From contig JAIQGC010000016.1 in assembly GCA_020072805.1 (NCBI GenBank), positions 1 to 40,755 of the forward strand: a stretch of 40,755 nt of DNA, given 5' to 3'. This document shows, piece by piece, positions 1 to 40,755 of the stretch. The notes under the pieces are model-generated. The model did not search any database. It was not told the origin of the DNA and saw only the letters and a list, made by a program, of their open reading frames with translations. Numbering within the stretch: the first letter of the stretch is position 1; every line of letters begins with the position of its first letter. The position numbers and the translations under genes are program-made. The DNA comes from Terriglobia bacterium (GTDB taxonomy: Bacteria; Acidobacteriota; Terriglobia; Acidiferrales; UBA7541).

Positions 1-2
1 AA

Positions 3-299
3 CCCGGCGCCGTGCTCATCCAAGCCTCCCGCGGCGGCATCGTGGACGAAGCCGCCCTCGCGAAGCATCTGCAAACCGGCCACATCGGCGGCGCCGCCAT
101 CGACGTCTACTCGAACGAGCCGCCTGCCTCCGACAATCCTTTGCTGGCCCTGCAGGGCGATGCCGCGCGCAGGCTCCTGTTCACGCCGCACATTGCCGGC
201 GTCACGCGCCAGGCCACCACTTTCCTGTGCCGCTCCGCCTGGCGCAACGTCGAGCGCGTGCTCATCGAAAACGAGCCGCCCCTCGACCGCGCCTACTGA
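3..299 (+). CDS. D-2-hydroxyacid dehydrogenase, C-terminal part (5' end outside window)
   Basis: Only the last ~98 residues are present and the gene runs in from the left edge. The fragment holds the end of the NAD-binding domain of the D-isomer-specific 2-hydroxyacid dehydrogenase family. Seen are the strand with [18 protein letters not shown], the [16 protein letters not shown] segment, and [12 protein letters not shown], whose His is the family's catalytic acid/base. Such enzymes reduce 2-oxoacids to D-2-hydroxyacids, or the reverse, with NAD(P)H in the cytosol. The substrate cannot be told from the tail. It ends 64 bp before the symporter gene, so the two may be co-transcribed. Confidence 0.9.
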
Positions 300-363
300 C
301 CGCGGCAGCGGAACGATTTTAGTTTTCAGAGTGCCCCACAGATCCGTGGGAGAAGAAGGAATC

Positions 364-1659
364 ATGCCACAGCGCCGCCCCTGGTATGCAGCTCTCTATG
401 CGCAGGTACTCATTGCCATTGTCATCGGCATTCTCATCGGCTGCTTTTTTCCGAAGACCGGCGTCGCCCTCAAGCCCCTCGGCGACGGCTTCGTCGCCCT
501 CATCCGCATGATGATTGCCCCGGTGATCTTCTGCGTGGTGGTGCAGGGCATCGCCTCGATGAGCGACCTGAAAAAAGTCGGCACGGTTGGCGTCAAGGCG
601 CTCATCTATTTCGAAATCGTTTCCACGCTCGCGCTTATCGCCGGCATTGTCGTCGCCAAGGTTCTGCACCCCGGCAGCGGGCTCAACATTGACCCAGCCA
701 CGCTCGATCCCAAGGCCACTTCGGCCTTTGCCATCCACGCCGGTGAATCCAGCTTCATCGCCTTCCTCCTCGGCTTCATCCCCCGAACGTTCGTGGACGC
801 TCTCGCCGGCGGCGCCGTTCCCCAGGTTCTCCTGATTTCCATCCTCACGGGCTTTGCCATCTCCCGCATGGGCGAAGCCGGGCAGCGCGCCACGCGCGCC
901 ATCGAAGTCGCCAACAAGGTCGTCTTCGGCATCATCCGCATCATCGTCAAGGCCGCTCCGCTCGGCGCTCTGGGCGGCATGGCCTTCACCGTGGGCAGCT
1001 ACGGCTTCAGCTCCCTCTCCAGCCTGCTCAAGCTCATCGGCACTTTTTATCTCACCAGCATCCTGTTTATCGTCATCGTCTTCGGAGCCATCGCCTGGTG
1101 GGTCGGCTTTTCCATCTTCCGCTTTCTCGCCTATATCAAAGACGAGTTGCTCATCGTCCTGGGCACCAGCTCTTCCGAAACCGTTCTCCCGGACATGATG
1201 CGCAAGCTCGAACGCCTGGGGGCCTCGCGCTCCGTCGTCGGCCTGGTCTTTCCCACCGGCTACGTCTTCAACACCGACGGCACCAACATCTATCTCACGC
1301 TCTCGGTCCTGTTCCTCGCTCAGGCCACCAACATTCATCTCTCTCTCAGCCAGGAACTGACCATCCTGCTCTTCGCCCTGATCGCCTCGAAAGGCGGCTC
1401 CGGCGTCACCGGAACCGGCTTTGTCACCCTCGCCGCAATTCTCGCCGCCGTCCCTTCGGTCCCCGTGCAGTCGCTGGCCATCCTGCTGGGCGTCGAAAAA
1501 TTCATGAGCGAATGCCGCGCCATCACCAACGTCGTGGGCAACGGAGTCGCTACTCTGGTGGTGAGCCGCTGGGAGGGTGAATTGGACGTGCCTAAACTGC
1601 GCGAAATCATGGCCCGGCCCGAGTCCAATAACGACAAGCAGGACGCGCCCGGCCAATAG
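364..1659 (+). CDS. Dicarboxylate/amino acid:cation symporter (DAACS/GltP-DctA family)
   Basis: A 431-residue inner-membrane symporter that takes up dicarboxylates or acidic amino acids with protons or sodium. The ATG at 364 follows a purine-rich GAGAAGAAGGA, and the family's N-terminal helix ([19 protein letters not shown]) begins at once; upstream in-frame codons read as non-family sequence. The hairpin-1 motif TSSSE is at residues 268-272. The unwound helix motif FNTDGTN is at 302-308, which fits substrate and cation binding. Length and helix pattern match the family. Its 3' end lies only 11 bp from the convergent molybdenum hydroxylase gene. A second, DctA-like member lies at 34829-36139. 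The substrate is unknown; the upstream hydroxyacid dehydrogenase hints at an organic acid. Confidence 0.93.
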
Positions 1660-1670
1660 CTTGCGGAACT

Positions 1671-3839
1671 TCAGCTAATCTTCAATCCATTGGGAATCAG
1701 CGGCAGCCCGCGCAGGCGCACGCCCGTCGCATCAAATATCGCATTGCCAATCGCCGGGGCCACGCCCATCAGCGGCGTCTCTCCCGCGCCCATCGAGGGA
1801 AGGTCCTTGCGTTCGAGCATCACGCTTTCGATGGGCGGAATATCGCGGAAGCGCGGCACGCGGTAGAGCGACATCAGCCCGTTCAAAATCCGCCCGTTTT
1901 CGAATTCCACGGCCTCGAACAGCGCCCCGCCCAGCGCCATGATGTTCGCGCCCTCGATCTGATTGCGCAGCCCGTCAGGATTCACGATGGCCCCGCATTC
2001 GAAGACCGTTACCACGCGCGCGATCTTCACTTCGCCCGTGCCGCGGTCCACCGCCACTTCCACGCACGTGGCCACATATCCGCCCTTCTCGTATCCCCCG
2101 GCCACGCCGAAGCCCTGCCCCGCCGCGCTCTTGGCCCGGCCCCAGCCGAACTTTTTCGCCGCCGCCTGGTACACCGCGCGCAGCCGCTCGTCCTTCAAAT
2201 TTTTCATCCGGAATTCCAGCGGCTCCATCTTCACCACATGGGCCAGCTCATCCATGTGCGTTTCCCGCGCAAAATGATTGGCCGTGGCCGCCAGCCCGCG
2301 GTAGGAGCCCTGCCGCAGCGGCGCCTTCGTCGCATGAAACGCGATCCGCTGATTGGCTACGTCGTAAGGCGTCTCGAATCCCGAAGCCCCCGAGTTGTAG
2401 TTGTGAAACTCCCACGCCGTGATCGTGCCGTCCTTCAGCATCCCGCTGGCCACTTCGATCACTCCGGCCGGACGGAAATAGGCCCACGTAAACTCTTCTT
2501 CGCGCGTCCACGTCACCTTGACCGGCTTCTTCGCCGCCCGCGCCAGCCGCGCCGCCTCGATCGCCGTTTCTCCCGTGTGCTTTCCTCCGTATCCCGAACC
2601 CGTGTCCGGCATCAGCACGCGCACGTGGTCTTCCGGCATGTGGAACGCCGCCGCCAGTTCGCTGCGCACGCCAAACGGCCGCTGCGTTCCCGTCCAGACG
2701 GTCAGATGGTCCCCGTTCCATTCCGCCAGTGCCGCGCGCGGCTCCAGCGGCGTATGCGCGATGTATTGCACCGTGTAGGTCTGCGCGAGGCGGTGGTCCG
2801 CCGCAGCCATTGCCGGCTCCACCGACCCCGCATCATGATGCGTGGCCAGCCCCACCGGCTCGCCGGCATTGGTCACGTTCTTCTTCAAATACTCGAATAC
2901 TTCTTTCTGCCCCGGCTGCGGCTCCGCCTTCCATTCCGCCTTAATCAGCGCTGCCGCGCGCGCCGCCAGCACGCTGCTCGCCGCCGCCACGCCGATAAAA
3001 TTTCCGTCATGCACCACGGTCACGCCCGGCATCTTTTCCGCTTCGCTCGTGTCCACGGACACCAGCGTGGCGTTGAACGCGCTCGGGCGCACAATCTTTC
3101 CGTAGAGCATCTCCGGCAGTTTCTGGTCGCTGGGATATTTGTGCTTCCCGGTGACAAAGTCCCGCCCGTCCACCTTGGGCAGAGGCTGACCAGCCACCTT
3201 CCACTGCGCCGCCGGCGCCAGCGTCTCATCCGCCGGAACCGCCTGCGTCAACTGCTGTCCCTTCACCAGCGCCGCGTACTCCACCGAGCGCTTGCCCGCC
3301 GCATCGCTGACCCGCCCGTCCGCGGCTACCAAATCCTTCCGTTCCACTTTCCACTGCGTCGCCGCCAGTTCGACCAGGAGATTCCGCGCCGCCGCGGCCA
3401 CTTTCCTCAACTGCCGGTTCATCGTCGGCGTGGTCAGGCTGCCAAACGTTCCCCGGTCGAACGGCGTCAGTTGCGTGTCGCCCATCACCATGCGGATTTT
3501 GCCCATGGCCACGTGCAACTCTTCCGCCACGGCCTGGCTCAGCGACGTTCGGATGTTCTGTCCCATCTCCACTTTTCCCGTGTAAACCGTGACGATCCCG
3601 TCCTCGCCCAGATGCAGCCAGGCCCCGATCTCCTCGGGCAGCGCCTCGCCGGCGGGCTTCTTCGCTCCGCCCGTTTCCTGCGCCGCTTTCACGTTCTTCA
3701 TCACGCAAACGACGAGCAGGCCTGCGCCCAAAAACTTGAACCAATCGCGGCGGTCGAGTTCAAAGTGATACGCCGGCGGCGCCGTCAACTCATACCGTTC
3801 CGGTTCCAGCGGCATTTCAAATTCGTATCTCTCGCTCAT
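1671..3839 (-). CDS. Tat-exported xanthine dehydrogenase-family molybdopterin-binding subunit (IorB-like)
   Basis: A 722-residue catalytic subunit of a molybdenum hydroxylase resembling isoquinoline 1-oxidoreductase beta subunits. These enzymes hydroxylate aromatic N-heterocycles or oxidise aldehydes with water as oxygen donor. The start at 3839 gives a 4-bp ATGA overlap with the iron-sulfur subunit gene upstream. Residues 30-48 form a twin-arginine-like signal (DRRDWFKFLG followed by a hydrophobic stretch), so export is likely. The GSGYGGKHTGE loop and the C-terminal GAGET (Glu near residue 687) match the molybdopterin-contact loop and the catalytic glutamate of the xanthine oxidase family. 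No FAD subunit or cytochrome subunit lies next to it, so electrons probably pass to a separate periplasmic carrier. The true substrate is unknown. Confidence 0.92.
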   Translation of the reverse strand: MSERYEFEMPLEPERYELTAPPAYHFELDRRDWFKFLGAGLLVVCVMKNVKAAQETGGAKKPAGEALPEEIGAWLHLGEDGIVTVYTGKVEMGQNIRTSLSQAVAEELHVAMGKIRMVMGDTQLTPFDRGTFGSLTTPTMNRQLRKVAAAARNLLVELAATQWKVERKDLVAADGRVSDAAGKRSVEYAALVKGQQLTQAVPADETLAPAAQWKVAGQPLPKVDGRDFVTGKHKYPSDQKLPEMLYGKIVRPSAFNATLVSVDTSEAEKMPGVTVVHDGNFIGVAAASSVLAARAAALIKAEWKAEPQPGQKEVFEYLKKNVTNAGEPVGLATHHDAGSVEPAMAAADHRLAQTYTVQYIAHTPLEPRAALAEWNGDHLTVWTGTQRPFGVRSELAAAFHMPEDHVRVLMPDTGSGYGGKHTGETAIEAARLARAAKKPVKVTWTREEEFTWAYFRPAGVIEVASGMLKDGTITAWEFHNYNSGASGFETPYDVANQRIAFHATKAPLRQGSYRGLAATANHFARETHMDELAHVVKMEPLEFRMKNLKDERLRAVYQAAAKKFGWGRAKSAAGQGFGVAGGYEKGGYVATCVEVAVDRGTGEVKIARVVTVFECGAIVNPDGLRNQIEGANIMALGGALFEAVEFENGRILNGLMSLYRVPRFRDIPPIESVMLERKDLPSMGAGETPLMGVAPAIGNAIFDATGVRLRGLPLIPNGLKIS

Positions 3840-4306
3840 CGCCCGCTCTCCTTCGCCGCATTGGCCGCTCTGCGAATCGCCGCCACAATCCGCGGGTGCG
3901 TTCCGCAGCGGCAGATGTTTCCGTCCATGTGCCGCACAATCTCCGCTTCCGAGGGATTGGCGTTGCTGCTCAGCAGCGACGCCGCCGACATGATCATCCC
4001 GGAGGTGCAGTAGGCGCACTGCATCGCGCCCTCCGCCAGAAAAGCCTCCTGCAGGGGGTGCAGATGCTCCCCTTGAGCCAGCCCTTCGATCGTCGTGATC
4101 TTCTTGTTTACCGCGGCCGATGCCGGCGTCTGGCAGGAGCGCCGCGCCCGGCCATCAATCAGCACCGTGCAGGCGCCGCACTGCCCCTCGCCGCAGCCGT
4201 ACTTCGTTCCCGTCAGCTCCAGTTGCTCGCGCAGGACGCTGAGCAGGGTCGCTTCCGCCTCCACCGTGATGCTGCTTCCATTTACCTGCAATTGAATTTT
4301 GGCCAT
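3836..4306 (-). CDS. (2Fe-2S)-binding subunit of molybdenum hydroxylase (IorA-like)
   Basis: A 156-residue small subunit that carries electrons from the molybdenum site. It has the two-domain layout of the family. The N-terminal ferredoxin fold has C38, C43, C46 and C58 (KYGCGEGQCGACTVLIDG). The helical C-terminal domain has C97, C100, C132 and C134 (QCAYCTSGMI and NICRCGTH). All eight ligands are present. The ATG at 4306 has a GAGG about 8 bp upstream. It has no signal peptide of its own, so it would leave the cell bound to the Tat-signal-bearing large subunit, as is known for related enzymes. It is first in the operon and divergent from the thiamine-diphosphate gene, with 222 bp between. 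Confidence 0.95.
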   Translation of the reverse strand: MAKIQLQVNGSSITVEAEATLLSVLREQLELTGTKYGCGEGQCGACTVLIDGRARRSCQTPASAAVNKKITTIEGLAQGEHLHPLQEAFLAEGAMQCAYCTSGMIMSAASLLSSNANPSEAEIVRHMDGNICRCGTHPRIVAAIRRAANAAKESGR

Positions 4307-4360
4307 TGCGAAACCTCGCTCGGGGAGATAAACATAGCATCCTGCGCGCCGCCGGGAAAC

Positions 4361-4385
4361 TTTATTTTAGCGTTTTATTTTAGCG
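4361..4385. repeat. AT-rich tandem direct repeat in divergent promoter
   Basis: TTTATTTTAGCG occurs twice, at 4361-4372 and 4374-4385, with a 13-bp period. It is an AT island in otherwise GC-rich DNA, 55-80 bp upstream of the iron-sulfur subunit gene and just upstream of the -35 box of the opposite operon. It could be a regulator site or an UP-type promoter element; nothing in the window tells which. Confidence 0.6.
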
Positions 4386-4403
4386 CGCGACTGGAAAAAC
4401 TCC

Positions 4404-4431
4404 TTGACGAATATTCATACAACTGTATCAT
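4404..4431 (+). promoter_or_regulatory. Promoter with TetR-type operator for the thiamine-diphosphate/ABC operon
   Basis: TTGACG (4404-4409), a 16-bp spacer and TATCAT (4426-4431) form a sigma-70-type promoter. The spacer and -10 box are covered by TCATACAACTGTATCA (4415-4430), a near-perfect inverted repeat. It matches the perfect palindrome at 15299-15314 with the same offset to the -10 box. A leader of about 90 nt would precede the start codon at 4529. Repressor binding here would block RNA polymerase. The assignment to the TetR protein at 14534-15226 is inferred from the shared site. Confidence 0.72.
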
Positions 4432-4528
4432 TAACTCAGCCGCGCCCCACGCGCGGCCGCTGGACGCGCCGCCGGGTGCCGCGGGGACCCTGCCGGCCTT
4501 TCTTCCCCTCTCCGCAAAGGCCCAACGA

Positions 4529-6235
4529 ATGAGCCCTGAGAAAACCGTCGCACAAGTCATTGCCGCCGCCCTCGCCCGCCACGGCGTTAAAACCATCTTC
4601 TCCCAGAGCCTGCCTTCCGCCGTCCTTCTCGCCGCGGAAGACCTGGGCATTCGCCAGTTCACCTATCGCACCGAAAACGCCGGCAGCTACATGGCCGACG
4701 CCTGCGCGCGCCTCACCGGCCAGATTTCCGTGGTCACCGCGCAGAACGGCCCCGCGGCCACCCTGCTCGTTCCCGGCCTGGCCGAAGCCATCAAGTCCTC
4801 CATTCCCATCGTGGCCCTCGTCCAAGACGTCAATCTCCCCACCACCGACCGCAACGCCTTTCAGGAGTTCGACCACTTCGGCCTCTTCCAGTCCTGCGCC
4901 AAATGGATTCGCCGCGTCACCGAACCCGAGCGCATCGAAGACTACGTGGACATGGCCTTCGCCGCCGCCACCTCCGGCCGCCCCGGCCCTGCCGTTCTGC
5001 TGCTCCCCGCGGATGTTCTGAACGAGCGCGTCACCGTTCCCCTCCGCCGCCATGCCAATCTCGGAAGCTTTCCGCTCGACCGCTCGCTCGCCGACCCCGC
5101 GCTTCTCCGCGCCGCCGCCGATCTCATCGCTTCCGCCAAGATGCCTCTTCTCGTCGCCGGCGGCGGCATTCATCTCTCCAATGCCTCCGCCGAACTCGCC
5201 GCCCTGCAGGAAACCGCGCATCTCCCCGTGATGACCACGGTCATGGGCAAGGGCGCCGTGGACGAGCGCCATCCGCTTTCCCTGGGCGTCGGCGGCTACA
5301 ATCTCGGGCGCATGTCCCCGGGCCGCCACTTGCGCCCGCTCATCGAACAGTCCGACCTCATTTTTTTCGTCGGCACGCGCACCGCGCAGAACGGCACCGA
5401 CTCCTGGTCGCTTTTTCCTCCCTCCGCACGCTACGTCCATCTCGACATTGACCCGGTGGAAATTGGCCGCAACTACGAAGGCCTGCGCCTCGTTGGCGAC
5501 GCCAAGCTCACGCTGCCCGCGCTGACCGAACTCCTCCGCGGACGCTGCAAGCCGCGGCCGGAATACGCCCAGGCCATCGCCGCGGCATTCGCGCGCGGCG
5601 CCGGAGACATCGCTCCGCTGCTCCAGTCCGACGCCAGCCCCATCCGCCCCGAACGCCTCATGGCCGATCTTCAGCAGGTTCTCACGCCCGACACGATCGT
5701 CGTCGCCGACGCCAGCTACTCCACCGTGTGGGTCGCCTGCTACCTCCGCGCGCTCGCTCCCGGCATGCGCTTCATCACTCCGCGCGGCATCGCCGGCCTC
5801 GGATGGGGCTTCCCCATGGCCCTCGGCGCGCGCGTGGCCCGGCCATCGAGCCCCATTCTCTGCATCAGCGGCGATGGCGGCTTCGCGCACGTCTGGTCCG
5901 AACTGGAAACTTCGCTGCGCATGCGCGCACCCGTCGTTCTCACCGTGCTCAATAACGGCGTCCTCGGCTACCAGAAAGACGCCGAAGACGTGAAATTCGG
6001 CCGCCACACCAGCGCCTGCTACTTCGCGCCCGTCGATCACGCGCAGATCGCCCGCGCCTGCGGATGCCGCGGCGTCACCATCACCCGCCCCGCCGATTAT
6101 CTTCCCGCCGTTCGCGAGGCCCTCGCCGCCAAAGAGACCACCGTGATCGACGTCATCACCGATCCCGGCGCCTATCCTCCCGTCGCATTCTTCGATGAAC
6201 GCCTCGAAACGGTTCGGAAATCTTCGGGAAGATGA
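4529..6235 (+). CDS. Thiamine-diphosphate-dependent enzyme, acetolactate synthase-like
   Basis: A 568-residue member of the ThDP enzyme superfamily (acetolactate synthase, glyoxylate carboligase, cyclohexane-1,2-dione hydrolase and relatives). These enzymes make or break C-C bonds next to a keto group. The N-terminal pyrimidine-binding domain carries the cofactor-activating Glu at 49 (RTENAGSYMAD). The central Rossmann-like domain spans about 185-340. The C-terminal domain has the GDG...NN diphosphate/Mg motif at 448-450 and 475-476. The start at 4529 is preceded by AAGG, and upstream codons are not family-like. It is first in a tight operon with an ABC importer (ATGA overlap possible at its end) and a beta-diketone-hydrolase-like crotonase. 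That context favours cleavage of an imported diketone over branched-chain amino acid synthesis, and no regulatory subunit gene is present. The exact reaction is unknown. Confidence 0.9.
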   Translation: MSPEKTVAQVIAAALARHGVKTIFSQSLPSAVLLAAEDLGIRQFTYRTENAGSYMADACARLTGQISVVTAQNGPAATLLVPGLAEAIKSSIPIVALVQDVNLPTTDRNAFQEFDHFGLFQSCAKWIRRVTEPERIEDYVDMAFAAATSGRPGPAVLLLPADVLNERVTVPLRRHANLGSFPLDRSLADPALLRAAADLIASAKMPLLVAGGGIHLSNASAELAALQETAHLPVMTTVMGKGAVDERHPLSLGVGGYNLGRMSPGRHLRPLIEQSDLIFFVGTRTAQNGTDSWSLFPPSARYVHLDIDPVEIGRNYEGLRLVGDAKLTLPALTELLRGRCKPRPEYAQAIAAAFARGAGDIAPLLQSDASPIRPERLMADLQQVLTPDTIVVADASYSTVWVACYLRALAPGMRFITPRGIAGLGWGFPMALGARVARPSSPILCISGDGGFAHVWSELETSLRMRAPVVLTVLNNGVLGYQKDAEDVKFGRHTSACYFAPVDHAQIARACGCRGVTITRPADYLPAVREALAAKETTVIDVITDPGAYPPVAFFDERLETVRKSSGR

Positions 6236-6285
6236 AGTCGAGCCCGGCGCGCGCCACCACGCTCTTGCCGGCAAAAGGAACGCTT

Positions 6286-7341
6286 ATGACCATCCGCGGT
6301 TTCCATCTCGGCCAGCGCTTCGCCGCCATTTTTCTCGCTTTGTTCGTGTTTGCCCTGTTGCCGCAGCGCTCCCATGCCCAAACCGAACTGGTCGTCACCG
6401 ATTACGGCGGCTCCTTCGAGGACGGCTGGCGCAAGTCCGTCGTCGAACCCTTCGAGCGCGCTCATCCGGACATCAAGATCAAGCTCGTCCAGAAACTTGT
6501 TTTCGAAAGCATGGCCCTCATGCGCGCGCAGAAGGACGACGTCAAAATCGACGTCTTCATGATGGACGAAGTCGGCGCGGCGCAGGCCGCCGCCGAAGGA
6601 CTCGTGCAGCCCATCTCCGTCAAGACCGTTCCGCACCTCGCCGAACTCTATCCCGCCTTCCGAGTCCCCGGCGATTCCTTCGCCAAGTTCATGTTCGACG
6701 CCTCGGTGATTGCCTACAACACCCAGCAGGTTTCGCCCGCGCCGCAGTCCTACAAGGATTTCTGGAACCCGAACTACAGCGGCCGAATCGCCATCAACAA
6801 TCTCGATAGCGCCACTGGCCTCAGCTTCTTCCTCATGCTCCTTAAGACCGAAGGCGCCACCATGGACCACACTGACCCCGCCTTCGCCGCCATGAAAAAA
6901 CTAAAGCCCGCCATCGTTACCTTCCCCGAACAGCATGCCCAGCTCGCCCAGCTCTTCACTCAGGGCGATATCGTCATGGCCCCGTGGACTTCCGACCGCA
7001 CACTACTTCTTGCCAGCAAGGGCATCCCCATCGCTTTTGTAATACCCAAGGAAGGCGGAATCATTCAGGAGGGCGGGCTGGTCATCGCCAAGGGCACGCG
7101 CAAACTGCAAGCCGCCCAGCTCTACGTCAATTTCGCCTTGAGCGTCGAGGCCCAGGCCGCCAACGCCAAATTCACGTTCCTCTCCCCCACCAACTCGAAG
7201 GTCGTGCTCGATCCGCAAACCGCCGCCAAAATTCCCAACGGCCTGAATGCCATCAAAGCCCTGACCCACCCCGACTGGAAAAAAGCGAACGAGCTTCGCC
7301 CGCAGTGGATCGACCGCTGGAACCGCGAAGTCACTCAATAG
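6286..7341 (+). CDS. ABC transporter periplasmic substrate-binding protein (PotD/SBP_bac_8 type)
   Basis: A 351-residue secreted binding protein that would hand its ligand to the two permeases encoded next. The start at 6286 has AAAAGGA about 6 bp upstream and opens straight into a signal peptide (hydrophobic residues 12-25, cleavage probably after Ala31 in RSHAQTE). An in-frame ATG at 6232, overlapping the previous stop, is possible but would put 18 extra residues before the signal. The mature part begins LVVTDYGGSFEDGWRKSVVEPFE, typical of spermidine/putrescine-like binding proteins. The family also binds other ligands, and polyamine specificity is not supported by the catabolic neighbours. 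Confidence 0.9.
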   Translation: MTIRGFHLGQRFAAIFLALFVFALLPQRSHAQTELVVTDYGGSFEDGWRKSVVEPFERAHPDIKIKLVQKLVFESMALMRAQKDDVKIDVFMMDEVGAAQAAAEGLVQPISVKTVPHLAELYPAFRVPGDSFAKFMFDASVIAYNTQQVSPAPQSYKDFWNPNYSGRIAINNLDSATGLSFFLMLLKTEGATMDHTDPAFAAMKKLKPAIVTFPEQHAQLAQLFTQGDIVMAPWTSDRTLLLASKGIPIAFVIPKEGGIIQEGGLVIAKGTRKLQAAQLYVNFALSVEAQAANAKFTFLSPTNSKVVLDPQTAAKIPNGLNAIKALTHPDWKKANELRPQWIDRWNREVTQ

Positions 7342-7345
7342 CGCA

Positions 7346-8233
7346 ATGGCAACTTCTTCCAGTGCGATGCAGTCCTGGTCCGCGAAGCCGCCCCGTTCGC
7401 TCGCTCCCTGGGCGCTGCTCGCTCCCAATCTTCTGCTGCTCCTTCTCTGCCTCGCGGGACCTCTTCTGCTCCTCGGCCGCATCAGCCTCATGGGCTATGA
7501 AGCCGGGCACGGTATGATTCCCATCTGGCAGCTCTCCAACTATTCCAAATTTTTCTTCGACCCCTTCTACCGCGCCATTCTCGGGGGCACTTTTCTTCTC
7601 GGCGCCGAAGTCACCGCTCTCTGCCTCCTGCTCGGCTTCCCTCTGGCCTTCGCTCTTTCCCGCGCCCGCGGCCTGCAGCGCGCCATCCTTTATTTCTGCA
7701 TTCTCATGCCCCTTCTCACCAGCACCGTCGTGCGCACCTTCGGCTGGATGATCCTGCTCGGCAACAACGGCTTCATCAACCACACCCTCCTGCGCTTTCA
7801 CCTCATCGCCTCTCCCCTGCATCTCATGTACAACGTCACCGGCGTCATCATCGCCCTCGGGGAAGTTCTCCTTCCCTTCATGGTCCTCTCCATCGACACC
7901 TCCCTCCTCAACATCAATCCCTCCTATTACGAAGCCGCCCGGAATCTGGGCGCGCGCGGCCCGCGCATTTTCTTCCGTATCACCCTGCCCCTGGCTCTTC
8001 CCGGCATCGTTTCCGGCTGCGTCCTGGTCTTCACCGGCACGCTCAGCGCCTTCGTCACTCCCACGCTCATCGCCGGCGCGCGCATCAAGGTCATGTCCAC
8101 CATCATCTATCAGCAGGCCATGGCCCTGCTCGACTGGCCATTTGGCTCCGCCATCGCCTTCACCCTGCTCCTCGCCATCCTCATTCTCTTCGCCGCCACG
8201 CTGCGGTTCTCCGAACGGAGGCGCACATCCTGA
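7346..8233 (+). CDS. ABC transporter permease (PotB type)
   Basis: A 295-residue inner-membrane permease with about six helices, the first at residues 20-45. The EAA loop that contacts the ATPase reads EAARNLGARGPRIFFRITLPLALPG, with the conserved G spacing. It starts 4 bp after the binding-protein stop with no clear ribosome site, so translational coupling is likely; a second ATG seven codons in is also possible. It pairs with the next permease to form the channel of a polyamine/Fe3+/phosphonate-type importer. The gene ends in a TGATG overlap with that permease gene. Confidence 0.92.
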   Translation: MATSSSAMQSWSAKPPRSLAPWALLAPNLLLLLLCLAGPLLLLGRISLMGYEAGHGMIPIWQLSNYSKFFFDPFYRAILGGTFLLGAEVTALCLLLGFPLAFALSRARGLQRAILYFCILMPLLTSTVVRTFGWMILLGNNGFINHTLLRFHLIASPLHLMYNVTGVIIALGEVLLPFMVLSIDTSLLNINPSYYEAARNLGARGPRIFFRITLPLALPGIVSGCVLVFTGTLSAFVTPTLIAGARIKVMSTIIYQQAMALLDWPFGSAIAFTLLLAILILFAATLRFSERRRTS

Positions 8234-9006
8234 TGCGAATCCTTCTTCGTTTTCTCAACGGCGCGATTCTCCTCTATCTGGCGGCTCCCATTCTCGTCGT
8301 CGTCGCCACCGCTTTCGGCTCCAGCGCCTATCCCATATTTCCTCCGCAAAATTTCACTCTGCAATGGTTCCACCAGTTCTGGGGCAACCCCGAACTCCGC
8401 GACGCCCTGCGCATCAGCGCCCTGCTCAGCTCCGTCAGCACTATCCTGGCTACCTCCATCGGCACTCTCAGCGCACTGGCCCTCGTCCGCTATCGCCTCC
8501 CCGGCAAGACCGCCATCTCCGCTCTCCTGCTCTCTCCCATCCTTTTTCCCGCCATCGTTCTCGCCCTCGCTCTGCTCGTCGCCTTCCAGCGCGTTGGCCT
8601 CACCCAGACCTTCACCGGCCTCGTCGCCGCGCATACCCTGCTCATCACTCCCTTCGTCATCCGCCTGGTCATGGCCAGCCTCGCCGAATTCGACCCTTCC
8701 CTCGAAGAAGCCGCGCAAAATCTGGGCGCCACATGGTCGCGCACCTTTTTCCGCATCACCCTGCCCCTGGCTCTTCCCGGCATCCTCGCCGGCGCGGTCT
8801 TCGCCTTCATCATGTCCTTTGATGAACTGGTGGTCACCCTGCTGCTCGCCGGGCCCGAATTGCAGACCCTGCCCATTCGCATTTTTAATTACGTGCAATA
8901 CTCGAGCGACCCGAGCATTTCGGCCATCTCCACCTGCCTCATCGTCGTCTGGCTGGCCATCGGCATCCCGGTTTACACCCGTTTCTTGTCCGTGAAGCAC
9001 TTATAA
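8233..9006 (+). CDS. ABC transporter permease (PotC type)
   Basis: A 257-residue second permease subunit, overlapping the previous gene by one base (TGATG). It has about six membrane helices. An EAA loop (EEAAQNLGATWSRTFFRITLPLALPGI) is nearly identical to that of its partner, as expected for the ATPase docking site. The family moves polyamines and various anionic or organic ligands. It is followed 17 bp later by the ATPase gene. Confidence 0.93.
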   Translation: MRILLRFLNGAILLYLAAPILVVVATAFGSSAYPIFPPQNFTLQWFHQFWGNPELRDALRISALLSSVSTILATSIGTLSALALVRYRLPGKTAISALLLSPILFPAIVLALALLVAFQRVGLTQTFTGLVAAHTLLITPFVIRLVMASLAEFDPSLEEAAQNLGATWSRTFFRITLPLALPGILAGAVFAFIMSFDELVVTLLLAGPELQTLPIRIFNYVQYSSDPSISAISTCLIVVWLAIGIPVYTRFLSVKHL

Positions 9007-9023
9007 CGAGGATCGACTTTCGC

Positions 9024-10115
9024 ATGGCGTATCTCACTCTTCGCAAACTCAACAAACGCTACGGCGCAACCGTGGCCGTCGAGGACATCGACCTCGATGT
9101 CGCCGCCGGCGAATTCGTCGCTCTCCTCGGCCCCTCCGGCTGCGGCAAGACCACCACCTTGCGCATGATCGCCGGTTTCGTCCCGCCCACCTCCGGCGAA
9201 ATCCGCATCGGCGATGCCGACGTCACTCATCTCCCCGCCCACCGCCGCAACGTCGGCCTGGTCTTTCAGAATTACGCGCTCTTCCCGCACATGACCGTGC
9301 GCGCCAACATCGAATTCGGCCTGAAAGCTCATCACGTGGATTCCGCGCAAACGCGCGAGCGCGTTCGCTCCGTCCTCGCCCTCGTCGGGCTCTCCTCGCA
9401 GGAAGACCGCTACCCCCGCGAACTTTCCGGCGGCCAGCAGCAGCGCGTGGCCCTCGCCCGCGTCCTCGCTCTCAAGCCCGATCTCCTGCTCTTCGATGAA
9501 CCGCTTTCGAATCTCGACGCCAAGCTCCGCGTGCAGATGCGCCAGGAAATCCGCCGCCTGCAGCGCGAGGTCGGCGTCACCGCCCTCTTCGTCACCCACG
9601 ACCAGGAAGAGGCCATGACCATGGCCGACCGCATCGTGGTCCTCGACCGCGGGCGCATCGCGCAGATCGGTTCGCCCGCGGAAATCTACGATCGCCCGCG
9701 CACCCGCTTCGTCGCCAATTTCATCGGCATCTCCAATTTCTTCGAAGGTGCTCTTTTCCCCGGCTCCCCTTTTGGCCTCTTCCGCTGCTCGAGCGGCCTG
9801 GAAATCGCCATCCCTCCCGAAATCGCTGCCGCTGCATCCACTGCCGCTACCCTGGCCATCCGCCCGGAAAAAATCGAATTCGTCAGCGCCGAAACCCCCG
9901 GCTCTCTTCCCGGCGCCATCCGCCAGGCCACTCAGCTCGGCTCCACCATGGAATACCTCATCGATCTCGCCGGCGGGGACCGCGTCATCGTCCACGAGCA
10001 AAAGCGTCCCCGCGTCCCGGTTCGCGCGGCAGGCGAACACGTCCGCATCGCCTGGCATCCCGCCGACTGCGTTTTTCTACAATCTGAAAAGGAGCGTTCT
10101 GATGACCGCGTTTGA
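9024..10115 (+). CDS. ABC transporter ATP-binding protein (PotA type)
   Basis: A 363-residue ATPase driving the importer. Walker A GPSGCGKT is at 36-43, the Q-loop at FQNYALF (81-87), and the signature LSGGQ at 134-138. Walker B with DEP is at 158-160 and the switch His is at 192. After about residue 235 a C-terminal TOBE-like domain follows, as in PotA/MalK/FbpC proteins, where it often mediates regulation. The gene overlaps the following crotonase gene by 14 bp, which ties uptake and metabolism together in one transcript. Confidence 0.95.
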   Translation: MAYLTLRKLNKRYGATVAVEDIDLDVAAGEFVALLGPSGCGKTTTLRMIAGFVPPTSGEIRIGDADVTHLPAHRRNVGLVFQNYALFPHMTVRANIEFGLKAHHVDSAQTRERVRSVLALVGLSSQEDRYPRELSGGQQQRVALARVLALKPDLLLFDEPLSNLDAKLRVQMRQEIRRLQREVGVTALFVTHDQEEAMTMADRIVVLDRGRIAQIGSPAEIYDRPRTRFVANFIGISNFFEGALFPGSPFGLFRCSSGLEIAIPPEIAAAASTAATLAIRPEKIEFVSAETPGSLPGAIRQATQLGSTMEYLIDLAGGDRVIVHEQKRPRVPVRAAGEHVRIAWHPADCVFLQSEKERSDDRV

Positions 10116-10854
10116 CAATTATTCCAATAAATTCGAAACCATCCGTTTCCGCCGGGAGGACGGCATTCTGGAAATGTCCCTGCACACCGGCGGCGATTCC
10201 CTGCGCTGGGGCCCCACCGCGCACGCCGATCTCGAACAGGCCTTTCTGGACATTTCCCGCGACCCCGAAAACCAGGTCATCATCCTCACCGGCGTCGGCG
10301 AAGAGTTCTCCGGGCCCGCCGTCACTCCCGCCGTCAATCGCGCCGTTCCCCATCTCTCTCCCGTGCAATGGGGCAAACTCGGCGCCGAATCCAAGCGCTT
10401 CACCATGAACATGCTCAACATCGAAGTGCCCATGATCAGCGCCGTTAACGGCCCTGCGCTGCGCCATCCCGAGCTGCCTGTGCTCTGCGACATCGTTCTC
10501 GCCGCTCCGGAAGCCGCCTTCCAGGACTCCGCGCATTTTGCCGGCGGCCTCGTCCCCGGCGACGGTGTGCAGGTCATCTTCCCGCTGCTCATGGGCTTGA
10601 ATCGCGGCCGCTATTTCCTGCTCACCGCGCAAAAGCTTTCCGCCAAGGAAGCGCTCGATCTCGGCCTGGTCAACGAAATCCTTCCGCGCCCCGCGCTTCT
10701 TCCCCGCGCCTGGGAACTGGCCCGCTTCCTCATGCAGCAGCCCGAACTCAACCGCCGCTACACGCGCATTCTTCTCACCGAGCAACTGCGCCGCCAGATG
10801 CACGATCTTCTCGGCTACGGCCTCGCTCTCGAAGGACTGGCCATCGGCCAGTAA
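10102..10854 (+). CDS. Crotonase-fold hydrolase, 6-oxocamphor hydrolase-like (candidate beta-diketone hydrolase)
   Basis: A 250-residue protein of the enoyl-CoA hydratase superfamily. It starts at an ATG preceded by AAAAGGAG and overlaps the ATPase gene by 14 bp. Its sequence resembles, over its whole length, 6-oxocamphor hydrolase of Rhodococcus, as remembered from the literature. That enzyme opens a cyclic beta-diketone by retro-Claisen cleavage and uses no CoA. The residues described for it (Trp40, His122, His145, Asp154, Glu244) all have counterparts here: Trp36 (SLRWGPTAH), His122 (RHPELPVLCD), His145 and Asp154 (QDSAHFAGGLVPGDG), and Glu244. Ordinary enoyl-CoA hydratases have two glutamates instead. 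The call to the family is firm; the substrate is inferred only as a beta-diketone. Confidence 0.85.
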   Translation: MTAFDNYSNKFETIRFRREDGILEMSLHTGGDSLRWGPTAHADLEQAFLDISRDPENQVIILTGVGEEFSGPAVTPAVNRAVPHLSPVQWGKLGAESKRFTMNMLNIEVPMISAVNGPALRHPELPVLCDIVLAAPEAAFQDSAHFAGGLVPGDGVQVIFPLLMGLNRGRYFLLTAQKLSAKEALDLGLVNEILPRPALLPRAWELARFLMQQPELNRRYTRILLTEQLRRQMHDLLGYGLALEGLAIGQ

Positions 10855-10898
10855 GCGCGGAACACGTCTCATGAACGTAACTGCGGCAAAGCATCGCT

Positions 10899-10956
10899 GT
10901 CATTTCGAGCGAAGGGCCGGTGACTTTTACCGGCCCGCAGCCGAGAAATCTCTCTT
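10899..10956. repeat. Hairpin repeat, copy 1 of 3
   Basis: An intergenic element with an 8-bp stem, GGGCCGGT (10914-10921) with ACCGGCCC (10929-10936). It is flanked by TGTCATTTCGAGC on one side and GCCGAGAAATCTCTCTTTT on the other. Copies 2 and 3 (21490-21553 and 22528-22572) lie in the opposite orientation with similar flanks and differing but still self-complementary stems. It sits between the crotonase and dehydrogenase genes and might also attenuate transcription. Confidence 0.75.
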
Positions 10957-11019
10957 TTCTTGTTTTGGAGATAACTTCTAGTCACAATTTCGTTTGGCCC
11001 GTTTGAAAGGGGTGTCGTC

Positions 11020-11931
11020 GTGGCAAAAATCGCTTTTCTCGGCGCGGGCAAGATGGCCCGCGGCATCATCCTGCGTTTCCTTTCCGCCGGCCATGCGGTG
11101 GCCGTCTATAACCGCACCACGGAGAAAACCGTTCCGCTGAAGGAAGCCGGCGCAACCGTCGCGCTCACGCCGCGCGCCGCCGCCGAAGGTGCCGATGCCG
11201 TCTTTTCCTCCGTCCTCGATGACGCGGCCTCTCGCCTCGTCTGGACCGGCCCCGACGGCGCCCTTTCCGCAAATCTTTCTCCCTCCACGTTCATCATCGA
11301 GTGTTCCACACTCTCCCACGATTGGGTTGTCGAACTCGCCCGGATCGTCGCCGCTCGCGGACTGCGCTATATCGATTGCCCCGTCGCCGGACGCCCCGAC
11401 GCCGCGGCCGCCGGCCAGCTCAATCTCTTCATCGGCGCAAAGGGAACCGATCTCGAAGCCGCCCGCCCGCTCTTCGAGCCCATCCGCAAGAATATTTTCC
11501 ATTTCGGCCCCGCCGGCACGGGCACAGCCTTCAAACTCATCTATAACCTCATGGGCGCCACCCAAGTCGCCGCCCTTGCCGAAGCCATGCTAGCCGCCGA
11601 AGCCGTCGGAATCGATCTCCACGTCGCCGCGCAGGCCTTCTCCGGCGGCATGACCGGCAGTCCCCACGTCATCAGCCATTCCGCCGTCATGGCCGAAGGC
11701 AAACGCGGGCAGGCCATCGCCTTCGCTGGACGCAACCGCCTCAAGGACTCGCTCTACGGCGTTCGCCTCGCCGAGAAATTCCATCGCCAGTCCGTTCTCG
11801 GCAACGCCACCGTCCATGTTTTCGAGCAGATGGTCAATCAGGGCATGGGCGATTGCAACGACAGCGAACTCATCGACGCGCTTCGCGCCATCGCCGGCGT
11901 TCCGCGGCCTCCTGAACCATCTCAAAAATAG
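11020..11931 (+). CDS. NAD(P)-dependent beta-hydroxyacid dehydrogenase (3-hydroxyisobutyrate dehydrogenase family)
   Basis: A 303-residue cytosolic oxidoreductase starting at a GTG behind GAAAGGGG. The N-terminal Rossmann motif FLGAGKMARG (GAGKMA at 8-13) binds NAD(P). The catalytic Lys is 172 in GTGTAFKLIYN, and the C-terminal all-helical domain is complete. Such enzymes oxidise 3-hydroxyacids, or reduce small aldehydes such as tartronate semialdehyde. It follows the crotonase gene by 165 bp, which include a hairpin repeat, so it may be transcribed with the operon or on its own. Acting on a product of the upstream C-C cleaving enzymes is plausible but inferred. Confidence 0.9.
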   Translation: MAKIAFLGAGKMARGIILRFLSAGHAVAVYNRTTEKTVPLKEAGATVALTPRAAAEGADAVFSSVLDDAASRLVWTGPDGALSANLSPSTFIIECSTLSHDWVVELARIVAARGLRYIDCPVAGRPDAAAAGQLNLFIGAKGTDLEAARPLFEPIRKNIFHFGPAGTGTAFKLIYNLMGATQVAALAEAMLAAEAVGIDLHVAAQAFSGGMTGSPHVISHSAVMAEGKRGQAIAFAGRNRLKDSLYGVRLAEKFHRQSVLGNATVHVFEQMVNQGMGDCNDSELIDALRAIAGVPRPPEPSQK

Positions 11932-11995
11932 ATTCGAATCCGGCGCAGGTCTCCTCGCCGGCCTACTTCACCATTCGCACAAAAATCACACCGTA

Positions 11996-12016
11996 GGGGC
12001 GGGGCTTGCCCCGCCC
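11996..12016. repeat. GC-rich hairpin between convergent genes
   Basis: GGGCGGGG (11997-12004) and CCCCGCCC (12009-12016) form an 8-bp stem with a CTTG loop. It lies between the dehydrogenase stop at 11931 and the convergent cytochrome stop at 12120. No T-run follows on either strand, so it is more likely a mobile hairpin repeat than a classical terminator. The remaining intergenic bases show nothing else. Confidence 0.6.
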
Positions 12017-12119
12017 GCTGCGGCACCAACACGATTCTCTGTTACGCCACACGCCTTGCCCCGCAACCCGAAGCCCCGCAAAATAACCATCTCTGAACTT
12101 CCAACTCTTCTCCGCCCTC

Positions 12120-12713
12120 TCAATTCCCAATCTTCAACGGCTTATGACACGTCTCGCACGCCGCCTTGGCCCCGCGCTGTTCGTGGCAATCAATGCACCC
12201 GAACATCGCCGTCACACCCGTCACCCTCGCCATGACATCCAACTGATCCACCGCTCCGTGGCATGTTTCGCATTTCGTTCCCGCTTTCAAATGCGGCCGG
12301 TGGCTCCAGTTCACTCCCTTCAGCACCACGTACACCCGCACCCAGGGAATCGCCTGCTGCGTTTTGGCATAGTCCGCCAGCTTGCGGATCTCCGGCTTAT
12401 TTTTGGCCACCGTCGCATGGCAGCTCATGCACTTGGCCGTTTCCGGAAACTTCATCAGCACGCCCGGATCGGGATTCGTGTGGCAGAAATCGCAGCTCAG
12501 CCCCATCGCCAGATGTTTCTTGTGGCTGTACGCAATCGGCTGCACCGGCCCCGGCGTCTCCAGCGCCTTCCGCAGCGCCTCCTGCTTGGTCGTCGATACC
12601 ACCGGCGCTCCAGCCGGCGCCTGCTGCGCCGCGGCCCCGCAAACCGCCAGCGCCACCACCGCCGTCATCTGCGCAACCACCCGCACCGCCCATTCGCCTC
12701 TAATTCCTCTCAC
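12120..12713 (-). CDS. Secreted five-heme cytochrome c (cytochrome c3/c7-like)
   Basis: A 197-residue periplasmic multiheme cytochrome. The GTG at 12713 is chosen because GGAGGTG lies 5 bp before it. An N-terminal hydrophobic segment (about residues 10-30) acts as signal. Five CxxCH heme sites are seen at 74-78, 95-99, 148-152, 173-177 and 186-190. The HKKH and HRPH motifs could supply distal His ligands. It follows the FAD oxidoreductase gene by 70 bp in the same operon and probably takes electrons from that exported enzyme. A paralogue with the same five sites is at 32503-33060 in the same arrangement. It could also serve the exported molybdenum hydroxylase, which lacks its own cytochrome. 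Confidence 0.9.
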   Translation of the reverse strand: MRGIRGEWAVRVVAQMTAVVALAVCGAAAQQAPAGAPVVSTTKQEALRKALETPGPVQPIAYSHKKHLAMGLSCDFCHTNPDPGVLMKFPETAKCMSCHATVAKNKPEIRKLADYAKTQQAIPWVRVYVVLKGVNWSHRPHLKAGTKCETCHGAVDQLDVMARVTGVTAMFGCIDCHEQRGAKAACETCHKPLKIGN

Positions 12714-12783
12714 GATCCCACCTCCGCTCATCCGCTCGTAACACCAGCAGCAACATCCACTCCGGCCTCTTAGCTTTCAACTT

Positions 12784-14475
12784 TCAACTCTTAACTGCCT
12801 TCTTCACCACTTCCTCAAGACTTTTCCCAAAATCCTTCAGCATCACGATCGCCGCATTCCTGCCCGGCCCGCCCGAGACCGACCCGCCCGGATGCGTCGT
12901 CGCCCCCGTCTGATACAAGCCCGGAATGGGCATGCGGTGCTGCGCCCAGCCCGGCACCGGCCGCAACGGCCCGCTCTGCGCCGCATCCTGCGCCCCGCCG
13001 TGACAAGTCCCGTGCCAGTTGTGCGGATTCATGCGCTCCAGGTCCAGCGGACTTTCCACAATCCGCGCCAGAATCTTGTCGTCCGTCAGGTTCGGCGAAA
13101 ACTTCCGCAGGTAATTCAGATTCGCGTCAGCCACCTGATTCTTGATCGTGTCCCAGTGCTCCGGCCCTTCCTTCAATTCGTACGGCTGGTTCCCGATCAC
13201 CTTGATCGTATGAATTCCCTTGGGCGCGCGCGAAGGGTCCGCCACCGTGCTGCACACCACCAGCAGCGGCGGCTCCTCCACGTTCACCCTCTTGCAGGCG
13301 AAGTCATACGCCACCCGCAGCGCCCGCTCCGGCGTCACCATCGTCCCCGAAGCCACCGGCGAAATGGTGCCCCCGGCCACCGCAAACGTCGGCGGCTCCG
13401 TCGTGGTGTAGTGCGTCACGAACAGCGTGATTCCCGCCTGCCACGTTTCCACGCCTTGAATGAATTCCTGCCCAAACGCCTCCTTCGGCGCCATATCCAC
13501 CAGGTGCTTGATATGAATCGTCGAAAGCACCGCCTTCTCCGCCCGGTAGGCGTTTCCGTCGTCGCATTCCACTCCGGTGCACTTTCCGTTTTCCACGATC
13601 AGCTTCCTCACCCATTTGTTCGTCAGGATCGTTCCGCCGTGCGCCTCGATCAGCCGCGCCAGCGCCTGCGTCAGCGCTCCCGACCCGCCCTTCGGCGTCG
13701 TCCAGCTCCACCGCTGCCGCCCGGACACCAGCGCATACGCCAGCCGCCCGGTCATCGCGTCTTCCGGCGGCACCACCGTCTGATAGGCCATCCAGGTCAT
13801 GAACGCCCGGCAATGCTCGTCTTCGAAATTGTCGCGGATGATCTCCCACGCGGACATGGCCATGCGCCGCTGCCACAGCTTGCCCTTGGGGTGCGCCGCC
13901 AGCAGTTCGTTGATCGGCTTGCCCAGCCCGATCGGCGTGTACGCGCTGGCCCCGAAGACCGGCGCGATCTCCGCATACTCCGTCAGCATGCGCTTGTAAG
14001 CCGCCGCGTCCTTTTTCGAAAACCGCGCGAACTCCGCGCACGTTCTTTCCATATCCCGCCACTGCGTGATGTAGCTGCCGTCGGCGAAAGGAATATGCAC
14101 CACGGGATCGGGCAAAATGTATTCGAGCCCGTACTCGGAAAGTCCCAGCTCGTCGTTGCGCATCATCGGGCTGTCCTGGATCAGCACGTGCGCCGACGAG
14201 CACACGTCATGCTTCACTCCCGGCAGCGTCAGCTCCGCTGTCTTCGCGCCACCGCCCACCACCGGCCGCCCCTCCAGCACCAGGCAGCGATACCCCGCCT
14301 TGGCCAGGTACGCTGCGGCCACCAGGCTGTTGTGCCCCGCTCCGGCCACCACCACGTCGTACTTCTCTCCGCCCGCCACGGCGGGCGTGCCCCCCTGCTC
14401 CATCGTCAGCGCTTTCGCCGCCAGCGGCGCCATCGCCGCTCCCTTCACAAATCCCCGCCGTGACATTGCGCTCAT
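12784..14475 (-). CDS. Tat-exported FAD-dependent oxidoreductase (phytoene desaturase/PYROXD2-like)
   Basis: A 563-residue flavoprotein starting at 14475 behind GGGAGGA. The N-terminus MSAMSRRGFVKGAA is a twin-arginine signal, so the folded flavoprotein is exported. The dinucleotide-binding motif VVVAGAGHNSLVAAAYL (45-60) and the acidic Glu68 bind FAD. The C-terminal GLYQTGATTHPGGSVSGGPGRNAA is the second FAD-contact region of the phytoene desaturase/carotenoid isomerase-like family. Members dehydrogenate or isomerise hydrophobic or amine substrates. An exported member next to a multiheme cytochrome is unusual. The operon is TetR-FAD-cytochrome. A paralogue lies at 33104-34774. The substrate is unknown. 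Confidence 0.9.
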   Translation of the reverse strand: MSAMSRRGFVKGAAMAPLAAKALTMEQGGTPAVAGGEKYDVVVAGAGHNSLVAAAYLAKAGYRCLVLEGRPVVGGGAKTAELTLPGVKHDVCSSAHVLIQDSPMMRNDELGLSEYGLEYILPDPVVHIPFADGSYITQWRDMERTCAEFARFSKKDAAAYKRMLTEYAEIAPVFGASAYTPIGLGKPINELLAAHPKGKLWQRRMAMSAWEIIRDNFEDEHCRAFMTWMAYQTVVPPEDAMTGRLAYALVSGRQRWSWTTPKGGSGALTQALARLIEAHGGTILTNKWVRKLIVENGKCTGVECDDGNAYRAEKAVLSTIHIKHLVDMAPKEAFGQEFIQGVETWQAGITLFVTHYTTTEPPTFAVAGGTISPVASGTMVTPERALRVAYDFACKRVNVEEPPLLVVCSTVADPSRAPKGIHTIKVIGNQPYELKEGPEHWDTIKNQVADANLNYLRKFSPNLTDDKILARIVESPLDLERMNPHNWHGTCHGGAQDAAQSGPLRPVPGWAQHRMPIPGLYQTGATTHPGGSVSGGPGRNAAIVMLKDFGKSLEEVVKKAVKS

Positions 14476-14533
14476 CGCATTCCTCCCAACGATTTCTTCT
14501 TCTCTGTCTTCCCTGCCGCTCAAACTCTTCCGC

Positions 14534-15226
14534 CTACGCCGGCGACCGGAAACCCGCCGTCAGAAACGGAATCACATATTTCAACGCCACTTCCGGCCTC
14601 GAGGTGTCGAATTCCTTCCCCGCAATCGTCTGAATCTTCCCCGGATCGGCCAGCACAAAGAGCATCACCCCGTAAAAACAGTTCAGCCGCCAGTAAAAAA
14701 CGTCATCCGGCAATTCCGCGTTGACCTTGCGCAGTTCCTTCGGCACCACCATGAATTCCACGTTGTAAATCTCCGCCAGCAGTTTTTTCACTTCCGGCGT
14801 CGGGTCCATCGAGGCCCTCCCCAGCAACCGGCGAAACCATTCATTCTCCCGGCTGGCCCGGAACGCCGGCTCCAGCAGCGCCCACAGCACCTCCTCCAAC
14901 CCGGGCTTCTTCCCCTTCTCCCGCAATTTCTTCAGCCGCTCCTCGCGCTCCTCGCGCAGCGGCTGCGCCCGCCGGTAAATCACCGCCTTGAACAACTCTT
15001 CCTTGGTCCCGAAGTGATACGGCACCGCTCCCAGGTTCACCTTGGCCGCGTGCACGATCTGCCTCACGGAGACTCCGTTGAACCCGTACAGCGCGAACAG
15101 TTTCTCCGCCGCATCCAGCAAGCGCTCCCGCGATGCCAGCCCCTGCCTCCTCTTCGCCACCGCCTGCACTTTCGCTTTCCGCCGTTTTCCCATTCCGCCT
15201 TTGCCCGCCACCCTCGTCGCCGTCAT
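14534..15226 (-). CDS. TetR/AcrR-family transcriptional regulator
   Basis: A 230-residue repressor. The N-terminal DNA-binding domain has the TetR pattern: ASRERLLDAAEKLFALYGFNGVSVRQIVHAAKVNLGAVPYHFGTKEELFKAVI is split over residues 31-83, with the helix-turn-helix at about 52-72. The C-terminal half is helical and would bind an unknown ligand. The start at 15226 (ATGACGGCG) is chosen because longer versions would run through the two operator palindromes at 15264-15314; 15193 is an alternative with AAAGG upstream. It heads the operon with the FAD oxidoreductase and cytochrome, and is divergent from the LVIVD protein gene. It likely represses itself, the divergent gene and the operon at 4529. 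Confidence 0.92.
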   Translation of the reverse strand: MTATRVAGKGGMGKRRKAKVQAVAKRRQGLASRERLLDAAEKLFALYGFNGVSVRQIVHAAKVNLGAVPYHFGTKEELFKAVIYRRAQPLREEREERLKKLREKGKKPGLEEVLWALLEPAFRASRENEWFRRLLGRASMDPTPEVKKLLAEIYNVEFMVVPKELRKVNAELPDDVFYWRLNCFYGVMLFVLADPGKIQTIAGKEFDTSRPEVALKYVIPFLTAGFRSPA

Positions 15227-15263
15227 AAATACCACCGCAAGCTCCCGTTGGCCAGCATTTTCC

Positions 15264-15279
15264 TCATACGGGCGTATGA
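15264..15279. promoter_or_regulatory. TetR-type operator, perfect palindrome
   Basis: TCATACGGGCGTATGA is a perfect 7-2-7 inverted repeat, 38 bp upstream of the TetR start codon. Its centre is 35 bp from the second palindrome at 15299-15314. The two share TCATAC and GTATGA outer half-sites. Its position fits autoregulation of the TetR operon. Binding by that regulator is inferred. Confidence 0.75.
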
Positions 15280-15288
15280 AATTTTCTC

Positions 15289-15315
15289 TTGACACTATTC
15301 ATACAAATGTATGAT
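15289..15315 (+). promoter_or_regulatory. Promoter with TetR-type operator for the LVIVD protein gene
   Basis: TTGACA (15289-15294) and TATGAT (15310-15315) are separated by 15 bp. The perfect palindrome TCATACAAATGTATGA (15299-15314) fills the spacer and -10 box. The arrangement copies that at 4404-4431, including the TTGAC box and the operator-to--10 offset. The start codon of the regulated gene is at 15389. Confidence 0.72.
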
Positions 15316-15388
15316 AAGCGTTGCAGCACAATTTCGCGGCGCTCCGCCGCTGCCTGATTTTTGTGTGCTCCCCAGGAGGTCTGCTCCC

Positions 15389-16939
15389 ATGAAAAAGAAA
15401 TCCCCTCGTTCCACTCGCCGTGAATTCCTTAAGAATGCCGCCGGAGCCGCCGGCGCGGGCATCGTCCTCGCCGGCGCCGCCCCCGCCGTCTTTGCCAATA
15501 ACCATCCTCACCCTTCCCCGCAGAGCATCAACTACCTCGACCGCCGCATGTACATCCACAACATGGAAGTCATCGCCCACATCCTTCCCGGCCAGGACCG
15601 CGGCGGCAAGATGCAGATCATGTCCGCCGGCTCAAAGCGCTACATCTTCCAGCAGGGCGACGTCATCGACGTCACCGACCCGCGCAATCCCAAAATGCAC
15701 AACCACCGCGGCTTCGACGGCTATCAGGTCCAGCTCGCCTACAATAAAAACCTCAAAAAGTGGATCTTGATGACCGGCGCGGGCGCTCCCATCACCAGCT
15801 CCACTCCGTCCGCTCCCAACGGCAAATACGACGACCCTAAGCTCCTCGAACCCTGGCGCAACTACAAGGGTCTGCGCGGCGTGCGTTTCTGGGACGCCAC
15901 CGACCCCTCCAAAATCGTCAAACTTTCCGAATTCAGCACCGGCGCCACCGGCTCCGGGACCCATCGCAACTATTACGACGGCGGCCGCTACGCCTACCTG
16001 GACACCGCTCCCGACGACAGCTTCATCCACCAGATCTCCTACTTTCGACCGCTGGTCAACGGCAACATGATTATCGACGTCTCCGACCCCTCCAATCCCA
16101 AGCAGGTCTCCATGTGGTGGGTTCCCGGCTCCCGCAAGGGCGAGGAAGCCGCCTACGATAAATGGCAATGGTCCCAGCTGACCTACGACCACAAGGACCA
16201 GACCCCCTTCGTCGGCCTGCACGGCCCCGTCTATGTCCCCAAGAAGCTGGAAGACGGCGGCAACCGCGGCTACGGCAGCTGGGGCGCTTTCGGCCTGATC
16301 ATTCACGATCTCTCCGACCCCAAAAATCCCAAGGAAATCGGCCGCTTCGAGCCTCCTCCGCAATACGGCGCCGGCGGCATCCCCTTCCACACCATTTGGT
16401 GCGGCATGCTCGACCGCGGATTCGTCATCGGCAACGGGGAAACCACCAACCCCGACTGCAACATGATTTATCTGCCCATCTGGGTGATTGACGTGCGCGA
16501 CGAAAAGCGTCCCGTCCCCGTCGCGCAATTTCCCCGCCCCGTTCCTCCTCCCGAAGCCCCCTACCGCGACTTCTGCTTCAAACGCGGACGCTTCGGCGCG
16601 CACAATCCGCCGCACCTCAAGGCCCCGGGAAAAATCTCCCAGAGCTTTATCGCCTATTCCTATTTCGACGCCGGCCTGCGCTGCTATGATGTTTCCAATC
16701 ACTATCGCCCCGAGGAAGTCGCCTACTTCATCCCTCCCCAGGGTGGCGATTTCAAGGACCCCGGCAGCTGGAACCGCACCGTGGACAACGTGCTCATCGA
16801 ATGGGACCGCAACGTCATCTACGTTGCCGCCGATACCGGCATCTACGTCCTGAGTTGTCCCAACCTCGGCAAGCCCATTCTCGACCCCATGCCCGTGGCC
16901 GAATGGTCGCTGGACAAACTGAACGAAGGCGCGCCGTAG
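15389..16939 (+). CDS. Tat-exported LVIVD-repeat-type beta-propeller protein of unknown function
   Basis: A 516-residue protein starting at 15389 behind AGGAGGT (15374-15380). The N-terminus has an ideal twin-arginine signal (TRREFLKN, RR at 10-11, then an Ala/Gly-rich hydrophobic stretch to about residue 36). The mature part repeats IDV(S/T)DP(S/R)NPK-type segments: VIDVTDPRNPKM, IIDVSDPSNPKQ, IIHDLSDPKNPKE and WVIDVRDEKRPV. These are the strands of an LVIVD-like propeller. No catalytic motif was recognised. Being divergent from the TetR gene and under the palindrome, it is part of the same regulon. It could bind a substrate or partner enzyme in the periplasm; a lactonase-like activity is only a possibility. 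Confidence 0.85.
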   Translation: MKKKSPRSTRREFLKNAAGAAGAGIVLAGAAPAVFANNHPHPSPQSINYLDRRMYIHNMEVIAHILPGQDRGGKMQIMSAGSKRYIFQQGDVIDVTDPRNPKMHNHRGFDGYQVQLAYNKNLKKWILMTGAGAPITSSTPSAPNGKYDDPKLLEPWRNYKGLRGVRFWDATDPSKIVKLSEFSTGATGSGTHRNYYDGGRYAYLDTAPDDSFIHQISYFRPLVNGNMIIDVSDPSNPKQVSMWWVPGSRKGEEAAYDKWQWSQLTYDHKDQTPFVGLHGPVYVPKKLEDGGNRGYGSWGAFGLIIHDLSDPKNPKEIGRFEPPPQYGAGGIPFHTIWCGMLDRGFVIGNGETTNPDCNMIYLPIWVIDVRDEKRPVPVAQFPRPVPPPEAPYRDFCFKRGRFGAHNPPHLKAPGKISQSFIAYSYFDAGLRCYDVSNHYRPEEVAYFIPPQGGDFKDPGSWNRTVDNVLIEWDRNVIYVAADTGIYVLSCPNLGKPILDPMPVAEWSLDKLNEGAP

Positions 16940-17066
16940 TCCAATCGGGTGCAACCAACACGGCTTCCGGGCCGTCTATGACTATGATTGCCAACTGCTT
17001 CTATGAGGCGTGCTTCTGCCTGTCGGCATCGCCCGTTCTTGCTTCCTGTTACACCCTCGGAGGGTT

Positions 17067-18080
17067 ATGAATTTTTCGCGCTTTCTCTTCTGCTCCGCCG
17101 CTGTGCTGTTCCTGTCCGCATCCGCGTCTGCGCAGGAGCCGGCCCTGCAAACCATTCGCGTCGTCAGCCTGCCGGGACGTCCCCTGGCCCTCGTGGTGGC
17201 GGAAAAGCAGGGCCTCTTCGCCCGCCACGGCCTCGCCGTGCAACTCGAAGCCATGCCCAATTCCAACGACCTGCGCGCCGCTCTCGCCGCGGGCAAATCT
17301 GATGTCGCCTATGCCGCCGTGGACAACGCCGTGGCCATGGTCGAACTCGCCCACGCCGACGTGCAGATCGTGATGGGCGGCGAAGGCTCGCTCAACGACC
17401 TCATCGTGCAGCCGGAAATCAAATCCATCGCCGATCTGCGCGGGAAAATCCTCATCGTGGACGCTCCCAACACCGCCTACGCCGTGCAGCTCAAAAAAAT
17501 CCTGCTTTCGAAAGGTCTGCAAGCCGGCCGCGATTACGAAATCAAGCCCGTCGGCGCCACTCCGCAGCGCCTCGTGGCCATGCGCGAACATAAGGAATTC
17601 GCCGGCTCCATGCTCGCCCCGCCCACTTCCCTTCTCGCCCATCGCGACGGCTTCGCCGATCTCGGCTCCACGCTGGACCTCATCGGCCCCTATCAGGCTG
17701 GCGGCACGTTCGTTCTTCGTCCCTGGGCCCGCGCGCACTCCGATCTCCTCACCCACTATCTCGCTGCCTGCATCGAAGCGCAGCGCTGGCTGATGAATCC
17801 CTCCAACAAACAGCAGGTCATCGCGATGCTCATGCAGGAAGCGCATCTCCCCGCCGATATCGCCGCGGAAACCTATCAAATCGAAGTCTCCAGCCCCGGA
17901 GGATGGTCCCCGGATGCCCGCTTCGATCTCGACGGCTTTCGAAACGTCCTGAAACTCCGCGCCGAAATCGAGGGCTCATGGGGCGGCCAACCGCCCGCCG
18001 TGGAAAAATATTACGATCCGTCGTACTACCAGCAGGCCCTCGCGAATTTGCAGCAGCCAACGGCAAAATCCACACAATAA
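17067..18080 (+). CDS. Orphan ABC-type substrate-binding protein (NMT1/SsuA-like)
   Basis: A 337-residue secreted binding protein starting at 17067 after CGGAGGG. The signal peptide ends near SASA (residue 22). The mature part has the family's opening IRVVSLPGRPLALVVAEKQGLFARHGLAVQLE. It also has the DLRGKILIVDAPNTAYAVQLKKILLSKGL segment of NMT1/SsuA-type periplasmic proteins, which bind thiamine precursors, sulfonates, nitrate or aromatic acids. No permease or ATPase lies beside it, so it works with a distant transporter or as a sensor/scavenger. It follows the LVIVD gene by 127 bp and precedes the YncE-like gene by 12 bp, suggesting one operon. Confidence 0.87.
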   Translation: MNFSRFLFCSAAVLFLSASASAQEPALQTIRVVSLPGRPLALVVAEKQGLFARHGLAVQLEAMPNSNDLRAALAAGKSDVAYAAVDNAVAMVELAHADVQIVMGGEGSLNDLIVQPEIKSIADLRGKILIVDAPNTAYAVQLKKILLSKGLQAGRDYEIKPVGATPQRLVAMREHKEFAGSMLAPPTSLLAHRDGFADLGSTLDLIGPYQAGGTFVLRPWARAHSDLLTHYLAACIEAQRWLMNPSNKQQVIAMLMQEAHLPADIAAETYQIEVSSPGGWSPDARFDLDGFRNVLKLRAEIEGSWGGQPPAVEKYYDPSYYQQALANLQQPTAKSTQ

Positions 18081-18092
18081 ACGGAGGAACAC

Positions 18093-19052
18093 TTGAAACA
18101 TCGCATCGCACTTGCAGGAATTCTCCTCGGCTTGTTCGCCGCGGGAGCCGCCGCCGCGGGATACCACGTCGTAAAAAAAGTGGCCATCGGCGGCCCGGAT
18201 AAATGGGATTACGTTCTGGTGGACGAAACCGCGCGGCGCGTCTACGTCACGCATCTTGATCAGGTCAACGTTCTGGACGCCGACACCGGCGCGGAAGTGG
18301 GCAAGATCGCCGACCTGCACGGCGCGCACGGCGTCGCTCTGGCGCCCAAAGCCGGGCGTGGCTTCATCACCAACGGCCTCGCCAATGCCGTCACCATGTT
18401 CGACCTGAAAACCCTCGCGAAACTCGGCGAAATTCCCGTGGGCGATAAACCCGATGCCATTGTGTATGACCCGGCCAGCGACCGCGTTTTCGCCATCAAC
18501 GGCGAAGCCAACAGCGCCACCGCCATTGATCCCGCCACCGGCAAGGCCGTGGGCGCGTTCCCGCTGGGCGAAGGGCCGGAATTCGCCGTGTCCGACGGCG
18601 CGGGGCATCTCTTCGTGAATCTCGAAGATGAAAGCAAAACTCTGCGCGTGGATTCGAAAGCCATGAAAGTCACCGACCGCTGGCCGCTGGCGCCTTGCGC
18701 CAAGCCCACCAGCATCGCCATGGACGCCGCGCACGCCCGCGTCTTCGTCGGCTGCAGGAGCAAGGCCATGGCCGTGGTCAATGCCGAAACGGGCAAGGTC
18801 GTCACCACGCTGCCCATTGGCGAACGGGTGGACGCCACCTTCTTCGACGCCGCCACCAGCCTGGTCTATTTTTCGACCGGCGACGGCGCCGTATCCATTT
18901 TCCACGAAGACACGCCCGACAAGTACACGCTGGCCGAAACGGTGAAGACGCTGCCCGGCGGCCGCACCATGGCGCTGGATACGAAAACGCGCCGCATCTA
19001 CGTTCCGGCGATGGACGAGGGCAAGTTCACCGTCCTGATTCTCGAACCGTAA
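18093..19052 (+). CDS. Secreted YncE-like beta-propeller protein
   Basis: A 319-residue protein starting at a TTG (18093) with GGAGGA at 18084-18089. The signal peptide is residues 1-22 (Ala/Gly-rich). The rest is a string of propeller blades with the YncE/cytochrome-d1-like pattern VYVTHLDQVNVLDADTG, GFITNGLANAVTMFDLKT, VFAINGEANSATAIDPATG and VFVGCRSKAMAVVNAETG. No enzymatic residues were recognised. Such periplasmic propellers act as binding or scaffold proteins. Two related but distinct paralogues lie at 27805-28833 and 30179-31207. A perfect hairpin follows the stop codon. Confidence 0.88.
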   Translation: MKHRIALAGILLGLFAAGAAAAGYHVVKKVAIGGPDKWDYVLVDETARRVYVTHLDQVNVLDADTGAEVGKIADLHGAHGVALAPKAGRGFITNGLANAVTMFDLKTLAKLGEIPVGDKPDAIVYDPASDRVFAINGEANSATAIDPATGKAVGAFPLGEGPEFAVSDGAGHLFVNLEDESKTLRVDSKAMKVTDRWPLAPCAKPTSIAMDAAHARVFVGCRSKAMAVVNAETGKVVTTLPIGERVDATFFDAATSLVYFSTGDGAVSIFHEDTPDKYTLAETVKTLPGGRTMALDTKTRRIYVPAMDEGKFTVLILEP

Positions 19053-19059
19053 TTCCGGC

Positions 19060-19097
19060 TTCCCGCGATTCCCGGGTCATCCCGGGAATCGCGGGAA
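19060..19097. repeat. Perfect 17-bp inverted repeat (hairpin)
   Basis: TTCCCGCGATTCCCGGG (19060-19076), a TCAT loop and its exact complement (19081-19097) form an uninterrupted 17-bp stem 7 bp after the propeller stop codon. There is no T-run directly after it, so it is not a standard terminator, although it could stop transcription or protect mRNA. It lies close to where the regional strand bias of G and C changes sign. Confidence 0.8.
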
Positions 19098-19159
19098 CGA
19101 AGTGTACGCGCAGCAACGAATTTTTCAGCATGACAAGTAAAACCGAAAAGAGGCCACCC

Positions 19160-20389
19160 ATGTTCACATTCACACCGCGCCAGCGCCGATTTTCCGCTCT
19201 GGCGTTTTTGCTGTTTCTTGCCGGAATGTTCGCCGGAGTTGCGCGCGCGCAGGAGCGTACCTTCGAGGAGGTCAAGACGGAAGCGCTGAAGCGCGCGGAA
19301 AACGGGATGTATCCGCTGATTGGGCTCGATCCTGCGGACGTGCGCGAGGCCTTCGCCGCCATTAAGTCCCTGAATGACGACGAGTGGGCCGCGGGCTTTG
19401 GCGGCGTGGCCGACCGCTACATGGCGCAGGGCAAGGCGCTCGAGGCGAGCGATCCGGTCAAGGCCAACGCGAACTATATCAAGGCCTGGCGGCTGTATTC
19501 GTTCGGACGCTGGCCGGTGCCGTCTTCGGAAGGCAAGAAGCGCAACTACGCCAAAGCGCTGGAAGCTTTTCTGGCGCATGCCAAATTCATGGACCCGCCG
19601 CTGGAGGTGGTGCGCATTCCGTTTGAAAACTCGGAGATCGTCGGCTATTTGCGCCTGCCGAAGAATGCCAAGGGGCCGGTGCCGGTGGTGATCGCCATCA
19701 GCGGACTGGACAGCCGCAAGGAAGATCTCTCCGAAAATTTCGGAGCGATTCTGCCTTCGGGCATCGGTTTTTTCGGGCTGGATTCGCCGGGCACGGGGCA
19801 AGCGCCGATCAAGGCCAGCGAAACCGCCGAGCGCATGTACTCGCGCGCGATTGATTACCTGCTGACGCGGCCGGAGGTGGACAAGACGCGCATCGGCGTG
19901 GATGGGCAGAGTTTCGGCGCGTACTGGGCCACGAAGCTGGCGATCATCGAGCACGCGCGCGTGAAGGCTGTGGTGGCGCAGTCGCCGCCAGCGGACATCA
20001 CGTTCGAAAAAGAGTTCGTGCTGAAGAAGACGCTGGGCAACCGCGAGTATCTGTTCGGGCTGGCCCCGGCGCTCGCTTCCATCTACGAGAATGCCAAGAC
20101 GGTCGAGGACCTGGGAGAGTTGCTGCCCAAGATGTCCCTGGTGCACCAGAAGCTGCTGGGCAAACCCACGGCGCCGATGCTGATCATCGCCGGGGCGCTG
20201 GATACGCAGGTGCCCATCGCGGACACGTATCTGCTGCTGAGCAACGGAGACGTGCCGAAGGAAGCGTGGATTAACCCGCAGGGCGGACATCTGGGGAGGC
20301 AAGTAAAAGTGTGGCCGGACCCGGTGATCTTCCGGCAGGTGATTATTCCGTGGCTGGTGAGGACGCTGGGAACGGAAGGAACGAAGTAA
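19160..20389 (+). CDS. Secreted alpha/beta hydrolase, FrsA/2,6-dihydropseudooxynicotine hydrolase-like
   Basis: A 409-residue hydrolase starting at 19160 behind AAAGAGG; an ATG ten codons upstream is possible. The signal peptide runs to Ala30 (GVARAQER). Residues 40-155 form a helical cap/N-terminal domain with the pattern ANYIKAWRLYSFGRWPVPSS. A hydrolase core follows with nucleophile Ser251 in GVDGQSFGAYW, Asp347 in IIAGALDTQVP and His376 in NPQGGHLG. This layout matches the DUF1100/FrsA-like family, which includes the C-C bond hydrolase of nicotine breakdown acting on a diketone-like side chain. Hydrolysis of an ester or C-C bond in the periplasm is inferred. It follows the TetR-regulated set but has different base composition. 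Confidence 0.85.
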   Translation: MFTFTPRQRRFSALAFLLFLAGMFAGVARAQERTFEEVKTEALKRAENGMYPLIGLDPADVREAFAAIKSLNDDEWAAGFGGVADRYMAQGKALEASDPVKANANYIKAWRLYSFGRWPVPSSEGKKRNYAKALEAFLAHAKFMDPPLEVVRIPFENSEIVGYLRLPKNAKGPVPVVIAISGLDSRKEDLSENFGAILPSGIGFFGLDSPGTGQAPIKASETAERMYSRAIDYLLTRPEVDKTRIGVDGQSFGAYWATKLAIIEHARVKAVVAQSPPADITFEKEFVLKKTLGNREYLFGLAPALASIYENAKTVEDLGELLPKMSLVHQKLLGKPTAPMLIIAGALDTQVPIADTYLLLSNGDVPKEAWINPQGGHLGRQVKVWPDPVIFRQVIIPWLVRTLGTEGTK

Positions 20390-20427
20390 AGAGGTAAGGA
20401 AGTAAGGACGTAGAGAACAAAAAACGA

Positions 20428-20474
20428 GGGGTGGGGCGTTCCCGAAATGGGAAGAAGACCCCGCCCCTTTTGTT
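20428..20474. terminator. Probable bidirectional terminator
   Basis: GGGGTGGGG (20428-20436) pairs with CCCCGCCCC (20459-20467), with a nested TTCCC/GGGAA hairpin inside. TTTTGTTCTTT follows on the plus strand and AACAAAAAA precedes it, giving a T-run for minus-strand transcripts. It lies between the convergent hydrolase and DUF4440 genes. The neighbouring 20515-20575 looks like a degraded copy of an intergenic repeat ending in GGAATGACA. Confidence 0.65.
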
Positions 20475-20598
20475 CTTTAAGCAATGGAAAATACAGAGCG
20501 TTTGCGGCGAAGCTCTCGCAAAGGTTCCTCCACTCCAGGGCAACAAGAACGCATTGCTTCTGCCGGAATGACAAGATGCTTGGGGGAGGAGCGGAGTC

Positions 20599-21453
20599 TT
20601 ACTGGATTCTGGTGTTGAAGCTGAAGAGCATTTGCCAGCGGGCATCGCGGCGGACCCACATGCGAGAGTTGAAGTAGGGCTTGGCGCCGGGGCGCTGTTC
20701 GCGGGCGATCATTAGTACGGATTCCCCAAAATCAAACATACGGGCGGAGAGCAGGGCGGGTGGGGCAGAGGTTTCTCCGCTCTGTTTTTGTTTTTGGATC
20801 TGGGCGAGGCGGTCGGACTTGGTGTAGGGAACGTCGTGGTGGGTATCGGTGGCGGTGAACTCCTCGGCAATGAGCGGGGAGTATGCTGCGGAGTCATTGG
20901 AGGCCATGGCGGCCATGACAGATTGCCAGGAGACGATGGCTTCCCTTTCGTTTTGCGTTTCGGGCTGGAAGGGGATGGTTTTGCAGGGGTTATCGCAGGG
21001 GCTGGGGCTGGGTCTGGCGGCGGGCGCGGGAGACTGTGTCGGGCCGGACCCTGACAACGTGACCTCTTGATAGAGAACGGCTTGCCAGCCGGCTGCGCGC
21101 TGGGCCCAGATGCGCAGGACTTGCAGTTTTCCGCGGTTGGCGCGAACGACGGCGGATGTGCCATAGGTGCGCTGCTGCGGGGCCACATCGCCGTTGGTGG
21201 GCTTGGACGGGTTCTGGAGGACCTCGGCCCTGGTGAGGCTTTTTCCTTCGGAATCAATCCAGCTGAACTGGGGGTCGAGGAGGCGGTCGAGGGCAGGCTT
21301 GTCCGCTTTATCGAGGGATTGGAGCAGGGACTGGTCGGCCTGCAGAAGGGCCTGTTCGGAGGGGGCGGCTTGCGCCGGTCTACTGCTTGGAGCGGCTAGA
21401 AAGGTGGCACAGACGATCCCCGAGACGAGAAGAGCACTGGCGAAGCGTGTCAT
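20599..21453 (-). CDS. Secreted protein with two NTF2/DUF4440-like domains
   Basis: A 284-residue protein with a signal peptide (residues 1-30) and two SnoaL/DUF4440-like cone domains. The first is at about 35-135 (LLDPQFSWIDSEGKSLTRAEVL...YQEVTL) and the second at about 165-284 (IAEEFTATDT...SRMWVRRDARWQML). A Pro-rich linker carries CDNPCKTIPF (Cys153, Cys157), which the neighbouring paralogue also has. Proteins of this fold bind small ligands or act as isomerases and dehydratases, but no catalytic residues can be named. AAGGCGGA lies just before the ATG. It is followed by a probable terminator at 20428-20474. Confidence 0.78.
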   Translation of the reverse strand: MTRFASALLVSGIVCATFLAAPSSRPAQAAPSEQALLQADQSLLQSLDKADKPALDRLLDPQFSWIDSEGKSLTRAEVLQNPSKPTNGDVAPQQRTYGTSAVVRANRGKLQVLRIWAQRAAGWQAVLYQEVTLSGSGPTQSPAPAARPSPSPCDNPCKTIPFQPETQNEREAIVSWQSVMAAMASNDSAAYSPLIAEEFTATDTHHDVPYTKSDRLAQIQKQKQSGETSAPPALLSARMFDFGESVLMIAREQRPGAKPYFNSRMWVRRDARWQMLFSFNTRIQ

Positions 21454-21489
21454 ATATCCGCCTTGCGGCCCAGGGGCCTTACCATGAGC

Positions 21490-21553
21490 AAAAAAGAGAG
21501 ATTTCTCGGCTGCGGGCCGATAAAAACTATCGGCCCTCCGCCCGGAATGACAT
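21490..21553. repeat. Hairpin repeat, copy 2 of 3
   Basis: The stem is GGGCCGATA (21514-21522) with TATCGGCCC (21528-21536) and an AAAAC loop, flanked by GAGATTTCTCGGCTGC and by CGGAATGACA. It is in the opposite orientation to copy 1. The stem differs from copy 1 at a paired position (A-T in place of G-C), so the pairing is kept. Confidence 0.75.
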
Positions 21554-21626
21554 CGTTTGTTCAGTCGCTCTGGCGTCCATGAGATGGCTTCCAGTCTTGG
21601 GCCAGGGGCCCTTCACTGCTTGCGCG

Positions 21627-22475
21627 CTAAGGCGTTTTGGGCGCGGGGACCTGGATGGCGGTCTGGTAGCTGATGGAGATGACCCACTGGCCATGCTGGA
21701 GGACCCAGAGGCGGGTGACGTGGACGGGTTTGCCGGTGTGGGGCTGGTGCAGGCAGGTCATGACCACGGCTTCAGCAAAATCGAACATGCGGGCGGAGAC
21801 CAATGGGGGCGGCGCCGAGCCGACGCCGGAGAGTTTTTGCTTGTCGAGGGTGGCGATGCGGCCGGCTTTGTTGATGGGGTGGTCGCTGTTGGAGCTGACC
21901 TGGACGAACTCTTCGGCGATGTGCGGGGCCCAGGCGGCGGAGTCGTGGGCGGTGACGCCGGTCTCGAGCGCTTGCCAGGAGGCGATGATGGCGCGCTCGG
22001 CGTCGTTCTGGGGAGCGTAGGGGATGGTTTTACAAGGATTCTCGCAGTCCGTGACGCCCGTGCCGGCGGAGGTGGAGGGCTCGGCGAGCTGGGTGACTTC
22101 GTGATAGACGAGGGCGCGCCAGCCGTCGGGGCGTTTGACCCAGATGCGCAGAGCGTGGACTTTGCCGCGCTCAGCGGTGATGGCGGTGACGTCGCCGTAG
22201 GTGCGTTCCGTGGGCTGGAGGCCCGTTTCCTGGCCCAGGGGAGGCTGTGGGAGAGTTTGCAGGACTTCGGCGCGGGTCAGTGTCTTGCCCGCGGAGTCGG
22301 TCCAGGTGAAGTCGGCGTCGAGGAGTTTTTCGAGGGCAGGTTTGTCTGATTGGGCGAGGGCCTGTACGAGGGCACGGTCGGAGGGGAGGGCGGAAGAGTC
22401 GTTGGGTGGGGCGGCGAGAACTGTTGCGGGGAGAAGCAGAGCAAGAGCCAGCAGCGTGGAGATTGAGAGTTTCAT
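21627..22475 (-). CDS. Secreted protein with two NTF2/DUF4440-like domains (tandem paralogue)
   Basis: A 282-residue paralogue of the gene just downstream, with the same plan. There is a signal peptide (residues 1-21) and a first domain with LLDADFTWTDSAGKTLTRAEVLQTL. A linker with CENPCKTIPY (Cys144, Cys148) precedes a second domain (IAEEFVQVSSNS...RLWVLQHGQWV). The AAGGAA ribosome site precedes the ATG at 22475. The two genes face the same way, 173 bp apart with a hairpin repeat between, and clearly arose by tandem duplication. The function is unknown. Confidence 0.78.
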   Translation of the reverse strand: MKLSISTLLALALLLPATVLAAPPNDSSALPSDRALVQALAQSDKPALEKLLDADFTWTDSAGKTLTRAEVLQTLPQPPLGQETGLQPTERTYGDVTAITAERGKVHALRIWVKRPDGWRALVYHEVTQLAEPSTSAGTGVTDCENPCKTIPYAPQNDAERAIIASWQALETGVTAHDSAAWAPHIAEEFVQVSSNSDHPINKAGRIATLDKQKLSGVGSAPPPLVSARMFDFAEAVVMTCLHQPHTGKPVHVTRLWVLQHGQWVISISYQTAIQVPAPKTP

Positions 22476-22527
22476 GGGTTTTGTTCCTTCCTGGGAGGAT
22501 GCGGTACAGGTGTCTGGTACTCGTGAT

Positions 22528-22572
22528 TGAGATTCTTCGTCCCGGTAAAAGACACCGGGACTCAGAATGACA
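22528..22572. repeat. Hairpin repeat, copy 3 of 3
   Basis: The stem is GTCCCGGT (22539-22546) with ACCGGGAC (22554-22561) and an AAAAGAC loop, flanked by GAGATTCTTC and CAGAATGACAG. A further small palindrome, TCCCGAC-CCG-GTCGGGA, follows at 22595-22611. The rest of 22476-22654 shows no gene. Confidence 0.7.
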
Positions 22573-22654
22573 GGCGCTGCTCCTAATGCCGGGCTCCCGA
22601 CCCGGTCGGGATATATGCCGCCCGGCCCCTACATAACCAAGAAAAAAACCACAG

Positions 22655-22685
22655 AAAAAAAGAGGGCCGGAGGTTAGTCCGGCCC
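22655..22685 (-). terminator. Rho-independent terminator of the TonB-dependent receptor gene
   Basis: On the minus strand GGGCCGGA, a 6-nt loop and TCCGGCCC (plus-strand 22664-22685) are followed within two bases by seven T residues (complement of 22655-22661). It lies 33 bp after the receptor stop codon and is a textbook intrinsic terminator. Confidence 0.88.
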
Positions 22686-22717
22686 CTGTTGAAGGTGTTG
22701 CTGCCAACCAAGAGGGC

Positions 22718-25700
22718 CTAGAAGATGAACTTCAGGCCCAACTGGATGGCGCGAGAGCCGCCCGAACCCAGCACGGGGTTAACGGCGGCGCTGTCCGGAG
22801 TCAGGCAGCCGCAGCCGAAGGTATCAGTCGCTGACGGATCAGAGGTGCCCCCGACGCCCCAGCCGCCGGTGCCGCCCGTGGGATTGGCGAAATGGGGGTG
22901 GTTGAAAATGTTAAAGGTCTCGATGCGGAATTGCGCCTTGACCTTCTCGCCGAATTTGAAGCTCTTGGAGATAGACAGGTCAACGTTACGGAAGCCGGTA
23001 TCCCGGAAGATGTTGCGGCCCATGGTGCCCCAAGTGCCAGCAGCTGGGGGAGTCATAACCGAACTGCCGTTCGCATAGCAGCCATACTGCGCGAGCGTGC
23101 CGGTGAGGGGGGTAAGATCGGCCGCATGGGCTATGCACGCACCCCAAGCTGCCTGGGATTGTGCAGCGGACAGACTGACAGGGACGCTCGCACTTGTGTA
23201 ACTGCACGATCCCGTGGCAGGGTCTGTAGGATCTCCAGTGCAGTAGGGGATCGAGCTCTGTCCGCCGGACTTGAAGTCCGCCGGATTGCCGAAGAAATCC
23301 CAGCGATCAGTGGCTTCGGCGGTTCCGCTGATATCATTCCCCTGGTCGTTCACATTCCATGGCTGTCCGGTCTGAACGGTGACGATGCTGTTGACCTGCC
23401 AACCTTCGAGCATCTGGCTCTTGGTCTTCTTCTCGGGGAGGCTATAGGTCATCGAGAGAGTCAGGCGATGACGGATGTCGTAGTCGCTGCTGGCATGTTC
23501 GGCGCGGGGATTCATGCTGTCCTGGGGAAGCATGGCCACCCAGTTGGAGGATTGGTAGTCCGTGCCATGAGAATAGGTGTAGCCAACCACGAAATCGAGG
23601 CCACGATAGTTACGAGCGGTCAAAGTGGACTGCAGTCCGTGGTAGGTGGAACCGTACAGATTAGAGAGGTAGTTGATATAGCCGAGGTAGGGGTATTGGG
23701 CAGCGTAGGGAAGCGGACCGCCACCCACTGGGCTCTGGTTAATGTCGCGAATACCGGTCAACTTCACGGCGTGATTGCCGACGTAGGAGAGGTCGAGGGA
23801 AAGCTTGCTGGAGAAGGAGTGCTGAACACCCATCATCCAGTTCTCGACGTAAGGAGTCTTGAAGTTGCGATCCATGGCGAATGTGTCGCAAGGATCGGGG
23901 TTGGCACCGCCGTCGCCGCATGACGGGATGAGCCCTGTCACGGCGGCTGGGTAGATGGCGGTAGCTTGATCCTGCCAGACAAGGCTCGAACCGGAAAGCG
24001 TGACACCGGTAGTGACGATATTGCCGATGCCGGCCGTGGTGGTGGGGCCAGGGCCGGTGATAATCGTGGCACCCGTGGGGACCGTGCCTAGACCCAGGGT
24101 AACGGTATTTTGGGTATTTTGCTGGGACATGAAAGTGTTCATGGACAAGAGGCTGTAAATGAGGCTGCCCCCGGCGCGGACGATGGTGGTGCCCTTTCCG
24201 GTCACATCCCAAGCGACGCCCAAGCGCGGGGAGAAGTTTTTGTGGTCGCCGTTGTAAACGGAAGAGATGTTCTTGCCAACCTGCTCGAGACCCACGGAAG
24301 GCTCGAAATTGCCGAGCAGGTTGTTGGCTTCCGTGGGAACGCCGCGGAACTCATAGCGCATGCCGAGGTTCAAAGTGACGTGGGGAGTGATGCGCCAGTC
24401 GTCCTGGAAAAAGCCCGCAAAGAGCTTCTGGGTAATGTTGCGTGTGGGGTCGCCGGCCAGGAAAGTGGTGTTGCCGGGAATGCCCAGGAGGAAGTTTTGC
24501 AAACTACTAAAGCGGATGCGGCCACGACCGCCGCGGAAGGTGGCCTGATGGACCATATCGTCGCGGAACTCGCCGCCAAACTTGAAGGCGTGCTTGCCGC
24601 GCAGATAAGAGACCTGATCAATGAAGTCAACGACCTTATCAGGCCCGACAATCTTGGGGAAGTTGTGGAAAGCGCCTAGTTGGGCAAAGCCAGAGAGGCG
24701 GATGTCCGGGATTCCGCTCAAGAGGGGGTTGTTGAGACCCGTGTTGATGGTGTAGGGGAAATTGATATCGTTGGGAAGGATCTGAAGCACGTAGTGGGTG
24801 AATCCTCCACGGAGTTCGTTGACCCAAGAGGAGCTGGGTGCCCAAGCCCAAGTGCCGGAAACGTCCTGGGCGCGGGAATGAACCTTGGTACGGAATTGGG
24901 GAAGCACTTCCTGTGGAAAGTCGACACCCACGATGGTGTCATTGCCGAAGAAATAGGAACCGCTCAGGGAGTTATGGTCGTTGAGGTGGTAATCCACTTT
25001 GCCGACGGCATTCTTGGAACTGTTTTCGTTGGGAGTGGTGATGAGCATAGCCTTCTGCGTGGTGTTATTGACGGGATAAAATGTGAGCAAATAGGCGCTG
25101 AGAGGATTCACGAAAGCCGGCCCACCGATGGCTGCAATGGCGTCGGGGATGCTGTTGGCCGCGTTGCCGGTTGAAATGGCGATCGGGACGTTTGCGTAGT
25201 TCGCATTACCGACGGTGTACATCTGGCCTTCATAGGCGCCGAAGTAGAAGAGCTTGTCCTTGATGATGCGGCCACCGACGGTAGCGCCGTACTGTTCGAG
25301 ATTGAGAGGAGTCTTATCAGAGGGAAGGCCCGTGCTGGGGTCGGTGGGGGGGTTGAAGTAGTTGCGGGCATCCCACGAATCCTTGCGGCCGAAGGCATAA
25401 GCGGTGCCATGGACGTTGTTGGTGCCGGACTTGATGCCGACGCTGGTAACCGCGCCGGGCTTCCAGCCAAATTCAGCCTTAGGGTTGACCTGGGTGTTGA
25501 ACTCCTGGATAGCGTCAATGGGGATGATGGTGGCGGCGTCGCCGATGACGGCGGCGGCGTTGGTGATGCTGAGGCCCATGAAAGCTTCGTCGTTGGTGAC
25601 GCCGTCAACGATGTAGCTGGTGTCTTCGGGGCGGATGCCGTTGGTGCTCTGGGTCCAGGGGCCGCCTCCGGGATAGATGGTGGTGCCGGGACGGAGGGAG

Positions 25701-26188
25701 ACCAGGTTCTGATAGTTGCGGCCATTCAGCGGCAGGTCATTGATGATTTCGTTGTTGATGGTGCCGCCGAGGGTGGTCGAAGAAGTGTCCACCATGGGGA
25801 CATCCTCGGTGACGACGACCTTTTCGGATGTGGCGCCGGTCTGCAGGGTGACGTCCACGCGGACTTCCTTGCCGACTTCAACGAGGATGTTCTGGCGCTC
25901 AAAAGCCTTGAAGCCCTTGAACTCGGCATGAACCGAGTATGTACCTGGGACGAGGTTGGTGGCGAAGTAGGCGCCATCGGAATCGGTGATCAGGTTCTGC
26001 GTGACGCCACGATTGACGTCCTTGACGGCGACCGACGCGCCGGCGATGCCGCCGCCGGACTGGTCCGTGACGGTGCCGGAGATGCGGCCGGTGCTGCCTT
26101 GCGCGAACATCGGCACGCAGGCCAGCAACAGCGCAAGAGTTCCGGTCAGGATACGAACAGCAATTGCCATAGAAAAATGCCGCTTCAT
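22718..26188 (-). CDS. TonB-dependent receptor with carboxypeptidase regulatory-like N-terminal domain
   Basis: A 1156-residue outer-membrane protein of the Oar/acidobacterial type. The start at 26188 follows GGAGGGG. The signal peptide ends near FAQ (Ala29). Residues 34-120 form an Ig-like carboxypeptidase-regulatory domain (GRISGTVTDQSGGGIAGASV...SDGAYFATNLVPGTYSV). A plug domain follows at about 130-260 (DLPLNGRNYQNLVSLRPG). The remainder is a 22-strand-type barrel ending in the aromatic terminus GLKFIF needed for barrel assembly. Such receptors take up large ligands such as glycans, peptides or siderophores. No SusD-like partner gene is seen. A sigma-70-like promoter and a clear terminator bracket it, so it is monocistronic. 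Confidence 0.94.
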   Translation of the reverse strand: MKRHFSMAIAVRILTGTLALLLACVPMFAQGSTGRISGTVTDQSGGGIAGASVAVKDVNRGVTQNLITDSDGAYFATNLVPGTYSVHAEFKGFKAFERQNILVEVGKEVRVDVTLQTGATSEKVVVTEDVPMVDTSSTTLGGTINNEIINDLPLNGRNYQNLVSLRPGTTIYPGGGPWTQSTNGIRPEDTSYIVDGVTNDEAFMGLSITNAAAVIGDAATIIPIDAIQEFNTQVNPKAEFGWKPGAVTSVGIKSGTNNVHGTAYAFGRKDSWDARNYFNPPTDPSTGLPSDKTPLNLEQYGATVGGRIIKDKLFYFGAYEGQMYTVGNANYANVPIAISTGNAANSIPDAIAAIGGPAFVNPLSAYLLTFYPVNNTTQKAMLITTPNENSSKNAVGKVDYHLNDHNSLSGSYFFGNDTIVGVDFPQEVLPQFRTKVHSRAQDVSGTWAWAPSSSWVNELRGGFTHYVLQILPNDINFPYTINTGLNNPLLSGIPDIRLSGFAQLGAFHNFPKIVGPDKVVDFIDQVSYLRGKHAFKFGGEFRDDMVHQATFRGGRGRIRFSSLQNFLLGIPGNTTFLAGDPTRNITQKLFAGFFQDDWRITPHVTLNLGMRYEFRGVPTEANNLLGNFEPSVGLEQVGKNISSVYNGDHKNFSPRLGVAWDVTGKGTTIVRAGGSLIYSLLSMNTFMSQQNTQNTVTLGLGTVPTGATIITGPGPTTTAGIGNIVTTGVTLSGSSLVWQDQATAIYPAAVTGLIPSCGDGGANPDPCDTFAMDRNFKTPYVENWMMGVQHSFSSKLSLDLSYVGNHAVKLTGIRDINQSPVGGGPLPYAAQYPYLGYINYLSNLYGSTYHGLQSTLTARNYRGLDFVVGYTYSHGTDYQSSNWVAMLPQDSMNPRAEHASSDYDIRHRLTLSMTYSLPEKKTKSQMLEGWQVNSIVTVQTGQPWNVNDQGNDISGTAEATDRWDFFGNPADFKSGGQSSIPYCTGDPTDPATGSCSYTSASVPVSLSAAQSQAAWGACIAHAADLTPLTGTLAQYGCYANGSSVMTPPAAGTWGTMGRNIFRDTGFRNVDLSISKSFKFGEKVKAQFRIETFNIFNHPHFANPTGGTGGWGVGGTSDPSATDTFGCGCLTPDSAAVNPVLGSGGSRAIQLGLKFIF

Positions 26189-26250
26189 GGTCACCCCTCC
26201 AGTATTGGAACGCATGTAAAACCCAACTAACCCACAAAAATGGTACAACC

Positions 26251-26280
26251 GCTATACCGTCATATGGGAGGGTCTGTCAA
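26251..26280 (-). promoter_or_regulatory. Promoter of the TonB-dependent receptor gene
   Basis: On the minus strand TTGACA (26280-26275) and TATAGC (26256-26251) are 18 bp apart, giving a leader of about 60 nt before the start at 26188. The -35 box is perfect. The bases further upstream, 26281-26532, contain no convincing gene or structure. Confidence 0.65.
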
Positions 26281-26532
26281 GGACTTTCCGCAAATAAATG
26301 ATTTCAGAGATTAGAAACATCCTTGCTCAACGAGCCACCCGGGGGGAATTTAGCTGAATTTGTTGGGGATTTCAAATGGAATTGGAGTTTATGCGAGGCC
26401 GGAATCGTGGTTTTGCTGCATTCGGGGAGGAGTGCCCAGGAGGCAGTAATGAGCGGCAGTGCTCCGGAGCGCATGGGCGGGGTTGGAGGGAGCGCTCGTG
26501 ATTGGTTTCGGTTTGTGGCAGAGTAACAGGCC

Positions 26533-27780
26533 ATGTTCGAGTCGAGAAAACCCCAACGGTCCTGGCGTGTGGCGCTGTCTTACGCGGACTTCCGGAATTA
26601 TCAACTGGCGCGGCTGCTGACCGGGTTTTCGCAGGCGATGCAATCGGTGGCGGTGGGCTGGCAGGTGTATGAGATCACCAAGAGGCCGCTGGACCTGGGA
26701 CTGGTGGGGCTGGCGCAGTTTCTGCCGGGGGTGGCGCTGTTCCTGATTTCGGGGCATGTGGCGGACCGATTCGATCGGCGCAGGCTATATGGGATGTGCT
26801 GCGGGGGGTTCGCGGTTTGCTCGGGGCTGCTATTGATGCTGATCTACCGGGGAAGCCATACGGTGTATCCCATCTACGTAGTGCTGCTATTGGTTGGGGT
26901 GGTGCGGTCATTCAGCTGGCCGGCGGGGCAGGCGCTGCTGCCACAACTGATTCCGGCAGAGGATTTTCCGAGCGGAGTGGCGCTGGGAGCGACGGTGACG
27001 CAGACGGCGATGATCCTGGGGCCGGCGGTCGGGGGCGTGATTTACGCGATATCGCGGGGGCCGGGGACGGTGTATGGGACGGCGGCGGCGGCTACGCTGG
27101 GCGCGATGATCGCGACGATGAAGATTCGGGCGCGGGTGAAGCCGCGGGAGCCGGAGCAGGTGAGCCTGAGGACGGTGCTGGCGGGGCTGCGCTACATCTG
27201 GACGCAGAGGGTAATCCTGGGGACGATCTCGCTGGACCTGTTCGCGGTGTTGCTGGGAGGGGCGGTGGCGTTGCTGCCGGTGTACGCGCGGGAGATATTG
27301 GCGACGGGGCCGTGGGGGCTGGGGCTGCTGCGCAGCGCGCCGGGCGTGGGAGCGGCGTCGATGGCGTTCCTGATGGCGCACCGGCCGCTGCGGGGGAGGG
27401 CCGGGGCGATGATGCTGTGGTGCGTGGCGGGATTCGGGGTGTTCACGATCCTGTTCGGGATATCGCGGAACTTTGCGCTGTCGCTCGTGGCGCTGCTGCT
27501 GGTGGGAGCGACGGACATGGTCAGCCTGATTATTAGAAGCACGATGGTGCAGCTGGCGACGCGGGACGAGATGCGCGGGCGGGTGGGCGCGGTGAACATG
27601 CTGTTCATCGGGGCGTCGAATGAGCTGGGGGAGTTTGAATCGGGAGTGACGGCGGCGTGGTTCGGGACGGTGCCGGCGGTTGTGCTGGGAGGAGTGGGGA
27701 CGCTGTTGGTGGCGGCTGCGTGGGCGTGGAGGTTTCCGGAGATACGGCAGTCGGACCGGCTGAGCGGCCCGGCGGATTAG
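26533..27780 (+). CDS. MFS transporter (EntS-like exporter family)
   Basis: A 415-residue inner-membrane protein with twelve predicted helices in two six-helix halves. The first half begins at FRNYQLARLLTGFSQAMQSVAVGWQVYEI. The loop 2-3 motif GHVADRFDRRRLYG is the major-facilitator signature (G-x-x-D-R-x-x-R-R). The pattern is that of EntS/DUF894 exporters, which secrete siderophores or other small molecules. The start at 26533 has only a weak ribosome site. It stands alone, 344 bp from the divergent receptor gene; a siderophore-type link between the two is possible but not shown. A remnant of its 3' end is repeated at 30141-30178. Confidence 0.9.
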   Translation: MFESRKPQRSWRVALSYADFRNYQLARLLTGFSQAMQSVAVGWQVYEITKRPLDLGLVGLAQFLPGVALFLISGHVADRFDRRRLYGMCCGGFAVCSGLLLMLIYRGSHTVYPIYVVLLLVGVVRSFSWPAGQALLPQLIPAEDFPSGVALGATVTQTAMILGPAVGGVIYAISRGPGTVYGTAAAATLGAMIATMKIRARVKPREPEQVSLRTVLAGLRYIWTQRVILGTISLDLFAVLLGGAVALLPVYAREILATGPWGLGLLRSAPGVGAASMAFLMAHRPLRGRAGAMMLWCVAGFGVFTILFGISRNFALSLVALLLVGATDMVSLIIRSTMVQLATRDEMRGRVGAVNMLFIGASNELGEFESGVTAAWFGTVPAVVLGGVGTLLVAAAWAWRFPEIRQSDRLSGPAD

Positions 27781-27804
27781 GCCGGGCCGCAGCACAGGCT
27801 GGGA

Positions 27805-28833
27805 TCAGTCCTGGACGGAGTAAATCCACATTTCCGCGGCGCTGGCGGAGCGGGCGGGAACGGCGAGGAAGAAACGGTCGAAGCCCTTCTTGCCCTTGCC
27901 GAAATAGCCGGCGGTGCGTGCGCCGAGGGCCGAGGGGATTTTGGCGATAGGCTGGAAATGGTCTGGGTCTTTTTCCTGAAAGACGCTGATATAGGCTTCC
28001 GCGCCGGGGATGTAGATGCGCTTGCGGGCAGCGTCGAAATAGACTTCATCGGCTTCCTGGACGCAGGGGAGACTGGCGACGAGCTTGCCGGATTGGGTGT
28101 TGAAGACGGCGAGGCGGGCGGGCTGGTGGGTGACGACGAAGAGGCGGTGATCGGCCTCATCGAGGGCCATGGGGAAATTCTGCTCGATGGAGAGAGGCCA
28201 GCGGGTGATGGCCTGAGTGGAGCGATTGATGACGGCAATCTGCTTGAGGTCGGGAAGGTTCACGTAGATATTGGGGCCATTTTTTTCGATTTGAAAAGAT
28301 TCAGGGTGCGCGCCGAGTTTGAATTCGCCGGAGATGCGCTCGTTGGTCGTGGTGTCCACGGCGGAGATGGCGCCGGATTCTTCTCCGCCGTACCCGGCGT
28401 AGACGCGCTTGGTGGGGGCGTCGTAGCGAAGATTGTCAACGTCGTCGCCGAAATCAAGGATCTTGACGAGGTCGTAGGAAGTTCCATCGTAGATGTAGAG
28501 TTTGCCCTCGCCGCTGCCGGCATAGAGTTTATTGGCTTCGGGAGCGAAAGCCAGACCCTGGGGTTCGGGGATGCCCGTGATGGTGTGGGTGCGGACGCGC
28601 GCGCTGACGTCAATCACCTCTACGGTGTTGCTTCCCACCGAGGAGACGAAGACGTGTCCCTTGCCGTCGGTGGCAAAATGATCGAAGCGGCCCTGCACGC
28701 CGGGCATGGGGATGGCTTCGGTGAGGACGAGAGGCTTGGTGGGCTCAGCGGGGGCGGACTCTTGCGCGGGGGCGAGTGGTGCGAATGCCGCAAGTAACGC
28801 AAATGCGATGCTCAGTTTGTTTAATTTTATCAT
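27805..28833 (-). CDS. Secreted YncE-like beta-propeller protein (paralogue A)
   Basis: A 342-residue protein starting at 28833 with GGAGG 6 bp upstream. The signal peptide ends at about PAQESA (residue 23). Propeller blades repeat FVSSVGSNTVEVIDVSARV, LYAGSGEGKLYIYDGTSY, VYAGYGGEESGAISAVDTTT and RLFVVTHQPARLAVFNTQSG. Paralogue B at 30179-31207 has exactly the same length and ends in the same motif (GAEMWIY.VQD type). No catalytic residue was recognised. It is divergent from an alpha/beta hydrolase gene and shares a palindromic promoter with it, so the propeller and hydrolase probably work together in the periplasm. Confidence 0.88.
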   Translation of the reverse strand: MIKLNKLSIAFALLAAFAPLAPAQESAPAEPTKPLVLTEAIPMPGVQGRFDHFATDGKGHVFVSSVGSNTVEVIDVSARVRTHTITGIPEPQGLAFAPEANKLYAGSGEGKLYIYDGTSYDLVKILDFGDDVDNLRYDAPTKRVYAGYGGEESGAISAVDTTTNERISGEFKLGAHPESFQIEKNGPNIYVNLPDLKQIAVINRSTQAITRWPLSIEQNFPMALDEADHRLFVVTHQPARLAVFNTQSGKLVASLPCVQEADEVYFDAARKRIYIPGAEAYISVFQEKDPDHFQPIAKIPSALGARTAGYFGKGKKGFDRFFLAVPARSASAAEMWIYSVQD

Positions 28834-28889
28834 TCCGGCCTCCAAGACCGATCGTGGGATGGATGCAGCGCTTTCGAAAACGCCTCAAG

Positions 28890-28935
28890 ACGATACAGCG
28901 CAACGCTTGACGGGTCAACGCGCCGGTGATAGAAG
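28890..28935. promoter_or_regulatory. Divergent promoter pair with overlapping -35 boxes (cassette A)
   Basis: TTGACGGGTCAA (28907-28918) is an inverted repeat whose two ends are -35 boxes facing opposite ways. Minus strand: TTGACC (28918-28913), 17 bp, TATCGT (28895-28890), toward the propeller gene. Plus strand: TTGACG (28907-28912), 17 bp, TAGAAG (28930-28935), toward the hydrolase gene at 29009. The same block recurs at 31264-31309. Confidence 0.72.
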
Positions 28936-29008
28936 CGGCGCAGGGATGCACTGGCGGAAGAGTGCCGGAGGGTCCTGTTTCTCGTTCGGAAATCCGAGGA
29001 GACTGCCG

Positions 29009-30040
29009 ATGAAACTTCACTGTGAATTGAAAATGGGCGCGATGCTGGCGATGCTGGCCGGGCTGTTGATGGCTGCGCAGAGCACCCCGGCGCAAATGAG
29101 CACGGGGAAGGAGGCGGCGGAATCGATCGCGACGCATGGGTACGTGGTGGCGACCAAGGCCATGAAGGGGTCGGCGATTCCGGCGGAATACACGCTGGTG
29201 CTGACCAGGGACGAGATTTACGTGCCGATCATCATCCGCAAGCCGGAAGGCCCGGGGCCGTTTCCGGCGATCACGATGGGCTGGGGAGAGGGCCGCGAAG
29301 GAATGAAGAAAGTGGAGGACCTCTCGGAGCGGCTGGCGGCGATGCAGGAGCGGATGCTGGCGCGGGGCTACGTGGTGGCGACGGTCAATTACCGGAATGA
29401 AATACCGTACGAGTACGAGCACGCCAAGCCGCCGCAGAATCTGCCGGACAGCATCAGCGGAGAGCGGCGCATGCTGAAGTCGGGGCCGACGCTGGACCAC
29501 GAGGACCTGATCGCGATCATCCGGTATCTTCAGTCGCTGCCGTACGTGGATAAAAACGGGGTCGGAGCCATGGGAGTGAGCCACAGCGGAGAGATGATCC
29601 TGAAGGCCTCGAGCGAATACACGTTCGGCGCGGGGGTGTGCATCGAACCGGCGGCGCACGAGTTTTTGACGGTGGACACAGGTCCGACGGCGCCGCGCAA
29701 GGACAACGAGATCCAGTTCAACGACATCGAGGTAGTGCGCAAGAGAGCCAATAAGGCGGCGGCGATGGAGCGCATCCGGCGGATGCACACGCCGATCCTG
29801 ATCTTCGGGCGGGAGACGGATCACCAGCAGGGTGTCTTCAAGCTGACCTACGAATGGATGAAAGAAGCGGGCAAGGACGTGAGCTGGCAGAGTTTTGATC
29901 ACCCGGTCCACGGATACGTGTTCATCTTTCCGCAGAAGGACGGCTCATACAAGCCCGACGAAATCCAGGCGAAGACGTTTGAACTTTTCATGGAGTATTT
30001 CGACAAGCACCTGAAGCATACGCAGGCAGCAGCACGGTAA
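29009..30040 (+). CDS. Secreted alpha/beta hydrolase (dienelactone hydrolase/X-Pro peptidase S15-like fold)
   Basis: A 343-residue hydrolase starting at 29009 behind CGAGGAG. It has a signal peptide (hydrophobic 9-22, cleavage near QSTPAQ). The core carries nucleophile Ser191 in GAMGVSHSGEM, Asp271 in FGRETDHQQ and His301 in DHPVHGYVF. The early GWGEGREG stretch would form the oxyanion region. Substrate class (ester, lactone or peptide) cannot be told. It shares a bidirectional promoter with propeller paralogue A. The partner hydrolase in cassette B (31382-32398) is from a different branch, so only the promoter and propeller were duplicated together. Confidence 0.85.
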   Translation: MKLHCELKMGAMLAMLAGLLMAAQSTPAQMSTGKEAAESIATHGYVVATKAMKGSAIPAEYTLVLTRDEIYVPIIIRKPEGPGPFPAITMGWGEGREGMKKVEDLSERLAAMQERMLARGYVVATVNYRNEIPYEYEHAKPPQNLPDSISGERRMLKSGPTLDHEDLIAIIRYLQSLPYVDKNGVGAMGVSHSGEMILKASSEYTFGAGVCIEPAAHEFLTVDTGPTAPRKDNEIQFNDIEVVRKRANKAAAMERIRRMHTPILIFGRETDHQQGVFKLTYEWMKEAGKDVSWQSFDHPVHGYVFIFPQKDGSYKPDEIQAKTFELFMEYFDKHLKHTQAAAR

Positions 30041-30140
30041 TGCAGAAGCCCGCGCGGAGCGGGACGGAGGAGTGGATGAACCCTGAAGAACACGCTGGAA
30101 TGTCGTGGTGTGGGCAGGGCGATTCCCGGAGAAAAGGCCG

Positions 30141-30178
30141 TCGGACTGGCGCGGCGGATTAGGCCGGGCCGGTGGCGA
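30141..30178 (+). repeat. Remnant of the MFS gene 3' end, mark of a tandem duplication
   Basis: CGGCGGATTAGGCCGGGCCG at 30152-30171 is identical to 27770-27789, which spans the last codons and stop of the MFS gene. A short block before it (30141-30150) matches 27751-27760 at nine of ten bases. Both copies are followed by a GATCAGTCCTG block leading into the end of a YncE-like gene. No MFS gene precedes this copy, so the block is a leftover of the duplication that made propeller paralogue B. Confidence 0.75.
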
Positions 30179-31207
30179 TCAGTCCTGAACGGTGTAGATC
30201 CACATTTCCGCGCCGTGATCGGCGCGAGCGGGCACGGCAAGGAAGAAGCGGTCGAAACCCTTTTTGCCCTTGCCGAAATAGCCGGCGGTGCGAGCGCCGA
30301 GGGCCGTGGGGATCTTGGTGAGCAGGCTGTAATGGTCCGCGTCCTTCTGCTGAAAAACGCTGATGAGACCCTCACCGCCAGCGACATAAATGCGTTTCCG
30401 GGCGGGGTCGTAATAGACATCGTCGGCGTCCTGGACGCAGGGGAGAGCGGCGATGACCTTGCCGGTTGCAGTGTCAACGACGGCCATGCGAGCGGGCTCG
30501 TGGGTGACCACGAGGAGGCGGTGATCGGCTTCATCGAGAGCCATAGGGAAATTGTGCTCGATGGAGAGAGGCCAGCGGGTGATGGCATGGGTGGCGCGGT
30601 TGATCACGGCAATTTGTTTAAGGTCGGGTAAATTCACATAAATATTGGGGCCGGATTTTTCCAACTGGAAGGATTCGGGGTGCGCGCCGATCTTGTATTC
30701 CTCATCGAGGCGCTCGTTGGTGATGGCATCAACGGTTCCGATAGCGCCGGTTTCATCCTCGCCATAGCCGACATAGACGCGTTTGGTGGCCGCGTCGTAG
30801 CGCAGGTTATCCACATCGCCGTGAAAATCGATGGATTTGATCAATTCGTAGGTGGTTCCGTCATAGATATAGAGCAAGCCCTTACTGCTGCTGGCGAAGA
30901 GTTTTTTCACGTCAGTAGCGTAGACGACGCCCTGGGGATTGGGGATGCCGGTGATGCTGTGTGAGCGGAGGCGGGCGCTGACGTCGATCACTTCCACGGA
31001 ATTATTGCCGAGGGCGGAAACGAACACCTGGCCTTTGCCATCGGTTGCGAAATGATCGAAGCGGCCTTGCACGCCGGGAAGCGGGACGGCCTCGGTCAAG
31101 ACCATGGGGCGGGGCGGTTCGACGGGAGCGCTTTCTTGCGCGGCAGCGAGTGCGGCGAATCCTGCAAGCAGCGCGAACGCGATGCCCAGCCTGTTTGTTC
31201 TTTTCAT
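30179..31207 (-). CDS. Secreted YncE-like beta-propeller protein (paralogue B)
   Basis: A 342-residue protein, the same length as paralogue A and highly similar from the PGVQGRFDHFATDGKG block to the C-terminal VQD. The start at 31207 has GGGAGG 6 bp upstream. The signal peptide ends near AAAQES (residue 23). The blades again read as FVSALGNNSVEVIDVSAR and IYVNLPDLKQIAVINRAT. No enzyme motif is seen. It is divergent from the alpha/beta hydrolase at 31382 across a copy of the palindromic promoter. The likely role is a periplasmic binding or scaffold protein paired with that hydrolase. Confidence 0.88.
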   Translation of the reverse strand: MKRTNRLGIAFALLAGFAALAAAQESAPVEPPRPMVLTEAVPLPGVQGRFDHFATDGKGQVFVSALGNNSVEVIDVSARLRSHSITGIPNPQGVVYATDVKKLFASSSKGLLYIYDGTTYELIKSIDFHGDVDNLRYDAATKRVYVGYGEDETGAIGTVDAITNERLDEEYKIGAHPESFQLEKSGPNIYVNLPDLKQIAVINRATHAITRWPLSIEHNFPMALDEADHRLLVVTHEPARMAVVDTATGKVIAALPCVQDADDVYYDPARKRIYVAGGEGLISVFQQKDADHYSLLTKIPTALGARTAGYFGKGKKGFDRFFLAVPARADHGAEMWIYTVQD

Positions 31208-31263
31208 TGCGGCCTCCCAGCCCAATCGTGGAATCCAACCCGCATTTTCGAAATCGCCCCGAA

Positions 31264-31309
31264 ACAATACAGCGCAACGCTTGACGGGTCAATGTGCCGG
31301 TGATAGAAG
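31264..31309. promoter_or_regulatory. Divergent promoter pair with overlapping -35 boxes (cassette B)
   Basis: TTGACGGGTCAA (31281-31292) again carries two opposed -35 boxes. Minus strand: TTGACC (31292-31287), 17 bp, TATTGT (31269-31264). Plus strand: TTGACG (31281-31286), 17 bp, TAGAAG (31304-31309). The block from ACAGCGCAACG to GATAGAAGCG is almost unchanged from cassette A, while flanking DNA has diverged. Confidence 0.72.
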
Positions 31310-31381
31310 CGCATCATCCACGCACTCAACGATCGGCAGCAGAGGGTTGCGTGCGCCGTTCTACGATTCGAGGAGAAGCAG

Positions 31382-32398
31382 ATGAAACCCCACCGTCCAT
31401 TCAAGACCGCTGCATCCTATGTGCAGCTGGCCATGCTGCTCCTCGCGCTGGCGGGCGGGCCGGCCCGCGCGGCGGGTGGGAAGGAGGACGGATCGATCGC
31501 GGGGCTGACGGCAAAGTTCGTGGATGTGCAGGGAGTGCGGACGCGGTACTACGAAATGGGCGAGGGCGAGCCGCTGGTGCTGGTGCATGGAGAGGGTTGG
31601 TCGGGACATTCGAGCGCGAATACGTGGTCGAAGAACATTCCCAGGCTGGCGAAACATTTTCATGTTTTCGCGGCGGACAAGCTCGCTTCGGGGATGACCG
31701 GCAATCCTTTGAACGACAAGGACTACAACATCCAGGGAGAAGTCGAGCACCTGTACGAGTTCATCCAGACGATGAAGCTGGGAAGAGTGCATCTGATCGG
31801 GCAATCGCGGGGCGGAGGATGCGCGTTTTTCTTTGCCGTGGCGCATCCGGAGATGGTGCGAACGCTGGTGATCATAGACAGCCTGACGGCGGCGCCGGAG
31901 GGAGCGACGACGCGGCAGGAAACGCTGGCGCACTGTCCGAAGGAGCCGGATTGGGTGGAGTGGAAGTGCCGCTTGCAGGCGATTTCCTTTCTGCCGGATG
32001 TCGCGTTCGACGAGGAGTTCTGGGAGGCCGGGAAATATATGGCCAGCCTGGCGAAATCACAGGAGACGGCGGCGAAGATCAAGGCGGGGGCCGGAGAGCC
32101 GCTGGCTTCACAATTCAACGAATGGAAAAAGACGGTGCATGAGCGTGTGAAGAAGGAAGGAATTTTGCAGATGCCGGTGCTGCTCTACTGGGGGAGGAAC
32201 GATCCGTCGGCGGTGCTGGCGCGGGGGTTGGAACTGTTCGACATCATTGCGGAGAAGAACGCGCGGACGAGGATGATCATTGCGAACAAGGCGGGGCATT
32301 TTCATTACCGGGAGTATCCGGAGGAGTTTAATCAGAACGTCGTGCGTTTTATTGAGTATTGGGAGCGCCAGCCCGCGGCGGGAACAGCGGCACCCTAG
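31382..32398 (+). CDS. Secreted alpha/beta hydrolase (meta-cleavage-product hydrolase-like)
   Basis: A 338-residue hydrolase starting at 31382 behind GAGGAGA. It has a signal peptide ending near ARAAGG (residues 28-33). The oxyanion-loop motif is VLVHGEGWSGHSSANTW. Nucleophile Ser142 sits in LIGQSRGGG, Asp274 in YWGRNDPSA and His306 in NKAGHFHYRE. The layout resembles haloalkane dehalogenase/BphD-type hydrolases that cleave esters or C-C bonds in vinylogous diketones. The substrate is unknown. It is divergent from propeller paralogue B and shares its promoter block. Confidence 0.87.
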   Translation: MKPHRPFKTAASYVQLAMLLLALAGGPARAAGGKEDGSIAGLTAKFVDVQGVRTRYYEMGEGEPLVLVHGEGWSGHSSANTWSKNIPRLAKHFHVFAADKLASGMTGNPLNDKDYNIQGEVEHLYEFIQTMKLGRVHLIGQSRGGGCAFFFAVAHPEMVRTLVIIDSLTAAPEGATTRQETLAHCPKEPDWVEWKCRLQAISFLPDVAFDEEFWEAGKYMASLAKSQETAAKIKAGAGEPLASQFNEWKKTVHERVKKEGILQMPVLLYWGRNDPSAVLARGLELFDIIAEKNARTRMIIANKAGHFHYREYPEEFNQNVVRFIEYWERQPAAGTAAP

Positions 32399-32424
32399 CA
32401 CGTATTTCCCGCGAGGAGGAGCAC

Positions 32425-32470
32425 GCCTGCGCTAACGGGGTGAAACGGCCCACCCTCTAAAGAGGCAGGC
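32425..32470. other. Structured intergenic element (nested inverted repeat)
   Basis: GCCTGC (32425-32430) pairs with GCAGGC (32465-32470), and GGGTG (32438-32442) with CACCC (32451-32455). It lies between the convergent hydrolase and cytochrome genes. A weak run of A follows on the plus strand. It may be a repeat element or part of a terminator; only one copy is present here. Confidence 0.4.
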
Positions 32471-32502
32471 TACAGAAAAAACGTTACAGAGTCGCGGCGG
32501 GG

Positions 32503-33060
32503 TTAGCTCTTGTGACAGGTAGAGCAGACGGTTTTGGCCCCTTTTTTCTGATGGCAATCAATACAGCTGGCCATGGATTTTACGCTGGTGGCCTCGGACA
32601 TGGCGTCCATCTGGGCGACGGGCCCGTGGCACATTTCGCACTGCGCGCCGGCCTGGAGATGCGCGCGATGGGTCCAGATGATGCCGGGAAGAACGGCGTA
32701 GACGCGCACCCAGGGAATGGGCTTCTGGGATTTGGAGAACTCGGCGAGTTTCTGGATGGCGGGCTTATTTTTGGCGATGGAGGCGTGGCAGGACATGCAC
32801 TTGGCGGTGGCCGGGAAGGTCATGAGGATGCCGGGGTCGGGATTGGTGTGGCAGGCCTTGCACTGGAGACTGAAGGCCAGATGCTTTTTGTGGCTGAAGG
32901 CGATGGGTTGCGCGGGCGGCGCGAGGTGCAGGGGGTTATCGGGTACGAGTTGTGAGACGGCGGGGGCTTGCTGGGCCGGGAGGGCCAAGGCCGTGCACAG
33001 GAAGGCCGTCAACGCAGCCGAAGCCGCTAGAAGAGTGATCGTTCGTTTGCTGCGATTCAT
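32503..33060 (-). CDS. Secreted five-heme cytochrome c (paralogue of 12120-12713)
   Basis: A 185-residue periplasmic cytochrome starting at 33060 behind GAGGTG. The signal peptide runs to about ALPAQ (residue 30). The five heme sites at 67-71, 88-92, 141-145, 166-170 and 179-183 have the same spacing as in the left-hand paralogue. HKKH and HRAH again are likely distal ligands. It follows the FAD oxidoreductase gene by 43 bp in a symporter-FAD-cytochrome operon. It would accept electrons from that exported flavoprotein and pass them to the respiratory chain or outer surface; this partnership is inferred from the conserved pairing. Confidence 0.92.
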   Translation of the reverse strand: MNRSKRTITLLAASAALTAFLCTALALPAQQAPAVSQLVPDNPLHLAPPAQPIAFSHKKHLAFSLQCKACHTNPDPGILMTFPATAKCMSCHASIAKNKPAIQKLAEFSKSQKPIPWVRVYAVLPGIIWTHRAHLQAGAQCEMCHGPVAQMDAMSEATSVKSMASCIDCHQKKGAKTVCSTCHKS

Positions 33061-33103
33061 GAGCACACCTCGCAATATGTACAGCGCGCCACGGGCACGC
33101 CTG

Positions 33104-34774
33104 TTACGGCTTCTTTTTGACCACTTCTTCGATGCTGGTGCCGAAATCCTTGAGCATGACCATGGCGGCGTTGCGTCCGGGTGCGCCGGTGACCGAGCCG
33201 CCGGGATGAGTGGTGGCGCCGGTCTGATAAAGGCCAGGAATGGGCATGCGGTGCTGGGCCCAGCCGGGCATGGGGCGCATGGCGCCGACCTGGGAGGCGC
33301 TCTGTGCGCCGGCATGGGCGCTGCCGTGCCAGAAATGGGGATTCATGCGCTCGAGATCGAGCGGGCTCTCGATGAAGCGGGCAAGAATTTTGTCATCGGT
33401 GAGATTGGGAGCAAAGCGCCGGAGCTGCTTCAGGTTGGCGGCCGAGACTTCGTCTTTGATTTTGTCCCAGTGCTCGGGCCCTTCTTTCAATTCGTAGGGC
33501 TGCCAGCCGAGAACTTTTACGGTGTGCATGCCCGGGGGAGTGCGGGAGGGATCGGCCACGGAGCAGCAGATCACCTGCAGGGCGGGGTCTTCGAGAGTGG
33601 GCGCGCCGAGGGAATCGTCGTAGGTGCCGCGGAGGGCGCGCAGCGGAGAAGAGAGAATGCCGGCTTCGACGGGGGAGAGTTTGCCGCCTTCGACGGCGAA
33701 TTGGGGAGGCTCGGAGGTGGCGTAGTGGGTGACGAACATGGCGTGTTCGGCCTGCCAGGTGTCCACGCCGTCGACGAAGTCCTGGCCCCACAATTCGCGA
33801 GGGGCCATGTCCACGAGGTGCTTGATATGGATGGTGGAGAGGACAGCTTTTTCGGCGCGGTAGGAGCTGCCGTCATCGCATTCGACGCCGGCGCAGCGGC
33901 CGTTTTCGATGATCAGGCGGCGCACCCATTTGTTGGTGAGGATGACTCCGTGGTTGGCTTCGATGACGCGGGCCATGGCCTGGGTCAATTCACCGGAGCC
34001 GCCTTTGGGAAGCGGACGGCCGGTCCGCTGCTGACCCAGAGCGGAAAAAGCCAGGCGGCCGGTCATGGGAGCGTCGGGAGGTTCGGCGGCGAGATGGGAC
34101 ATGTAGAGGAGAAAGGTGCGGCAGTGATCGTCCTCGAAATTGTCGCGGATGATTTCCCAGGCGGACATGGCCAGGCGGCGCTGCCAGAGTTTGCCGCGGG
34201 GAGCTTCGGCGAGGCGGTCGTTGAGGGGTTTTCCAAAACCGATGGGAGTGAAACTGGCGGCGCCGAGAACGGGCTTGATGGCGTCGAATTCGGCGAGGAG
34301 GCGGCGGTAGGTGGCGGCGTCTTTCTTGGAGAATTTGGCGAATTCGGCGCAGGTGCGGTCGAGGTCGCGCCACTGGGTGAGATAGGAGCCGTCGGGAAAC
34401 GGAACGTGGAAGACGGGGTCGGGGTCAATGTATTCGAGGCCGAAATTGCGCAGGCCAAGCTCGTCATTGCGCAGCATGGGATTGGCCTGGATGAAGGCGT
34501 GTGCGGTGGAGCAGACGTCGTCCTTGAAACCGCGCAGGGTGAGCTCGGCGGTCTTGACGCCGCCGCCGATGATGGGGCGGCCTTCGAGAACGAGGCAGCG
34601 GTAGCCGGCTTTGGCGAGATAGGCGGCGGTGGCCAGACTGTTGTGGCCGGCGCCGGCGACTACGATATCGAAACGCTCGGAGGGAGCGGCGGCCTGCTCG
34701 AGAGCGAGCGATTTAACGGCCAGAGGAGCGATGGCCGCGCCTTTTACGAAACCACGCCTGGACATGTTGCTCAT
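33104..34774 (-). CDS. Tat-exported FAD-dependent oxidoreductase (paralogue of 12784-14475)
   Basis: A 556-residue flavoprotein starting at 34774 behind AAGGAG. The Tat signal MSNMSRRGFVKGAA is nearly identical to that of its paralogue. The FAD motif IVVAGAGHNSLATAAYLAKAGY (38-58) and the C-terminal GLYQTGATTHPGGSVTGAPGRNAA are kept. Conserved inner blocks such as RMAMSAWEIIRDNFED-like sequence and LSTIHIKHLVDMAP also occur in both. Its coding strand is C-rich, while that of the left paralogue on the same strand is G-rich. It sits between a DctA-like symporter and a five-heme cytochrome, suggesting that an imported or exported acid is linked to its substrate. The substrate is unknown. Confidence 0.92.
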   Translation of the reverse strand: MSNMSRRGFVKGAAIAPLAVKSLALEQAAAPSERFDIVVAGAGHNSLATAAYLAKAGYRCLVLEGRPIIGGGVKTAELTLRGFKDDVCSTAHAFIQANPMLRNDELGLRNFGLEYIDPDPVFHVPFPDGSYLTQWRDLDRTCAEFAKFSKKDAATYRRLLAEFDAIKPVLGAASFTPIGFGKPLNDRLAEAPRGKLWQRRLAMSAWEIIRDNFEDDHCRTFLLYMSHLAAEPPDAPMTGRLAFSALGQQRTGRPLPKGGSGELTQAMARVIEANHGVILTNKWVRRLIIENGRCAGVECDDGSSYRAEKAVLSTIHIKHLVDMAPRELWGQDFVDGVDTWQAEHAMFVTHYATSEPPQFAVEGGKLSPVEAGILSSPLRALRGTYDDSLGAPTLEDPALQVICCSVADPSRTPPGMHTVKVLGWQPYELKEGPEHWDKIKDEVSAANLKQLRRFAPNLTDDKILARFIESPLDLERMNPHFWHGSAHAGAQSASQVGAMRPMPGWAQHRMPIPGLYQTGATTHPGGSVTGAPGRNAAMVMLKDFGTSIEEVVKKKP

Positions 34775-34828
34775 GCTGGACTCCTTCCGCGGGAGCGCGT
34801 GGAGTGCCGCGCGCCCGCTTTCCGGCCG

Positions 34829-36139
34829 TCAGACTCCGGCCAAATTGTTGCGTAACGTATCGCGATCAAGCTCTTTTTCCCAGCGCGCAACGACCAGCGT
34901 GGCGACGCCGTTGCCGATCATATTGATCAGCCCGCGGAACATGCTCATGAAGCGGTCAATGCCCAGAACCAGGGCCATGCCCGCGACGGGGATGGTGGGA
35001 ACGACCATGAGCGTGCCGACCAGGGCGATGAAGGAGGCGCCCTGCACGCCGCTGGCGCCCTTGGAAGTGAGCGTGGCCACGGCCAGGATGGTGATCTGCT
35101 GCATGACGGTGAGATGCGTGTTGGTGGCCTGGGCCACGAAGAGAGCAGCGAGAGTCATGTACAGGCTGCTGCCGTCGGTGTTGAAGGTGTAGCCCGTGGG
35201 GACGACGAGGCCGACGAGCGGCTTGGAGCAGCCCAGCTTTTCGAGTTTGGACATGAGGGTGGGTAGAGCGGTCTCCGAGGAGCTGGTGGCCAGGACGAGA
35301 AGGATCTCTTCCTTGATGTAGAGGAGGAATTTGAGGATGTTGAAACCGGCGAACCAGCCGATGGCGCCGAGGACGATGAGCACAAACAGAATCGAGGTGA
35401 TATAGAACGTGGTGATGAGCTTGAGCAGCGGCCCCAGTGAAGCGATGCCGTATTTGCCGACGGTGAAGGCCATGGCGCCGAACGCGCCGATGGGAGCAAA
35501 GCGCATGAGGATATTGACGACACCGAAGACGGCGTGAGTAAGAGCGTCGAAGAGGTCCACCAGGGGCTTGCAGCGGGGACCGACCGAGGAGAGGGCGAAG
35601 CCGAAGAGGACGGCGACGAGCAGGACTTCAAGGATGTCACCCTTGGCGAAGGCGTCCACCACCGTGGTGGGGATGATATGCATGAGGAATTCGGTGACGC
35701 TCTGGGCCTTGGCGGCGCCGGCGTAATCGGCCACGGATTTGGCGTCGAGCGTGGCGGCATTCACGTTGAAGCCGCTGCCGGGCTTGACCACGTTGCCGAC
35801 AACCAGGCCGATGAGCAGGGCCAGCGTGGAGACGATCTCGAAATAGAGCAGGGCCTTGCCGCCGACGCGGCCGACTTTCTTGAGGTCTTCCATGCCGGCA
35901 ATGCCGGAAACGACGGTGCAGAAAATGATCAGGGTGATGACCATGCTGATCAGGCGAATGAAGCCGTCGCCGAGGGGCTTCATGGCAATGGCCCGGGCGG
36001 GGCTGAAATAGCCGAGGGCCACGGCCACGGCAATGGCGAAAAGCACCTGGACCCATAGACTGGCGTAGAAAGGCTTCTTGCGTGTTACGGAATCCCCGGC
36101 AGCGAGGCTGGAAGGCTGCGAGGAGTTTACATTCCCCAT
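34829..36139 (-). CDS. C4-dicarboxylate/cation symporter (DctA-like)
   Basis: A 436-residue inner-membrane symporter of the DAACS family starting at 36139 with GAGGA 8 bp upstream; a longer version lacks family sequence. The hairpin-1 motif TSSSE is at 285-289 and the FNTDGSS motif at 319-325, followed by [15 protein letters not shown], close to DctA proteins that import succinate, fumarate and malate. The C-terminal [15 protein letters not shown] is also typical. It is first in an operon with the FAD oxidoreductase (54 bp) and cytochrome genes. A palindrome at 36205-36215 upstream resembles a GntR-type operator. Confidence 0.94.
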
Positions 36140-36204
36140 GGGTCGGTCCTCAGTTCCAAGAGACGATAAATTCAGCGCGAGCAAAAAAGTAAAGGCAGCG
36201 CGAA

Positions 36205-36215
36205 TGGTCGGACCA
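36205..36215. promoter_or_regulatory. Candidate GntR (FCD)-type operator upstream of the symporter operon
   Basis: TGGTCGGACCA is a perfect 5-1-5 inverted repeat 66 bp upstream of the symporter start. It resembles TGGTnnnACCA sites of FadR/LldR-type regulators, which often control organic acid transport. No such regulator gene is in the window. The rest of 36140-36434 shows no gene. Confidence 0.35.
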
Positions 36216-36434
36216 CTCTACCACTACCTTCCGCTGCATCGTCAACTGATTTTCCATGCCCTATAGAAATTCACTCCGCGTCGCAGGGAAAGAATTCCGG
36301 CGCAGCGCATACACCTCATGGAGTTTTCTTCGGCGATTCGGGGCGATTCCGAAGATCACGGCCGCGCATTGACCAGGAGAGTCCGGCAGGCGGTTGGCGC
36401 TTTGGTTTGGGGTTAATTGCCGTATGATGTTGCC

Positions 36435-37160
36435 GTGCGGCTGCTCCTAGTCGAAGACGATCCCGGCATCGCGCGCTTCGTGGCCAAAGGGCTGCGCGAG
36501 CAGAGCTACGCCGTGGATATCGCGGCGACGGGCGAGGACGCGCTGTACCAGGCGGACATCAACGCTTACGATCTGATTATTCTGGATGTGATGATTCCCG
36601 GGCGGGACGGATTCGCGGTGTGCCGGGAGCTGCGAAAATCGGGCAAGCGCATGCCCATCCTGATGCTCACGGCGCGGGACGCGGTGGAGGACCGCATCCG
36701 CGGGCTGGATCACGGGGCGGACGACTACCTCACCAAGCCATTCGAATTTCGAGAACTGCTGGCGCGATTGAGGGCGCTGCTGCGGCGTTCCGGGGAGCTG
36801 CGGCCGGCGCGAATCGAGGTAGGCGACCTGGCGCTGGATACGGCGGCGCAGAGCGCAACGCGCGGGGGACGCAGCATTGCGCTGACGGCAAAGGAGTATG
36901 CGCTGCTGGAATATCTGGCGCGGAACGCGGGGCGGGTGGTGGGGCGAGCGGAGATCGCCGAGCACGTGTGGGACGAGAGCTTCGATCCGTTTTCCAATCT
37001 GATCGAGGTGTACATTAACCGGCTGCGGCAGAAAATCGATTCCGGCGGCGCGCCCGCGCTGCTGCATACGAAGCGGGGAGCGGGGTATCTGCTGGGCGCG
37101 GCGGAGGAAGGCCCGGCGCGGGGCAAAGCGGGAGCGCCGGCGAGGAAGAAAGATGCTTGA
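36435..37160 (+). CDS. OmpR/PhoB-family response regulator
   Basis: A 241-residue two-component regulator. The GTG at 36435 gives the family-typical start MRLLLVEDD; an in-frame TTG at 36417 would add six residues. The receiver domain has the acidic pair at 8-9, phospho-acceptor Asp51 (LIILDVMIPG), Thr79 and Lys101 (LTKPF). The C-terminal winged helix (about 125-225) ends with INRLRQKID...LLHTKRGAGYLL, which binds tandem DNA sites. The gene overlaps the kinase gene by 8 bp. It resembles CusR/QseB-type regulators of metal or drug efflux, in keeping with the TolC and RND genes downstream. Confidence 0.94.
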   Translation: MRLLLVEDDPGIARFVAKGLREQSYAVDIAATGEDALYQADINAYDLIILDVMIPGRDGFAVCRELRKSGKRMPILMLTARDAVEDRIRGLDHGADDYLTKPFEFRELLARLRALLRRSGELRPARIEVGDLALDTAAQSATRGGRSIALTAKEYALLEYLARNAGRVVGRAEIAEHVWDESFDPFSNLIEVYINRLRQKIDSGGAPALLHTKRGAGYLLGAAEEGPARGKAGAPARKKDA

Positions 37161-38619
37161 ATCGGTGCGGGTGCGGCTGACGCTGTGGTACACGGGGGCG
37201 CTGGCGCTGGTGTTCGTCGTGCTGGCGGCGGCCAGTTATTTTCTTTTCTGGCAGAACATACTGCAGCGCACGGACAGCGACCTGGCGGAGCTTTCCAGCG
37301 CATTTCTCACTACGCTGAATGCCGAACTGGAAGATCAAAAAGGCCCGGAAATCCTGAAGGGAGCGGCGCAATCGGCCATCGCGGAGCATCATTTCCGCGA
37401 CTACGTATTCGTGGTGCTGGATTCCTCGGGAGGAGCGCTGATCAGTTCGCTGGAACTTCCCGCGGGGAAATCGGCCGCGGAAAGCATTCACGGCGGGCTG
37501 CTGGCCTCGGCGGCGTTTCGAAAGTTTGCGGGCGCGGCGTTGCGCAAAGATGCGCTCTATCAGAACGTGCCCGGCGAGAAAGGCGATTACCGGGGATACG
37601 CGCGGCATTTTCCGGTGCGCGGGCAGACGCAGACGCTGCTCGTGCTGCGTTCACTGCGCCCGCAGCGGGTGCTGCTGGAAGAGATTACGGCCACGTTTGC
37701 CTGGGTGATGCCCCTGGCGATTGTGCTGGCCAGCGGCGGCGGCTATTTTCTGGCGCGCAAGAGCCTGGCGCCGGTGGTGGAGATGGCCACGCAGGCGGAA
37801 CATATCGGGGCGGCCACATTGCACGAGCGGCTGGCGGTGCGCAACGAGAAGGACGAATTGGGGCACCTGGCGCGGACGTTCAATGAACTGCTGGACCGGC
37901 TGGACCAGTCTTTCGAGCGGCAGAGGCGATTCATGGCGGACGCCTCGCACGAACTGCGCACGCCGGTGGCCATCCTGCGGGGAGAAGCGGAGGTGGCGCT
38001 GTCGCAGCCGTCGCGGCCGCCGGAGGAGTATCGCGACTCGCTGGGCGTGCTGCTGGGGGAGGCGCAGAGGCTGACGCAAATCGTCGAGGACCTGTTTACG
38101 ATGGCGCGGGCGGACGCGGGGCAATATCCGCTGGAGCCGCGAGATTTTTACCTGGAGGATCTGGCGGCGGATTGCGTGCATTCGGCGCGCACCTTGGCGC
38201 TGGCGAAGAACATCACGCTGAGCATGGAGCCCTCGGAGGAATCGCCGATTCGCGCCGATGAGGCTCTGATTCGCCGCCTGCTCCTCAACCTGCTGGACAA
38301 TGCCATCAAGTACACGCCGCCGGGCGGGCAGGTCTCGCTAAGCTGCAAGCGTCTTGGCGAGCAGTACGCCGTGAGCGTTACGGACACCGGGGAGGGCATT
38401 CCCGCGGAGATGCAACCGCGCATCTTTGAGCGATTTTTCCGCGCGGATGCGGCGCGGATGCGGGCGGATGCCGGTGGGGCCGGACTGGGGCTGTCCATCG
38501 CGAAGTGGATCGCCGAAGCGCACGACGGGCGGCTGGAATTGACCCGGACGGGCGCCACGGGGAGCACGTTTACGGCCTACCTGCCCATTACGGGAGAGAA
38601 ATCGCAGTCCTTGCGTTAA
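37153..38619 (+). CDS. Sensor histidine kinase
   Basis: A 488-residue membrane kinase partnered with the preceding regulator. Helix 1 is at about 14-34, with a periplasmic sensor region 35-178. Helix 2 is at about 179-200, followed by a HAMP domain (ARKSLAPVVEMATQAEHIGA). The phospho-accepting His is 266 in FMADASHELRTPVA. The ATPase domain has the N box with Asn383 (LLNLLDNAIKYT), the G1 box at 411-415 (DTGEG) and the G2 box GGAGLGLSIAKWI. All motifs are intact. The signal sensed is unknown; the downstream efflux genes suggest a metal, solvent or drug stress. Confidence 0.94.
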   Translation: MLESVRVRLTLWYTGALALVFVVLAAASYFLFWQNILQRTDSDLAELSSAFLTTLNAELEDQKGPEILKGAAQSAIAEHHFRDYVFVVLDSSGGALISSLELPAGKSAAESIHGGLLASAAFRKFAGAALRKDALYQNVPGEKGDYRGYARHFPVRGQTQTLLVLRSLRPQRVLLEEITATFAWVMPLAIVLASGGGYFLARKSLAPVVEMATQAEHIGAATLHERLAVRNEKDELGHLARTFNELLDRLDQSFERQRRFMADASHELRTPVAILRGEAEVALSQPSRPPEEYRDSLGVLLGEAQRLTQIVEDLFTMARADAGQYPLEPRDFYLEDLAADCVHSARTLALAKNITLSMEPSEESPIRADEALIRRLLLNLLDNAIKYTPPGGQVSLSCKRLGEQYAVSVTDTGEGIPAEMQPRIFERFFRADAARMRADAGGAGLGLSIAKWIAEAHDGRLELTRTGATGSTFTAYLPITGEKSQSLR

Positions 38620-38679
38620 TCTTCCGTTTATCTCACAGTGTCTAACCTATAGCTTGAGTGGAACCATGAGAGAGATGCT

Positions 38680-40104
38680 GTGAAGACCAAACACGCGCAT
38701 TTTATCGTCATTCTCGCCGGAGGAGCCGCACTGGCGGCTGGCACAGCCGCGAGCGCCGGACAACAGCCGGAAGCGCAGGCGACGCCGCCGGTGGCGGTTG
38801 CCGCGCAGCCGGAAACTGCGGCGGCGGCGCAGAAGACAACTTCACCGGCGGCGCCGCGATTGCGGCTCACGCTGCAGGACGCGCTGGAGCGGGCGCGCAA
38901 GAACAGCACGCAGTATCAATCGGCGCTGACGGATTCGGGAGTCGCGCGGCAGGACCGTTTTCAGGCCGGGGCGGCGCTTCTTCCCAGCGTGAACTTCAAC
39001 AATCAGGCGCTGTACACGCAGAGCAGCCCGGCGGACGCGGGCATTCGCTTCATCGCCAATAATGCCGTGCACGAATACATCAGCCAGGCCAACGTGCACG
39101 AGGCCATTGACCTGGCGTCGGTGGCTGGTTTTCGGAGGGCGTCGGCGAGCGCGGCGGCGGCCAAGGCGCGGGCGGAGATCGCTTCGCGGGGACTGGTGGT
39201 GACCGTGGTGCAGAGCTATTACGGGCTGGCGGCGGCGCAAGAGAAGCTGGAAACGGCGCGCAAGGGAGCGGAGGAAGGGGATAATTTTCTGAAGCTGACG
39301 CAGTCGCTGGAACAGGGAGGCGAAGTCGCGCATTCCGACGTGATCAAGGCGGAATTGCAGGCGCAGGACCGGCGGCGGCAGCTGCTGGAAGCGCAGCTGG
39401 GGCTGCTGAATGCGCGGCTGGATTTCGCGGTGCTGATTTTTCCCGACTTCAACGACAATTTCGAAGTGGCCGACGATTTGCACGCGAGCGTGGCGCTGCC
39501 CGCGCTGACGGAAGTGCAGCAGCGCGCGGCGCAGGAAAACCCCGACGTGCGCGCGGCGCTGGAGACGGCACGGGCCGCGGGGCACGACGTGACGGCGGCG
39601 CGCGCGGGCTACCTGCCTTCGCTCAGCTTCGATTACTGGTACGGAATCGACGCGCCGAACTTCGGCGTGAACTACCCCGCGAAGATCAACGGGCAGAACG
39701 TGACGAATCTGGGGGCCTCGGCGAGCGCGACGCTGAACATTCCCATCTGGAACTGGGGCGCGACGCAGAGCCGCATCAAGCAGGCCGAGCTTCGCCGCGA
39801 TCAAGCCAAGCGCGAATTTTCGCTGGCGCAGCGCAAGCTGCTGGCGGAAATTCAGTCGCTCTACGCGGAAGCGGAGACCGCCCTGAACGAGCTCAGCGGG
39901 CTGAGCCGCTCCTCCGAGCTGGCCACGGAGAGCCTGCGGCTGACGATTCTGCGTTACAAGAGCGGCGAAGCCACGGTGCTGGAAGTGGTGGATTCACAAA
40001 CGACGTTTGCGCAGGCCAGCGCGGCTTATCAGGACGGGGCGGTGCGCTATCGCGTGGCGCTGGCGAATTTACAGACCTTGACGGGAGCGCTGACAACTCC
40101 ATGA
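38680..40104 (+). CDS. TolC-family outer membrane efflux protein
   Basis: A 474-residue outer-membrane channel of tripartite efflux or secretion systems, starting at a GTG (38680) 60 bp after the kinase gene. The signal peptide ends near ASAGQQ (residue 26), and a Pro/Ala-rich linker follows. Two outer-membrane efflux repeats with long coiled helices are seen: LTLQDALERARKNSTQYQSALTDSGVARQ in the first, and VQQRAAQENPDVRAALETARAAGHDV in the second. The C-terminal LEVVDSQTTFAQASAAYQDGAVRYRVALANLQTLTG is typical. Its stop overlaps the adaptor start (ATGA), so the two are translated together. Confidence 0.92.
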   Translation: MKTKHAHFIVILAGGAALAAGTAASAGQQPEAQATPPVAVAAQPETAAAAQKTTSPAAPRLRLTLQDALERARKNSTQYQSALTDSGVARQDRFQAGAALLPSVNFNNQALYTQSSPADAGIRFIANNAVHEYISQANVHEAIDLASVAGFRRASASAAAAKARAEIASRGLVVTVVQSYYGLAAAQEKLETARKGAEEGDNFLKLTQSLEQGGEVAHSDVIKAELQAQDRRRQLLEAQLGLLNARLDFAVLIFPDFNDNFEVADDLHASVALPALTEVQQRAAQENPDVRAALETARAAGHDVTAARAGYLPSLSFDYWYGIDAPNFGVNYPAKINGQNVTNLGASASATLNIPIWNWGATQSRIKQAELRRDQAKREFSLAQRKLLAEIQSLYAEAETALNELSGLSRSSELATESLRLTILRYKSGEATVLEVVDSQTTFAQASAAYQDGAVRYRVALANLQTLTGALTTP

Positions 40105-40700
40105 AGGCAACCATGATGCGAATGATGCAGACGATGCGAGTGAACAAATGGCAGGGAAATTCTCCGGCGCGGGCCGCGGCACTGGGCGCGCTGCTGATTT
40201 TGGCGGCGGGCTGCGGCAAGGAGGAGAAGGAGAAGGAGCCGGTCGTCTCCGTGCAGACGGCGGCGGCGGAGCGCGAAACGATTTCCATGGTGGTTTCCAC
40301 GGAAGCGGTGGTTTATCCGCTGGAGCAATCCATCCTGGCGCCGAAAATCACCGCGCCGGTAACGGAGTTCAAGGTGCAGCGCGGAGCTCATGTCCGGAAG
40401 GGGCAGTTGCTGGCGGTGCTGGAGAACAAGGACCTGGCGGGGCAGGCGGCGGCCAGCAAGGGAAACTATGAGCAGGCCGATGCGGGTTTCAAGACGGCGG
40501 TGGATTCCGGTATTCCGCAGCAGATGCAAAAAGCGGAACTGGACGCCATAGCGGCAAAGGCCGGATATGACGCGCAGAAGAAAATCTACGACAGCCGCAA
40601 GGAACTGTTTCAGCAGGGAGCGGTTCCGCGGCGCCTTGTCGGCCGTCGCCAAGCACCACCTCCAACTCCTCGACATAGCGGGCGGTCTTGCCGTACTTGA
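40101..40700 (+). CDS. RND efflux periplasmic adaptor lipoprotein, interrupted near 40,635
   Basis: The start of a membrane-fusion protein. It has a lipobox LILAAGC with Cys38 to be lipidated, then the biotinyl-lipoyl-like region APKITAPVTEFKVQRGAHVRKGQLLAVLENKDLAG and the rising helix of the hairpin (to about residue 178). It joins the pump to TolC. After LFQQGAVPRR the family sequence stops, and the frame runs 22 residues through unrelated DNA to a TGA at 40700. That DNA encodes a flavoprotein piece on the other strand. A normal adaptor is about 350-400 residues, so half is missing. Either a rearrangement or a chimeric contig end explains it. Confidence 0.85.
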   Translation: MKATMMRMMQTMRVNKWQGNSPARAAALGALLILAAGCGKEEKEKEPVVSVQTAAAERETISMVVSTEAVVYPLEQSILAPKITAPVTEFKVQRGAHVRKGQLLAVLENKDLAGQAAASKGNYEQADAGFKTAVDSGIPQQMQKAELDAIAAKAGYDAQKKIYDSRKELFQQGAVPRRLVGRRQAPPPTPRHSGRSCRT

Positions 40701-40755
40701 GGTTTTTTTCGCCGCCGGAGTTGTTGGCCGCCATGCCGCCCACGGTGTTTAACTC
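40636..40755 (-). pseudogene. Internal fragment of an FAD-linked oxidase (GlcD-like), cut at both ends
   Basis: Read on the minus strand from the right edge, the frame gives NTVGGMAANNSGGEKNLKYG and then KTARYVEELEVVLGDG. This is the FAD-binding PP-loop region of glycolate oxidase/D-lactate dehydrogenase-type flavoproteins. The match stops at GDGR (about 40,638), where it meets the adaptor gene in opposite orientation. It may be the downstream part of a gene running in from beyond the window, or foreign sequence joined at the end of an assembly. Confidence 0.75.

Follow-up and report, generated by a model that had tools for sequence, protein, structure and literature searches.

The window considered here (the whole stretch of DNA that was analyzed, 40,755 nucleotides of a Terriglobia bacterium contig) carries two pairs of adjacent minus-strand genes, each encoding a cytochrome and a flavoprotein. 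In pair 1, the cytochrome gene (12120..12731) specifies an ActA-like protein with five CxxCH motifs, a match to Pfam Cytochrome_C7 and a Sec-like hydrophobic N-terminal signal, and the flavoprotein gene (12784..14475) specifies a protein with a Tat motif that Pfam and NCBIfam place in the amine-oxidase / carotenoid-desaturase superfamily. The cytochrome of pair 2 (32503..33063) is likewise ActA-like by homology, with five CxxCH motifs and a Sec-like signal, and the accompanying flavoprotein (33104..34774) has a Tat motif and is assigned to the amine-oxidase / carotenoid-desaturase fold by Pfam, NCBIfam and a predicted structure. Note that genes were called with an untrained longest-ORF script and their N-terminal starts are approximate; Tat signals were assigned by motif, and the Sec-like signals of the cytochromes were judged by eye. 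The flavoproteins of the two pairs, which start with MSAMSRRGFVKGAA and MSNMSRRGFVKGAA, are 70% identical, and the cytochromes are 60% identical with CxxCH offsets of 0, 21, 74, 99 and 112 in both. Upstream of pair 1 is a gene for a TetR regulator (14534..15295, minus strand; above the Pfam cut-offs for TetR_N and TetR_C_30, and PsrA-like but below the NCBIfam cut-off), whereas directly upstream of pair 2 is a gene for a DctA symporter (34829..36184, minus strand; NF002461, 634.5 bits against a cut-off of 513), a neighbor that recurs in other genomes. The initial annotation had described both pairs, their Tat signals, the identical spacing of the five CxxCH sites and the differing upstream genes, and the open reading frames, N-terminal motifs, motif offsets and profile scores bear it out in each respect.

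That annotation also spoke of two paralogous modules, which holds for the window, but the genome contains three copies, the third being on contig C55 (flavoprotein 73% and cytochrome 62% identical). A fourth related cytochrome is encoded on contig C151, where it adjoins a Tat-exported flavoprotein resembling spermidine dehydrogenase, and the genome's own ActA sits with an ActB-like gene on a separate contig, C92. TatC and cytochrome c assembly proteins are encoded in the genome. All 185 plasmid records matched were below 60% identity, and carriage on a plasmid is unsupported.

The predicted model of the flavoprotein (pLDDT 90.8) has a carotenoid-desaturase/amine-oxidase fold. Consistent with this, the flavoproteins score above the Pfam cut-off for Amino_oxidase, and a fold search with the model returned carotenoid desaturases as the nearest structures, with NicA2 further down (NicA2 and Pnao chains are 14-15% identical to the flavoprotein in structural alignments). 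His92, which lies 10 residues after a Gly, is conserved in 98 of the 100 flavoprotein rows that we tabulated (the table leaves out L065:7880, which is partial, and L119, which is short). The best NCBIfam matches are CrtO (302.2 and 271 bits against a cut-off of 1000) and crtI_fam (109.7 and 111.5 bits against 238.1), and we entertained the idea that the flavoprotein is a carotenoid enzyme, either a CrtO ketolase or a CrtI desaturase, whose export is incidental. This idea, which would account for the top profile matches and the top folds, is very improbable: the scores fall far under both cut-offs, 50 of the 62 rows that make up the exported-type clade carry a Tat signal, and none of the recurrent neighbor clusters, for which representatives rather than every gene were annotated, was recognized as a carotenoid gene. 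The earlier label "phytoene-desaturase-like" is thus correct at the level of the superfamily.

By sequence homology, the cytochrome is related to ActA (the pentaheme subunit of alternative complex III) but stands alone. In a sequence search it proved homologous to ActA of the solved complex III structures 8k9e, 6f0k, 6btm and 6lod, and all five CxxCH motifs together with four further histidines are invariant among 36 cytochrome sequences. (The predicted model of the cytochrome is poor, with a pLDDT of 71.3.) Both window cytochromes reach 72 bits, well below the NCBIfam cut-off of 180 for QrcA. Of note, the ActA-type identification is more specific than the earlier "five-heme cytochrome".

To determine whether the pairing extends beyond the host genome, as the initial annotation had proposed checking, we scanned contigs with two peptide patterns for the best 80 of 183 relatives, which gave 78 loci; loci were collected through the flavoprotein only, and the resulting frequencies apply to close relatives. 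In this one scan, a cytochrome adjoins the flavoprotein in 32 of 38 exported-type loci (two of the others stop at a contig edge and four are without it). The 38 loci represent 31 assemblies and the 32 paired loci 28 assemblies, drawn from Acidobacteriota and Gammaproteobacteria. (One locus, L086:6053, was scored as positive with a cytochrome open reading frame that begins 228 bases downstream.) The order of the pair is kept in other genomes down to approximately 52-54% flavoprotein identity, which argues that the pair is not a product of chance. Outside the exported-type clade, a cytochrome was found in none of 35 scored rows, three more rows ending at a contig edge. Eight Tat-positive rows have no adjoining cytochrome and nine Tat-less rows lie within cytochrome operons; a paired test for a repeated link between Tat signal and cytochrome was not significant, because there are too few changes on the tree (three for Tat and seven for the cytochrome).

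Flavoprotein 1 and cytochrome 1 both cluster with their counterparts from L073, and flavoprotein 2 and cytochrome 2 both cluster with those from L047; as judged from their sequences, the paralogous pairs move as units. The branches of pair 1 and pair 2 co-occur in another genome. Given this co-occurrence of different branches, and given that the neighbors of the two pairs differ, two substrate versions are plausible. The differing neighbors also mean that no single substrate fits both pairs.

Pair 1 lies at one end of what appears to be a catabolic island. At the far end is a second gene for a DctA-type transporter (160..1659, plus strand; NF002461, 597.1 bits against a cut-off of 513), followed on the minus strand by genes for two subunits of a molybdenum hydroxylase of the xanthine dehydrogenase / aldehyde oxidase type: the Mo-binding subunit (1671..3833; MoCoBD_1, MoCoBD_2 and Ald_Xan_dh_C), which is 61% identical to the subunit beside the pair at locus L048, and a [2Fe-2S] subunit (3836..4306), which by tblastn is 60% identical to the subunit at L049 that has Fer2 and Fer2_2 domains. 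The plus strand then carries genes for a ThDP enzyme of the acetolactate-synthase-like subfamily NF004772 (4526..6235; 886.3 bits against a cut-off of 673, and 66% identical to a copy at L095), an ABC importer (6232..10115) with a solute-binding protein, two permease-like genes and a PotA/PhnT2-type ATPase (the first and last genes identified by profile and the middle two by reading only), a crotonase-fold beta-diketone hydrolase of the 6-oxocamphor hydrolase kind (10102..10854), and an enzyme of the 3-hydroxyisobutyrate dehydrogenase family (11020..11931; NAD_binding_2 and NAD_binding_11, and 58% identical to a copy at L091). The hydrolase is homologous over its full length to 1o8u (E = 2.5e-75; 256 bits, compared to 91 for the best chain outside the group), and His122, His145 and Asp154, which we take to be the catalytic residues of 6-oxocamphor hydrolase, align. 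The presence of this hydrolase suggests that the substrate of pair 1 may be alicyclic or terpenoid. Two other assignments were rejected: the ThDP enzyme as a cyclohexane-1,2-dione hydrolase (141 bits, compared to 208 for an acetolactate synthase), and an M24 neighbor, tested on the L066 protein, as the DMSP lyase DddP (115.7 bits against a cut-off of 600).

Taken together, the catabolic-looking neighbors comprise a molybdenum hydroxylase, a beta-diketone hydrolase, importers and a 2-oxoacid dehydrogenase. Of 41 exported-type sources, 21 have a match to molybdenum hydroxylase genes (some only at approximately 28-35% identity), compared to 5 of 40 others (23-27%); at L048 and L049 these genes directly follow the cytochrome gene. 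Such proximity is what would be expected if the cytochrome served the molybdenum hydroxylase and the flavoprotein were an oxygen-using oxidase merely encoded alongside; moreover, amine-oxidase flavoproteins that have a Tat signal and lack a cytochrome have mostly been oxidases when tested (PMC12224317). We nevertheless regard this arrangement as improbable, since ten paired loci (L059-L062, L070-L072, L102, L103 and L105) have no hydroxylase match in the short stretch fetched and pair 2 of the window has none directly adjoining. In those ten loci the cytochrome gene comes immediately after that of the flavoprotein, a count that is biased by the loci having been chosen by flavoprotein.

We think it likely that each pair instead constitutes a periplasmic cytochrome-linked flavin dehydrogenase whose electrons go to a pentaheme cytochrome of its own; a molybdenum hydroxylase is often encoded nearby. 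Support comes from the adjacency of the genes, the lack of the cytochrome outside the exported-type clade, the joint movement of the paralogous pairs, the homology of the cytochrome to ActA with its invariant CxxCH motifs, the fold, the presence of TatC and cytochrome c assembly proteins, the co-occurrence of the molybdenum hydroxylase, and the experimental finding that, within this superfamily, a Tat signal together with an operonic cytochrome c predicts dehydrogenase function well (PMC12224317). Against it stand the eight Tat-positive rows with no adjoining cytochrome, the nine Tat-less rows within cytochrome operons, the non-significant paired test and the differing neighbors of the two pairs. 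In such a scheme the flavoprotein would fold with FAD in the cytoplasm and be exported via Tat, and the cytochrome would be exported via Sec and then loaded with five hemes. The flavoprotein would oxidize a small organic substrate, probably an alicyclic or unsaturated one, by two electrons and hand these singly to the cytochrome, which, as an ActA without its complex, would probably deliver them to the oxidase or cytochrome pool normally served by ActA, thereby bypassing quinone. A molybdenum hydroxylase beside the pair would probably share this carrier, and the oxidized product would be imported (by DctA, ABC or TRAP transporters) and split inside, in the case of the pair 1 island by the beta-diketone hydrolase. 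The gene pair most likely serves to oxidize an organic food molecule on the outer side of the inner membrane and to pass the electrons directly into respiration.

That the reaction is an oxidation rather than a reduction is inferred from the catabolic neighbors. In the opposite direction, the pair would act as a respiratory reductase, the cytochrome being fed from the membrane and the flavoprotein reducing an unsaturated acceptor. ActA in complex III moves electrons away from quinol, so its relatives can accept electrons from the membrane. In addition, an operon for a flavoprotein and a tetraheme cytochrome, that of the methacrylate reductase Mrd/Mcc, is described as a reductase system (PMC4427408). 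Backward operation is unlikely, if slightly less so than service of the molybdenum hydroxylase alone: the fold is closest to those of carotenoid desaturases and amine oxidases, the neighbors look catabolic, and the cytochrome-linked relatives of tested function oxidize their substrates (PMC12224317, PMC9396064).

The window cytochromes resemble ActA of complex III in sequence, in their five CxxCH motifs and in the conserved extra histidines, but they are encoded beside a dehydrogenase without other subunits of the complex; neither ActB nor other subunits lie beside either pair, the adjoining genes being of other families. Elsewhere, ActA-type acceptors pair with GMC, PQQ and spermidine-dehydrogenase-like enzymes. 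We speculate, with somewhat less than even confidence, that ActA-type pentaheme cytochromes standing alone serve Acidobacteriota as a general plug-in acceptor for unrelated periplasmic dehydrogenases (desaturase-like, spermidine-dehydrogenase-like and GMC flavoproteins, PQQ enzymes and probably molybdenum hydroxylases), that complex III borrowed or donated the cytochrome module and that some members of the group export a flavoprotein paralogue lacking a Tat signal as a hitchhiker, in a heterodimer with the sister protein that bears one.

We found no report of this pair in the openly licensed literature searched; within that literature, this subfamily of flavoproteins appears to be new, as do the ActA-type pentaheme acceptor and its pairing with GMC, PQQ and spermidine-dehydrogenase-like enzymes. 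These observations would carry the rule that an exported flavoprotein with an operonic cytochrome is a dehydrogenase, not an oxidase, beyond the nicotine-type enzymes and into a desaturase-like branch of uncultured Acidobacteriota from soil. They also point to specific genes with which these bacteria may oxidize alicyclic or terpenoid compounds on the outer side of the inner membrane. Furthermore, a cytochrome subunit of complex III is here encoded away from its complex, and the ActA-like pentaheme protein is a likely type of acceptor that can be searched for in other dehydrogenase operons.

Gene order in two phyla supports well the earlier proposal that an exported flavoprotein has a multiheme cytochrome dedicated to it, but "undescribed", as the system had been called, is too strong in light of two precedents, NicA2/Pnao with CycN and Mrd/Mcc. 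Mrd/Mcc, likened here by description, likewise joins the genes of a flavoprotein and a multiheme cytochrome in a two-gene operon, the two products having different types of signal, but it is a reductase system and its cytochrome is tetraheme. The limonene dehydrogenase CtmAB and delta-24 sterol desaturase are flavin oxidoreductases that act on terpenoid or sterol skeletons and have two paralogous subunits (PMC11061730); by description, some loci in our collection, among them L048, resemble them in having two tandem flavoprotein paralogues. The electron acceptor of CtmAB is given as unknown, and the word "periplasm" is absent from that paper. A covalent flavin by analogy with CtmAB is not claimed, because the conserved His follows the Gly by 10 residues in our flavoproteins and by 6 in the motif G-F-L/R-x-N/S-T/L-H-A. 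The principle of an exported flavoprotein with a cytochrome is already in print for NicA2/Pnao with CycN of Pseudomonas putida S16 and their relatives, in which Tat-exported amine-oxidase-fold flavoproteins reduce an operon-encoded cytochrome c (PMC9396064, PMC12224317). The window pairs share with that system the fold superfamily, the Tat-bearing flavoprotein, the Sec-exported operonic cytochrome c and the predicted periplasmic location. They differ from it in that their flavoproteins are distant in sequence and nearer to carotenoid desaturases, and in having as the likely acceptor a pentaheme protein of the ActA type rather than a small cytochrome c like CycN, the fold of which resembles bovine cytochrome c (PMC9396064).

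Both of the gene pairs that the initial annotation had placed in the window are real and have the coordinates it gave, with all four genes on the minus strand: the flavoprotein and cytochrome genes occupy 12784-14475 and 12120-12731 in pair 1, and 33104-34774 and 32503-33063 in pair 2. As had been claimed, flavoproteins 1 and 2 (70% identical) both begin with the Tat signal MS(A/N)MSRRGFVKGAA, each cytochrome has five CxxCH motifs at the same offsets (0, 21, 74, 99 and 112), and the upstream genes differ, being a TetR regulator for pair 1 and DctA for pair 2. The genome itself (3.98 Mb, 99.8% complete; the window is its contig C88) contains TatC and cytochrome c assembly genes and, on contig C55, a third pair whose flavoprotein and cytochrome are 73% and 62% identical. 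The flavoprotein passed the Amino_oxidase Pfam cut-off, its best NCBIfam matches being carotenoid enzymes with scores far under cut-off, and its predicted structure (mean pLDDT 90.8, with low confidence at residues 1-31, the signal) was closest among solved folds to, in order, gamma-carotenoid desaturase (4rep), CrtI (4dgk), two uncharacterised archaeal oxidoreductases and NicA2. (Note that the GC skew of the window changes sign across 16001-22000, from -0.186 at 16-18 kb through 0.002 at 18-20 kb to +0.218 at 20-22 kb, which may mark a replication arm boundary. Two similar minus-strand beta-propeller genes, at 27805-28845 and 30179-31267 with a plus-strand ORF between them, fall in the same neighbour cluster; the one scanned was YncE/PQQ-repeat-like, under cut-offs.)

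One scan of a species-genome collection yielded 78 loci, representing the best 80 of 183 flavoprotein relatives, and a Tat-bearing gene is present in 38 of these (31 assemblies). The adjacent pair recurs among them, a pentaheme cytochrome adjoining in 32 of the 38 (28 assemblies); L090 and L092 stop at a contig edge, and L067, L068, L069 and L093 have no adjacent pentaheme cytochrome. The 38 loci belong to Acidobacteriota except for five classified under Pseudomonadota, of which L091 and L095 are listed as Gammaproteobacteria, L098 as Proteobacteria, and L103 and L104 as Woeseiaceae. When 100 flavoprotein genes from the 78 loci, the window, L013 and L018 were scored, Tat-bearing genes had the cytochrome in 39 cases and lacked it in 8 (3 undecided at a contig end), and Tat-less genes had it in 9 and lacked it in 38 (3 undecided). 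The 8 Tat-only genes could be oxidases or users of another acceptor; a CxxCH gene was called within 3 kb of only one, L063_4104, and is the cytochrome of an adjoining divergent pair. The flavoprotein and cytochrome are a real, conserved two-gene module. Within 297 genomes of the phylum (the own genome among them), a close relative of the flavoprotein turned up in just one further genome (58% identity), the other matches listed being at most 36% identical, and so the exported type is patchy.

In the flavoprotein tree, exported and cytochrome-linked genes form a single 62-member clade (support 98), whose sister is 10 Alphaproteobacterial genes without Tat signal or cytochrome; outside the clade the cytochrome was found in none of 35 scored genes, with three more undecided. 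Because the Tat state changes only 3 times on this tree and the cytochrome 7 times, the striking co-occurrence of the two reflects few events, and an independent-pairs test on the same tree was not significant. Paralogous pairs moving as units give stronger support for functional coupling: both proteins of pair 1 cluster with L073 and both of pair 2 with L047, L047 and L073 being two loci of one other genome. Support was 85 for the pair 2 cytochrome grouping and 99 for the other three. The cytochrome tree lacks resolution over most of its remaining branches.

Twelve members of the 62-member clade have no Tat signal. In eight cases the next gene downstream is a Tat-bearing paralogue, with the cytochrome coming after it; a Tat-bearing paralogue is present in the same locus for 11, and the twelfth, in L065, precedes an incomplete Tat-bearing paralogue at a contig end. 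This arrangement points to a heterodimer whose Tat-less member would hitchhike on export, as demonstrated for PaoABC (PMC4273604); alternatively, the Tat-less sister may have a cytoplasmic role. (A tandem pair of Tat-less flavoproteins at L014:6329-9540, 30-32% identical to the query, resembles two-subunit CtmAB-type enzymes in its arrangement.)

Around pair 1 are genes for transport (DctA and an ABC importer) and for enzymes: a Mo hydroxylase, a ThDP enzyme, one of crotonase fold and one of the hydroxyisobutyrate-dehydrogenase family. Enzymes of all four kinds, plus a TRAP transporter, likewise flank the pairs of L091, L095 and L098. The crotonase, present in 5 of 81 sources (the window, L073, L091, L095 and L098), is a relative of 6-oxocamphor hydrolase (1o8u, 2.5e-75; 256 bits, where no chain from beyond the 6-oxocamphor/beta-diketone hydrolase group scores above 91), and aligns with its His122, His145 and Asp154, which we take to be the catalytic residues. 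Our best guess is that the substrate of pair 1 would be an alicyclic or terpenoid compound. In nine sources, window pair 2 among them, DctA lies at most 620 bases upstream of the flavoprotein closest to it and shares its strand, and gp2-type loci commonly have M24 hydrolase and 2-oxoacid dehydrogenase genes. Exported-type sources had Mo hydroxylase matches in 21 cases of 41 (some at only ~28-35% identity) and the remaining sources in 5 of 40 (23-27%), the window stretch being longer than those of the other sources. A Mo-binding gene (L013:4937-7258) is directly beside the C55 cytochrome, and two of the eight MoCoBD_2 genes in the genome are near pairs (C88 and C55), when ~0.1 would be expected from random placement (10 kb either side, three flavoprotein genes). 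(A Tat-exported LVIVD-repeat protein is encoded beside pair 1 at 15311-16939, and its relatives are found close to the pair in L067, L073 and L090. L018:1878-2966 encodes a relative of ACMSD-type decarboxylases whose N terminus is Tat-like and whose gene is divergent from that of an exported flavoprotein; the same kind of gene is found in L090 and L092.)

The cytochrome matches ActA, the pentaheme subunit of alternative complex III (8k9e, 1.4e-24, then 6f0k, 6btm and 6lod); 6btm alone carries the complex III name in the structure-match table, and we take the other three to be alternative complex III entries. Five CxxCH motifs and four further histidines are invariant in 36 cytochrome sequences. 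The complex III type ActA of the same genome is a separate locus on contig C92, adjoining an ActB-like gene. Cytochrome matches at E 1e-30 or better were found in 20 of the 297 genomes (own included). The other genomes contain 21 such loci; in these, with partner families named via Pfam on one or two members each and then extended by tblastn, the gene directly before the cytochrome was a GMC flavoprotein in 10, an ActB-type gene (true complex III) in 5 and something else in 3; a PQQ enzyme was next to it in 3, twice on the same strand. A fourth cytochrome in the own genome is preceded by a Tat-exported spermidine-dehydrogenase relative (7d9i, 3.1e-137). Given its GMC, PQQ and spermidine-dehydrogenase-like partners, the ActA-like protein appears to be a general acceptor. 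(L015:2363-4926 encodes a Tat-exported spermidine-dehydrogenase-like flavoprotein, then a pentaheme cytochrome sharing 50-51% identity with the pair 2 cytochrome. In L130, L131 and L144 the pentaheme cytochrome gene stands directly between one for a GMC flavoprotein and one for a Tat-exported xylose-isomerase-like protein, a gene order that resembles glucoside 3-dehydrogenase operons.)

By analogy with tested Tat flavoprotein and cytochrome c systems, the pair would act as a periplasmic dehydrogenase whose acceptor is the pentaheme cytochrome; electrons would then pass on to an oxidase, not quinone, judging from the role of ActA in complex III. In this flavoprotein superfamily, the combination of Tat export and an operonic cytochrome c has been put to the test as a predictor; it yielded dehydrogenases that use a cytochrome and are largely specific to their own one, and members with Tat alone were mostly oxidases (PMC12224317). 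CycN is reduced by NicA2 and Pnao (PMC9396064).
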